Below are positions 1 through 64,000 of a stretch of DNA of 64,000 bases, piece by piece. The notes beneath the pieces are model-generated. The model saw only the letters and a list, made by a program, of their open reading frames with translations, was not told the DNA's origin and did not search any database. The stretch lies in assembly GCA_949126835.1 (NCBI GenBank), contig OX421505.1, positions 9,563,783-9,627,782 on the forward strand. Reading direction: 5' to 3'. Positions within the stretch are counted from its first letter, which is position 1. Every line of letters starts with the position of its first letter. A program made the translations under genes and the position numbers. This stretch comes from Anisus vortex. Its lineage: Eukaryota; Mollusca; Gastropoda; Planorbidae.

Positions 1-1229
1 AATAGGGATATGAACTTCAGTAGGGATAGGGACTTACATGGAGAAACAGATACCTTACTTTCCCATATCACTAAAGTCTGCAGGCCTATTGATCGGTTGT
101 TTAAAATAAATTGAGCCTTTTTTGATTATGTTTGCCTTATGCACCATTGAAACCATTTTTAAGGAAAGTTTCATAATTAGGGTGAATATTTAGTAAATTT
201 TATGTTTAAAAGGTATGCATTTTTGAGATATTAAAAGGCAGTATAATCCGGGAAGTCAGGGTGTGACTTATGCGCGGGTCAATGACAACATATAGCCTAA
301 GAAAAAAAAGTTATGAACTAGGGGTGCGACTTATACACCGGTGCGACTTATACACGAGTATATACGGTAACTAGATAAATATAAAAAAATAAGCATTTTA
401 TGCACATAAATAGATACATAAGTCTTTATGCATTTATAAAAATACAAAGTTTTAAAAGTTTAATAGTGCTATATATGCATTAAAATACATCGTTTTAAAT
501 TATTATTATTTATTATTAGTTTTATTTATTATACAACAAAAAAAATATATGTTTTCCTCAATTATTTCCTCGCGCAAAAAGCCAAAACGGCTCGTGCCAA
601 AACGGCTGAGCCAAAACGTCACGTACCGCAGATTAATAGATAGATAAATATAGATATGTAGATACATAGGTAATGAGATATATAGGTATATAGATAGGTA
701 TATATATATATATATATATATATAGGCCTATATAAGCTTATATTGGAAGGTAGGTAAGTATTTTAGGTAGGCTATGTAGAGATATAAAGGTAGATAAATA
801 GGCATGTGTGTGGGTACATAGATACATATATCCATAAACATGTAGATTGGAAGATAGATAGATACGTAGACAGATTGGAGGGGGGGTAGATTATATACGG
901 TATATATATCGATAGATAGGTCGAAAGAGTAATGTATAAGATAATACTCGGACCACGGATGAGCGTAGGACGCAATAATCTTTCTCTATAGAAGGAGCGT
1001 CTGTAATGTATAAGATAAAGAGAGTAGGGCTAGATAAATAGATAGGTAGATATGTTAATAGATGGAGTTCTACATAAATAGATATCCACACTGATTGTTC
1101 GATATACACATAAAAAGGTAAAAAGGCAAAAAAAAACCTGTATATGTATATTTAAAGACAGATCTATATATAAATATACATGTACGTACACTGTACGTAT
1201 ACACTGCACATCTGTATACTTGAGTATAG
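1..1229. other. AT-rich upstream region, no gene seen
   Basis: No coding exon is recognisable. The stretch holds AT-rich low-complexity DNA, a short TA run near 700-722, imperfect TAGATA/TAGGTA-type simple repeats from about 630 to 880, and a LINE-C tail near 930-1020. Any 5' exon of the downstream LRR gene would have to lie here or left of the window; none was identified. Confidence 0.5.
930..1022 (+). mobile_element. LINE-C 3' tail fragment
   Basis: Carries the family's terminal block: CTCGGACCACGGATGAGCG, then AATAATCTT, a TATAGAAGGAGCGTCTGTAA block and a TATAAGATAA end. The same tail follows the protein-coding LINE fragment at 11928-12335. Only the 3' end is present here, as expected of a 5'-truncated insertion. 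Confidence 0.7.
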
Positions 1230-3499
1230 ATGAAGAAAGTTCCCAAGTCAATCTATGAAATAGGAGGCGAGGTCGATCTGTCCCACAACCAACTCGTGGA
1301 GCTGCCCTCTGCGTCTGTGAAGTCCCCGGGGCTGAGAAAGTTGGACGTGTCTCACAACAAGATCACTGAGATACCAGACAATATCAACATTGTATACACA
1401 CTCGTATGGCTGGACCTGTCCTATAACTGTCTAGAGGTAATTCTATAACTGTCTAGAGGTAATTCTATAACTGTCTAGAGGTAATTCTATAACTGTCTAG
1501 AGGTAATTTTATAACTGTCCAGAGGTAATTCTATAACTGTCTATTGGTAATTTTATAACTGTCTAGAGGTAATTCTATAATTGTCTAGAGGTAATTCTAT
1601 AACTGTCTAGAGGTAATTCTATAACTGTCTTAAAGGTAATTGTATAACTGTCTAGTAGTAATTTTATACTTGTGTTAATTTTATAACTGTCTAGAGGTAA
1701 TCTTATAATTGTATAGAGGTACTTTAATAACAGTCTAGAGGTAATTCTATAACTATCTAGAGGTAATTGTATAACTGTCTATAGGTAATTCTATAACTGT
1801 CTAGAGGTAATTGTTTAACTGTCTAGAGGTAATTCTATAACTGTCTAGAGGTAATTGTATAACTGTCTAGAGGTAATTCTATAACTGTCTAGAGGTAATT
1901 GTATAACTGTCTAGAGGTAATTGTATAACTGTCTAGAGGTAATTCTATAACTGTCTAGACGTAATTCTATAACTGTCTAGAGGTAATTCTATAACTGTCT
2001 AGAGGTAATTCTATAACTGTCTAGAGGTAATTCTATAACTGTATAGAGGTAATTGTATAAGTGCCTAGAGGTCATTGTATAACTGTCTAGAGGTAATTGT
2101 ATAACTGTCTAGAGGTCATTGTATAACTGTCTAGAGGTAATTCTATAACTGTCTATTGGTAATTTTATAACTGTCTAGAGGTAATTCTATAATTGTCTAG
2201 AGGTAATTGTATAACTGTCTAGTGGTAATTTTATACTTGTGTTAATTTTATAACTGTCTAGAGGTAATCTTATAATTGTATAGAGGTACTTTAATAACAG
2301 TCTAGAGGTAATTCTATAACTGTCTAGAGGTAATTCTATAACTGTCTAGAGGTAATTCTATAACTGTCTAGAGGTAATTGTATAACTGTCTAGAGGTAAT
2401 TGTATAACTGTCTAGAGGTAATTGTATAACTGTCTAGAGGTAATTCTATAACTGTCTAGAGGTAATTCTATAACTGTCTAGAGGTAATTCTATAACTGTC
2501 TAGAGGTAATTCTATAACTGTCTAGAGGTAATTCTATAACTGTCTAGAGGTAATTTTATAACTGTCTAGAGGTAATTCTATAAATGTATAGAGGTAATTG
2601 TATAAGTACCTAGAGGTCATTGTATAACTGTCTAGAGGTAATTGTATAACTGTCTAGAGGTCATTGTATAACTGTCTAGAGGTAATTGTATAACTGCCTA
2701 GAGGTCATTGTATAACTGTCTAGAGGTAATTTTATAACTGTCTAGATGTAATTTATACTTGTGGTAATCTAATAACTGTCTAGAGGTAATCTTATAACTT
2801 CTAGAGGTACTTTAATAACAGTCTAGAGGTAATTTTATAACTGGCTAAACGTAATCTTATAACTGTCCTGAGGTAATTTTATAACTAGCTAAAGGTAATT
2901 TTAAAACTGTCTAGAGGTAATCTTATAACTGTCTAGAGGTGACAGTGACTCTATAACTGTCTAAGAGTAATTTTATAACTGTCTAGAGGTGTCTTTATGT
3001 TTGATATTTCCATTTTGTTTCAGGCGGTACCCCAAGAGCTTTCCCAGTTGAAATACTTACATTATTTGGACATCAGTCACAATCAATTGGTCTCACTTCC
3101 TGAAGTATTTGGCCCTCAGGTATCTGTAACAAAGTCCAACATTTCAATTACTTGTTTTTATTTCAGATCATATTTTAAACCTAGTGAGACGCAGTTCACC
3201 AGAGCATTAGGCAGAAACGTTTTATCTTCTTATCTTATACAATAAGGAAGCTCTTTCTATAAAGTAGATTCTTGCTTCCTATGCACATTCGTGGTTAGAG
3301 TCTAGTCCTGCATTTCTATTTGCAAAAGAAAAAAAATAAGCAAACGAGACACCGAAAAGTGGAATGTAAAATAGATATATAGATAGACAGATAGATAGGT
3401 GAGTAGATAAATAGTTAGATAGGTATGTTGATTGGATGATAGGTAGAGAAGTAGCCAGGTGGGTAGGTATATAATGTATATTGTTTTACAGCTTTGTGC

Positions 3500-3531
<32 letters not shown>

Positions 3532-3574
3532 CTGGATAGATAGATAGATAGATAGTTAGATAGATAGATAGCTG

Positions 3575-3615
<41 letters not shown>

Positions 3616-3670
3616 CGGGATAGATAGATAGATAGATAGATAGTTAGATAGATAGATTGATAGATAGCTG

Positions 3671-3712
<42 letters not shown>

Positions 3713-6700
3713 GCGGTCAAAAGATGGAGAGTATTTTTAAATAGAAAGAAGATAGATAAATAATAATGTTATTTATAGGCCCATAACGCTGCCAATAAAC
3801 ATAATGTAAAGCTCAGAGCACATTTAACATTGAGCAACAAATAATCAAGAACATGGATATAATTCTCGAGGCTGAATAGGATATAAATAGATAGAGTTCA
3901 ATACATGAAGAGCTAGATAAAATAAACAGATTGTTACATGGAAATATAAATAGTTAGACATACACAATGATAAACCTCTAGAAATATATCTACATTTGTC
4001 TTTCTGATTGTAGACTTTCTCTGTTGCTGTGTTGAAAGCTTCCAACAACAAGTTGACTTCGCTGCCGACAGACACCGGCTGGATGGAAGTCTTGGAGGAA
4101 CTCTACGTAGACAACAATGAGATTACGGAATTACCAAAAGAGATTCATAAACTTTATTATTTGAAGGTACGCACTCAGGAATATAAAACTTTTGGCTTCG
4201 AGTACTGTCTCTTGAATCAATTGGCCTATTTTATTGTAATAATTTTGTGGTTAGTGAAACGAGAAAATAAATTACTTTGTTGAAATATTACAACATATAA
4301 TTTGATCGTTTTCTAATAATGCAAAACTGGCGTGGGTCCTATAGAAACCCCAATTTTGAAAATTCGTCCCACTAAGGCCTCACAATCCTCTAGTATGCCG
4401 TGGTCACAGAAACTGGTGTACGTTGCTTAACCAGCCCTTTGGATCAATTTTGTCCGACGGGATACTTTACTTAAAAAAAAAATCAAGAACACCCCCCCCC
4501 CCCATTCCTCTTGTTGCAAGCGTTTATAAATTCTCCTTTTTCGTTACACCACCTATTATCTTGGCTTTTCTTTCTTCAGAAACTGGACCTATCTGGCAAC
4601 AAACTGACCAACATCGACGTCCTGGTGTCCGTGACGTCACTGGAGGAGCTCATCTTCGCCAACAACCAGGTGGAAGAGCTGCCCGAGTCAATCGACAAAC
4701 TCAAAAATTTGACCCGCCTTGACTTTACCGGAAACCGTGTCTACAACATCCCAAAGTCTATCGGCAGGTTTGTCTGTCGATACACATTCACGATTCACGA
4801 TTATCATCATTGATTGACCTTGACCTTGAGTTCCCTTTTTTTCGTCTTTTAGCCTAATACGCCAAAAATATGCTTAAATTAGTTTCACAAAATATGCAAA
4901 TGAATAGAAAACTTTATAATGTGAAGATGGCAGCTCAGTTAGACTAGCGTATACATTTCATATATTGTTATTTTGTCCAATAGAATCGGCTCTTTGAAAG
5001 ACATTTTGGGCGCCAACAACTCGATCACAGAAGTGGACGACTCCATGGGACGTCATCAACTACTTAAAACTTTGGACCTTGGATATAACAGGTATTGTGA
5101 TTTAGACGTTGCTGTTTTTTAGAAGTTTTACAGCATTCTAATTGTTTATAATTACGATAATATTATAATAGACCTACTTAAAAAATGATATAATTTCCTT
5201 ATAGTCTACAAGCTATAATTGTTTAGAATTTAGAAGCTCTGAAGTTAAATAATATTATACCTGTTTAGCTCCAAGTTGTGTAAACTCATAGACTTACTTA
5301 TCCAGTATGGATATCTATCTTACAGTCACGGTCATTGTCCATATAAGAGAATTCCAGTTGCTGGGCATGTCTATAGACATCTCTAATGTTTCCAAGGGTA
5401 ATTGGTTTACAATAGTAAATCTTTAGCATTGTTATAAAAAACAACCTCTATAACATCAGAACGGCAACTTTGTGTTTCCAAATTTTCACACCTTGGACTT
5501 TAGGGCGCCAATTATTAAACTGTCTTGTTTTTTTATGCCCCCAGAATCAGCACACTGCCTGAGGACCTGGTCCGCTGGAGAACTCTCGAGGTCCTGCGCG
5601 TCAGCAACAACGAGATCTCATTTCTTCCCCCGTCGGTGGAGAAGATGGAATGTCTGTACGAGATGGACCTCAGCAACAACAGGTTCACTGAGTGCTATTT
5701 CCCTAAACCTATAGAGGTGAAGAATTAAGTCAGTAAACTATGACACTTGCACCACAATCTTTACTCAACTTAAACATTAATAGTTATCAACATTGGAATT
5801 TAGTTGTCAAGAAATTATTCTAGTAATAGATATAAAGTCTTTAATGTTTGATCTCAGTAAAACTGAGATTTACGCTAACATATTATTTTAATTTATTTTT
5901 TTTCAATTCAATTCAAAGTACACATTTATAATCCAGTAAAATTACTTTTAAGAGGAAGAAAATCATAATAATCATACAAACTGGGTAGTTATTCTAATGT
6001 TAAAAATGTACATGTACATTCTTGAGTCATAAAATATTTATATAATTTTGTATACATATTTTGTATTTATATATCTTGTGTAATTTGATCATTGTAGAGA
6101 TATATAAATTGTAAGCCATTAATTTTTTTAAAGGAAACAAAAAAGAAATATGATTGAATATTAATGTAAAGAAAACGGTTAATTATTTCCCTTCATAATT
6201 AAATTATCAAAATTTGATGCTAGTGATACCAAACGAGTTAATTGTTTTAATATTACTAGTGTACTTCGGAAAATGCTCATCTATCTTAATTTGCCTTAAA
6301 TTAGGGAAACAGTTTATTGTTTCGAGCGGCAGCGCGTTGTACTGGCGATCCGAAGGTCCTGGGTTCGAATCCTGGTGGATTTTTTCCCCAGGACTTAAAG
6401 GTGTCCCTGAGTCTACTCAGCTACTCAGCCTACCTGACATTAGTTGGGGTAAAGTAAAGGCGGCTTGGCATTGTACTGGCCACACATCCCCTTTATGCCG
6501 TGGCCGCAGAAACTGGTGAACGCTGCTTCACCAGCCCTATGATCAGTTTGGTAAAAGCTAAAAGTGGTGCCTGTTTCCTAAAATTTCGCTCCCCCTAGCG
6601 TCAAAACCTGGCTTCGCCACTGCTACAATATAAGCAATTTCTATTTGATATAACTGATTCAGTAATCCATACAATTAAATCACAGACACACAACAAATAC

Positions 6701-7175
6701 TTTGAATTTGATCAAATTTTCTTCTTTATAAAGTGCTACTTCGGGTTACGAAAGTTAATTCGTTCCAGAACTCGGCTTGTAACCCGAAACGTTCGTAACA
6801 CAGAGATCAATGAAATATAGACAATCCGTTTCAAGATGTAACAATCTTTTGTTAAATAACATCCGGACGTTTATCTGACAAAATAAAATGGCAAAGGACA
6901 TGTGTATATCATGTATTAAAAAAAGAGAGAGAAACCAACAATATAAAATAAATGTCAAGTCAAACCATGGTCAAACTAGCTTTAGTCTATCTTTCTCGAT
7001 CATGGGCGATTTGTCACTTTCTTTGCTATTTTAAATCATCAGTTTCAGGAGTTTATTCGGTTGTTTCTTGGTAGCGTGTGCACTAAGCGGTGTTAGTAGT
7101 GCGTGACCTTCGTTTGTACTACACGTGATCGTTTGTGCACAACGTTACTGCTCTCTCTCTCTCTCTCTTTCCCTC

Positions 7176-7268
<93 letters not shown>

Positions 7269-10200
7269 TTATTTATCTATCTATCTATATCCTTCTCTCT
7301 CCCTCTCTTTCTCTCCTCTCTCTCTCTCTCTATCTCTCTCTCTTTCTCTATCTCTTTCTATCTCTCTATCTCTTTCTCCGTGTTGCCAGCGTTCGAAACC
7401 AGATGCACTGTTTGTTCGTAACCCGAATTGTTTGTCACCGGAAGCATTCGTTACCAGCGGTTCCATTCAACCGCTGTATAATATGTAATAGTTTAAATGT
7501 ATCGACAATGTGTTTCTGTTGCAATAAAAATGATGGCTGGTAATTTTTTTTATCATCGTGTAGATATTGAATTTGTCCAACAATCCCATACCTCCGCCGG
7601 CCGTGAACCAGGAATCGCCCATCATGTCTATAGGAGAAGGGGACAGCTGCCGGCGTCTGACTGCCCTGGACATCTCCAGCCTGAAGCTGGACTCCATCCC
7701 TCCCGCCCTCTTTAACTGCCGCCTGTTGGTCACTTTGAAGATTGCAAATAACCAGGTAGGTCAAGGTTTAAAGATTGCAAATAACCAGGTAGGTCAAGTT
7801 TTTTTTTTAATTTACTCAAATCGATCATCAGTAACAGTTTTAGACCATTGAAACAGAGGATTAACCAGCTGGTTTCGGGAAGCGCATATATTTTGTGGCC
7901 AGTATGATTTCTCAACGCATTCAATAAGATGTTAGAAAGAACAAACAATTTAGTTAGATATGTTAAACTTCTATTTCTCGTTCAATTACTTAATAAATGT
8001 TAGTCAGAATACTATATCAACCCAACATAAAGCAGATAATATTTGCCCATTGGTTGAATACTTGAAACAGTGGAACCAAAGAATTGAATTGAATTGTTGA
8101 ATTTCCGGCCCATCAACTTCGAAGGTTATATAGGGCCTTTTTGATAACGTTGTTGTCATTTTTTCTCTTGTATCCATTTTATTGTTCTTATATCTTTAAA
8201 TTCCGTTGTACAGTTGTATGTCTTTAATATAGTTTATTATATATTTTGGTTTAATTTTGCTGAAAAGTTCATGAAGAGTTCTACAGTAATAGAATGTACG
8301 TCCAATTTCACCAAATGTATTGCATTCCAACAAAATGTGAGGCACTGTTAAGTTGACATTACAGAGAGCACACATTGGGGCCATTTCTCGTTTTAAGAGA
8401 AAAGAATGTGTTAGTTGTGTATGTCCTGTATGTAGTCTGCAGAGAATAACTGCGTCCTTTCGAACAAGTTGGCCCGTATCATGCCAGGTTTTTGAGTTTT
8501 CCAAATACTGCAGTTTACTATAATAAGATGGGCCGCGTGTTATTTCTGCTATTTGATGACTACAATTACTTCTTTTCTGAATTCTCGATTCCCTTTTGCA
8601 CTGTACACTTTGTTTTATTCAATCGCTATGATTTTCTCAATGAAAAATTAAATTAAAATTAAAATAGAAAGTTGTATACAGCGGAAACATTTAGGTAAAC
8701 GTAGGAGCGTAGAAGTCATTTAAGACAGCCTTATTGGATGCGCACGGAAAAGGGCATATAAGCTCTAAAAATAGAGCAAGCGGTCCATCTTACTATAGTC
8801 TTTGGTGGAACACATTCGAGAATTATTCTGACAACTTTATGCTTCAAAATATTTCAATTATAAGGGCTGTAAAAAAAGTCAATATTGTTCAAACAGACAG
8901 TTTAACTGAAAGTAATTTTTTCCTATCATTTCTGACAGATAAAGGTGTTACCTGAGCAAGTGGGTAAACTGAAAAACTTGGAGTATCTGGACGCACGAAA
9001 TAATGAAATCACTGAGATACCAATGCAGATAGATCAACTGCATCAGCTGTTCTTCTTGGACCTGGCCCACAATGCAATAGTGGAGTTCCCCATGAATTTA
9101 GCCAAAGTATGTCCTGATTTTTGTACAACTTCATTTCATTTATTGTTATCATTTGATACTTTTCACATTTTAAAACTAAGAACAATGCTCACTGCTATGC
9201 AGGGGAAATGACTCATGTAAATCAATTGTAATATTAAGACAAGCAAGAGTTGTACAAAGTGGATAGAACTAGAGTTGTGTCTTGAGTGGGACGTAGAGCG
9301 CGGGGGTCTCGCTTGGTTGGACGGAGGTGGTCACGTGGCCAGAGACGCACGCGGTTGGAGTTAGTCTCCTGCAGAATCTTGTAACGTAAGGACGTATAAT
9401 TATTATTGGGATGGACTCAGAAGTAATTATCATATTTCTTGGACTTGTAATATTATTTCATTGATGTGAAATGTGAATTGCGATTTATGTGAATTAAATT
9501 TAATATGCTGCAGAGGAGTGTTCTTTTCATTTAATTATAAATTGAAAGTGTTGTTTAATTCATCTGTCGATGTTAGACAGTAAAAGCAAAGGTAAATACT
9601 ACTTTATTAAAATATAACATACGATCCGAAGAGACTGGAATTATTGTATAATGGGCAAGACAAAACGCCCCATTAACACTCACATAATGTATTAAATTGT
9701 TTAGATTCAGTACACACAACTTACTTACTACCTGCTACCACTCTCGGGATAAAGGCCGCCAACATGGGCTCTCCGGCGATCCCGGTCCTGGGCCAGTCTT
9801 TCCAACTGTCCCCAAGAGTGACCTGTTCTCTTGATGTTATCATCCAGGTCTCGGTGCCAGCTGCTGTTACAGGGTCGACCTTCTTTTCCTCTTCCTGATA
9901 GGAACTATGAGGAGGTGTTAGAAGCTGTTTTTATTTAGTGTGTACAATGAGGGTGTAAAATGATGTAAGAGAAAAAATTGTAAATAGATAGTTTCAATCT
10001 TTAACAAATATTTGAGAACAGTTTCACCAAATAGTTTGTTATGTTTGGTATACTTTCGTGAATCAAGAGTTTCAAATATCAAATAATTTTTTTTTAGTTC
10101 ATAATAAACGTGGGTCTATTTGTAGCTTATACATGGCTGACATTTTGTTTTATATAAAACATAAGAAACACAGTTTCAATTAGAGTTTATAACAGTTCGT

Positions 10201-12685
10201 GTAATTTTTTTTCTGTGTAGGGAGAGTTGCGGTTGACATAAAGAAATATGGCGTATTGCCTCACATCGAACTCTAACGATACTTGTCTTTTTGTCTCCTG
10301 ACAGCTCCACCGAATCAAGCATCTGGATTTGTCCTGCAACGCCGTGGAGAAGGTCCCTGACCTCCATAACCTCGACCACCTGGTCTACCTTGACCTCAGC
10401 AACAACAGGCTCATGGATCTGCCCGAGGAAAACTTGGACGTCCTGGCCAGTCTGCTGACCCTCAACCTGTCCAACAACCAGATCAGCGTTTTCCCGCCAG
10501 ACTTGGCCTTCCTTTACAGGTAAGTAGGTTGTTGGTGTTTGGCGTTATGTGTTGGTGTGTCTTTATGTGTGTCTTTATGTGTGTCTGTATGTGTGTCTGT
10601 ATATGTGTCTTTATGTGTGTCTGTATGTGTGTCTGTATGTGTGTCTGTATGTGTGTCTTTATCTGTGTCTTTATCTGTGTCTGTATGTGTGTCTGTATAT
10701 GTGTCTGTATATGTGTCTTTATGTGTGTCTGTATGTGTGTCTTTATGTGTGTCTGTATGTGTGTCTTTATGTGTGTCTGTATATGTGTCTTTATGTGTGT
10801 CTGTATATGTGTCTTTATGTGTGTCTGTATATGTTTTCTTTATGTGTCTGTGTTGTTTGTGTTCTTGTATGTCTCTTTGTGTGTATTGTGTGTATTTGTG
10901 TGTATTTCTTACTGTGTGTGTCTGTGTGTGTTCTTATGTTTATTTGTGAGTGTGTTTTCTTGATTGTGTCTGTGCGCGTCTTTGTGTGTCTGTGAGTGTA
11001 CAAACTAGTTCTGTCTTATACATGTTTAGTGGAAGATCGCCAACCACAAAAAGTAATTTACTCAAATTCTAATGTCATTTCTAATTGGCTGAGAGAAATG
11101 GAGCGTGTCTAACTAATGACATCTTTCGTATGGGAAGAGAGAAAAATAACCATTGTTTATATTATTGGCTACCAAGGTAAGAGAATGTCAGAATTCACTG
11201 CTTCTATACGTGAGGTCATGGCAATTTTTACTGTACATCAATTGACATCTTGTCAGCATTTTCAGTTCCCGAACTATATAAAACTGGACTTTCAAAGACA
11301 AGACATACTTAAAGACGTACCGGCATTTTTTCATCTTTATGAAACAAGACATTATTCTCTTCATTAGGCCAAAGGTCATATAATTTGTTGTATGTTCTTC
11401 CCCCCCCCCCCCAACTGACCATAGGTTGAAAAATTTAAACATATCAGGCAATGACCTGAAGGAGCTGCCCCCGGAGATTAACGAACTGGTCAGCCTGGAG
11501 AAACTGGACCTTCATGACAACTTGCTCGAGGATGTGCCTGCGACTATCGGCAAGATGAAAACATTGACCTACCTGGACATTAGCAATAACAAGATCATGA
11601 ACATCCCTTCAGCCATCAATGCCATGGCCAGTAGATGTGAGGTACGTATGGTTTCTGCTTGATATATTGTTGATATCAGTTTAACTCTATATAGGCCCTA
11701 CTTCAGCTAAAGGGCCTGAATTCAGTTGTTGTTTTTTGTGGGTGTTTTTTTTTTTGTGTACAAATTCTAATACAAAGCTGCCTTCATTTTAATTTCATTA
11801 TATTTTTTTTATTGTTTACTATTTATACCTCTATCGTTTTCTAATAATATAGTGGTTTCCTTTAGCCGATATTCAACTGTATGAGTTTAAATATCATTTT
11901 TCACCAACGGGCTTTCACTGAATGTACAAGATAACTAGCGTATATTCCCAATTAACAAGAGTAACACCATTAGTCAAATCATTAAACCTAGAAACACTAG
12001 AAGACAGAAGGGCAAAGAGTAAAGTAGTAATAATACATAAGGCATTAAACTCTAAGCTAGAAATACAACACAATAACAATCTGTTGCAAATCTCAGATAA
12101 ACATAAAGATAGAAACACTTTCCTTGTCCCTTATGCGAGAACAAATGCATATAAGTACTCTTTCTTCCCGAGTGGCATTCGGGCATGGAATGGGTTGCCT
12201 GAACAAACCAGGAAAACCAGTAACTTAACATCATTTAAAACATTAATAAAAATGCAAGACTAGACTCGGACCACGGATGAGCGTAGGACGCTCTTTATAG
12301 AAGGAGCGTCTGTAATGTATAAGATAAGATAAGAAGATATTCATCTATATAAATTGTAGGCTAACTACTGCAACATGTAAAGTCTAGTTCAATATTTCTC
12401 TGGGCTGCCCACTCTAGTCTTTTATTTCTCCAAACTGGCTTTGTTCACAGAACTTATCACGCAGAGCTGAGAAAATTATTTTTTTTACGAGTTACGAACT
12501 TGATCAACATTCAGGATTTACCAATTCTGGCCTGTGAGCCAAAGAGGATGTCATTCTACTGCAGATCATTATACTAAAACATTTCTTTTGTAACTTTTTT
12601 TTGTTTTGTTTTGTTGGTCTAGGTGAAACTAGAAGAGCAATCAGCTGACAAGGTGAGAGAAATGGAGATTGAGCCAGATAATTGA
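1230..12685 (+). CDS. Leucine-rich-repeat protein (11 exons; 5' end may lie outside window)
   Basis: Exons: 1230-1436, 3024-3119, 4014-4166, 4580-4767, 4984-5091, 5545-5716, 7564-7755, 8939-9106, 10305-10519, 11425-11641, 12623-12685. Every junction has GT/AG and keeps one frame, giving 592 codons and a TGA at 12683. Nearly the whole protein is 22-24-residue LRRs of the LxxLxLxxNxLxxLP type found in SHOC2/Ras-group and other intracellular LRR proteins. A longer spacer follows the NNPIPPP motif around residues 313-335. The tail after the last LRR is short and acidic. No signal peptide or membrane segment is visible, so a cytosolic scaffold or adaptor role is inferred; no orthologue is named. 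The ATG at 1230 directly follows an AG and falls in mid-repeat, so it may be an internal Met of a longer protein. The least certain junction is 5716/7564, where 5689 is an alternative donor. Intron phases are 0 or 2. Confidence 0.85.
1421..2992 (+). repeat. 22-bp minisatellite made of exon end plus splice donor; fills LRR intron 1
   Basis: About 70 head-to-tail copies of a 22-bp unit, core CTATAACTGTCTAGAGGTAA. The first copy overlaps the last coding bases of exon 1 (codons YNCLE) and the true donor TAGAG|GTAATT at 1436/1437. The array runs to about 30 bp before the exon 2 acceptor, so the intron is almost wholly repeat. A variant block with TTTTATACTTGTGTTAATT recurs near 1661 and 2228, and in diverged form near 2751, showing higher-order duplication with a period of roughly 520-570 bp. 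Confidence 0.95.
3491..3712 (+). repeat. GATA microsatellite with GCTGGATA interruptions
   Basis: Long TAGA tetranucleotide run in intron 2 of the LRR gene, broken by periodic GCTGGATAGATA and GCGGGATAGATA segments. Adjacent DNA from about 3370 holds further imperfect GATA-like repeats. Confidence 0.95.
4381..4476 (+). mobile_element. SINE-A 3' fragment
   Basis: Matches the 3' half of the SINE-A family: TAGTATGCCGTGG, CAGAAACTGGTG, GGATCAATTTTGTCC and GGGATACTTTACTT. The tRNA-like head is missing. It sits about 100 bp before exon 4 of the LRR gene. Confidence 0.75.
6319..6556 (+). mobile_element. SINE-A copy (tRNA-derived)
   Basis: Contains a head with a clear RNA polymerase III B-box-like GGGTTCGAATCCTGG near 6360. 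The family body follows: GTGTCCCTGAGTCTACTCAG, GACATTAGTTGGGGTAAAGT, GGCCACACAT, CAGAAACTGGTGAACGCTGC and ATGATCAGTTTGG. It lies in intron 6 of the LRR gene. Confidence 0.85.
6732..7425 (-). mobile_element. Inverted-terminal-repeat element (MITE-like), copy 1
   Basis: The left edge carries CTACTTCGGGTTACGAA and the right edge TTCGTAACCCGAA, an inverted pair. The interior resembles, in opposite orientation, the element at 55244-55974: GTACAAACGAAGGTCACGC here against GTACAAACAAAGACCTCGC there. No long ORF apart from microsatellite. Exact ends and target duplication are unclear. Confidence 0.55.
7151..7380 (+). repeat. CTAT/CT microsatellite
   Basis: A (CTAT)n run of about 100 bp at 7175-7290 flanked by CT-rich CTCTCT/TTTCTC repeats. 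Open frames across it translate to IYLS or SLSLS repeats only and are artefacts. Confidence 0.95.
7734..7800 (+). repeat. 33-bp tandem duplication spanning the LRR exon 7 donor
   Basis: The segment AAGATTGCAAATAACCAGGT plus 13 bp is repeated twice, so there are two donors with identical CAG|GTAGGT context, at 7755/7756 and 7788/7789. The spacing of 33 bp keeps frame: use of the second donor would add 11 residues, duplicating the LKIANNQ motif. Confidence 0.9.
8150..8510 (-). pseudogene. LINE C-terminal fragment (RNase H-distal / Cys-His type)
   Basis: On the minus strand an open stretch of about 100 residues has a motif order like the end of LINE proteins: [15 protein letters not shown], then [17 protein letters not shown], a C-x2-C...H...C cluster. 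No catalytic domain is included. It lies in intron 7 of the LRR gene. Confidence 0.65.
9725..9905 (-). pseudogene. LINE reverse-transcriptase C-terminal fragment
   Basis: The minus strand encodes the characteristic LINE tail order: GR..., [38 protein letters not shown]. It sits in intron 8 of the LRR gene, unrelated in sequence to the LINE-C copies nearby. Only the last ~60 codons are present. Confidence 0.7.
10536..10992 (+). repeat. TGTGTCTNTATG microsatellite just inside LRR intron 9
   Basis: A compound repeat of TGTGTCTGTA and TGTGTCTTTA units starts about 20-30 bp after the donor CAG|GTAAGT at 10519/10520. It runs about 440 bp and then degenerates into TG-rich DNA. It yields long open frames in all three forward frames that are not genes. 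Confidence 0.95.
11928..12335 (+). mobile_element. LINE-C 5'-truncated copy with ORF end and 3' tail
   Basis: Encodes about 100 residues of a LINE C-terminal domain: [20 protein letters not shown], later [20 protein letters not shown], then AWNGLPEQ and a stop near 12261. The family 3' tail follows with AGGAGCGTCTGTAATGTATA and AGATAAG repeats. It lies in intron 10 of the LRR gene and is the best template for recognising the other LINE-C copies. Confidence 0.8.
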
Positions 12686-12787
12686 TTCTGAGTTGGCACT
12701 TAGCCTGAACTCTGCCAGTGTTACGAAGTTGGCAGACAAAAGTATCAGAGTGAGGGGAAGTTTTTCTGGATTTTTTAAATGTATATG

Positions 12788-13253
12788 TACACAAAGTCTG
12801 TCTTATACGTTGACTAAAGTCTGTCTTATACGTTGACTAAAGTCTGTCTTATACGTTGACTAAAGTCTGTCTTATACATTGACTAAAGTCTGTCTTATAC
12901 GTTGACTAAAGTCTGTCTTATACGTTGACTAAAGTCTGTCTTATATGTTGACTAAAGTCTGTCTTATACGTTGACTAAAGTCTGTCTTATACATTGACTA
13001 AAGTCGGTCTTATACGTTGACTAAAGTCTGTCTTATATGTTGACTAAGGTCTGTCTTATATGTTGACTAAAGTCTGTCTTATACGTTGACTAAAGTCTGT
13101 CTTATATATTGACTAAAGTCTGTCTTATACATTGACTAAAGTCTGTCTTATACATTGACTAAAGTCTGTCTTATATGTTAACTAAAGTCTGTCTTATACG
13201 TTGACTAAAGTCTGTCTTATACGTTGACTAAAGTCTGTCTTATACGTTGACTT
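12788..13253 (+). repeat. 23-bp minisatellite in the presumed LRR 3' UTR
   Basis: About 20 copies of a 23-bp unit with core AAAGTCTGTCTTATACGTTG, begun about 100 bp after the LRR stop codon. Variants mostly alter ACG to ATG or ACA. The array ends just before an AATAAA at 13261. Confidence 0.95.
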
Positions 13254-13789
13254 TTGTATAAATAAACAACATTCATTTGTGATTGTTTTAAGATATGCTT
13301 GACAATATTTCTTCCTGAAAAGAAATGATTTAAAATAATGTTCCATTTTATATATAATTTCAATGCAGGTTTGCTTATAATTTTTTGTCTGGCATAGAAT
13401 TCTATACACTTAAATCATAGGCCTACTTCTTACATTTTAATACAAATCTTATGTACATAACTAACATAACTCACCAGGAAATTAAGATTTTGATTTAAGA
13501 TCATCATGTATGTTTTAATAATGTTATATTATCTTATATGTTACAGATGCTAATAATATAGTATTATAAATGTTTATTGTAAAAAAACATAATTTTCAAT
13601 GACCTTTTTTTAAAAAAAATGTTTGGTTTCACATCATGGCTTTATAAAACTGTCCAATTTTTGTGTAGATTTATTAAAAATGTAAATTCATTGTTAAAGA
13701 TTTGATTATGATGAAATTTTCTAAGGATTTGCATAAATAATAATAAAACAATAGACTTGGGGGAGGGGAGGCAACCAAAGTGAGAAAAA

Positions 13790-14026
13790 CAAACAAGGGA
13801 GAGAAATGAAGAGAAACAAACAAGGGGGAGAAATGAAGAGAAACAGACAAGGGAGAGAAATGATGAGAAACAAACAAGGGAGAGAAATTAAGAGAAACAG
13901 ACAAGGGAGAGAAATGAAGAGAAACAAACAAGGGAGAGAAATTAAGAGAAACAAACAAGGGAGAGAAATGAAGAGAAACTAACAAGGGAGAGAAATGATG
14001 AGAAACAAACAAGGGAGAGAAATATC
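13790..14026. repeat. 27-bp purine-rich minisatellite
   Basis: About nine copies of a 27-bp unit, core GGGAGAGAAATGAAGAGAAA then CAAACAA, with alternating ATGAAG/ATTAAG and AAACAAA/AAACAGA variants. Almost pure purine on the + strand. The minus-strand open frame through it is repeat translation (FSPLFVSLH-type), not a gene. Confidence 0.95.
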
Positions 14027-15753
14027 TATAACTCCTTCTCTTCTAACCTATTGTAAAAAATGTGTTTGTTTAAATCTGTAAATTCTTTTATCTTATTCCT
14101 TGCTACTTAACGTCTATGTATTGGTTTGTATAGCAGTGTCTACTAGTTACCTATCCTCACAATTAATGGATGACCAAATTATCAGACTTGGTTGAATGGA
14201 ATTTTTGTCTGTTTATAACTTCACAAATATACACTATATTTACCATTTAAAAAAAAGTTCAATATTTGGATTTATTGTGGTAATGATATTATCCGCTGAT
14301 GTTATTATTCTGCCTCTAATCAATCTTTTTAAAATCAACTTTCATTTAAAACAAGTTCACAAGTTGAGCTAACCATTAACTTGTACCTATTTCTATAGTT
14401 TTAATTATTAGTACTTAATATAACTGTCTTGTAAATAATAAAACTGTCTAAGTGTTTAGTGCAGTTTAAAAAACAGTAAAAAAAAACAACAACAACCTTA
14501 CAATTAAAACAAGGGTGTAAATAAATGTGTAATTTTGAATTAATTTAATTATATAACATATTTTATATTGGCATAGTATACAAAACATTGTCATGCACTT
14601 CAAGTTCTTTGCAAATTTTGCATGACTGCCTCAGAACAACAGCAAAAATATTTCTTTTATTTTTGGTAACCTGTTTGTAATAATAGGATAACTTATAATA
14701 AAACTTTGATTTTGAATTTTTATAAAATGGAGTTCTGTTCAATTGCACAAAAGGTACCTAACAGTAACAGTGTAAAGTATGATACAATCAACAAATGTAT
14801 TTAAAGTAACAGTGAAAGTCTGTTTTTTCTACAGAACTGTTCACATACAAAGTCAACGTTGTATATATTTCAAATCAAGAAGTTATATTATACAGGTTAG
14901 GGATTTAAGGATGTGTATTTTAGGACTGAACAACAAAACATAAAAGGGAAGAAACTCTGCTCGTAGTAAAAAAAAATAAAAACAGAATTAAGCTTGTCCG
15001 TGCGAAAACCAAAAAACAAAACAAAAACAAAACCCTAAGAAAAAACAAAATTTAAAGCCTATAAGTACAGTGAAAAAAACAGAGTGATGGAAAATTCTAG
15101 AAATATTTACTAAAAGTCTTGTTGCAGCAATTGTGCGTAAACGGGCCAGAACGCCCTAAACAGCGCAATTGGGTCCTGTTTCTTTATAAACAGCATTGCA
15201 GTCCTTGGTACCAAAAAAACAACATTGCAAACAGTTGCCTACCGATGGCAAGCGCAGGTTTTGGAAAAGAGTCATGCTAAACACGCCCCAAATTTAATCT
15301 TTTATAGTGTACACAAGATCGACTGCTATAGACATCAATATTATTCAGTGTTATAACATTATTACAGGTAATTTCTTGAACAGTTAAAGTCAAAATATAA
15401 TAATATAACAAATTGAGGAGTAAAAAGTTTGGTCACAGGTATAAATTATAAAGCTCTTTTCAACAATCTTTTTCTTGACATTTCTGCTTACAAACTTGGA
15501 ATAGTGGCAAAGTAAAAAACTGAAAATTATAAGTCAATCTTAGGCTGTGAATATAAAGTTTGTGCAACAAAATATTTTCAAATGTTTCATGTGCTGTCTT
15601 ATAGTAAATGTACAAAAAACTTGTCAAGAGTTATACTTAAATTCTCTTAAGTAGTTATTTAGTTGTTTTTTGGTTTTAATTTATAAATCAGCATCGAATA
15701 TTCCAAAACACTCGGAATCTTAATTTCTTTCACCATGATGAAAATATGTGCAT

Positions 15754-16020
15754 GGTAAAGTACCCTTATGGTCAAATTGATCATAGGGCCGGTGAAGCAG
15801 CACTCACCAGTTTCTGTGGCCAGGGCATACTAGATGATTGCGGAATCAGCACAATGCACTGCCGCCTTTACTTTACCCCAACTAAGCTCAGGTATTTAAT
15901 CAGAGCTAGGTAGACTCAGGTACACCTTCCAGACCCGGGGAAAAGTCTTCACCAGGATTTCAACCCGGGACCTTCGGTATGCCAGTCAAATGCGCTGCCA
16001 CTCGGCCACCATGCCCCATA
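15754..16020 (-). mobile_element. SINE-A copy
   Basis: Reverse-complement copy: TTGATCATAGGGCCGGTGAA, CACCAGTTTCTGTGGCC, GCCTTTACTTTACCCCAACT, GACCCGGGG, then a B-box-like GGATTTCAACCCGGGACCTT and CTCGGCCACCATGCCCC head. Near full length. Confidence 0.85.
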
Positions 16021-17395
16021 CAGCCTTCTTATTCTCAGTTAACAAAATGTTAATAATAATTAATCATCAATAACAAAGTTGTTATAAATAAAAAATACCA
16101 AGGGAGATTTCTTTGTGCCATGTTGAAAACTCTTGTTATAATTATAACAATAAATATAACTTTATGTTTCAAATACAAAGAGACATTTAAAAAAACATAA
16201 ATACAAAGAAAGAGAAATATCAACCAGTGCATAAAATAAACAGTAATTCAAATAATAATACTTTGGTGTTCTATTCATATAGGGACTTTGGATTATCAAC
16301 TTGACTACCCAGGTTTTTAGCACTGCTGCAGTCCAATCCCTGCCACCCTGTATACAAGAGGTTTGGGCAAACCACATACTAATCTCCTATCTACAAGGAA
16401 CATATGTAAACATATAAAAAAAGAGAGAAAAAAAAAATTCAGCAGATGAATACAATCAAATCCAGCACATAAGTTTGAGACTGTCAAGCAGCAGCATATG
16501 TTTTTGCAAACACAAAATACCCAGGATCAACAACCCTTGACCCACCCAAACTCAAAGGGCCTTCAATCTTCAATGTTAGATTTTTTTTCAAAGAAAACTA
16601 AAGGAGGTAAACCCATCTGCCTGAGTAGAGGTCAGACAAAATCTAGTGCCCTGGTTCTCCAGGTTGGGGGTTAAACCTAAAGCTAGAAATCATATTTTGT
16701 AAAAAAAAAAAAAAAACCTGCTCCAAAAACGCCAAAAAACTTTGTAAAATTTACTTGTAAAGAGTTTTCAATCTAAAAATCCTTTTAAAATTTCAGAACT
16801 TATAACCAAAAATATTCACTAATCAAATTATATTGGTATTTGTGTGAAATATCTTTAAGTCTGGAGGTGTGTATAGGTAGTTTTACAATTTTCAATTTTT
16901 GAAAACTTTCATAAACATTCCCAACCTGTATGAACCCTGTTGTATGTCAAGGTCAACCAGCGTCATTTCATGGGAAAAGAATTTCTGTTTAAATTTAAAG
17001 TAAAAAAAAAGGTAGAAAAGAAGTTATTTCCCTTGGTTGAAAAAAAAGTAGCTACTTTGGCATTCATTACAAATCAATTACAAATATGAGATGAAAAACA
17101 AAAAAAAAGAGAAACCTTGAATGCCCTACAGCTTCAACAAAACCAAAAACATTGTTTCAATCAAGCATTCAATCCTGATCTCAATAAATTAAAACATGAA
17201 CAGTTCATTAAAATCACAGGAAATAATGCAAGTATGTAGATATGGCTAACATACGGATTAAATAAAAAAAATGAAAATCAATCATAGGAAAATAACATTT
17301 GATGGATATGGCCAACATGGTAACATAAACAGTTGATAACAATAACAGTGGAGTAATATGTGGATGTGGTTAACATGTTAACATATGGCACACAC

Positions 17396-17590
17396 ACAAA
17401 TTAGAACAGATTCAGAAAAGAGCTGCAAGGTTCATTACTAGCAAATATTCACAACTGACAAGAGTAACACCAATAGTTAAATCACTAAACCTAGAAACAC
17501 TAGAGGACAGAAGGGCAAAGAGTAAAGTAGTAATAATGCACAAGGCATTCAATTCTAATTTAGAAATACAACATGTCACAATGCTCGGAT
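17396..17590 (+). mobile_element. LINE-C fragment lacking the tail
   Basis: Frame with EQIQKRAARFIT-like start followed by [20 protein letters not shown] and KSKVVIMHKAF, broken after about 60 residues. It abuts the SINE-A fragment at 17640. Confidence 0.75.
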
Positions 17591-17637
17591 AAAAATTACT
17601 GGGATTAAAATCAAACAGTGTTGAAACTAAGCCTCTA

Positions 17638-17724
17638 CTGTTCACCAGTTTCTGTGGCCACGGCATACTAGGTGATTGTGTGGCCAACACTATGCACAGC
17701 CGCCTTTACTTTACCCCAAGACCT
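17638..17724 (-). mobile_element. SINE-A fragment
   Basis: Short reverse copy: TTCACCAGTTTCTGTGGCC, GGTGATTGTGTGGCC and GCCGCCTTTACTTTACCCC. Head and tail are missing. Confidence 0.75.
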
Positions 17725-18189
17725 TCTCAATGGTGAACCCTATTGTGTCATGCAATCCAGATACACACACGGTTTGGATGCAAAACGAAAGCGGAAAGGA
17801 TGGTTATGACAGCAAACAAGGCAAAGTCCACACTTCCTGTCTAGAGTAAACAGGATGAAAAGCAACCGAAAATGGACGTGCACACAGCAACAAAAAATTT
17901 TGAAATGCAGAAGGAGATTTATACTTTTCAAGCTCACAAAACCTCAAAATACTTCACACAAAAAACTTGACATTTCAATCTTGTTAACACAATGACCCAT
18001 GGTGTCACATGATTGCCCCGATAATTATCATTGCCCACTCCCAACAACTACAACTACCTTCAAAAAGTTACAATGTATTTCACAAAATACAATACAACTA
18101 AAAAAACATCATCATTTTATTTAAATAAAACTGAGAAAAAAACTATAAATAAAAACAACCAGAGAATGCTGGGGGGGGGGGTTTCATTA

Positions 18190-18448
18190 GAAAAAATAAC
18201 AACAATAATGGTTTGTTACATAGGGTCATTCACTTGTAGTAGTAACAACAACAATAATGGTTTGTTAATAACAACAACAATAATGGTTTGTTAATAACAA
18301 CAACATTAATGGTTTGTTACATAGGGTCATTCACTTGTAGTAGTAACAACAACAATAATGGTTTGTTAATAACAACAACAATAATGGTTTGTTAATAACA
18401 ACAACAATAATGGTTTGTTACATAGGGTCATTCACTTGTAGTAGTAAC
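18190..18448 (+). repeat. Nested AACAACAATAATGGTTTGTT repeat
   Basis: Two repeat levels: a ~20-bp unit, AACAACAACAATAATGGTTT plus GTTAAT, and three copies of a longer block with TACATAGGGTCATTCACTTG followed by TAGTAGTAACA. It lies about 450 bp beyond the sialin stop codon, so possibly in its 3' UTR. Confidence 0.9.
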
Positions 18449-18901
18449 AGATTTCATTCATTCTTTAACTCATTACCCTGGCTCATAACAACAACTCTAT
18501 TTTCACTTTAAATGTGTAGCTATGTAGTTTCTGTTCACATACAAGCTTTATATATGAAATAGATCTGAATATTAAACTGAAATGTCTGCAAGAATGTTTA
18601 GTTAAACTGGCAATTCTAATATGAAAACACAATTAGGGTTTTAGACCTCCACGGCATGGCAGGCAAAATCTAGTTCATGGTTCAAAGATAGGTTTTGCAT
18701 GATCATTCAGCGGCTTGGAGAAAATTGATATTTTCAATGTTAAGCCAAAGTAAGTTTTTTCTTTGGTCCCAAATTAGAAAAAAATAAACACAGTAGAAAT
18801 TTCCACCATGTGTTGAAAAATGTGACATGCGGCTCAGCAAAATATCAAAGACAAAAACATGGTGGTCCATTGGTCAACAGCGAAAGAATCAGGCAGTCGA
18901 A

Positions 18902-21900
18902 TCATTCAGTGTACTCGGGAGGTGGGACAGAATCTGGGCTGGTGCTGACCGGGGGCGTGTGCTCCAGTAAGCTCGACCTGTTCCTCTGTCTGCTGGGGGC
19001 CACCGAGACCTCTCGCTCCTTGTGGGGCAGCCTGGACCAGGACATCTCCTCCCCCTTGGCCAAAATGGCGTAGCCCAGGGCGCCGACAAGGCACATGCCG
19101 GCGGTTATGAAGAAAACTATCTGCCACTGTCCCCGTGTTTGCTGAAGTTAGAAGCAGAAACACAACAATAAAGTAAATCAATCACAACCATCACAAATAA
19201 ATCAATCACAACCATCACAAATAAATCCATCACAAATAAATCCATCACAAATAAATAAATGACAATTATCACAAAGAATACAATAATTGCCTAAATAAAA
19301 AACAGATCAAGTCCTAGTTGTGTAATAAAATGTTTGACATTTTTTTAAATATAACATATTTATTTTTTCTTATATGTAACTAATTGTCAAGAAAAGATAT
19401 TTGTAACTAAAAGTCAAGAAAAGGAAACTATAATGGTATTGACACATCACCAGAACCAATGGGCTTGCCAAAACCATTCTGCAGGGCATTACCAGAGGAG
19501 GGATAAAGAGAGGAAGACAAAGGAAACGATAGGAGGATAACATCAGGGAGTGGACGAGAGTAAAACTGTGCGACGCATTGAGAAAGGCTGAGAGACGGGA
19601 GGAATGGAGGAGGCTGGTGTACATGTCATATGTGGTGCCCCCAACGGTCCAACAGTCTACGGGATGTGTAGGAAGTAGTTAACTAATTGTGTATGTATTA
19701 TTTGCTGAGGCAAGTACTGCCAAAACTAAACCAGAATAAATGCCCATGTGAGGTAATTTCTAGTTATTCCCTATTTTTACGTAAAGGAAAACATTCAGAT
19801 CAAAGGGCTTAGTGTATTGTTTTATGGCACATTTAAAAGAAGAATTCTTCAACCCATTAAGTTCAGACTGAACTTGTTAACTCAATAAATACCTCTATTT
19901 AAACATTGTAATGTAGAGTGCGCCCTGATAAATATGGAAAAAGATAAGAAAATTTGATACTGTCAAGCTGTTAAAAGATAGCTGATAACCTGGATTGATA
20001 ACCTGGAAATTCTATATTTAATAACATAACTAAGTCAGAGTAACTTTTTAAAATTTAGTTCTTTAGCTTTTGAAAACATTCCATCTATAAAATATAAAGT
20101 ATAAGCCTGACCAGAGAAAAATGTGCTGGTCACAATATCCCATGTTTAGCCAGGCTACTTAATCTGGTTACTATCTAACCTGCCCTACAGACTTTTGCCT
20201 ACGTTTAGCTCTTGAAAGGAACAAATTCTAGACTATTGTTTGTTAAACTCTTACTGCCCATGTTTTAAGTTGCCAGGAGGAATTAGAATTGAACACTTTT
20301 TTTACCCTTAAGTACTCACATGTAACCCAAATGTTCCTTAAAGTAAAAGTAATCCTGTCAGGGCCAGTGAAGCAGCGATCACCAGTTTCTGTGGCCACGG
20401 CATACTAGGTGATTGTGTGGCCAGCACGATGCACAGCTGCCTTTACTTTACCCCAACTAAGGTCAGGTACCCATCAGAGCTGGGTAGACTCAGGGACAGC
20501 CCTCCAGACCCGGGGAAATAATCCTAGCCTTCACCAGGGATTCGAACCCAGGACCTTCGGCCACCATGCCACATGGACCCCCAAAATAGATCTTCAATCT
20601 TTGTCATCACTCAACAAACACACATTTTTTTCTCTTAGGACTATAACTGCAGTTTTTTTTCTTTCTGAATAATACCTAACCCTGAATGGGTTAAAAACAT
20701 GCTGAATGGGTTAAAAACATGCTGAATGGGTTAAAAACATGCTGAATGGGTTAAAAACATGTTCTTAGAAGCACAAAAACTACTGCATCAGATCAAAATT
20801 TATCGTTAAAAAGCTGGACAGGGAAGATGTAAACTATTATTTTGGCCATGACAAAGTCAGTACAAAGGAGCTTACATTATTGTCTGTTAGGTAGCCAACA
20901 ACTGCAGGGCCCATGAAGCCAGGGATGGTTCCTAAAGAATTGGAGATGCCCATCAAAACACCTGGAAAATATCAAAATTAACTCATAAATGGGAGAAGTA
21001 AGAAAAAAAATAAGCAAATAAAAATGTAATATATACTTAAAAAACAACAACATAATATATAATAATAATAATAATGGTGCTTGTATAGCGCATATCCCAT
21101 TTGATGACAGTTCTATGCGCTGACGACAGTTACAGACAACGAACAACAGACGATAAAGTAAATATGTATACACAAATACTGCTAACAAAATAGTTGAGTC
21201 TTCATTACATGTAAATAAGAGATAACATACAACTAAAGAACATTTTTTTGAAGATCCTACTTTTGGATTTTTTGTTTATACCAAATCATCTCATAGATTT
21301 ATATCACTTTTTGTTATTATATAAAATAAAACTAGAACAAATTTAAAAAGAGCTCCAAGGTTCTTTACTAGCCAATATTCACAACTGATAAAAGTAACAG
21401 CAATAGTTAAATCACAAAAACCTGTAAACACTAGAGGAGAGAAGGATAAACGGTAAAGTAGTAATAATACATAAGACAATAACAGTCTATTACAAGGCTC
21501 AGATAAACATAAAGACAAAAACACTTTTCTTATCCCTCATGCGAGAGCAAATGCATTTAAGTACTCTTTCTTCCTGAGTGTCATCCGGGCATGGAATGGG
21601 TTGTCTGAACAAAGCAGTAACATGCAAGATAAGATAATTAACTATGCATATATAAATAGGCTGTTTACAGTGACTGAAAAAAACAACAAATTGTTAAAAA
21701 CATAGAATAAAATGTTTTTAACATGCCAGGACACCTCTCCCCCTCCCATTCCAAAAACTAGCATTGTATCTTTTATCTCCCAGATCTTACCAGATACATT
21801 ATAATCTATGAAATTAAAGATTATGAAGCTGAAGTGGTGGTGCGGCTCACACAGGCCAGACCAGGACTCACCTGCAAACTTGGGGGCTATGTCCAGGTGG

Positions 21901-24900
21901 TTGATGTTGTAGCCTCCCATGATGCAGCCCTGCAGGCCGACAGACAGAGTCAGGAACACGATGGCCAGGACATGGTTGCAGCCGACATAGCTGACCACAA
22001 CAAGAAATACAGCCGGGGAGATCAAGCCTGCCAGAAAAAAAAGTATATTTACATAATTATATGCATACATTTGTTTAAAAAAAAAAAAGAAAATTGTTTA
22101 TTTCTACTTTCCTCAAAAACAAAATTTGCAAAATCAATAAAGCCCAAGCGAAATAAATATCTTTAAATTTCAAATTTGTATAAAAATTCATCCAACCATT
22201 TGAGGTTTGAATGCAGCTAAGCTGGTGTATATACAACTCTGAAGCTAGTTAATGAGATCCAGATATATTCCTCAAGCCGTATTGAAAGGACTTAAAGGAC
22301 TGTTGTAAAACAAATTTTACCTTTATTTCATTAGACTTCAGGCATAACAGGATTGATAAAAAAAACTCCTTTGATAAAATGTAGGGGGCTCTGGCGTACA
22401 AAAGGCCCTGAGTTCAAATCCCAGTGAAGGCTAGGATTTTTCCAGGGTGTCTGGAGGGTGTCCCTGGGTCTACCCAGCTCTGAAGGGTACCTGACCTTTG
22501 TTGGGGTAAAGAAAAGGTGGCTGTGCATAGTGCTGGCCACACAATCACCTAGTATGCCGTAGCCACAGGAACTGGTGAACGCTGCTTCACCAGCCCTATG
22601 GATCAATTTGGTCCGACTGGATACTTAACTTTTTTTATAAATAAAATGTCCGCTATATATTAACCCATCTATGCTTAATTTTTCATGGTCTAATAATATT
22701 CTATGCTTTTGGTTACCGATGGAGGTAAACATCTTTCGTGTGTTCCCCGTTGAAAGGTAGCCATGCCCACGCAGGAAATCTGCCAACATGCCAGAGGTGT
22801 TCTGGGTAATGAAGCACACAGCGTAAGGCAGCGCAGACAATAAACCATTCTGTGGGTGGAAAAATAAAAAGTAAAAACAGGAAAATTGAAAGCTGCATTT
22901 TTACTTGCAAACTTACATAAAATTAAAACAACAATTGACATTTAGAAATTTTTTTATAAACCTGTGAGGCCTTTTGAAAACCCATAAAGATTTAAAACAT
23001 CCAGCACTGTAAAAGTTTTTTGTTTTTTTAATAAAAATAATGTAGTACTGTTGGTTGACCTATTAAAATAGTTGGTGGTTTTATAAACCTGGATGGGGAA
23101 TCCTTTATTAATCCCTGATGGAAAAACACTCAAGACTAAGAGTTAACAAACAAAGAAGCAAAGGAAAAACACTCAAGACTAGAACTAAGAGTTACAGAAC
23201 AAAGAAGCAAATAGAAAGTCCCTTATCTTCCACACAATGTTTACAGACGTTCCTTCTAGATAGAAGATTATTATGTCCACTAGGCCCAAAACTTGTGAAG
23301 GGTGGCAGGGATTGGTCAGAATCAGGGCTAGAACCCGGACTATTTTGTTGACAGTCCAGTGAACTAACTGCAGTACCAGCAGCCAGCCTCACAATTTGTC
23401 TACTACAAATCGTTATCATGTGTTTTCATGTACTTTTCCAAGGACATAGACTTGACCTAGTACACATGAATCAAGTGGTGTGCTATAATTCCCTACTCCC
23501 CAATTAGAAGATTGTTTTGGTGCGCCCTTTGTCCCCCACACCGAAATTTAAAATCATACTAGTGCTCTTCCACAGAACCACTAAGCACAGTCTATCCTTT
23601 TACTACTCATATAAACAGCAATATGGGCCAAGGTGGTGCATTTGGCAAGCTTTTCAAAGGCCCTGAGTTCGAATCCTGGTGAAGGCTAGGTTTTGTTACT
23701 GGGTCTGGATGGTGTCCCTGAGTCTACCAAGCTCTGATGGGTAGACTGACATTAGTTTGGGAAAAGCAAAGGTGGCTGGGCATTGTGAGGGCCACACATT
23801 CCCATACAATGCTGTGGCCACAGAAACTGGTGAACGCTGCTTTACATTTGAGCAATTGGGTCCAACGGGACTACTTTACTTTACTTACTATAACCAGCAA
23901 TGGAATTGTTTTAGATTTGATAAGGCGTAGGGCTAACAGATAAAACTTTTAAGAAAAAGATTTATGTTTCAAGCAGATGCAAAATGAAGAAAGTGTATCT
24001 GACCTCCTTCAAGTTGAATCTGAGGATGTTGGACATGTATGCTGGCAGGCAGGTCAGCAGTGTGTAGTAGCACCAGTTGTTTGTGAAGTGTGCTATGCTT
24101 ATGCCCCACACTGCTGGACAAGTGAAGATCTGTTTCCAGGGCGTGTCGATATGCTGCAAAATATGAATTAACAAACAAATACTTGCATGACCTGCATAAA
24201 GTAGTAATAATACACAAGGCATTAAATTCTAACTTAGAAATACAATCTATTACAATGCTCAAATAAACATAAAGAACACTTTTGTTATCCCATATGCAAG
24301 AACAAATACATATAAATACTCTTTCTTCCCAAGTGGCATAAGGACATGCAATGGGTTACATGAACAAACTAGGAAAACAAATAACTTAACATCATTTAAC
24401 ACACTACTCAAAATGCAAGTCCTGTCTAATATTTTTAATCTCCATACAGCTACATGTAAAATAAAAAAAAGCACAGTTGCAATCATTTTAAGATTTAGAA
24501 TTCAAAATATTTTTCATCCCTAAGAGCTCCTTATCTTGAGTCTAAGTGCTTTTCAGTTCACATAAAAATCATTACAATCAATTAAACATTAGATAAAAAA
24601 ATAGTCAAGTACAGCCCTGGCGAAAGTTAATTTTTCTTATGTTTCCAAATGTGATTATAAAATGAAGTTTTAAATGTGTTACAAAAATTAGGACAGTTGG
24701 CGGCATGCTATAGCGAGCATCATACCTCTTTTTTCCCTATGGAACTTTCAATGTATTCCTTCTCAGAGGTGGATATTCGTGGGTGATCAGCTGGTGTGTT
24801 GTGGACCAATAGCATCCAGGCCACGAACCAGATGCAGCCCAGACAACCTGTTCTCATCATGGATTACGGCAAAAAGTATACATGTATAAGTATATTGCAA

Positions 24901-27698
24901 AAACAGTATGTAAGGCGAATCTAACATTAAGGAATGTCTTAGAGTTACAGAATTGGGTACATTAGTGAAAACTAAAACACATCGTAAAGCATTTGGGGAT
25001 GGAATGGGTTACCAGAACTAGAAAGAAAAAAAAATCATCTTAAGCATGCATGTCAAAGTTAAGAGTACTCAGAGGACCATATAGATCAGATTTCTGTTTT
25101 TATGAGGGCTTCAGAGAACTATGTGAATGGGAATGCAAATGATAATTCAACAGTAATTCAATAGTAAGCTACTGACCAAATACATAAAAGGCTGCAGGCC
25201 AGCCCCCTGCAAAGTCACTGTCACAAAGTAGCCCTGAAACAGGTAATGATATGACAGTGCCAAGCTGAGCACCTGAAAAAAATAACAACAACAACAATAA
25301 AGAATTACTATAACAATAATCAATACATTTTTCTGGCATTAAAAAAAAACTACATCTTTTTACAAACTTGAAGAAAAAAATATTAAAGATAGTAATTGAA
25401 ATGCAAAGAAACTAAAAAATAAAAATGTAAGAATGAAAAAAGGTAAGTTGTCTGATAGATGTGACAAAACTGACCTGCATAAGTAAACGCTGCCAATTTA
25501 CTCCGTTCCCAAACTGGGGCCCAGCTCCCCCACATGGCATGCATAGCTGGGAAGGTAACTCCCTGATTAGTTAAATGAGTAAACAAAAAAATAGAAACAA
25601 ACTGTCAGTGAGCAGAATACAAATGAACAAAACAAAGTCAAAACATCATTGATTCATATGATCTTTGACATAAGTTTGTATACATAGTTCATTCCGGGAG
25701 AAATTCATGCTCATTGTAAAAATGTATGCTATAACTTACAGGCCACATAAAAAATTGTCCAAATAAAAGTAAACATAGACAGAACTTTACTATAAAAGAC
25801 TGTATGTATAACTATGTCTACTGTATGCCTCCTTATGCCTGCCTGTGTCTTTTCTAGGATTCTAAAAGTTAGGGAGCACAATTTATTATAAAGAAAAGAC
25901 ACTGAATCCTTTTCTTGCATTATATTTACTTACAATAGGGTATTGTATGATAACATTTCATACTTCAAGTATTAGTTTCAAAGGAAAATAATGTTGGCAC
26001 TGGTGTAGCCACATATTCGGAAGTGTGAATTTTCTAAGAGCATTGCTGTACATGTAATTATATTTCATTTTATATTTATAAGATAGTTTACCTCTCCCAG
26101 CCCTTCTAGAACCCTAACAGTTATCAACAGGTACATACTGTATTTATAAGAAAGTTTACCTCTCACAGCTCTTCTAGAACCCTAACAGTTATCAACAGGT
26201 ACGGACTGTATTTATAAGAAAGTTTACCTCTCACAGCCCTTCTAGAACCCTAACAGTAACTGTTATCAACAGGTACATACTGTATTTATAAGAAAGTTTA
26301 CCTCTCACAGCTCTTCTAGAACCCTAACAGTTATCAACAGGTACGGACTGTATTTATAAGAAAGTTTACCTCTCCAAGCCCTTCTAGAACCCTGACAGTT
26401 ATCAACAGGTACATACTGTATTTATAAGAAAGTTTACCTCTCCCAGCCCTTCTAGAACCCTAACAGTTATCAACAGGTACATACTGTATTTATAAGAAAG
26501 TTTACCTCTCCCAGCCCTTCTAGAACCCTGACAGTTATCAACAGGTACATACTGTATTTATAAGATAGTTTACCTCTCCAAGCCCTTCTAGAACCCTAAC
26601 AGTTATCAACAGGTACATACTGTATTTATAAGATAGTTTACCTCTCCAAGCCCTTCTAGAACCCTGACAGTTATCAACAGGTACATACTGTATTTATAAG
26701 ATAGTTTACCTCTCCAAGCCCTACTAGAACCCTGACAGTTATCAACAGGTACATACTGTATTTATAAGAAAGTTTACCTCTCCCAGCCCTTCTAGAACCC
26801 TAACAGTTATCAACAGGTACATACTGTATTTATAAGAAAGTTTACCTCTCCCAGCCCTTCTAGAACCCTGACAGCTATCAACAGGTATACGCTGTATCTA
26901 GCAGCCAGCGGGGTCACCAGCGTCAGGACGGATGTACACAGGACGCCGTACCCAAACAGGGCCTTGCCCCCGATCCTGGATGCCAGCCAGCCGCCGGGCA
27001 CCTGGGTGACGATGTATCCGTAGAAAAATGCCCCCAGGATGTAGCCCTGTGTCGTCTCATCCCAGTTGAACTCTCCCACCTGTGAAAAATTTACAGCAAT
27101 TCAATTCATCATAGCATAAAACATTGCTCGTTGTGTTTTTTAATCCTCTGAAGCATGTTTAGAAGTTATAATGGGATACACTCACATATATATATATATA
27201 CATGGATTGGCCTGTGGATCACATTTTTGGAAGAGTAGCACCAAATAGATTTTCCATTGTTAAAAATGCACCCTAAATTAACCTATAAAAGCTAATAAGC
27301 TTTTTTGAGTCACTGATCTATATAAAAAAAATGAAACTAAGCCTACAGAGCAAAATAAAAAACTACTTTCATTAAAACACACAGAAAATATTGCTTTACT
27401 ATAAAAACTCTAGGGTTTATGTTATATGTATTTGAATAATGATTTTCCTAAAAATCACAATGTGTAATAAGTTATGAAATTCTCTAAATCAACTCATACA
27501 TGTACTTTATTGCGATCTTATAGATTATCATATCACATTTTATTATGTTTAATTATTCCTTAATATTTCATTAAAAAAATTATATATAAATATATATAAA
27601 TATATTCAATGGCTTAGAAATAAGGAGCATAGGAAGCAAGCTATATATAGGTATATTAGTTTTATATAAACATTTCTGTTCCATTTTTGTATATAGCC

Positions 27699-27732
<34 letters not shown>

Positions 27733-29845
27733 GTTATATAATATATGGATCAGTAAATTTATTAGGGAAGTTCTTTGTGGCATACCAAGGAGCAATAAGG
27801 AACAAACAGACTAAACAGGAAGACTAAATTGCGGATAGAGTTGGGCTGTATACTAGGAAGTAGATTTATATGTATTTATCTTGTTCACCTGTAGTATAAT
27901 TGTACTTATGGTGCTTATATTAAATAGGTCAGTCAGGTCTTGCCCAAATAGAATAACGGGATCAGAGACAAGAGAGGAAGAAAATCAGGATTCTGGCAGA
28001 TACCATTGACCAAAAAGTCTAAAAAATACACGACTTTCATCACACCATTTGGTCGATGCTCGTTTAATCAGTTACCATTTGGCATCAGTTCTGCCAGTGA
28101 AGTTTTCCAAAGAACCATCTCTGCCATTCTAGGGGACATGAAAGGCATAATCTGTCGCATGGGTAACATTCTGATTCATGCACCAGACACAGAGACTCAT
28201 GACAAACGAGGCAGAATTGTAATGCAAAAATTACAAGAAGCTGGACTTACACTCAATGAGAAATGTGAATTCTTCAAAGATTCTGTACGATTTCTAGGAC
28301 ACATCATTGATCGAAAAAGAATTCACATTGATCCAGAAAAAGGTAACGGCTATAAACAAATTTCCACAGCCAACCAACGTGACTGAACTTCAAAGACTGT
28401 TGGGAATGCTAAATCAACTGGCTGAGTTCACACCGAATCTTGCCAGTGTTACAGAACCACTGAGGGATTACACAAGGGTCCAAGCAATGCTTTGTAATCA
28501 AATGGTCCAGCTGTCCCAGAAGGAAATAAAAGACTGACCCTTTAACTGAATAGAAGCAACAATTTGGACCTAATTACGCCACCCTACTAATAGAGGAACA
28601 TGCAATGACAGTTCTGTGACTATAACTACTACCTGCCTTCAATGATGTATCTAGTTTAATTCCAGGATTATGGGCATTGTTAAATAAAAAGGTAAGAATA
28701 ATTGAAAAGGTGTTGGGTCTAGGTCCATAAAGCTACTGGGACGGACGGTAGTTAATTAAAACAAACAGAGTAGGACTAGAATTTCACCTGCAAGTTAATT
28801 AAAACAAACGGAGTAGGACTAGAATTTCACCTGAAAGTTAATTAAAACAAACAGAGTAGGACTAGAATTTCACCTGAAAGTTAATTAAAACAAACGGAGT
28901 AGGACTAGAATCTCACCTGAAAGTTAATTAAAACAAACAGAGTAGGACTAGAATTTCACCTGCAAGTTAATTAAAACAAACGGAGTAGGACTAGAATCTC
29001 ACCTGAAAGTTAATTAAAACAAACAGAGTAGGACTAGAATTTCACCTGCAAGTTAATTAAAACAAACGGAGTAGGACTAGAATCTCACCTTGTCAGGGGA
29101 AGTGGAGTTTCCACTGTTTGGCGAGGGACACTCTGAGCTTTTGCTTGCATTATTTCTTGAGGATGACGAGTTGACCATGGCTACCAAAGCAACACTAAGA
29201 TCCACCCTGAGGCAATATACATTGACGAAGCCGAGGAACGCCATTATAGCCAGAACGTGACGTGCAGCCATGCACTGGGAGCCTGTTAAAAAAAAAAAGC
29301 AGAAGATCAAATTACCGGTAATTTAACATCATTTTAAAGGAATGGAGGGACATTAGACCTTATGAAAGAAGAAAAAATGGTGGCAATGTTGAAAAAAAAA
29401 CAACACAAATGATGTCAGTAGTTTACTCTAAAACTTGACTCTAAAATTTAACTTTAAAACTATATCTAAAACTACACTCTAAAACTACGCTCTAAAAATT
29501 ACACTATAAAAATACACTATAAAACTAGCACCTAAAACTACAGTCTAAAACTTCCATCTAAAACTACCATCTAAAACTACAGTCTAAAACTTCCATCTAA
29601 AACTACCATCTAAAACTACACTCTAAAACTACCATCTAAAACTAATATCTTAAAACTACCATCTAAAACTACAGAGTAAAACTACAGTCTAAGACTTGAC
29701 CTTCTTCATTTCTCTTCTTCCTTTCCAGATCTGAGTAAGAAGGCAGAAGCGCTGTAGACTCTTCACTGTCATTGTAGGAGCTGTGACTCCCAGCACGCAG
29801 GGAACTGTTGATCACCAGGCTGCTGGATCTTTCGGATCTAGCCAT
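18902..29845 (-). CDS. SLC17A5-like: Sialin-like SLC17 anion transporter (11 coding exons, 547 aa)
   Basis: Coding exons in order: 29845-29701, 29282-29089, 27079-26846, 25562-25475, 25272-25177, 24847-24726, 24153-24004, 22849-22717, 22027-21872, 20961-20876, 19141-18902; all joins are GT/AG and in frame. The SLC17 family moves organic anions across lysosomal or synaptic-vesicle membranes. Visible: a cytosolic N-terminus with acidic dileucine ESTALLP (about residues 31-37), TM1 with the [11 protein letters not shown] signature, a luminal loop with NxS/T sites, a [13 protein letters not shown] motif, [19 protein letters not shown] with the conserved His, ISTSEKEYI, and TM segments to about residue 490. 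The C-tail holds a PPxY (PPEY) near the end, a possible WW-domain ligand. Human sialin is about 495 aa; the extra length is in both tails and the first loop. A CTTTCAG acceptor at 29854-29860 implies an upstream noncoding exon. Substrate cannot be read from sequence. Confidence 0.93.
19395..19680 (+). pseudogene. LINE C-terminal fragment with internal stop
   Basis: The + strand reads [20 protein letters not shown] and then [15 protein letters not shown], continuing to [14 protein letters not shown] and a terminal stop. The TAG replaces a Trp expected in the usual RWEDNI motif. Lies in the sialin-like gene's last intron. Confidence 0.7.
20355..20578 (-). mobile_element. SINE-A copy
   Basis: Reverse copy in the last sialin intron: ATCACCAGTTTCTGTGGCC, GCCTTTACTTTACCCCAACT, CATCAGAGCTGGGTAGACTC, GGGATTCGAACCCAGGACCT (B-box complement) and CGGCCACCATGCC. 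Confidence 0.85.
20684..20763 (+). repeat. 20-bp tandem repeat, four copies
   Basis: Four near-perfect copies of GCTGAATGGGTTAAAAACAT, about 110 bp from sialin exon 10. The array does not reach the donor of that exon. Confidence 0.95.
21328..21640 (+). mobile_element. LINE-C degenerate copy
   Basis: Recognisable by AAAGAGCTCCAAGGTTCTTT, ACAGCAATAGTTAAATCAC, AAACACTAGAGGAGAGAAGG and GCATGGAATGGGTTGTCTGA, in the order of the intact LINE-C coding fragments. Frames are broken. Located in the intron between sialin exons 9 and 10. Confidence 0.75.
22384..22632 (+). mobile_element. SINE-A copy
   Basis: Head with CCTGAGTTCAAATCCCAGTG, then GGCTAGGATTTTTCCAGG, CCTGGGTCTACCCAGCTCTG, TTTGTTGGGGTAAAG, GTGGCCACACAATCACC-like block and GGATCAATTTGGTCCGACTG tail. 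About 85 bp from sialin exon 8. Confidence 0.85.
23225..23400 (-). mobile_element. SINE-B copy (tRNA-like head, LINE-C-like tail)
   Basis: Reverse orientation: TTTACAGACGTTCCTTCTAG and ATAGAAGATTATTATGTCCA (tail), CTAGGCCCAAAACTTG, then GGGCTAGAACCCGGAC (B-box complement) and TTGACAGTCCAGTGAACTAA (head). More diverged than the copies at 47056 and 53995. Confidence 0.75.
23623..23887 (+). mobile_element. SINE-A copy
   Basis: Head GGGCCAAGGTGGTGCATTTG, B-box-like GAGTTCGAATCCTGGTGAAG, GGCTAGGTTTTG, GTGTCCCTGAGTCTACC, TGGCCACAGAAACTGGTGAA and terminal GGGACTACTTTACTTT. Near full length, in a sialin intron. Confidence 0.85.
24196..24425 (+). mobile_element. LINE-C fragment
   Basis: Starts at AAAGTAGTAATAATACACAA and runs through AAACACTTTTGTTATCCCAT, GCAAGAACAAATACATATAA and TTCTTCCCAAGTGGCAT to CACTACTCAAAATGCAAG. 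It follows sialin exon 7 by about 40 bp on the upstream side of the gene. Confidence 0.75.
26076..26893 (-). repeat. 68-bp minisatellite of sialin exon 3 end plus splice donor
   Basis: Twelve copies of a 68-bp unit including the real exon end. On the coding strand each unit reads roughly ACCTGTTGATAACTGTTAGG, TTCTAGAAGGGCTGGGAGAG|GTAAAC and TTTCTTATAAATACAG. It thus copies the codons for [14 protein letters not shown] and the donor at 26846/26845. Eleven intronic copies follow the true donor in tandem. One copy (near 26250) has a 6-bp insertion. Confidence 0.95.
27700..27740. repeat. TA dinucleotide tract
   Basis: TATATA tract at about 27702-27742 within sialin intron 2, in a generally AT-rich stretch from 27540. 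Confidence 0.9.
28006..28537 (+). pseudogene. Ty3/gypsy-type reverse transcriptase fragment
   Basis: Residues [20 protein letters not shown] and [11 protein letters not shown] match the palm region of Ty3/gypsy-type RTs, followed by [19 protein letters not shown]. The active-site region that normally carries YxDD reads [10 protein letters not shown] here, so both catalytic aspartates are gone. A frameshift near 28340 moves the continuation, [20 protein letters not shown], to another frame. No LTRs, gag, RNase H or integrase found. It lies in sialin intron 2, antisense to the gene. Confidence 0.8.
28751..29090 (-). repeat. 43-bp minisatellite abutting sialin exon 2 donor
   Basis: About eight copies of a 43-bp unit. 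On the gene strand the unit reads CTAGTCCTACTCCGTTTG, TTTTAATTAACTTTCAG|GTGA, GATT. The real donor is ACAAG|GTGAGATTC at 29089/29088 and the array starts with it. In each intronic copy an acceptor-like CAG precedes the donor-like GTGAGA/GTGAAA directly. Confidence 0.93.
29420..29690. repeat. ~11-bp CTAAAACTAC repeat in sialin intron 1
   Basis: Imperfect tandem run of ATCTAAAACTAC-type units, about 25 copies. It ends about 10 bp short of the exon 1 donor at 29701/29700. It occupies most of the short intron between coding exons 1 and 2. Confidence 0.9.
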
Positions 29846-31769
29846 TGGTCACTCTGAAAGTATGCAACCATTTCCCCCAGGTCATTGTGCAGAATTGAAC
29901 TATGGCTGGTGCTCAATTTTTATAAACAACTCATTCCCAATTATACCAAATAAACAAATATAAACATTGTACAATGTGAAATGTAATAGATGCAGCTTTT
30001 ACTTTATGTCTATTATTTTAAAAAAAAAGAATATAATTCTAGAGGATGGACTTCAACACTTGACAACAGGAGCCGTGAAATTAAGTAGGTCTTCATACAT
30101 TTATAGCCCTCACCTGATTAATCTCTAATTAGCAGTGTGAGTAACACTATATTTATACCTATCGTCACAGTCATTTCACAATCCCCTAAGTCATTTTTTC
30201 ATGTCTTGAGAAAACCCCCCAATAATGACTTAGGCAATTGTGAAACCACTGTGACAAATGATACATAGTATCTAAAAGATCTAACAAGTTGTGTTCAACA
30301 TCACACCAACTCAACTTTCATGCTATAGGCCTATAGTTAATATAGTCATATAGAATATAGGTAATTTTATATGAGTCTGGTCATACTTTCATTTTTATGT
30401 GAGCAGAATAGGCCTACTAGAAAAATGACTAAAGTCTAAAATAGTCTAAAATGTCTACGATTCTAAGATTCAAATTAAACTTAGAGTAGACTATGAGTCG
30501 ACTATGACTATGACTAAGACTATTATTATTATAGTCACCAGTCAAAGTAGTTAGTAAGACTAAGACCAATAAGATTATTATTGATTGATTTAAATTGATC
30601 AGGCCTATAGTTTATAAATTATTAATTGAATTATAACTATGACTAGTATGACTATAACTTAGGCCTATACCTATATTAATATATTAGGCCTATAACCTAT
30701 AACTTAGACTATAACTATACTATATACTATATATATATATATATATCTAGGCTACTATACTATAATGTCTATAATATTATATTATTTATATTAACATAAT
30801 AAGGCCTAGCCTATAGGATATATTAATATATTAACTATAGACTATAGATTTTAGGCTATTCCTTTAAGTTATAGGCTATAACTCTCATACTCATACCTAT
30901 TATAGTCTCATAAGTCATAAGTTATAACTATTATAAGGCCTAATAATCCTACTAAGTAGCCTACTAACTTATATTTCTTATAACTTATATACTTATAGTA
31001 ACTTATACTGTAGACCTAGATCTATAGCCTATATTCCCGGCTATATACTAACTATAATAATAATAATATAGGATATAAGTTTTATAACTTTATAACTTAT
31101 AACTTATAACTTATAACCCTACTAAATTTAACTTTAACTTTAACTAAAATAACTGTTGACTAGTTAAACTAAAGACTAGTAAAATTCTAATATAATATAA
31201 TCAGTGATTTTAGCATTAAAACATGCGTACATTGTTAATAAGCACTGTCTAATAATAAACGATATTAATCATCTTCATATTCCATACATTTGAAATAAAT
31301 AAATGTAGTCTAAGAATCACATGATCGCCAGTCTCCAGCCTTTTACTTTTGGTTCACCAAGTCTCGCTAGATAAATAAACAAAACACTGAATCCATACTC
31401 CAGAGTGGTTTCCCCTGGGTTTTTTTTATTTGCCCTAACAAGGAAACAAAATTAATTGCTGTCGATCTAAATGTTTTATTTAATTAAAAATCGAACGAAC
31501 TTGCACGGTTTATTAAATATCGAAATTTGGATCAAAAAAGAATATACCACTACTAATCTTTGATCACAATAAAATTATTTGTTCAAATAGGCCTATAATG
31601 ATAATTACCTAGTTGAAGTGTGTATAATTGTGCACAGCGTTTCATAAACAGTTAATTTAGTTAATTATAAATGGCCCTTGGTCTGGCTTTAAAACGAACT
31701 TTATAATGTAATACATCTCTTAGGTCTGCTTAAGCTATAGAATTTAGTTTATTGGTTGATATCACTAGT

Positions 31770-31932
31770 AAGGGCCCAGATTCACCGGACTGTCAACCAA
31801 AAACCAACTGACACGTCGCAGGTTCTATTCCTGCCACCGACGGATCCCTGTCGCCCTGCAGGAGTTTTGGGCCTAGTGGGCGTAATAATCTTCTATCTAG
31901 AATGAACGTCTGTAAACTTATAAGATAAGAAG
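31770..31932 (+). mobile_element. SINE-B copy
   Basis: ACTGTCAACCAAAAACCAAC head, B-box-like AGGTTCTATTCCTGCC, CGACGGATCCCTGTCGCCCT, then GGGCCTAGTGGGCGTAATAA and the tail TCTTCTATCTAGAATGAACG with CTTATAAGATAAGA. Near full length. Confidence 0.85.
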
Positions 31933-32264
31933 AACTTATATTCGCGTTGAACGCGCTTTGTTTTTAAAGTGTCAATTCTATTAAGTTACGGATGACGCCC
32001 CTGTTATGCAGTAAAATAGGCCTATTTGAAACAAATGTCCAGATACAATAAAACAAACGAGGATTTTTTTAACAAAAAAAAAAATTGCGTCTAAGCTTAT
32101 TTCTATTTAAAATATTTAGATCTAATTTAAACGTTTTTTTTAGTGACAGTATGACCACATAGACTACATATAGACCTACTATGAATAGATCTAGGCCTAC
32201 AACACAACAGCACTCTAATACAATAATCTCAATAATCAGACAGAATTCAGATAGCCTATGGAGA

Positions 32265-32555
32265 TAGAAACACTTTTTTTTATTCCATGTGTCGTGTGCA
32301 AGAACAAATGCATACTATAAAGTTCTATTTCTTCTAGAGTGGTATCTAAGTTTGGAATGGGCTACATAAACTAAACTTTAGCAGGATGACGACCATAACA
32401 GCTAAACAGCATTTTCAATTAAAGCACTAGGCCTAATCAAAATGCAAGACTATAGACTCAAAGTGCGCCCACGGCGATATAAGTGTAGTACGCTATCAAT
32501 AATCTTCTGTATGGAAGTAGCATCTGTAACATATAAGATAAGAATATAAGATACT
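32265..32555 (+). mobile_element. LINE-C degenerate copy with tail
   Basis: GATAGAAACACTTTTTTTTA, AAGAACAAATGCATACTATA, AGTTTGGAATGGGCTACAT, AAAATGCAAGACTATAGACT, then AATAATCTTCTGTATGGAAG and CATATAAGATAAGA tail. Coding frame is lost. Confidence 0.75.
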
Positions 32556-33263
32556 AGGCCTACTAATCTTAGCCTATATACATTAGTTTCATGAAAAAAA
32601 TGACTTTTGTAAACTAATAATTCAATTATTAAACTGTTATAGGGTCTAGTAATTTCCTTATATTGACTTACACTAATAAGAATCAGATTCAAATAAAGAC
32701 TACTTCATATTTTGAAGTGGTTCGAGATCATCAGTCTCAGTCCGTTTATCCATGTTGAAAACTACAGCAACAAACAAACAGCGGTGACAATATCTCACCG
32801 AATACTTCACAAATCCTTCACTGGGGAATGGGGAAGTAAAAATCTGTGCAGTCAACCGCGGATACGTCTACTAGATGGGAGGGGGGGGGGGTGGAACATG
32901 GAACATATTGTATATTTTCCGGCGTATCCGCCTGAACATGATATTTTGTTATAATGTATAGTTTCCGCCTGAACATAATATTTTGTAACATTTTTGTTGG
33001 AGATGTTTATTGCTTAGGTCACAACATAGGCCTATCATTTTGCATTGAAATATTTATTTATATAAGAAATATTTAATGTATTTATTCTTAACCGTGTTTT
33101 AGAGATTATTTTCGTGTTAGATCGTGCGGTTTTCTAGATTTATCTCGTTCTTTGATCTATCGAGTATCCGAAATGTCAATTCCTTTACTGTTTCCCACAT
33201 TTTCGGGAAATAGGTCTAGGCTACCTGTCTCATTCTTTGTGCACCAAAACAAATGGTATAATG

Positions 33264-33475
33264 CAAGGGGTCGGCAACATACGACAAGCTTGCCAGACCT
33301 GGCACGCAGAGCCAGTTTCGTTGGCACGCGGAAGACCCTTACAAAAAGCAATTCAAGACTTTTTTAAAATTAAGAAATTCAGTTCTAGAGCAGTATACAT
33401 TTTACGTTTTTGGCACGATGAATGAATTAGAAACCCTATTTTGGCACACTATTATCTAAAGGTTGCCGATCCCTG
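33264..33475. mobile_element. hAT-like MITE, 212 bp, 8-bp target duplication
   Basis: Terminal inverted repeats CAAGGGGTCGGCAAC (left) and GTTGCCGATCCCTG (right). Flanked by perfect 8-bp direct repeats GTATAATG at 33256-33263 and 33476-33483. An 8-bp duplication with a CAGGGGTCGGCAACC-like end is the hAT signature. No ORF; non-autonomous. Confidence 0.9.
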
Positions 33476-33894
33476 GTATAATGTATAATGGTGCGCACTT
33501 TTTTTTTGTATTTAAACTACAAGAAGCCTACTTTTCTTGATATTCTATATCTGTATGTAGGCCGACTTTCTTCCAACATGATATTCTTTTCCTTGTTATT
33601 TTAAATTATCGACATAGATTCGACTAAGAGTGAAATCTACTGATCTTATAATGCCTAAAAAAAAAGACTGCCTTCTACCGGGCGACAGTGCAGGAATACG
33701 TGAGGAGAAGCAGAACGGCGCATGTGACTTTGAAGACCGTATTGCTTTGTTACGCGTGCCGCGAGAAGGCTAGCATCGGGTGGGATTTGTGTGCCCCCCC
33801 CCCCTCAATAATTCCACCCCTAACGATCGTTACGCCCTGGGCTTAAGAGCCACAATGCGCGTCCATTTTCCTTTTTGAGACATTTAAGAATGGA

Positions 33895-34220
33895 CATTCA
33901 GTCACCGGGATATGGACATTCAGTCACCAGGTTTGGGAAGGCCCGTACCGTGACCGGGATTGAGAAGGCTCCTACCGTCACCGGTTTTTTAGAAGGCTCC
34001 TACCGTCACCGGTATTGAGAAGGCTCCTACCGTCACCGGTATTGAGAAGGCTCCTACCGTCACCGGTATTGAAAAGGCTCCTACCGTCACCGGTTTTGAG
34101 AAGGCTCCTACCGTCACCGGTTTTGAGAAGGCTCCTACTGTCACCGGTTTTGAGAAGGCTCCTACCGTCATCGGTTTTGAGAAGGCTCCTACCGTCACCG
34201 GTTTTGAGAAGGCCCGTACC
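33895..34220. repeat. 27-bp coding-frame-compatible minisatellite
   Basis: About 10 copies of a 27-bp unit, GAGAAGGCTCCTACCGTCAC plus CGGTTTT/CGGTATT, flanked by shorter ATTCAGTCACCGGG relatives. The unit is nine codons, so frames stay open on both strands. The minus strand reads AFSKPVTVG repeats and the plus strand VLRRLLPSP repeats. No start context, splice signal or homology supports a protein. Confidence 0.9.
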
Positions 34221-34958
34221 GCGATCCGGAGATGGGAGACTGAAAAGTGGAATGATAGTTTGAACAAGTCTAAAATAGGCTTAGAGGTCTGGCAGCATCT
34301 GCCCCTTTTAACCGCGACGACCCAAGGTGCCCCCCCCCCTTCGGGGCACACTTTGCCTAACTCGGCCTAACTTCGACTCGAGGTGTCGCCACTGAATGTC
34401 CGTACGTGTAGTCTGGGGGTTTGTGCCACCGGTTGACAGTGACAGTGCAGGTGTAAGAGCGAGCCACCACGACAATGATCCGAAGGGAATTCCGCAGCTG
34501 GGGAGGAGTTGTGTAGTCCAGGGGTGGGCAACCTTTTGCTAACACTGTGCCGAACTAGGATTGTTATATCATTCAGGGTACCAACAGCCTGAAAGTTAAC
34601 ATGCTCATCTATATTATTTTTATAAGACAATTTATTTAGTGCCGTAGCAAGACCAAAAGAAAAGTAGCGGTATAGAGTGATGCCAAACGAGTTGTTTTAA
34701 TGTAATGCGGAGACCGTACCAGGCAATAGATCTCACGCCCTTAGTTTGCACCCCCCCCTCCTCCTCCTCTCCACCCTTGATTGAATGTTGCCATGAAGTT
34801 TGCTATTTTCTCCAATGATGGCGCTAGATGTAGAAGGTGCTTGCATCGTTGATACAGCATACGCAACATGCAACGCCATCTGTGAGACGACCTTGTCAAC
34901 ATAAACTTGTTGATATAGGTAAAACTAACCGAGGCTGCATTTACATGTTGCGCTAACA

Positions 34959-35280
34959 TAGGGGTCGGGAACCTTTTTTTCTGAGAGAGCCATGTACACC
35001 ACATATTTTGAAAAGTAATTCTGTAAGAGCCATACATTATGTTTAAAACTTAAAATTCAAGTAAATGTGTGCATTTTGTGTAATTTCAACACTAAAAGTA
35101 CAATAATTATATCTCTGAATTCTTCTGATGCTGAGCTGCAGTAGACCTTAGCTCATATAATATGTATATCAAAAAGTCTAAAAAAAACAATTTTTTAATA
35201 ATCGAACATTTGTCTGCGAGCCAGATGCAGCCATCAAAAGAGCCACATCTGGCTCGCGAGCCATGGGTTCCCGACCCCTG
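34959..35280. mobile_element. hAT-like MITE, 322 bp, 8-bp target duplication
   Basis: TIRs TAGGGGTCGGGAACC and GGTTCCCGACCCCTG, an inverted match of 14 of 15. Perfect 8-bp target duplication CGCTAACA at 34951-34958 and 35281-35288. The body has inverted GAGAGAGCCATG and GAGCCACATCTGGCTC motifs. No ORF. Confidence 0.92.
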
Positions 35281-36423
35281 CGCTAACAGATGGAGTTACT
35301 TCAGTACTTGAGCTAAGCCTGTAACAGTATCGGGACAAAATTGGGTCTTGTCGGGACTGGAAGGTCCATAACGGTAACGGTCCCAATTTATCGGGATGGA
35401 TGATAACCCTACCTGGACGTAAGTGCCTGAAGGCTCGTCCGTTTTGTTTTCTAAGGCAATTATAGTATGGTGTAATGATATGAAATATGTATGTTGAGTT
35501 ACCGTTAAGCACGGCAAGACACCAGTAACACATCTATCCAGGGTCCATGAATACTATGAGAGTTACTTTATATACTTTAAAAAAAAATTTCAACTGGAAA
35601 AGATAATTGTGATAATTGTATTACTAGAAACACCAAACTTTAATTTAATTTGATATCATAAATGCCATACATATTGTTTTAGTAGACATCTAACTACATA
35701 AAAATAAACTTGTCATAATAATTACAATTCTCTAAATAACACAGTTATAAAAGATGTATACACATTCATGTTTTCTTCTCTGCCATAAACATTTGGAACA
35801 AAGTCTTTTTTGTATTCCTACAATATATATACAAATTATAAAAAGCCTTCTGAAATATTGCTACAAAAAAAAAGTACAATTCTAGATTACTGTCAGAATC
35901 AAACATGTTAACAATATAAGAAATGTATATCAAGGGAAAAAACTCTTTATAGTTGAGGGCGCAGAAAATCTTGGGAGTCATAAGACTTTATATTTTGAAG
36001 CATTTTCTTCCTTTAAAAAGTGCAATAATATAGTCTACATTTGAAGATTTCTATAAACACTTTGTAAACTAGTCTATTGAGTTAAGTAGATTTAGTAACT
36101 AAAGCAAACAGGAGTTTGTAAGGACAACACAAGGCTCAGATGACTTGACTTTACAGTTTGCCAGCATTTTTTTTTTACTATGATTTAAAACCCAAAGCTT
36201 CTGTTGGGGTGGTTTTACAATGTTGCAAGACCAGTTTTACATATGAATCAATCTAAAGAGATATAGCACCGAAATTGAAAAGATAATTAAATTATTTTGA
36301 AATGGAATGCTATATTAATTTAGTAAAAACAGAGTACAAAAAAAAAAAACAACCCACAAAAAAATAAAACAGGACAGGACAGGTTGGAGATGGCTTAATT
36401 TGGAGATAGCTAGCTAATGGATC

Positions 36424-36672
36424 AAGGGTATGGTGGCAGAGTGGCAGCGCTTTCGGCTGGCATACCAAAGGTCCTAGGTTCAAATCCTGGTATATTTTCC
36501 TGGGTCTGGAGTCTACCAAGAGATGATGGGTACCTGAGCCTAGATGAGGTAAAGTAAAGGTGGCTGTGCTTAGTGCCGGCCACACAATCACTTAGTATGC
36601 TGTGGCCATAGAAACTGGTGAACGCTGCTTCACTGGCCATATGGATCAATTTGGTTAGACGGGATACTTTTT
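36424..36672 (+). mobile_element. SINE-A copy
   Basis: GGTATGGTGGCAGAGTGGCA head, AGGTTCAAATCCTGGTAT B-box region, TACCTGAGCCTAGATGAGGT, GTAAAGGTGGCTGTGC, CATAGAAACTGGTGAACGCT and GGGATACTTTTTTA end. It lies about 960 bp beyond the SLC18B1-like stop codon. Confidence 0.85.
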
Positions 36673-37634
36673 TAGCTAATGGATCACAGACTCAAAGTAA
36701 ATTGTTTCAATTATACTGAACAGCTGTAATATCTGCAATTATGCAGGACTGTTTACATTTTGTATTGTACATTTAAGTAAGTTGAGCAACAATAGAGAAG
36801 GCTTGTGCTTGTCGAAGAACTAAATTCAACAACACAAAACTATTGAGTGTTTGATGAGTTTGTGTTTCACACAACGAAATTATGAATTATAATAAATAAA
36901 ACAATTTGAAATGTACAATATCAACTTGTAATAATAATTGTTTATAAACAGCATCAACAACAACAAAAATTGCACAGCAATTACATAAAAACAAAATAAC
37001 ATATCCATAAGTCAAAGTGATGCCAAATAAGCCAAATAACTGATGTTTTCAGAGAAGACCTTGTTTGACCTCTTTAGAGTGAATATAAGTTTCTGGACAA
37101 TCTGATCAAATAAAGTGAGGAAATTCATTACTAGCTATTCCAGAACTTTTTAATAGAAAAACATATCAATATGTGTGACTATTTAGTGAGCAATTTGATT
37201 CTATTCATTAATGCCAAAAATGATCTTATCTTACAATAAGCACATACATGAAACAATGCAATCACCTTTTTATAATCTGACCAATCATCACTATCTGAGG
37301 CAACCAATGTTATCTGCACAATCTTATGCATAGTGTTGTGCTGAGAACAATCAACATGTCATGTGATCAGTGACAAGTGTACATTTACAGCTCGCATGAA
37401 TAATAACTGAACTTGTAATTGCTGATTAGAATCAGATAGTTAATAATGAGATTGAAATTATTTTAACTGAGTACATTCATTATTATATTAAGTAAATTAT
37501 GTCCCTTAGATAAAGGAGTTTGCTTGAAAAAAAATCTTTCCTTATTATCTGTACAGTGTTTGTAGAATTCATGAATTATGTCCCTTAGATAAAGGCGTTT
37601 GAACTATTATCTGAACACCGCATCTAAAATTCAT

Positions 37635-40600
37635 TCACCTACCAACTGTTTTATTTTGGTCTAAATAAGAAGACTCGTCCATCCTCTCGTCTATTACTGC
37701 CTGAGGCACCACGCTGTTGTAGCGTATGTACAATTCGTCTTTGACTGACGGCCTTCTACACCACCGGGAAATGAAATATATAGATGTGCAGATCATCTGT
37801 AACAAAAAAAAGAGCATTGATTAATGTTGCCTTTCTGAATGAGCCCTTGCGTGAATGTCATCATTGTCAAGACCACTGAGCTATATATACATGGAGTGAT
37901 CAATCACTTCAATAGGTCGGGAGAATACTCTTATTTATAGATAAGTTATATCGTAGTAAGATGGCCGATTTGACACTGACATATATAAAATAAAGGCATC
38001 TACATTAGTGAGCGCCTGATACCTACCATTACCATGTTATTATTACCATATTATATTAGTATAACAAGAAAGATGAAGAAACTAAAATACTCATATAAGT
38101 GTATGTAATACAATACTTACTCAATTAATATCTATATTTTTAGCATTCAAGTATTCAATTGAGAAAGATCAATAACCATTTTGTTGAGTTTATTTTCATG
38201 GACGTATTTCCGTAAAGTGTTTAAATTTTAAATCAAAAGTACATATGTAGTTTTATGTATGTACGGGTCAAATCCTCATCTTACAGTAAAACGTATGTAT
38301 ATATAAAAGTTGACATTTTTATGCTTTATTTTAAGTGATTGAGCACTCCTTGTATATATAGCTCAGTGGTCAAGACACACAACAAGCATGGTGATATGTA
38401 AGACTCAATATTATACCTCAGGCATAAACTAAGAAGGAAATGTTAATTTTCTCTAAAACAAACACTGGGTTATGTCATTTTGGCAAACTTGATCAAACAG
38501 TGTTTATAATGTGTAACCAATGTAGAAAAAGGAACATTTAGATGTATTGTTTGTAGCAGAATGTTTTCTGGATTCTTAGCAATGGAAAGTTATTGTGATG
38601 CTTTGCATATTTCAAACAAATAATACAACTTTGCATGAATCATTCAAACATGTGTGTACAGTGCAGCCTAAAAAAAAAAAAGCACTAATCTTATTACTCA
38701 CAGCAAAAAAGTTAATTCCGCTTACAACTGTTACTCCATATCTAAAACCTATTTCATCTACCAAAAACCCAGCCATCATGGGACTCAGGAAAGCCCTGTC
38801 CATTTTTAATTTAAGAAAAGAAAAGTGTATATTATATGCGTACATGGATTTAAAAGTTTAAATAATAAGTATAATTTTTGAATAATAAAAGTTTACATTA
38901 AGTTTCAGTACCAATGTTGTATCAGTATTTCAAGTTGAATCTATAAATAGAAAAGTTACCCAATAGAGAACACTGAGACAAACAGCCCTGAGACAATACC
39001 ATATGTGTCTAAGTTGTTCTCAAAACCAAGGTCCCTGCAAGTGATACAATAATTATAATGAATCATTTACACAGATCACAGATACTTCTATGTAAAAGTG
39101 TTGTTTTGTTTTTTTGCTAAAAGTATCCTAGAAAATAGATAATAGGTTGTAAGACACTAACAAACAAACCCAAACTGTTGGATGAGAATGACAAGAATTT
39201 CATTCCCAATATCAAACATTTGTTATGTTTTTAATGATAATGAGTGGCTTAACAGAAAAGTGGTAGCACCAGAATCACACATTTAGTTCTTCTGGAAATG
39301 ACAAATATTTGGACACAAAGCCTTGCTATATTCATCCGAAGAAAAGTCTAGTTAAAACTAAATAATTAAAAGATTACAGGTAAAGGGCAATAGCATAAAT
39401 GTGTCTTTTAGAAAGTCAGCAGCAGGATGTGGATGTAGATCTGAATTATTTAGCGAGTAGGTTTGGTGAAACTGTTGCCTATGGTACTAGGGCAGGTTAA
39501 GAGTTTTACAAGTATTGAGTGATGCTAAATAAGTCAAAGTGATGCCAAATAAGTCATAATGATGCCAAATAACTGATGTTTTCAGAGAAGACCTTGTTTG
39601 ACTAGTAGCAAATCATGTCAATCCAAATCAAGCCGACTATTGGTGGAGACTCGGCAGAAGGAAGCTGGCAACAATAGCCCAGATTTTACCTGGGCACTAT
39701 TCCATTATGATCTATTTAATAGCGTTGTAAGTTATCCAGCTTAGAGTATATGTCTGTATTAGTATTCTACAAGCCTAAAAGAGCATGATCTAAACTTGAA
39801 TTCTCTTAAGACAAGTGCGATCCAGCCTAGTCCTAATAGATTTTATCAAACATGATAGTAAAAATAATACACAACACAAACAACTTACACAGCACCAAGT
39901 AGCAAACATTTGATTGATGGTCCAACTATTGCTGCAAAGAAAGCACCAGCTATCACAAGGCCTATGATGATGACCCAGAGTTTTCTGTAGATCAAACACA
40001 CAAGTAAACAACATTAGAGAGCCAGGTGAAAGATTGTTGGAACATTAAGGAACTAGAGTGCTAGTTCTGATGAAAGGAAAATAGAATCCTACACTTACAC
40101 AGGCAGGAAATCTAAAAACGGTGTTGGACCAATCAGGAGGAATCCTATTCCACACATTAGGTTGCCAGCGATGATTAGGGGTGGATTTCGTCCCTTAGAT
40201 AAAAAAAAAACATTGACATTTCTGTTGAGGTAGGACTTTAAGTTAAAGACTATTAAAGATTTTATTTTAAAAGAGTAAATTATGTCCCTTAGATACGGTA
40301 TAAAAAAGCATTTACAATTTAAGTGGGTTATGTCCCTTCTATATAATCAGTAAGACTCAAAAGAGTGAATTATGTCCCTTTGATCATAAAAAAAAAAGGT
40401 AAGAGCTATTTATTTAGGTGTTAAAATATAATTATAAACTCCTTAAAATTTTGAAAAGGTAGTAAGAGTCATTTATTGAAAGTAAATCGAGTGTTTGGTG
40501 GAAATATAAGAAACTATTGATCACACAGATAGCATTTGCAATTGACATCATAACATGATCTATGTAAAAAAAAAAAAACTGCCATGTTGAAGTAAATGAA

Positions 40601-43019
40601 ATGAAAATAAAACTGTTGTAACTACAAGTATATGATAAAGTCTGATAATGCATTTTTAAGTGTAATATTTTATGCACAAGATATTCTAAATATTCAACCC
40701 TGTGAGTGTTTTATAATAATGTACTTTAAAATTAAATATTTTTAATCAATTGAATTACTCCAGATTAATGTGATTATTAATACAAGTGCTTTGTCTAGTG
40801 ACCTAAGTCAGCTATGTCCTAAGTAGTGAGCCTAGTAAGCAATAAGATGCCTCTGCTAGTCTTAGAACTAAGTTATTGACATTGAGTTTTAAAAATATAA
40901 AATATTTTTGTCACAGTCGATGAATATTTTGTATAGAAATATTTGGTAAAAGAACTAGCGTAAGTTTACAAGGAAATGGATGTGTGTGCGCCAAAAGGGG
41001 CAAGTAACAGTGCCTAATTGTATTGTCACATGATTTTGGTCACATGTTTACAAAAGCCATTTTAGACTAATTTAGAAAAGGGCAAAACAGACTTTAGTCT
41101 TATATAAACATGTCAATATATATATATATAAATAGAATATCAGAGGCAGACTTGAATTATTAGAATATTGAATAAATGTTATGTTACTCAAGAACAGAAA
41201 TTTGTTAATGTTGTCAAAACATGTATGTGTATAAATAGAATGAACTTACTGTAGTATCGCTAATGTAGCCCCAAATAGGCGATGTTATACCATACAGACC
41301 AGGCGCTATGACAAATATCAGGCCAATTAGAGACTTGGATAAATCAAACTGAAAAATAAATGGGAACATTTATTAAATTCTATACAAATAAAAAAGTTAT
41401 ACAATTTATTATTATTTTTTTTTTTTCAATAAATAGCTGTTATATTTACATACCCCCGTTCCTAAAAAAAAAAATTTTAACATGTAAAATATGTATCATA
41501 GGTCAAGATAGGGTTTTTATTTTTTAAGTAAGGGAAGTTGATGCTCAAGACTCTGAAAAAATGTAAATACAAAGGAATAGAGGCTAAAAGACTCTTGAAA
41601 TAATGAAACGATTGCAAAAGCAGCATAGCAGTATATTGGGTTAACATTATGACAATTTAGGGTTCAAATCCCACTAAAAAGCTCCAGGATTGTTCCTGAT
41701 AAGAGAGTTTTCCCAGCTCTGATTGGTACCTGACATTAGTTGGGCAATTAAAATTGGTTAGGTACAAACAATTGGGAAAGACAAGGCTGAAAAATGAAAT
41801 AATGTTGTTTTTATTTCCTCTTAAAATAACCGAAACAGCAAAACTGAAAGGTAATGTTTTGACCAGCGCTTACCTGTTCTAAATGCTTAGCAAAAGTTGG
41901 ATCAAGGAAAACAAGAGCTATACTGCTGGCCAATATGCCCAGTGAGGAGAACCACACCATGGGACTTTTCAACAAGCTCAGAATACTTCCCTTTCTTTCA
42001 TGTTTTACATCTGGGGAAAAAGAAACACCAAAAATTGATATCGCCGTCTGATTACGATAAACTACAAGAAAGAAATGCACCACAGTCAAACCTCTGTTGT
42101 TGGTAAAGAATCTGTGAAATCCGAAACCCATGACGCATGTGCTGTGATATTATTTTCATATGAATCAATGTAAATCCAATTTGTTTTAAACAGTCCAAAT
42201 TACATACAAAAAAACAACAACAAGAAAGCATTTTAAACAGAATAAATATAGTGTTCATTACTAAATACATTAAGGTGTTTTTATAAACAAATGGATACAA
42301 TAGTAAGTATGAAGAATAAATGATTACTGCTAGGGAGCGGACTGTAGCAAAAAAGAAGAGTCACAAGTCTGTTGGGTTGCAGTTGGTTCTACAATGTATG
42401 AATATTCATGTTTTCTATGGCTTGATAATGTCACTTTGTAGAAAGAGGCTTATATAATTTTACAAAATTAACTTTTTTCCATTGCTAAAAAAAATAATTT
42501 TTTGTTAAATTGGCTTTTAAGAGTATGAACAATTTTGTCGGAACTTAAAAAAAACATAACTATAATGTAAAATAACTTGTCTTTAAGTTTTAGTATTATA
42601 GTTGAAACAAATTTGTTAAAAATAATTCAATAAAGTTTCTTTCACCTTCAGGTTGAGGTAAAAAGAAAAACATCAATGCTCCAGTGGCTAAAATTGAAGC
42701 CCCAATCACAAAGAATGGCAAGCCAAAACCACCAACCTGTAAGAAAAACAAAGGAAACATTTAATTGTTTTTGTTTATATTTTAAGCTATTTTTTTAATG
42801 TGTTCAACTCAGTAAAAATAAAAATGATGACCTCATAAAGGAAACCTCCAAGTGCAGGGCCAGCCATAAGACCAATACCATTGGCTGTTTCTAACAGACC
42901 CTATGGGAGTGGATGGATTAAAAAAAATTATTAATTGGCATGTTTATGAAATAAAAAAAAATTTGGAAATGTTATATAAATATAAAAGCAATTTTTTTTA
43001 TCCTAGTATCTATGGCAAC

Positions 43020-43066
<47 letters not shown>

Positions 43067-46000
43067 AATATTGAAAGTTTACAATTATAAAAACTTCAAA
43101 AACTAAAAAAACAAGCTTAACCAATCTAAATGTAACATTTTTTGTTACATATTTAAACATTAAACGTTTAAAAATTAACTTAAAATAAGTAAAATTAAAA
43201 AAAATATAACATTTGAGAATCTAATCTTAAAAATGTTACTTTTATTTTAAAACTTTAAACTGTTTTTATTTTAAAACTTTAACTTACAAAAACAGTGGCT
43301 ACATGTTTTGGAAATTCATTAGATATGATTGCAAATGATGATGTGATAAAAGCAGACAGGCCTAGGGCTTCAATGCAGCGGCAAGCAAAACAGATGATAA
43401 TGAAGGGCGTCCCTGGAGGGCTCCTGTGAAGAGTGCTGTGTGAATGAAAAAGACATAGACCATAGATGAGTCAGTCATTGGAACTTAAAGGTAATATATT
43501 CATGGCAGATGAGTCCTAAAACCATTGAAACTTGTAGAACAATTCAAAAATTGACAAAATGGTCTAAAGCTTTAAAAAAATCATACATTAATCTTTTCTA
43601 TGAACTTAATTATTAGAATTTTACATTTAAATCTAATAGCTTCATTTTAGAACAATTGGCTTTTTTTTTTTTTTGTATTTTTTAGATGTGATACATAAAT
43701 AATTTTTAACTATTGCTTTAAAAAGACAATACCATTGAAAGAACTGCACACCAGACCTTGATGCCAATTTTTTAAAGATAGACAGATTAAAACATCAGAA
43801 AAAGAACACAAAGATAATTTTCATGAGATTGGCCAGTTTACTGAGGGTTCTGGGTTCAATCCCCTAATATGCCACAGAAACTTATGAACACTGCTTCACT
43901 GAACCTATGGATCAATTTGGTTTGACGGGTACTTTACTTCACCTGCAATTTCTGGAGGGTATAGAACTTCTTTTGAAAGCCAAAATCAATACAGATGCTC
44001 AACAATGTTCTGAAAAGGGACTAGAATTTAAATAAGCTGAGAAAAAAAAATGTAAATAAAGAAAACAATGAAGAAGACAGGCAGCATACCCAAATAAAAC
44101 TGCACATGATCCGCCAACTAATATTCCAGAAACAAACAAAAACTTTGCCCCAATTCTTGTCAACTATAGAGTACAAAAACAGGAAAACCTTTTCGATGCA
44201 TGTTAAAAATATAACAAAAAAAGAAAAAATGCTAATAAATAGAGTAAAGTGTAAACAAAATATTTATCAATAGAACTACATTTTTAAACATAACAATAAG
44301 AAAACAAAAAACTATCACTAAAAGCAAAAGCAAAGTATGTTAAATATGACAGATTTAAGAACGAAACAAAATATTTTACAAAGTTGCCATAAACTGGTGA
44401 AGAGATGAGAATCATAAATTGGAATACGCTGAAGATAAGTCCAGTCACTGTGGTGGAGACACCTTTCTTTTCAGCCTATCAAATGGGATAGAAAAAAAAA
44501 CATTTTATTTTGAACAAAGTATACATATAGTTGACACTAAATCAAAGCTTTGACATTAAATCAACCCCTTTAGAGTTGCATGTAGCAAACATGAATTAAA
44601 CCAGCAACATGCTTGAATGCAGCCCAAAATAATGTATATATATACCCATGCCAGTTCATGCATTTCTGAAGAATTCCTTGGTTCATTTTGGAAGGACTGA
44701 TCATGAATTGTTACGTTTTTAACTACTGCTGCAAACAAATGTATTTTGTATATGATTGGAAAAAATAATTGGTTGATAATAATTGTATGTGTTAAGAGGT
44801 GGCTTTAATTAATATTGCATTCAATTATATTATTACATTACTTTAAATGAAGGGAGTTTCATTAGAATTCTCACGCATTCTACTTGATTAACTGCTCTGA
44901 CACTTGGCATTGTGAATTTTCAAGTTTTAGCTAGAAATGAGAGTTGGCTATTTCTCACAAAGTTTTAAAATAAGTATATTATCATTCTTGAATATTCTGA
45001 GTTTATTCATTGTGGGGGAAAAAAAAAAGTGCTGTTTAGTTTAAGAAACATAAGTAAATAGGAGATATAACACAAAATATATTGCTTTACATGAAACAAC
45101 TTGTAGGCCTATTACTTAATTTTTTTTGTTACATAACATTAGTTATTTTAAACAGCATTTAAAAATTAACCATTTACGTTTATTAGTTATTTAAGATTAT
45201 GGGGCATGGTGACCGTGCAGAAGCGCGTTTGACTAGTGTACCGAAGGTCCCAGATTCGAATCCTGGTACAGGCTAGGATTTTTTCCCGGGTCTGGAGGGT
45301 GTCCCTGACCTTAGTTGGGGTAAAGTAAAGGCCACACAATCACCAAGTATGCCGTGGCCACAGAAATTGGTGAGTGCTGCTTCACTGGCCCTATGGATCA
45401 ATTTGGTCCCACGGGATACTTTACTTTTTTACTTTAGTTTTTTAACATTGCAATAAGCATGTAAAATACTTAAACTATTTTACATTTTAATGAAAGTTTG
45501 TCCACACACACAACAAAAAAAGATTTGGTGTCAAATGTCAAAGCAGGAAAAAATTCTCTAATGCTTTGCAAAATAATGGATCCATGTAAACAACTCACAC
45601 ACTTACTTCCTGCGGGAATAAACAACACATGCACTTACTTCCTGTGGGAATAAAGAACACATGCACTTACTTCCTGCGGGAATAAACAACACACGCACTT
45701 ACTTCCTGGGGGAATAAAGAACACATGCACTTACTTCCTGCGGGAATAAACAACACACGCACTTACTTCCTGCGGGAAAAAGGGAGCTAGTAGAGAGAAT
45801 CCGCAGCCAGTGAAAAAATTAGACAGGGCCAACAAAACTAGGACCAGCTTGTTTCTTTTCGTTAACTTGCTAAGTGCAAACTTTTCATCTGCATCATTGT
45901 GAGTTTTAGTAATGCCTGCCAATGGGGAGTCAACATGGTCAACGGAAGCAGCACCTGTAACGGAGTCAACACAACCAAACATTGAGCTGAGATCAGACTT

Positions 46001-46971
46001 TATCTTATAGATTACAGACACTCCTCCTATATAGAATATTATTTCATCCAATGCTTATTTGTGGTTTTTGTCTAGTTTTTGCATTTTTATTAATGTTTTA
46101 AATGATGTTAAGTTAATTTGTTTTCCTGGTTTGTTCAGGCAACCCATGCCATGCCCGGATGCCACTCAGGAATAAAAAAAAGTACCTATATGCATTTTGT
46201 TCCTGCATATGGGATAAGAAAAAAGGTTTTGTCCTTATGTTTTTCTGAACAATGTAATATATTGTTATTGTGTTGTATTTCTAAGTTAGAATTTAATGCC
46301 TCATGTATTATTACTACTTTTATTGGAACAGATCAATTACATTTGAAAGTCTTAAGCTGGGAGCAATGTTTTGAGAAACATTTGAAACACCTATCATATT
46401 AAGGCTTCAGAGATCTAGGCAATGGATAATGTGAATGGATTCACCCAAGCCTCTTGTAGTAACAACAGTTTAATCACAAAACTCTACTGTACAAGTTAAG
46501 TCTTAGTATTTACAACGATAATATGGCAAAATATATAATGAGCCTCAACTCTAAATGTAAACCAGACAAAGCCACAACAAACTTTGCACCCTTTATGAGG
46601 CCTTTCTATTTAAGTATGATACATTCCAGAATAGCAAACAAAACTACAAGAAAATGATGTAAACAGATAAATATAATTATAGTCCATATAGTGTTCTATA
46701 GTTTAACTTTACCTAATCAATATAAATAATCTTAAACCCATAAAATAAACAAAACTTATTTAACATCCTACATTATATCAATAACACAATATAGAAACAT
46801 ATATATATATTATTATATAGGCCTAAATATATTAATGAGCTCAAATAATTTTTTTTTTTTTAAAGTCTAAATATTTATATCACCTTGACCATTAGATATC
46901 TTTGCAGCTTCACCATTAGGTATATTCACAACTTCAGGGTTAGCTCTTAGCAACGGTGATGTTTCATCCAT
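37635..46971 (-). CDS. SLC18B1-like: SLC18B1-like vesicular (polyamine) MFS transporter, 14 exons, 503 aa
   Basis: Exons: 46971-46884, 45954-45767, 44475-44380, 44163-44090, 43435-43288, 42900-42832, 42736-42646, 42010-41874, 41348-41250, 40193-40099, 39984-39889, 39034-38960, 38795-38702, 37796-37635; frame is kept throughout. SLC18B1 exchanges protons for polyamines across secretory-vesicle membranes in mammals. Seen here: N-terminal acidic dileucine DETSPLL, TM1 LVLVLLALSNFFTGCGFSLL followed by APFFPQEAEKKG, then LLETANGIGLMAGPALGGFL, VWFSSLGILASSIALVFLDP, IWGYISDTT and a last-half TM set ending GINFFA. A charged C-tail follows ICTSIYFISRWCRR. Human SLC18B1 is about 456 aa, so this one is longer, mainly at the N-terminus. 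The exon 10 and 11 donors both read GT|GTAAGT, so a GTGTAAG reading two bases earlier would break frame. Substrate is inferred from family only. Confidence 0.92.
41648..41752 (+). mobile_element. SINE-A degenerate fragment
   Basis: GGGTTCAAATCCCACT, CCCAGCTCTGATTGGTACCT and GACATTAGTTGGG are shared with SINE-A. The remainder is deleted or mutated. In SLC18B1 intron 8. Confidence 0.6.
43021..43064 (+). repeat. Poly-A tract of about 43 bp
   Basis: Uninterrupted A run in an intron of the SLC18B1-like gene (poly-T on the gene strand). No retroposed sequence was recognised next to it, and run length may be unreliable in assembly. Confidence 0.9.
43848..43942 (+). mobile_element. SINE-A internally deleted copy
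   Basis: TCTGGGTTCAATCCCC (B-box region) joins directly to CTAATATGCCACAGAAACTT and GGATCAATTTGGTTTGACGG, skipping about 120 bp of the body. Confidence 0.7.
45199..45436 (+). mobile_element. SINE-A copy
   Basis: GGGGCATGGTGACCGTGCAG head, CCAGATTCGAATCCTGGTAC B-box, GGCTAGGATTTTTTCCCGGG, TTAGTTGGGGTAAAGTAAAG, CCGTGGCCACAGAAATTGG and CCCACGGGATACTTTACTTT. In SLC18B1 intron 2. Confidence 0.88.
45595..45778 (-). repeat. ~33-bp tandem repeat of SLC18B1 exon 2 end plus donor
   Basis: Six copies including the real exon end. On the gene strand each reads TTATTCCCGCAGGAA|GTAAGT and then a GTGT-rich linker. The true junction is CCGCAGGAA|GTAAGTGC at 45767/45766, codons for FPQE. Linkers alternate between ACACGC and ACATGC types, suggesting dimer expansion. 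Each copy also contains CCCGCAG, an acceptor-like string three bases before the donor. Confidence 0.92.
46070..46330 (-). mobile_element. LINE-C fragment
   Basis: Complement of the LINE-C coding end: TTTCCTGGTTTGTTCAGGCA, ACCCATGCCATGCCCGGATG, TATGCATTTTGTTCCTGCAT, GTATTTCTAAGTTAGAATTT and TATTATTACTACTTT. In intron 1 of the SLC18B1-like gene, parallel to it. Confidence 0.78.
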
Positions 46972-48868
46972 GTTTTAAATCATCATCTTATCAGAGCTAT
47001 CACCCACTTGAGCATAAAGCCAGGTTTACTCAGCCAATTCAATTCAAAGAGATGTCTTATAAGTTTACAGACGTTCCTTCTTGATAGAAGATTATTACGT
47101 CCACTAGGCCCAAAACTCCTGCAGGGCGACAGGGATCCGCCGGTGGCAGGGCTAGAACCCGCGACCTGTCAGTTGGTTTTTGGTTGACAGTCCGGTGGTT
47201 TAACCGCTGGACCAGCCCGCTTCACGATGTCTGAAAAGTAAAGCTTTTTTAATTTATGACCATCTCTTCAACAAACATATATTACACTGCAGAAAGCAGA
47301 CCAGTTTATATTTATTGATGACACAACGGACAGTATCACAAGTGTAACTATCATTTTTACCCACTTCACAAGTCTAAAGATAACAAAAAAAAAACACACA
47401 CACCAGGGCTTGGCTTTTTTTCTCATGTTATCAGAACTTCAACTAATAAGTCTTAATGAGATCCTGAATGATATCAACCAGTTAGTGATATAACGTTGAG
47501 GAGCTGAACAGCTTCATTGATTTTTATTACATGATAATAAATTATAGTTTAAGACTGGAGCAACTTTACTTATTCACCATATTGCATCCTTATAAAGATA
47601 TTATTTTAAGTTTATAGGCAATATATAGGCATATGCCCTAAGCTCACCCCCACCTCTTCCTCTTTAATTTTTAGTTATATATAGACTAGGACTAGAGCTA
47701 TAATAGTGAAGTTAAGCTGTTGTTTCAAGCACAGTGAAATATAAAGGGGTTAATATGGCAAGGTTTTATGTTAGCCTCTAATGACTAATGGTCTACTCTT
47801 AAATTACCAAGACCAAAAAACCAATAGTGACAGTAGGAATATGTGCCGCAAAGTTCAAAGTCAAAGTCTTTAACATTTAACTGGATCTTACAATCTTAAT
47901 TACGTTATTAAACCGTTTTATGTCCTACAAAGTACAATTACAAAGATATAAAATATAATATTATTAATATAGTAGTATAGTAGGCTATATATATATAGGT
48001 TATAGTTATAGGCAACTTATAGGCCTAATTACCTAATAATTAATAATAATTAGGCCTAATACTAATTGCCTAAGTCTAAGTAGGGTCCTATTACTATTAT
48101 TATAATTATAAGTATAAGTTATATTTAGTTTGATGATATGGTGTGGAAAATCGAATGAATAGAACTTGTAGATTACCTTTATAATTTTAACTACATAGAC
48201 TACTACTAAAAATCCGTGAATATGATACACACCAACTCACTATTATAGCCACTACTTAGCAGTAGGAGTAGCAACAGTAACTAGTAACACCTGTTTACAG
48301 TGTTTATCTTCTGGCCTCTGGCTCTGGTATCGTTAGCCGCGTCAGCAATCGTGTACTGACATAGTAAGTAAACAATATACTTCTAAGCTTCAGGCATTAG
48401 ACTATTTGGCGACAGTACTAACAAAAAGTAGTCTCAGAACTAATTTATCGTATTCATAAACCCACCGGTAAAAAAATCTGAACAACTTGCGTATTGCTTG
48501 TGCAATGTCAATTTACAGCAGTCTATAAAAGTACTGGTCTATGCTTTTTATCGATACTGCGTTTATTGTGTGCACTGAGCTATATAAATAGCTTGGCAAC
48601 AGAAGACCTCCCCCCTCTCCCGTTTTGTGTTTACATCTAGCTAAAAATAGCAAACGTATACCTCCTTATTTTTAAGCGCTACCACTATTATTTTTAGCAT
48701 GTTCTGGTTTTAAGAAATTTTAAACATTTTTTTACTTAACATTACTAATGTAGCTGTACAAGGCAATATTAAGTGACAAAAACTATTTATTTATTTATAT
48801 ATATACTAGTGCAGATTGGTGTAGAGCTCTCTTTTTATAAATGTTTAGAAATACATTATAGTTTAAAA
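46972..48868. promoter_or_regulatory. Shared head-to-head region of SLC18B1-like and CHRAC1-like genes
   Basis: The two start codons diverge across about 1.9 kb, so promoters of both genes lie here or in unmapped 5' exons. No TATA box or CpG-rich core can be assigned. A SINE-B occupies 47056-47222. The stretch 47,930-48,130 is AT-rich with TAGGCCTA palindromes, and 48,290-48,640 is less AT-rich. No other gene seen. Confidence 0.45.
47056..47224 (-). mobile_element. SINE-B copy
   Basis: Complement: TTATAAGTTTACAGACGTTC, CTTGATAGAAGATTATTACG (tail), TAGGCCCAAAACTCCTGCAG, GGATCCGCCGGTGGCAGGGC, TAGAACCCGCGACC (B-box) and GTCAGTTGGTTTTTGGTTGA, ending with GGTTTAACCGCTGGACCAGC. Full-length quality. 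Confidence 0.88.
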
Positions 48869-51800
48869 ATGGTAGACAAGCCGTCCAACACATTACCCTT
48901 GACAAGAGTAAAAACAATAATGAAAAGTTCACCAGAAGTGTCTAGCATTAGCCAAGAAGCGCTGCATTTAACAGGAAAAGCTACAGTAAGAAGTCATACA
49001 GTTTTTTTTTTATTAAGGGCGCTCAAATTATTTATAATCCATAAGATAGCGACAAGCCGATTCAAATTTCTGAAACTATTAATTTTAAAGTTTTAATACG
49101 TTTAACTAGGTATGTGTGATGAAAATTTCAAAATGAATTAAATATATCTTGCTATATATCATTGGAAAGGGCTCAAAGAGGGGTTTCCAACAGTATACCA
49201 TTCATTAAAATCAGATCATACATAAAAAAGTTATGAATTTTTTCGTCACGAAATTTTAGTAACAAAGACAAAGAGGAAAAACTGAAGCTCACTTACTAGA
49301 AATAGTTAAAATTATAAAGATATATACGTCAGTCGATACATCTTGGCTTCAGATGCGCTGCAGGAGTTGCGGGTGATGACGATACAAAGTCAAACCGCCT
49401 TAGGGACTCCAGCTCCTGATTTTTTGTCAGGGTTTACTCCCTTAGCCTTTCCCATGAAGGGGTAAGCCGCAAGGCAGCGGTGGTTTGGAGTCAGAGTATC
49501 CTTCTCCTAGATAGGCTACCATCCAAGGTTAACGAGCCCCATCTGCCCGAAGCGACTGGTTTTGAGGCGCCAGTGGAACGCCCATGCCCCTTCTCCTGTT
49601 AGTAGAAACGGTTTTGCCGGGCTTAGTAGCTAAGCCACTCGGGAAGGCCAGGAGCTGGACTTAGTTGTCAGAGGCTATTTGAGACGCATGCCAGTGGGAG
49701 CATTTTATAGGAAGTGGGAGCTTATCCCCACTACCACCCCTCGTCAGCTGCGAGGAGAGGGGGGGCCTGCTACATGGGCACCAGCTGGCTCTCCATATTA
49801 TTTTGCCCAGGCACTGTAGCTCAACTGGAGAGGACACTCCAGCGTCATCGCAAGATGCCGACCCAACACAGGAGGGGGCAGTTACCGGTTATAAGCTCGT
49901 CCGATTGGCGAAGGAAACGAGCGCCAGGGGTCCCCTTCGACGGTGGGAGAGGTCATCGTACCTCAATGGATGGCTACCGCCCGCCTCAAGCTGGGCAGCC
50001 CCCAGCCAGTTAGGTGTCGTCTCGCCATGGCTTACCTGCCCCACTGGGTGCGTGGGGATCAGAGAGGCATCTCTCAAAAAGTAGGCCAAAAAACAACCGC
50101 ACCAGGCAACTCAAAAACAAGAAAGAAGCATCCAGCTCTTCGTTTTGCTAGCTGGAACGTCAGGACCATGTGTCCCGGCCTCACCCCAAACCCCCAACAA
50201 ATAGACGATGCAAGAAAGACTGCCGTTATTGATAGGGAACTTTCGCGACTCAACGTTGACATTGCCGCTCTGCAGGAGACCCGGCTGGCTGACAACGGTA
50301 CCATCAGGGAAGCCAACTACACCTTTTATTGGCAAGGGAAGCCTCCGGACCAACCCAGACAGCACGGCGTCGGCTTTGCTGTGAGAAACACGCTTTTCAG
50401 CTCCACAGAGCCTCCCACAACAGGCACAGATAGACTACTCTCCCTCCGGTTGTCAACCTCTTCTGGCCCAGTCAATATCTTCAGTGTGTACGCCCCAACC
50501 CTCCACTCTACGGATGAGGATAAAGATCAGTTTTACCAAGCCCTGGATGAAGCGATATCCAGGATATCCAGCACTGAGAGCCTTTACCTTCTTGGAGACT
50601 TCAAGTTCAATGCAAGAGTAGGAGCTGACCAGAAAGCCTGGCCCACATGCCTCGGAAACTTTGGAAGGGGAAAGATAAATGAAAATGGTCAGAGACTGCT
50701 TGAGCTCTCGAAGCCATCACGGTCTGTGCGTGACCAACACCTACTTCAAGTGCAAAGAAATACACCAGGTGTCGTGGAGACACCCTCGCTCTCGCCACTG
50801 GCATCAACTTGATCTTGTCCTAACTAGAAGAGCGGACATTGGCAGCGTCCTCCTCACACGTAGTTACCATAGTGCAGACTGCGACACGGACCACGCCCTC
50901 CAAGCGAGCAAGGTGCGCCTAACGCCGAAGAAGTTGCACCACTCAAAGAAGAAGGGCCGCCCACGCATCAACACCAGCTGTGTCAGAAACCCCGAGAAAA
51001 CCCAACAGCTCATTAGCATACTCGACGGTGCCCTCAAAGTGGAAACAGCTGATGACACCATCAACTCCAAGTGGCCACGCCTCCGCGACGCCATGTACAA
51101 CGCAGCCATCACTGTTTACGGGAAGAAAGAGCGGAAGAATGCTGACTGGTACGAGGCCCATTGGGAGGAAATGGAACCCGTGACAGAGGCTAAGAGGAAA
51201 GCCCTTCTGGCCTACAAGGCTAAGCCTAGCCCCAGTACACTACAAGCTCTACGGACTGCCAGGAGCAAAGCCCAGCAGACTGCCCGTCATTGTGCCAACA
51301 CCTACTGGCTGAATATCTGTGACAGCATTCAGACAGCTGCCGATACAGGCAACGCAAGAGGGATGTACGAGGGCATCAAGAAGGCAATAGGTCCAACCCC
51401 TTCTAAGACAGCCCCCCTCAAGTCCAAAACAGGCGAGGTTTTCACCGATCCGGAAAGGCAGATGCAGAGGTGGGTAGAGCATTACCTCGAACTGTACGCA
51501 ACGCAGAACACTGTAACAGACTCCGCTCTCAGAGCGATATCAGACCTGCCGGTCATGGAGGAACTTGACACTCCACCCACTTTGGATGAGCTCAGCAAGG
51601 CCATCGACCGTCTCGCCTGCGGTAAAGCACCTGGGAGCGACGGAATCCCACCAGAAGTACTAAAGTGCGGGAAACCAGCCCTGCTACAGCAACTTCACGA
51701 CCTCCTATGCCTTTGCTGGGAACAGGGTTACATTCCACAAGATATGAGAGACGCTAACATCATCACTTTGTACAAAAACAAAGGTGACAGGAGTGACTGT

Positions 51801-54597
51801 AACAACTATCGGGGCATCTCCCTCCTCAGTATCGTTGGTAAAGCGTACGCCCGCATCATCCTTAACCGCCTGCAGACCCTCGCTTCACGCATCTACCCAG
51901 AGTCACAGTGTGGCTTCAGGGCTGGTCGATCAACGGTTGACATGATCTTCTCACTACGCCAGCTCCAGGAGAAGTGTCAGGAACAGCAGATGCCACTTTA
52001 TATAGCCTTCATCGACCTCACAAAGGCATTTGATCTGGTCAGCCGAGGCGGACTATTCAGCTTGCTGCGGAAGATCGGATGTCCCCCACATCTGCTTGCG
52101 GTGGTCAGGTCCTTCCACGACAACATGCACAGCACTGTCTGCTACAATGGCGCAACCTCCAAGGAATTCCCAGTCAGCAGCGGAGTAAAGCAGGGCTGCG
52201 TCCTCGCGCCTACACTCTTCGGCATCTTTTTCTCCATGCTCCTCCAACACGCCTTCAAGGACTGCAGCGAGGGTGTTTTCATTCACACCAGGTCTGATGG
52301 CAAGCTCTACAACATAGCGCGTCTTCGTGCCAAGACCAAAGTCAAAAAGGTCCTCATTCGAGAGATGCTCTTCGCTGATGATGCAGCCTTGACATCACAC
52401 ACCGAAGACGGACTCCAGCAGCTCGTCACTTGCTTCTCCCATGCATGCAAGGAGTTCGGCCTGACTGTAAGCCTGAAAAAGACAAACGTCATGGCTCAGG
52501 GCACGGAGACCCCTCCAAACATTGTCATCGATGGACACACCTTGGAGGCTGTCGAGAACTTCACATACCTCGGGTCCACTATCTCGAGTTCACAGTCCAT
52601 CGACTTGGAGATCAACAGCAGGATCGCCAGGGCAGCCACAGTCATGGCCCAACTAAAACAGCGAGTGTGGGACAACTCCAGCCTCACCGAGAGGACCAGA
52701 CTGCGCTACTACCACGCCTGCGTACTCAGCACTCTCCTGTATGGCTGTGAGTCATGGACCACCTACGCGAGGCACGAGAAGAAACTCAACAGCTTCCATA
52801 TGAGGTGCCTACGGAGAATACTGCAGATCAAGTGGCAGGATAGGGTCTCCAACACAGAGGTGCTGGAGAGAGCCAACACGAGCAGCCTTCACGCTGTGCT
52901 CAGTGAGAAATGCCTCAGGTGGCTCGGCCATGTGAAAAGGATGAATGCAGGTCGCATTCCTAAAGACCTCCTCTATGGAGAACTGGTCGAAGGCCACCGG
53001 AAGATAGGGCGCCCAAAACTGCGATTCAAGGACCTTTGCAAAAGAGACCTGAACGAGAGCTCAATTGACCTTGACACATGGGAATGCCAAGCTTCTGACC
53101 GACCAACCTGGAGGCTCGCAGTCAGGCTTGGCACATCCCGCGCAGAAACTGGGCGCATGGAAGCTGCCATCCAGAAAAGAGCGAGGCGGAAGGTTCCTTT
53201 ACAACAGCCATCCACCTTCAAATGCCTGAAGTGCGGCAGGGATAGCCACTCCCGAGTTGTCCTCCACAGCCACTCTCGGCGGTGCAGCTGGTCACCTTTG
53301 CCGTGAAGCTACACCATCGTCTCTTGGAGACGGACGGATGCCGACGATACGTCAGTGCACTTGGAAAGTTCAACCAATCCGTTTTAAGAAAATAGTCACG
53401 TGCCTCCCCCTTCCCCCCTAAGTGACCCAAATATGCCAATATGGCGTGAATGAGCTAAGATGCAGACAGTTGTTTACATTTTTGCTACTGAAAATTGAAT
53501 ATGTGATTCGTTGATGATTGTGATGAAATTTGGCAGGTAGGGAGGAAAGATGTTTTAAAATAAAAAAGAAAAGGTTTAAACAATAAAAGAGAATATCTTC
53601 AATATTCATTTTAAGTTTGAAATGTAACACTATTTTCAATACAATAAAAAAACATTAAAAAAACGCAACATTTAAACAAATAACACAAACAACGTTGTTA
53701 AAATTACTAATGTTTATTAAACAATTCAGTGAGATGTAAAATGTTGTTAATTAAATTTACATTTGCTTTATGAACATACCCACCATATAGCAGACCCTGA
53801 AAATACCCGGAACAGATTTTCGGACAAAAAAAAAAAAAGAAAAAGTAGGATTCACACATACCTAGTTTAACTTTAATGATTTACTAGATCTAGTTAAATT
53901 TATGATTTAGTAATTAGCCTAGTAACTTTATTTTTTTTACTCATAAACTTTGTGTCACACAAAATAAACATAGAGCTTATATATAACTTATAAGGCTGGT
54001 CCAGCGGTTAGTTCATTGGACTGTCAACCAAAAACCAACTGACAGGTCGCGGGTTCTATCCCTGCCACCGACGGATCCCTGTCGCCCTGCAGGAGTTTTT
54101 GGGCCTAGTGGACGTAATAATCTTCTATATAGAAGGAACGTCTGTAAACTTATAAGATAAGAAAGTTTAAGAAGCATCGCGAGGACTAGGAGGCAATTAA
54201 CATAATATTTTACATCTCGGCAATTTCGGACAACAAATGAGCGTACGACGCAATAATCTTCTTTATAGAAGGCGTGTTTGTAATATATAAGATAAGAAGG
54301 TCCAAATACATCTGTTTGGAGAAGGTGCGACAACACAGAAAATCCAAAGTCGAAGTCTAGACTCGAGTCTAGAGACTAGTGACTAGAGTGAGCAATGACT
54401 AGGAGTATTTTCTTTTCTGGTTTAAGTAGTAGATGTGCAAAAAGGGCCAGGGCTGACATTGACAAAAAGGAAGGCAAAAGCATCCTCCACACAGCTGCCC
54501 TCACTGTTCAACAAATGCAAGGTTCAGCCACAGCAAGGGCTGTTCCTCATTAAAATCCTAAGGGCGAATCCATTATCTTGCAAGACAGATAGGATCC

Positions 54598-54630
<33 letters not shown>

Positions 54631-56224
54631 TGCATTTTTATATAGTAGAGGTGCATGAAAAAAACAACAAGTTGGTGAACAAAAAATAATTGCAATGATA
54701 AATAACTGTTTCAGGAATTGTTTATTCAAGCATTGGCCAAGTTTTCCTATCAACAGAGCAGCAACAAGACCTTTTTACAATACAAGGACTTGGCGGAAAT
54801 AGTCAACTCTGAAGACACACTACAGTTTTTACATGGTAAATTGATTAAGGGTTTGTTTGTCTCTGAACTGACGGAGTTTTATATTTTGTGCACTAGTACT
54901 GTAGTAGGCACAGTAAAAACATGTCTTCCACTAAAAATAGTAATATTGGTCAGAACATTCTTCATTGTGTTTCAATGTTTTTTATCACATCAGTTTTAAG
55001 AGTATATAAGGTGGTAAGTGCCAAGCTTGTAGATAGTTGAGGAATTTTTTTTAGTTTTAGTATCAGTTTATTGATGGAAGAACTATTGCAGCTATGTTAA
55101 TGATTTTTTCATTTACTATTGTATTATTGTCATCAGTATTCAATGTTTCTGTTCAACATTCAAACCCTTTTCCATTTAAAGTTTATTTGTGTCTTTTACA
55201 ACATGTACAGTATGCACTACACTCCCAGTCCCAGACATCACTAGGGTCCCCTTCAGTGGTACTGTGGGTTACGAACAGTGCCTCAGGTTCTGAACGAAGA
55301 TAGATAGGAAGGTTAACGTTGGAGACAAATGATCGCTTACAGTACAAACAAAGACCTCGCTGTACTTAGCGCTAGCATAGTAGGCCTATCCTAGTTTAGC
55401 ATGCGTGCGCAGCCGTGATTTCATGACCTTACTATTACTACAAAGCAGTAACAGATTTCCTAGCAGTGGCACTCCGTTCAGTTTATCTCTTTCATTATTG
55501 TTCTTGTTAACCCCATTAATTATGACTTAGAAGAACGATAGTGCTACTGCTAGGAAGCACAAAGTCGTAATAGTGGAGATAAAGAATAAATAATTATGTA
55601 ATATGGAAATGGCATTCATGTGTGTGTCATCGCTAATCAGTACAGCAGAGCTACTCAAATCAGTCGCTGTGGCTAAATGCGTAATTAATCTGGAGAAGCA
55701 AAGACCTAAAAATTGTAGAGAAAGTTGAAAATCTTCTCTTAAGCTGGAACAATTAAAAGCAACTTTTATTTTTATTGTTTTCTTTCTCTTTATCCAACAC
55801 GTGAGGTACACACATTCTTTACCATTTGTCAGGTAAACAACTTTATATTAATATTTAAAAAAATAACGATTGCTGTCAACTTGAAACGGATTGAGTTTAT
55901 TGCATTGATTTCAATGATTCAGGTTACGAACCGAGTTCAGGAACGAATTAAGTTCGTAACCTGAGGTACCACTGTATTCAAAGAACAAGGACATGACAAT
56001 ATATATTTAATCCTTTTGGACTTGGCATAATTAAAAACCCTTATCATTATCAGAATACAATACCATATTGGGTGTAATAATCTTTTTCTTTGAAAGTGGT
56101 CTGCAAATTGTAAGCATTAAAGTAAAGATTGCTTTTTTCTTACATTTCAGATATAGTGCCACGCAAGATTAAGGCCAAGGAATACCTTAAAAAGATGAAA
56201 GAAATGGATGTTGACGATGATTGA
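48869..56224 (+). CDS. CHRAC1: CHRAC1-like histone-fold protein (3 exons, 103 aa)
   Basis: Exons 48869-48985, 54715-54835 and 56151-56224; phases 0 and 1, all GT/AG. CHRAC1 (CHRAC-15) pairs with POLE3 through its histone fold in the CHRAC chromatin-remodelling complex with ACF1 and SNF2H in the nucleus. Visible: LPLTRVKTIMKSSPEVSSIS (residues 9-28), QEALHLTGKAT across exon 1, ELFIQALAKFSYQQ on the long central helix, TFLQYKDLAEIV, then EDTLQFLHDIVPRKIKAKEY. The protein ends MKEMDVDDD, so the long acidic tail of vertebrate CHRAC1 (about 131 aa) is nearly absent. An in-frame ATG at 48773 would add 32 hydrophobic residues; MVDKPSN is chosen because family N-termini are short. Two AATAAA signals (56472, 56489) suit a ~260-nt 3' UTR. 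Introns are enlarged by a LINE, SINE-B and an inverted-repeat element. Confidence 0.93.
49943..50812 (+). CDS. LINE endonuclease (APE-type) segment, frameshifted
   Basis: From about 50144 the frame shows the apurinic-endonuclease order: ALRFASWNVRTMCPGL, DIAALQETRLAD (catalytic Glu), HGVGFAVRN, VNIFSVYAPTLHS, and LLGDFKFNARVGAD. Related LINEs have GDFNARVGAD, so a 6-bp tandem duplication (TTCAAG) seems to have inserted two residues next to the catalytic D/N pair. The frame departs from the family at 50708-50711, where one extra base puts LLELCSSHGLCVTNTYF into the next frame, so residues after about 255 are shadow translation. The true start is uncertain. Probably inactive as a single polyprotein. 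Confidence 0.8.
   Translation: MGEVIVPQWMATARLKLGSPQPVRCRLAMAYLPHWVRGDQRGISQKVGQKTTAPGNSKTRKKHPALRFASWNVRTMCPGLTPNPQQIDDARKTAVIDRELSRLNVDIAALQETRLADNGTIREANYTFYWQGKPPDQPRQHGVGFAVRNTLFSSTEPPTTGTDRLLSLRLSTSSGPVNIFSVYAPTLHSTDEDKDQFYQALDEAISRISSTESLYLLGDFKFNARVGADQKAWPTCLGNFGRGKINENGQRLLELSKPSRSVRDQHLLQVQRNTPGVVETPSLSPLAST
50679..53306 (+). CDS. LINE reverse transcriptase with C-terminal zinc-finger-like motif
   Basis: 875-codon open frame that continues the endonuclease (HHGLCVTNTYF, SWRHPRSRHWHQLDLVLTRR, YHSADCDTDH) after the 1-nt shift. It then gives a complete RT: KAPGSDGIPPEVLKC, NYRGISLLSIVGKAYARII, SQCGFRAGRSTVDMIF, FIDLTKAFD (motif A), GVKQGCVLAPTLF, and the catalytic FADD at residues 565-568 (52371-52382). 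After the thumb, LRRILQIKWQDRVSNTEVL and LRWLGHVKRM follow. The C-terminus has C-x2-C-x12-H-x4-C (CLKCGRD...HSRRC), a probable nucleic-acid-binding finger. No internal stop, so the RT half looks intact. The first Met at 50679 is an artefact of the frameshift. Confidence 0.9.
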   Translation: MKMVRDCLSSRSHHGLCVTNTYFKCKEIHQVSWRHPRSRHWHQLDLVLTRRADIGSVLLTRSYHSADCDTDHALQASKVRLTPKKLHHSKKKGRPRINTSCVRNPEKTQQLISILDGALKVETADDTINSKWPRLRDAMYNAAITVYGKKERKNADWYEAHWEEMEPVTEAKRKALLAYKAKPSPSTLQALRTARSKAQQTARHCANTYWLNICDSIQTAADTGNARGMYEGIKKAIGPTPSKTAPLKSKTGEVFTDPERQMQRWVEHYLELYATQNTVTDSALRAISDLPVMEELDTPPTLDELSKAIDRLACGKAPGSDGIPPEVLKCGKPALLQQLHDLLCLCWEQGYIPQDMRDANIITLYKNKGDRSDCNNYRGISLLSIVGKAYARIILNRLQTLASRIYPESQCGFRAGRSTVDMIFSLRQLQEKCQEQQMPLYIAFIDLTKAFDLVSRGGLFSLLRKIGCPPHLLAVVRSFHDNMHSTVCYNGATSKEFPVSSGVKQGCVLAPTLFGIFFSMLLQHAFKDCSEGVFIHTRSDGKLYNIARLRAKTKVKKVLIREMLFADDAALTSHTEDGLQQLVTCFSHACKEFGLTVSLKKTNVMAQGTETPPNIVIDGHTLEAVENFTYLGSTISSSQSIDLEINSRIARAATVMAQLKQRVWDNSSLTERTRLRYYHACVLSTLLYGCESWTTYARHEKKLNSFHMRCLRRILQIKWQDRVSNTEVLERANTSSLHAVLSEKCLRWLGHVKRMNAGRIPKDLLYGELVEGHRKIGRPKLRFKDLCKRDLNESSIDLDTWECQASDRPTWRLAVRLGTSRAETGRMEAAIQKRARRKVPLQQPSTFKCLKCGRDSHSRVVLHSHSRRCSWSPLP
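53357..53994. other. CHRAC1 intron 1 after the LINE
   Basis: AT-rich intronic sequence. No exon, ORF of interest or recognised element seen before the SINE-B at 53995. Confidence 0.5.
53995..54165 (+). mobile_element. SINE-B copy (best-preserved)
   Basis: GGTCCAGCGGTTAGTTCATT head (A-box-like), GGACTGTCAACCAAAAACC, B-box-like CGGGTTCTATCCCTGCC, CGACGGATCCCTGTCGCCCT, TTGGGCCTAGTGGACGTAAT, then the palindromic CTTCTATATAGAAG and GGAACGTCTGTAAACTTATA tail with AGATAAG. Confidence 0.88.
54225..54302 (+). mobile_element. LINE-C tail fragment
   Basis: CGGACAACAAATGAGCGTAC, GACGCAATAATCTTCTTTAT, AGAAGGCGTGTTTGTAATAT and ATAAGATAAGAAG. It follows a SINE-B by 60 bp, giving two elements with the same kind of 3' end side by side. 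Confidence 0.72.
54596..54625. repeat. TA dinucleotide repeat
   Basis: (TA)n of about 28 bp, 90 bp before CHRAC1 exon 2. Confidence 0.9.
55244..55974 (+). mobile_element. Inverted-terminal-repeat element (MITE-like), copy 2
   Basis: Ends CAGTGGTACTGTGGGTTACG and CGTAACCTGAGGTACCACTG, an imperfect inverted repeat of about 20 bp. No TA or 8-bp duplication could be confirmed. It shares its interior with the element at 6732-7425 in opposite orientation. About 730 bp, within CHRAC1 intron 2, no transposase frame. Confidence 0.65.
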
Positions 56225-56471
56225 TACATTTTGTAATCATCCATTGAAAAAGGTGTGCTACGTTCCATTCGACACTGCATTGAATGTTGGACTAGCTGTG
56301 CCTTGTGAACAATATGTGGTGATTCATGAGTTTGACACTGGGGAAGACAGATTTCTTTTGCTGGATGTAAAGTCCTGGCAGACAAAGCAAGCTTCATTTA
56401 TAGCCATTTCGTTTACTGTACATAAAGAACAAATGTTGTGTATGTTAAGTCATTGTTTATTAAGATTGGGC

Positions 56472-56494
56472 AATAAAGTCAATTAGTGAATAAA
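56472..56494 (+). terminator. Polyadenylation signals for CHRAC1
   Basis: Two AATAAA hexamers, at 56472-56477 and 56489-56494, about 250-270 nt beyond the stop. Cleavage site itself not identified. Confidence 0.65.
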
Positions 56495-56689
56495 TTTGTG
56501 CTTGTTCTAATGGACAATTTACATTTTTTTAAGCTGTTTTTATATCTCATAAAAAAATTAACTTTACCAAAATTGATTGAATGCCTACCTACATATACTT
56601 ATATTTAACTTAATTTAAGTGTCCCTTAGTTTTTTTAACATGACCGGCACAAAAGATGAGATGTAGACTATCCTCTTCCATTCTTCTCA

Positions 56690-56840
56690 CTGTTCTGCAC
56701 TTGTTGCTGTTCTGCACTTGTCACAGCTCTGCACTTGTCACTGCTCTGCAGCTGTCACTGTTCTGCACTTGTCACTGCTCTGCAGCTGTCACTGTTCTGC
56801 ACTTGTCACTGTTCTGAGCTTGTCACTGTTCTGCACTTTG
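56690..56840 (+). repeat. ~17-bp CTGCACTTGTCACTGTT repeat
   Basis: About eight imperfect units of GTTCTGCACTTGTCACT, with GCTCTGCAGCTGTCACT variants alternating. Starts about 200 bp after the CHRAC1 poly-A signals. Confidence 0.9.
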
Positions 56841-57029
56841 TTTTGCATTCACATCTTCGTTTAGATAATAAAATAATTTAATAATTATAATTTAATAATT
56901 AAAATGATCCAGATTTTACAGTTTAGGCTAAAATGTGTGTCTTGATTGATAAAAAAATCTTTAAATGGTATCTCACTTAAAAACCTACAATGATTATCCT
57001 AACTTATCCTTAGTAATATTTTTTTATGG

Positions 57030-57093
57030 TATAGGACTATACAATAATCTACTCTTTAGAATGAGCATCTGTAATGTATAAGATAAGATACTA
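57030..57093 (+). mobile_element. LINE-C tail fragment
   Basis: ACAATAATCTACTCTTTAGA, ATGAGCATCTGTAATGTATA and AGATAAGATA. Only the last ~60 bp of the element. Confidence 0.65.
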
Positions 57094-58275
57094 ATTAATA
57101 CTATAGCACAATCAAATTTTTGTTTAAAGTTTTACACATTTCTATAAATAACACATTAGAGATCTTAGGCTGGCCGCAGTGATAAGAATTGTGATTACTT
57201 ATTAAGGCTAATGGAAAGATAACAAAACAGAAAGACAACCCAAACAAAAGAATCCAGCTGAAGTTTATTTCCCTTTGAAACAAATGCATAATGGAGATTT
57301 TTTAAAATGTAAAATTTTCTATTCATCATTTCCCTGACCGTGAGAAAGTTTCAACTAGAAAAAATATTGATTTAGGTTTAAGTGTTAATTTTTAAATTTT
57401 AAAGCAATTTCTGGGGAAAAAACAACAAAAATCATTACCGTAATTAAAATACCAAGAAAAAAATAATTTTGGTTTTATTTTCAAAGGGGAATTACTTAAC
57501 CTTAAAAAACAATTGACTATTGCAGTTGTTTACCCTGTTGTCTTCACACAATATATTGTTATCTAATATGTATAGTATAATGCCAAGTTAAATTCAAAGC
57601 AATGAGATATGATATGAACAACCTAGTTTGAAAATAATGGATATATTCATTACAAAAAAACAACCTCATAAATTAAACCTGTTCATTTATGAGTAGATAG
57701 TAATTTGGGTCATGTTTTGAGACAAAAAAAAATACAAGGATTTCCAGTCAACAGAATACAGAAAAACTAGTTTAGTTCTGACCATAGGAAAAATGAAAAT
57801 AGATCATATAGCGACCAGCTGGTGTCTATGAACGTTGCATGCAAGAGTGTTACAGCTCAATGCTGGGATGCCTTATTTTCAGGTCACTATGCGGAGCTGA
57901 AGGAAACTTCGGCTCCATCTTTACCTACCGTATATTCTAAACAGACAGCTTAAGAATCTGACTTGCTAATGACAATAATAAAGTAATTTGAAAAGTTTCT
58001 TCATAAAAAGAAATAATTGTAAAGTAAAAAAAAATGTAAATACAGTTTGAAAGGAAGAAAGCAAAAAGATACATTTACCCTAATTGTTCATTCTCATTGT
58101 AAGTACCAAGAGGTAGATCTTTGAATAGTAAACAGGAGAGTCTATTAGAACATCAAGAACAGTCACTGTGTATAACAATAAGTATATATATTTGTAGGAA
58201 AAACAGAATGTGTGCTCGAAGCAAAAGCCTAGCCAGATCTCTTGAAAAAATTTTTCCCTATAGATCCGTTTATTC

Positions 58276-58665
58276 AGGGTTCTCACACAGTCTGGAAAAG
58301 TCTGGAGTAAAAAACAACAACAAATCAAGGCCTGGACAAATTGAATATTGGCATTTTAGCCTGAAAAAAAATAGCCAGACAGCCTGGAAATTTATCTAAA
58401 TCTATAGTTATATCTAAATTTATTATAAAAATCAAGGTCAGACAAAAAAGCCAATCCCATTTTTATACGCCATAAGCGCCCACTGACCCAGTTTTAGATT
58501 AATACCTCATTTCCGCAATATTTAATCACTTAGGGGGAGGAGGCATGTGACCATTTTCCAAATAACGTGTTCCAGCAGCCTGGAATTTGGCTCTTATAGT
58601 ACTTATAGCCGTGAAATAGTCTGGAAACAGCCTTGAATTTTTTTCAGAAAAAATGTGAGAACCCT
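58276..58665. mobile_element. hAT-like MITE, ~390 bp
   Basis: Inverted ends AGGGTTCTCACA and TGTGAGAACCCT. Flanked by GTTTATT at 58268-58274 and 58666-58672; an eighth base differs (C/A). The interior has inverted AGCCTGGAAATTT and CAGCCTGGAATTT motifs. No ORF. Confidence 0.75.
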
Positions 58666-60335
58666 GTTTATTAGACAATTAAGGAGAGGTAGGCCAGGTT
58701 ATAAGTTTGACCTGTCACTGATGCACATAAAAAGAAGAAGTAACAAAAAAATCAATATTATTTTGAATTTTTTTATGTTGGTTTTACTTGAATGCTAACA
58801 GATATATTGATATTGCAGAAAAAGAAATGGTTTCTAAACATTTACAAATTTACATCAAGTGGTATATATTTAAAATACCAAAAGGTTTTACTACTACCAC
58901 AGGGCAAAGTTTATTAAAAAAATCTGTACATAAGTAATTTCTTAGGTATTTTTATCCAAAGCAACTATCTCAAAATCAGAAATCAGTCACAATGCAACCT
59001 TTATATTTTTGTTGCATGCATAATAAAATAAGCAGTTGAATATACATTTCAGGTGCCGGGTAAGTAAGTAAGAATGTGTATACAACAATTAATCCAACAA
59101 AGACTCTGTACAGAGGGACTTACAGAAAAATTAAATCCCCAATTACAACATATGGTAATATCTTGCAGATTTGTTGGCAACACACAAGTTGTCACAACAA
59201 AATGTTTAAAAATATCAGAAACAAGAAAAATAAATGCTATGATGTAGACCTCACTTGTACAGCCAAAAAAAAAAAGCTTTTAATTAAAGAGTTTAAAAAA
59301 TGTAACAAAAAACATCTTGAAAAATGTCATGGTTCAGGTATTTTTACAATTATTTTACAGCTTTGATGCTTAAAAAAAATAAAATATTCTGTCATACAGT
59401 AGTTTCAGTATATGAACTGAAATGTTAACAAAAAATGAACAAGTAAACAAATCAGAATAAGTTATTACATCACTTACACAAAGAAAAAAAGAACAAAAAT
59501 CAAGGTGTATACATTACCGGTATATAAAACCAGTTTATAAACACACATTGGAAGCGAACAACCACACTGATGTAAAAAAAAAAAGGAATACAGGAGTACA
59601 TAAAAGTAAATAATTTACAATCACTGTTTAAAATGAGAATTACATGAACCAATGTGTAATATCTGTTTCCAAAAATTCTTTTTAATGCCCATAAAAGAGG
59701 GCATACATTCATACATAAAAATCAAGAGCCCTGTAGTCAATTACATGCCCAATACAAACTGGCCGAGAGGGTTGCAGCACATTCACAACATGTTCTCTAG
59801 CATGAGATTTATATATATGCACATATTAATATATATTCATGTGACTTGTATGGACTTTAAATCAAATGGTTCATTCCTCTAATAAGTGCTTTCAATTTCA
59901 ATACATTTTTATAAGCATTGAACAAATCATTAATCAAGAATGAAAAAGACAAGCCATTTATAGGGTCAGGTGACATAACCATCATAACATAAAATGATGG
60001 ATAACGCGTGTGGTGTCATATTATGTGGGGTTTACTTCTGTTATTGCCCTTTCTTAGGCAAACACTTTATTAGAGTGAGGGACAAGCGGCGAGAAGGGAG
60101 AGAAGTAGCAGCAAAGACAAAAGAAAGTGGAACTTTGCACCTGATTGGATTTCTGGATTGAGTAATTGGATGAATGTTCCTGTAATCTTTTGGATTTATA
60201 TTCAATCAAGTATACATCTACTTGCCGGGAGCTGTTTCAAATTAATGCCTTTTTCGTTGTCTGTGTGAATTTTTCCCCAAAATAAAGATAAAATTGCAGT
60301 ACAATGCAGAAATTAAGGTGCCCTTATTGGGTTAT

Positions 60336-60482
60336 GTTGGTTCACAGGGCTACTGAAGCAGAGGTCACCATTTTCCTTGGTCTCGGCATACAAGTGGATT
60401 GTGTGGCCAGCGCACAAACATTAAGTGTACCAGTAATTCAAGCCAAAGACCTTCGACATGGCTATTCAAACTTACCGCCCCC
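60336..60482 (-). mobile_element. SINE-A degenerate fragment
   Basis: GGGCTACTGAAGCAGAGGTC, ACCATTTTCCTTGGTC, GGATTGTGTGGCCAGC, then AAGACCTTCGACATGG. The B box is not recognisable. Confidence 0.55.
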
Positions 60483-61504
60483 ATAAACCAACAAGTCCCA
60501 TGTTGTATAATGTATAAACATAGTCAATGAAATATGTTAATAAAACCATGAGAGAAATAGCAGTCTATAAAACAAATGGCATCCTTAATATCTTTGTTTG
60601 TGTGAATTGAAGTGAGCGGAAACTATCTATCCGCCTTTTTACTGCACTTGTCCTAAGCCATGTGGACTGAAGGCTAAGAATCAGAAGTGCCAACATGAGC
60701 TGTAAAATTAAAACAGCCCCTAAAGAGAAAATATTTTTGCATAAGTCCTTAATATTAACATGCATTTTTGTTATCGACTTTGAAAGATTTTTCCGTCTGC
60801 CACACACAAAGAGAAAAACAAACAAAAAGTGAAATTAATGGATCTAAAATTCATAATTATGGGAAAATAAGGATTTCAAAATGCGCACCATAAAATGAAA
60901 TAAAGTGTAATAAAAAAAAACCCAGTAAAATAAGTTTTCTTACAGGCCTACAGTTTAATAATGCCAAGTAATATACTTGGGCCTAATTTTAAAAATTATA
61001 ATCATAGAGCTTATTTAGTTTAATAAAAAAAAAACAAAAAAAAACAGATCATGGATTTTTAAGTCCATATTTAAAACTTCTAGATAAATACACATTTTGT
61101 TACTGTGCCCAATCCATTCTTTTTATTGATCAGCGGAAACTATTTCTTAGTATTCCGAAACAAGGGACAGCTTTATACAAGACTTTTTGTCAAAACTATA
61201 CCACACAGTTTTCTGTGACCACAAGTTACAAGGGAAGGGGGGGAAGCAGCCCGACTTGATGAGCCTCACTTATTGAGATGAGACATTGCTAAACTCAATG
61301 ACATTCTAGCCAGGTGTAATATAAAAAATCTGGCCGACATTTGAATCACATGTTAGTCAAGTGATCATCCCAGCATTCCATCGGATGAATTTCATTAATC
61401 CTGATGAAAAAGCATACAGTGCCGGAAGTTAATCATCAGGGAAAATCACTAAACATGAGAAATGAAGTTATTGCACAAACATAGATTGACCGGCAGGATG
61501 GATC

Positions 61505-63256
61505 TCAATTCCAGGTGAAGTCTTTATTCTTGACTAATCTGGCCAGCTCCTGGCTGCAAGAGTCCAACAAGTTATGGAGAATGGCCCTGGTTGCATTTTT
61601 CATTGGCCCGGCTATCCTTCGCTGGACAGTTATTCTGGATTTCTCTTCTTCAACTATAGCCTGCAGAACTGTCTCTTTCAATGGTCCTTTATTATGCAAC
61701 AGTAAAAAAAAATCTTTAAATAGAATTAACTTAACTAAAAAGACAACAACATCATCAACATGTAGGACCAATATATTCAATTATATAACAAAATAATAAT
61801 AATTTTCATTTGGCTTGAAGATAAAATGAAAAAAACAAACAAACAAATTTGAACTTTAATGCGGTTCCCAACCTGTGGGTCGCGACCCCTTTGGGGATCA
61901 AACTACCATTTCACAAGGGTCGCCAAAGACCATCAGAAAACTAAAAATTTTTTATGGTCTTGTGAACTGAGACACCTACGTTATTAGTTTTCTTTCAGGA
62001 ACACGATATTGAACCAGATAAATTGATTACAATTATACAGTCCGTGAAAGAACACTTACAATTTTAAGTTAGCTACGAAAATAATTTTATTGTTGGGGGT
62101 CACCACAGCATTAAGAGCTGTATGAAATGAGTTGCGACGTTAGCAAGGCTAGAAACCCCTGATCTATATGAAATAATTGATATATGTATTTGTTATAAGG
62201 TCATTGTGGGAATGCCATTTTGACACTGATACTGTTCAAAGGTTTTACAAGACGGCTGGCGAAACCCAAAAAGTCTTTACCTAGGCCCAGGAACTCCATG
62301 ACACTCTTCAAGATCTTCTCCGGGTTCACTTGGTAATCTTCCGTCTTGATCAACAGGAAGTTGTCCAAGGGAAACACCTGAAGCCATTCCCTCATGAAAA
62401 CTGAATAGCAGGCGAACGGGAGACGCAGCTGGCAACATAGGAAATTTAAATTAATTATTTAAAATACTTGGCGATCAAGATTAAAAAATTAGAACAAATT
62501 CAAAAAAGAGCTGCAAGGTTCATAACTAGTGAACATTCCCAATTAGCAAGAGTTACACCATTAGTCAAATCACTAAACCTAGAAACACTAGAGGACAGAA
62601 GGGTGAAGAGTAAAGTAGTAATAATACAAAAAGCATTAAATTTAGAATTACAACCCAAAAACAAACTTAGCATGGATAGAAGCGCTATAAGAAATGCCCA
62701 TTCTTATCTTATCTTGCAAAGCTCAGATAAAAATAAAGACAAAAACACTTTCCTTATCCCTTATGCGAGAACAAATGCATATAAGTACTCTTTCTTCTCG
62801 AGTGGCATTTGGACATGGAATGGGTTGCCTGAACAAACCAGTAACTTAACATCATTTCAAACATCATTTAAATGCAAGACTAGACTCGGACCACGGAGGT
62901 ACGTAGAAAGCAATAATCTTCTTTATAGAAGGAGTGTCTGTAACGTGTAAGAAAAGATGAGTATTGAAAATCTAAATATCACAGTGAAGCAAGTTGGGAC
63001 ACTGAGTTCATTATTACACAATTTAATCCTTTTTCATTGAGGGATTTAGTTTCTCTATCCAAGATATATACTTATAGAGAGAGATAAGTTAAACAGGCTT
63101 ACCGGAAGCTTAACATAGAGCGTGTGATCATAAAAACAATGGACCAGTCCAAACCGTTTCACACAGTCGTAGAGTATTCCAATGGCCACCAGCACATCGT
63201 TGTGGAAGTCCTGCGAGGTCAGGCCGCCCCCAACAAAGAAGTAGTCGGAATACAAC
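61505..63256 (-). CDS. Carbohydrate sulfotransferase (CHST15-like), last three exons
   Basis: Exons 63256-63103, 62428-62281 and 61686-61505 give the C-terminal ~160 residues; the 5' part lies right of the window. CHST15-type enzymes are Golgi type II membrane proteins moving sulfate from PAPS to GalNAc residues of chondroitin. Visible: DYFFVGGGLTSQDFHNDVLV and LYVKLP in the first exon. The next has LRLPFACYSVFMREWLQVFP and FLLIKTEDYQVNPEKILKSV, the R/KTEDY motif of this sulfotransferase group, then MEFLGLG. The last exon has the helical tail EEEKSRITVQRR and ends LLDSCSQELARLVKNKDFTWN at a TGA, where the F-x-WN ending is typical. Junction phases fit (0, then 1). PAPS-binding loops are upstream and not seen. 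The exact paralogue is uncertain. Confidence 0.82.
61860..62157. mobile_element. Possible hAT-like MITE
   Basis: GCGGTTCCCAACCTGTGGGT and CGCGACCCCTTTGGGG at the left, CTAGAAACCCCTG at the right, with internal GGGGGTCACCACAGCATTA. The end pattern resembles widespread hAT-derived elements. The inverted ends match only partly and no target duplication is found. In the sulfotransferase intron. Confidence 0.5.
62477..62955 (+). mobile_element. LINE-C copy with 160-codon frame and tail
   Basis: Longest LINE-C coding remnant: [74 protein letters not shown], with stop at 62948. The family's 3' tail (TATAGAAGGAGTGTCTGTAA) overlaps the end of the frame. It begins about 50 bp upstream, on the gene's own strand, of the sulfotransferase exon at 62428, antisense to it. 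Confidence 0.8.
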
Positions 63257-63415
63257 CTGTGTGCCAGAAAAAAAGAAAATCTGAACGTCGCTGGGGTTAA
63301 GATGAATTATGAACATGAAGTGTTTTTATTGTAACTGCTTATTATAAAAAAAAATTATTTTACACGCTAATTTATTTTATAATCATCTTTTTTTAAAACT
63401 AATCTACAATGTGAA

Positions 63416-63684
63416 TGGGGCATGGTGCCCGAGCAGCAGCGCCTTCAACTGGCATACAGAAGGTCCTGAGTTTGAATCCTGGTGAAGGCTAGGATTTTTT
63501 TCACTCGACTCAAGGGTGTCCCTGACTCTACCCAGTTCTGATGGGTACCTGACATTAGTTGGGGTAACGTTGGCTGGGCATTGTGCTGGCCACACATCCC
63601 TTACTATACTGAGGCCACTGAAACAGGTGAACGCTGCTTCACCAGCCCTATGATCAGTTTGGTCCGATGGGTACTTTACTTACA
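63416..63684 (+). mobile_element. SINE-A copy
   Basis: GGGGCATGGTGCCCGAGCAG head, TGAGTTTGAATCCTGGTGAA B-box, GGCTAGGATTTTTTTCA, GTGTCCCTGACTCTACCCAG, TACCTGACATTAGTTGGGGT, GTGAACGCTGCTTCACCAGC and GGGTACTTTACTT. In a sulfotransferase intron. Confidence 0.87.
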
Positions 63685-63822
63685 ATGTTAATTTACTTTG
63701 CAAATAGTTTTATTGAACTTGATTACTAAGACCTTATATGCAGCACTCTAATCTACTTATTCTGGCACAATTTGTTTCATTTTTCTGTCACTATTTGGTT
63801 TCTCTCATTTTCCTTTCACAGT

Positions 63823-63985
63823 TGTCTTATCTTCTAAGTTACAGATATTCCTTCTAGAAAAAAGATTCTTTTTTCCATGTCCAAAACCTCCCCCATTGCA
63901 GAAGGAGATGGATGGTAGCAGGGTTTTAAACTTGGATCACCATGGACTAACTTCAAAACCAGCCAGCCACTCAAGGATACCTGTC
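63823..63985 (-). mobile_element. SINE-B diverged copy
   Basis: CTTATCTTCTAAGTTACAGA, TATTCCTTCTAG, GATTCTTTTTTCCATGTCCA and AGCAGGGTTTTAAACTTGGA follow the order of the SINE-B complement, but with many changes. Confidence 0.5.
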
Positions 63986-64000
63986 TATGGGATCCCGAAA

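Follow-up and report, generated by a model that had tools for sequence, protein, structure and literature searches.

Five of the 35 introns in a 64,000-nucleotide stretch of the Anisus vortex genome, hereafter the window, carry a minisatellite at the 5' splice site, with units of 22, 33, 68, 43 and 32 bp as defined by TRF. In this planorbid genome, which is rich in minisatellites, the arrays probably originated as short tandem duplications of an ordinary kind straddling exon edges, with the exon-side copy still being spliced. Donor-spanning arrays recur elsewhere in the genome, whereas an excess at donors beyond the window is unconfirmed.

The introns belong to four gene models (LRR, sialin-like, SLC18B1-like and histone-fold), and their number agrees with the initial annotation, which had estimated about 35. 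Its five repeats in three genes are all real by TRF, except that the last unit measures 32 bp and not about 33. Microsatellites (period below 10) and arrays with a TRF score below 100 were excluded from the main counts. The features are listed below, with a slash marking the exon-intron border.

1230..1436, forward strand: part of a coding exon of the LRR gene (Pfam LRR_8/LRR_4), ending in ...LSYNCLE; its final 16 nt form copy one of the 22-bp unit
1421..2990, forward strand: 22-bp minisatellite, about 72 copies, crossing donor 1437, unit CTATAACTGTCTAGAG/GTAATT (TRF)
7734..7802, forward strand: 33-bp duplication, 2.1 copies, crossing donor 7756, with 22 exonic and 11 intronic nt (TRF)
10555..10974, forward strand: 12/24-bp GT-rich array of the LRR gene, starting 35 nt inside donor 10520, near but not spanning it (TRF)
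26073..26887, reverse strand: 68-bp minisatellite of the sialin-like gene, 12 copies, crossing donor 26845, with at least 42 exonic nt; exon ends in ...VRVLEGLGE (TRF, copy profile, relatives' proteins)
28750..29090, reverse strand: 43-bp minisatellite of the sialin-like gene, 8 copies, adjoining donor 29088, with 2 exonic nt (TRF, copy profile, relatives' proteins)
29425..29696, reverse strand: 13-bp array of the sialin-like gene, 21 copies, starting 4 nt inside donor 29700, near but not spanning it (TRF)
45587..45778, reverse strand: 32-bp minisatellite of the SLC18B1-like gene, 6 copies, crossing donor 45766, with 12-15 exonic nt; exon ends in ...APFFPQE (TRF, copy profile, relatives' proteins)
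46884..46936, reverse strand: weak 24-bp repeat of SLC18B1, 2.2 copies, lying within coding exon 1 and reaching donor 46883 from the exon side (TRF, 79% match)

The five donors, 1437 and 7756 on the forward strand and 26845, 29088 and 45766 on the reverse strand, all lie within the arrays, and the reading frames are continuous. The units were said to start at, and include, a genuine donor; four of them do cross it, but the 43-bp array merely adjoins its own. The exonic share of the unit is 16 nt for the 22-bp array, 22 for the 33-bp, 42 (weakly extending to about 60) for the 68-bp, 2 for the 43-bp and 12-15 for the 32-bp one. Thus in four of the five cases the unit itself, made of the last 12 to 42 exonic nt and the first intron bases, shows an origin straddling the exon-intron border. 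Two further arrays had been described as beginning just inside a donor, as they do, at 35 nt (10555) and 4 nt (29696). Exon interiors are in general spared, the 24-bp repeat in SLC18B1 coding exon 1 being a weak exception. Expansion is on the intron side in all five arrays, as first noted; the 22-bp array occupies 1,554 of the 1,587 nt of its intron.

The exon-proximal donor is taken to be the working one, because the proteins of mollusc relatives (11 per gene) continue over the three aligned junctions, at S18 92, SIA 113 and SIA 191, without insertion, only one of the 11 S18 rows being gapped after residue 92. The same continuity rules out false donors at these junctions. At the two LRR arrays, the donors are supported by the open frame and the LRR periodicity only; orthology of this gene to LRRC40 is unproven, as a protein search matched thousands of LRR proteins. 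An assembly artefact is ruled out by the diverged copies, the conserved exon-side copy and the presence of several unrelated units.

Under the preferred explanation, each array would start as a short tandem duplication reaching from the exon into the intron. As the exon-side copy would retain both frame and donor, the duplication would be nearly silent, and it would be tolerated because that copy still splices. Later copies would accumulate in the intron, since on the exon side they would alter the protein, as suggested by position and frame; growth towards the intron requires no special process, because the exon side codes for protein. Acceptors would be subject to the same process, donors would probably be hit at about the rate set by minisatellite density, and the window would be an unusual local cluster, due to luck or to a regional effect. 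Minisatellites number 50 in 264 kb, 33 of them with a period of 20-50. Tolerated duplication with the proximal donor kept had been among the causes first proposed; junction-spanning duplication of this kind is indeed seen in the sequence, and it recurs in block B8 and in a PDZ exon (see below). Counted against it are the strong excess in the window and, outside it, a slight proximity of arrays to exon edges, the donor-like sites in array units and one of the cluster comparisons reported below.

The window itself was picked for showing the pattern. When its 14 arrays were placed at random, 0.44 donors were expected to be spanned, against the 5 observed (p 1.5e-4); for the 9 intronic arrays the expectation was 0.45 (p 5e-5, the lowest value that 20,000 shuffles can give). 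With seven different TRF cut-offs, p ranged from 0.0002 to 0.0022, the expected number of spanned donors being 0.4-1.1 overall. None of the 35 acceptors was spanned, against 0.45-1.08 expected. A point-wise count of 30-mers recurring within 400 nt at 22 or more of 30 positions gave no donor excess: 4/35 donors and 1/35 acceptors, against 11% of 2,077 random intron points, a figure dominated by the same long arrays.

An equal number of introns was modelled outside the window, with 16 intronic arrays. Here one array spans a donor (0.95 expected) and one an acceptor (0.90 expected), and arrays no more than 35 nt away from an exon edge are slightly more numerous than expected (3 against 1.40 at donors, 3 against 1.32 at acceptors). 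The donor rate of 1/35 has a 95% interval of 0.1-15%, so small a sample leaving room for a modest excess. The frequency of donor-spanning arrays, initially judged far beyond chance, is so within the prompting window but not in the independent introns. The outside gene models are ab initio and were chosen by eye, with codon and splice profiles trained on the window; the exon finder recovered exactly 21 of 31 known internal exons at its loosest cut-off. Pfam support was obtained, from exon pieces strung together, for SLC7-, SLC2-, glutaminase-, sulfotransferase- and syndecan-like models (two SLC2-like genes were entered as one query), and was lacking for a GPCR-like one and for the LRR 5' intron. 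Donors are GT in 34 of the 35 introns; the end of the glutaminase-like exon 13723-13800 was guessed. Two introns are open-ended, and the donor and acceptor count excludes blocks B3 and B11.

A mutational process seeding minisatellites at donors, for example slippage or the repair of R-loops or breaks, acting where the transcribed exon meets its intron or at the donor motif itself, appears unlikely. It would account for the contrast between donors and acceptors in the window (5/35 against 0/35), and for the donor-spanning array found in the SLC7-like gene of block B8, which had been picked blind to that array. The same block, however, holds a 35-bp array of 12 copies (B8 1862-2300) crossing the acceptor before GSGIFV, which refutes the claim that donors are always the target and acceptors are spared; the independent introns at chance also argue against donor seeding. 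Among 53 outside arrays, strong donor-like sites are present in 7, where shuffles give 2.6, which favours seeding at one of five cut-offs (p 0.010; 0.08-0.32 at the other four).

Genome-wide, the donor core AGGTAAGT forms 2,703 tandem pairs, with no excess over three control 8-mers (4,680, 8,328 and 3,851), a result against donor seeding, although the totals are dominated by giant arrays, at C1:20.27 Mb for TGAATGGA and in a C1:62-118 kb satellite for AAGTAGGT. Clusters were therefore also counted by hand among the first 100 places listed, all on C1. Among these, the first 20.3 Mb hold 12 multi-pair clusters of the donor core (three sharing one repeated unit and one microsatellite-like) against 2 of the reversed 8-mer, a point for seeding, whereas the first 1.4 Mb hold 3 clusters of the dinucleotide-matched AAGTAGGT against 2 of the donor core, so that the two controls disagree in direction. 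One of the first eight donor-core arrays lies at a real exon end, that of PDZ exon L031, identified by reading and by Pfam (E 2.8e-10). In the other seven, no coding sequence was seen in the 40-160 nt read upstream, which speaks against seeding at donors, untranslated exons still being possible. Four open frames from other donor-core clusters matched no Pfam family above cut-off, and the codon score upstream of the eight clusters was not discriminating (the true PDZ exon scored 2.3, the others as much as 2.8). Assuming 150,000-250,000 donors, 3/70 of them of the AG/GTAAGT type, the crude genome rate of array-spanned AG/GTAAGT donors is about 0.3-0.5% (upper limit 1.4-2.3%), in agreement with the 0.4-0.6% that array density predicts.

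A regional hotspot, by which exon edges would be duplicated more readily in this part of contig C14 than elsewhere in the genome, seems quite unlikely. Three adjacent genes are affected, and the rate of 5/35 in the window compares with 1/35 outside (Fisher one-sided p 0.099), but the five cases are few and come from a selected window. Among the 35 arrays of the flanks, which cover 100 kb on each side, none was judged to cross a credible donor, by eye on the scores of the best 40 of 100 rows.

Selection for spare donors, or for many U1 sites, with copies kept functional, is very improbable. The donor GT is intact in nearly all copies (in the 22-bp array, the G in 70 and the T in all of 72), and one paper (PMC4526556) describes an IFI6 minisatellite providing alternative donors in human transcripts. 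However, several other unit positions are about as well kept in the copy profiles, a copy-by-copy comparison, looking for donors that had been purged or specially preserved, found no clear difference, and the donor duplication of SLC22A1 is associated with lower expression. Moreover, moving one unit further to the next donor would lead to a stop or frameshift in four of the five arrays; only in the 33-bp case is the frame kept, with 11 residues added. The idea of redundant donors under selection, also raised at first, thus shows no clear sign in these data. Intron gain by tandem duplication of a segment bearing AG/GT can practically be dismissed: AG/GT is present in four of the five units (the 32-bp one has AA/GT), and the 43-bp units, each opening with GTGARA and closing with TTKCAG, resemble mini-introns, but no new intron was made, because the acceptor is outside the array in all five cases, at least 33 nt past its end, and the relatives' proteins are not longer at the three junctions checked.

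Ordinary duplications or not, these snail introns provide a natural experiment on how a splice site is chosen. About 70 near-identical donors come after one exon end, and eleven extra acceptor copies come before the B8 exon start; nonetheless, relatives conserve the protein at the checkable junctions. There is a small but real chance that planorbid exon edges, donors above all, are favoured birthplaces of minisatellites, at a locally high rate here, and that the spliceosome must then choose the exon-proximal site; such a preference, if true, would point to mutation tying the birth of repeats to splice junctions. The independent introns at chance caution against generalising from one striking window to the whole genome.

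No snail or genome-wide precedent was recognised in the literature searched, whose coverage mostly leaves out subscription journals. A repeat in an intron of dog LHX3 was discarded as a precedent, since the paper (PMC3223203) concerns intron length, not donors. Short tandem donors of the GYNGYN type (PMC1779574) similarly place competing donors close together, but a few nt apart and not in minisatellite units. The model of intron gain, as summarised in a review (PMC3443670), shares with the snail arrays a tandem duplication over the exon-intron border with AG/GT signals, but places a new intron between the copies, whereas the snail copies lie within an existing one. In human SLC22A1, the common allele rs35854239 is a two-copy donor duplication, linked to reduced expression, in which both donors are functional in minigenes. 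As would be the case in the snail, the donor is tandemly duplicated and the original still splices; the SLC22A1 copies, however, number two and comprise 8 bp at the beginning of the intron, against snail units of 22-68 bp repeated up to about 72 times, with exon sequence in four of five arrays. In the human IFI6 (6-16/G1P3) minisatellite, the repeats, located at an exon end, supply several splice donors (Turri, Cuin and Porter 1995; PMC4526556). All five snail arrays likewise have a donor-like site in the unit and lie at an exon end, the first donor being genuine by frames, and by relatives' proteins at three of five junctions; for IFI6, downstream repeats are reported to be used in human RNA, whereas such use in the snail would break the frame in four of the five arrays.

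The window was placed at C14:9563783-9627782 of the 863 Mb genome (159 contigs). Its four gene models, drawn by eye and checked by script, all form continuous frames, contain 35 introns in total and are supported by the Pfam families LRR, MFS_1 and CBFD_NFYB_HMF. The identities of the two MFS proteins to those of Biomphalaria and Bulinus point to a planorbid snail.

LRR gene, + strand, 10 introns in view, Pfam LRR
Sialin-like MFS gene, - strand, 10 introns; protein sharing 81% identity with Biomphalaria glabrata and 80% with Bulinus truncatus
SLC18B1-like MFS gene, - strand, 13 introns; protein 77% identical to Bulinus
Histone-fold gene, short, + strand, 2 introns, Pfam CBFD_NFYB_HMF

By eye, a lengthy open region in intron 1 of the histone-fold gene (49400-53300) looks like a non-LTR retrotransposon, and a reverse-transcriptase-like fragment in sialin intron 2 (28000-28500) adjoins the 43-bp array described below.

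The initial annotation described five arrays, each starting at and including a donor. All were recovered by TRF, the last with a unit of 32 rather than ~33 bp, and each contains the donor of the gene model (5/5). How far the repeats reach into the exon was established by checking every base against its counterpart one unit further on.

1421-2990, + strand, LRR gene, 22 bp, donor 1437, exonic reach 16 nt
7734-7802, + strand, LRR gene, 33 bp, donor 7756, exonic reach 22 nt
26073-26887, - strand, sialin-like gene, 68 bp, donor 26845, exonic reach 42 nt (weakly to about 60)
28750-29090, - strand, sialin-like gene, 43 bp, donor 29088, exonic reach 2 nt
45587-45778, - strand, SLC18B1-like gene, 32 bp, donor 45766, exonic reach 12-15 nt

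Since four units reach 12-42 nt into the exon and the 43-bp unit 2 nt, four arrays are duplications across the exon-intron junction, as had been claimed, and the fifth merely abuts its donor. Two more window arrays begin 4 and 35 nt inside donors. Every unit of the 43-bp array opens with GTGARA and closes with TTAACTTKCAG, like a tandem of mini-introns or recursive-splicing units; a similar 44-bp type, ending ATATTTTCAG/GTAAGT (slash, junction), was seen at C1:4740809.

The proteins of relatives (eleven per gene) continue uninterrupted over the SLC18B1 and both sialin junctions, one S18 row being gapped there; we therefore infer that the exon-proximal donor is ancestral and in use at these three sites. 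At the two LRR arrays, use of the exon-proximal donor is suggested by an open frame and by LRR periodicity. Splicing one unit further, at the next donor, is predicted to cause a stop or a frameshift in 4/5 arrays; the 33-bp array alone would gain an in-frame, stop-free insert of 11 residues. Faster decay at the donor was sought among array copies and not found: in the 22-bp array its G is kept in 70/72 copies and its T in 72/72, and several other unit columns are equally well kept. Blocks of variant copies seem, by eye, to recur in this array, which suggests that several units were duplicated at once.

If the 14 window minisatellites with a period of 10 or more and a score of 100 or more are placed at random, 0.44 of them should span a donor, and 5 do (p 1.5e-4). 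For acceptors, 0.45-0.47 were expected and 0 seen. The donor p-value ranges from 0.0002 to 0.0022 over seven TRF cut-offs, and reaches 5e-5, the floor of the shuffles, for the nine intronic arrays; these values are not free of selection, because the window was chosen for this very pattern. A cruder, point-wise count showed no excess in the window, since the long arrays themselves occupy the introns: 30-mers repeated within 400 nt were found at 4/35 donors, 1/35 acceptors and 11% of random intron points.

The sample outside comprised 100 kb on either side, four 20-kb blocks at round coordinates of other contigs, and a further 10 kb. Gene models here were built ab initio and are less secure than the window's own, with Pfam support for most gene families and GT in 34/35 donors. 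In our judgement, none of the 35 flank arrays covers a credible donor; one begins 28 nt past the donor of a syndecan-like gene. In block B8 (C8:12000001-12020000) two arrays span junctions of an SLC7-like transporter gene, and in block B5 an array begins 15 nt past a donor.

B8, donor-spanning: QIPGFG/GTAAGTTC, period near 77-79
B8, 1862-2300, acceptor-spanning: 35 bp x12, TTCCAG/GTTCTGGTATATTTGTG, coding for ...GSGIFV; core CCAG/GTTC 12 times, working site included

Another B8 array (7935-8700) stops 27 nt short of the acceptor of an SLC7-like exon at 8728, and one in piece L013 (3572-3716; 13572-13716 of the joined stretch) stops a few nt short of that of a glutaminase-like exon near 13720.

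The 35-bp acceptor array refutes the exclusivity for donors. Over 35 introns and 16 intronic arrays outside, 1 donor was spanned versus 0.95 expected (p 0.62) and 1 acceptor versus 0.90 (p 0.60); arrays lay within 35 nt of 3 donors versus 1.40 expected (p 0.16) and of 3 acceptors versus 1.32 (p 0.14). The proposed donor-specific process, far beyond chance, is thus supported only in the window from which the idea came and is not confirmed outside, where a modest excess is compatible with the data (1/35, 95% interval 0.1-15%). A loose end is that strong donor-like sites are somewhat frequent in the 53 arrays outside: 7, where shuffling gives 2.6 (p 0.010 for one cut-off out of five).

Genome-wide, tandem pairs of period 20-50 numbered 2,703 for the donor core AGGTAAGT versus 4,680 for the reversed 8-mer, 8,328 for the dinucleotide-matched AAGTAGGT and 3,851 for its reverse. 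A few giant arrays dominate these totals, and multi-pair clusters were therefore counted by hand among the matches listed: 12 for the donor core (three sharing one repeated unit, one microsatellite-like) and 2 for the reversed control across the initial 20.3 Mb of C1; 3 for AAGTAGGT and 2 for the donor core across its initial 1.4 Mb. A near-identical 23-bp donor-core repeat, CTATAATCAATGTCTAGGTAAGT, at C1:4461220, C1:4536656 and C1:9464408 is perhaps borne by a mobile element. Of the eight donor-core clusters heading the list, one marks a genuine exon end, GDRIIAVNGDTISGKSYRDVISAIHQ/GTAAG, in a PDZ domain (Pfam PDZ, E 2.8e-10), and each of its units includes 22-23 exonic nt. For the other seven, no coding sequence was seen in the 40-160 nt examined on the upstream side, and four open frames from them gave no Pfam match above cut-off. 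The 23 clusters in 72 Mb suggest some tens of donor-spanning arrays of this donor type genome-wide, and a rate among such donors of about 0.3-0.5% (upper 1.4-2.3%), assuming 150,000-250,000 donors, 3/70 of them of this type. Array density alone predicts 0.4-0.6%.

Intron gain by tandem duplication was rejected, since no array includes the acceptor of its intron. Copies beyond the first sit in the intron only, and the exon-side copy preserves the frame. A short duplication across the border, by slippage or microhomology, may have come first, followed by expansion as in any minisatellite, with selection purging versions that alter the exon; acceptors would follow the same logic, B8 giving one example.

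The cases are real and belong to a known kind of donor-containing minisatellite. According to PMC8137991, a donor duplication in human SLC22A1 is a common allele whose two donors both function in minigenes; the wrong product is nearly absent from liver, which its authors attribute to mRNA decay. This allele, a single duplication, resembles the first step of the proposed path, and human IFI6, as described in PMC4526556, the many-copy state.
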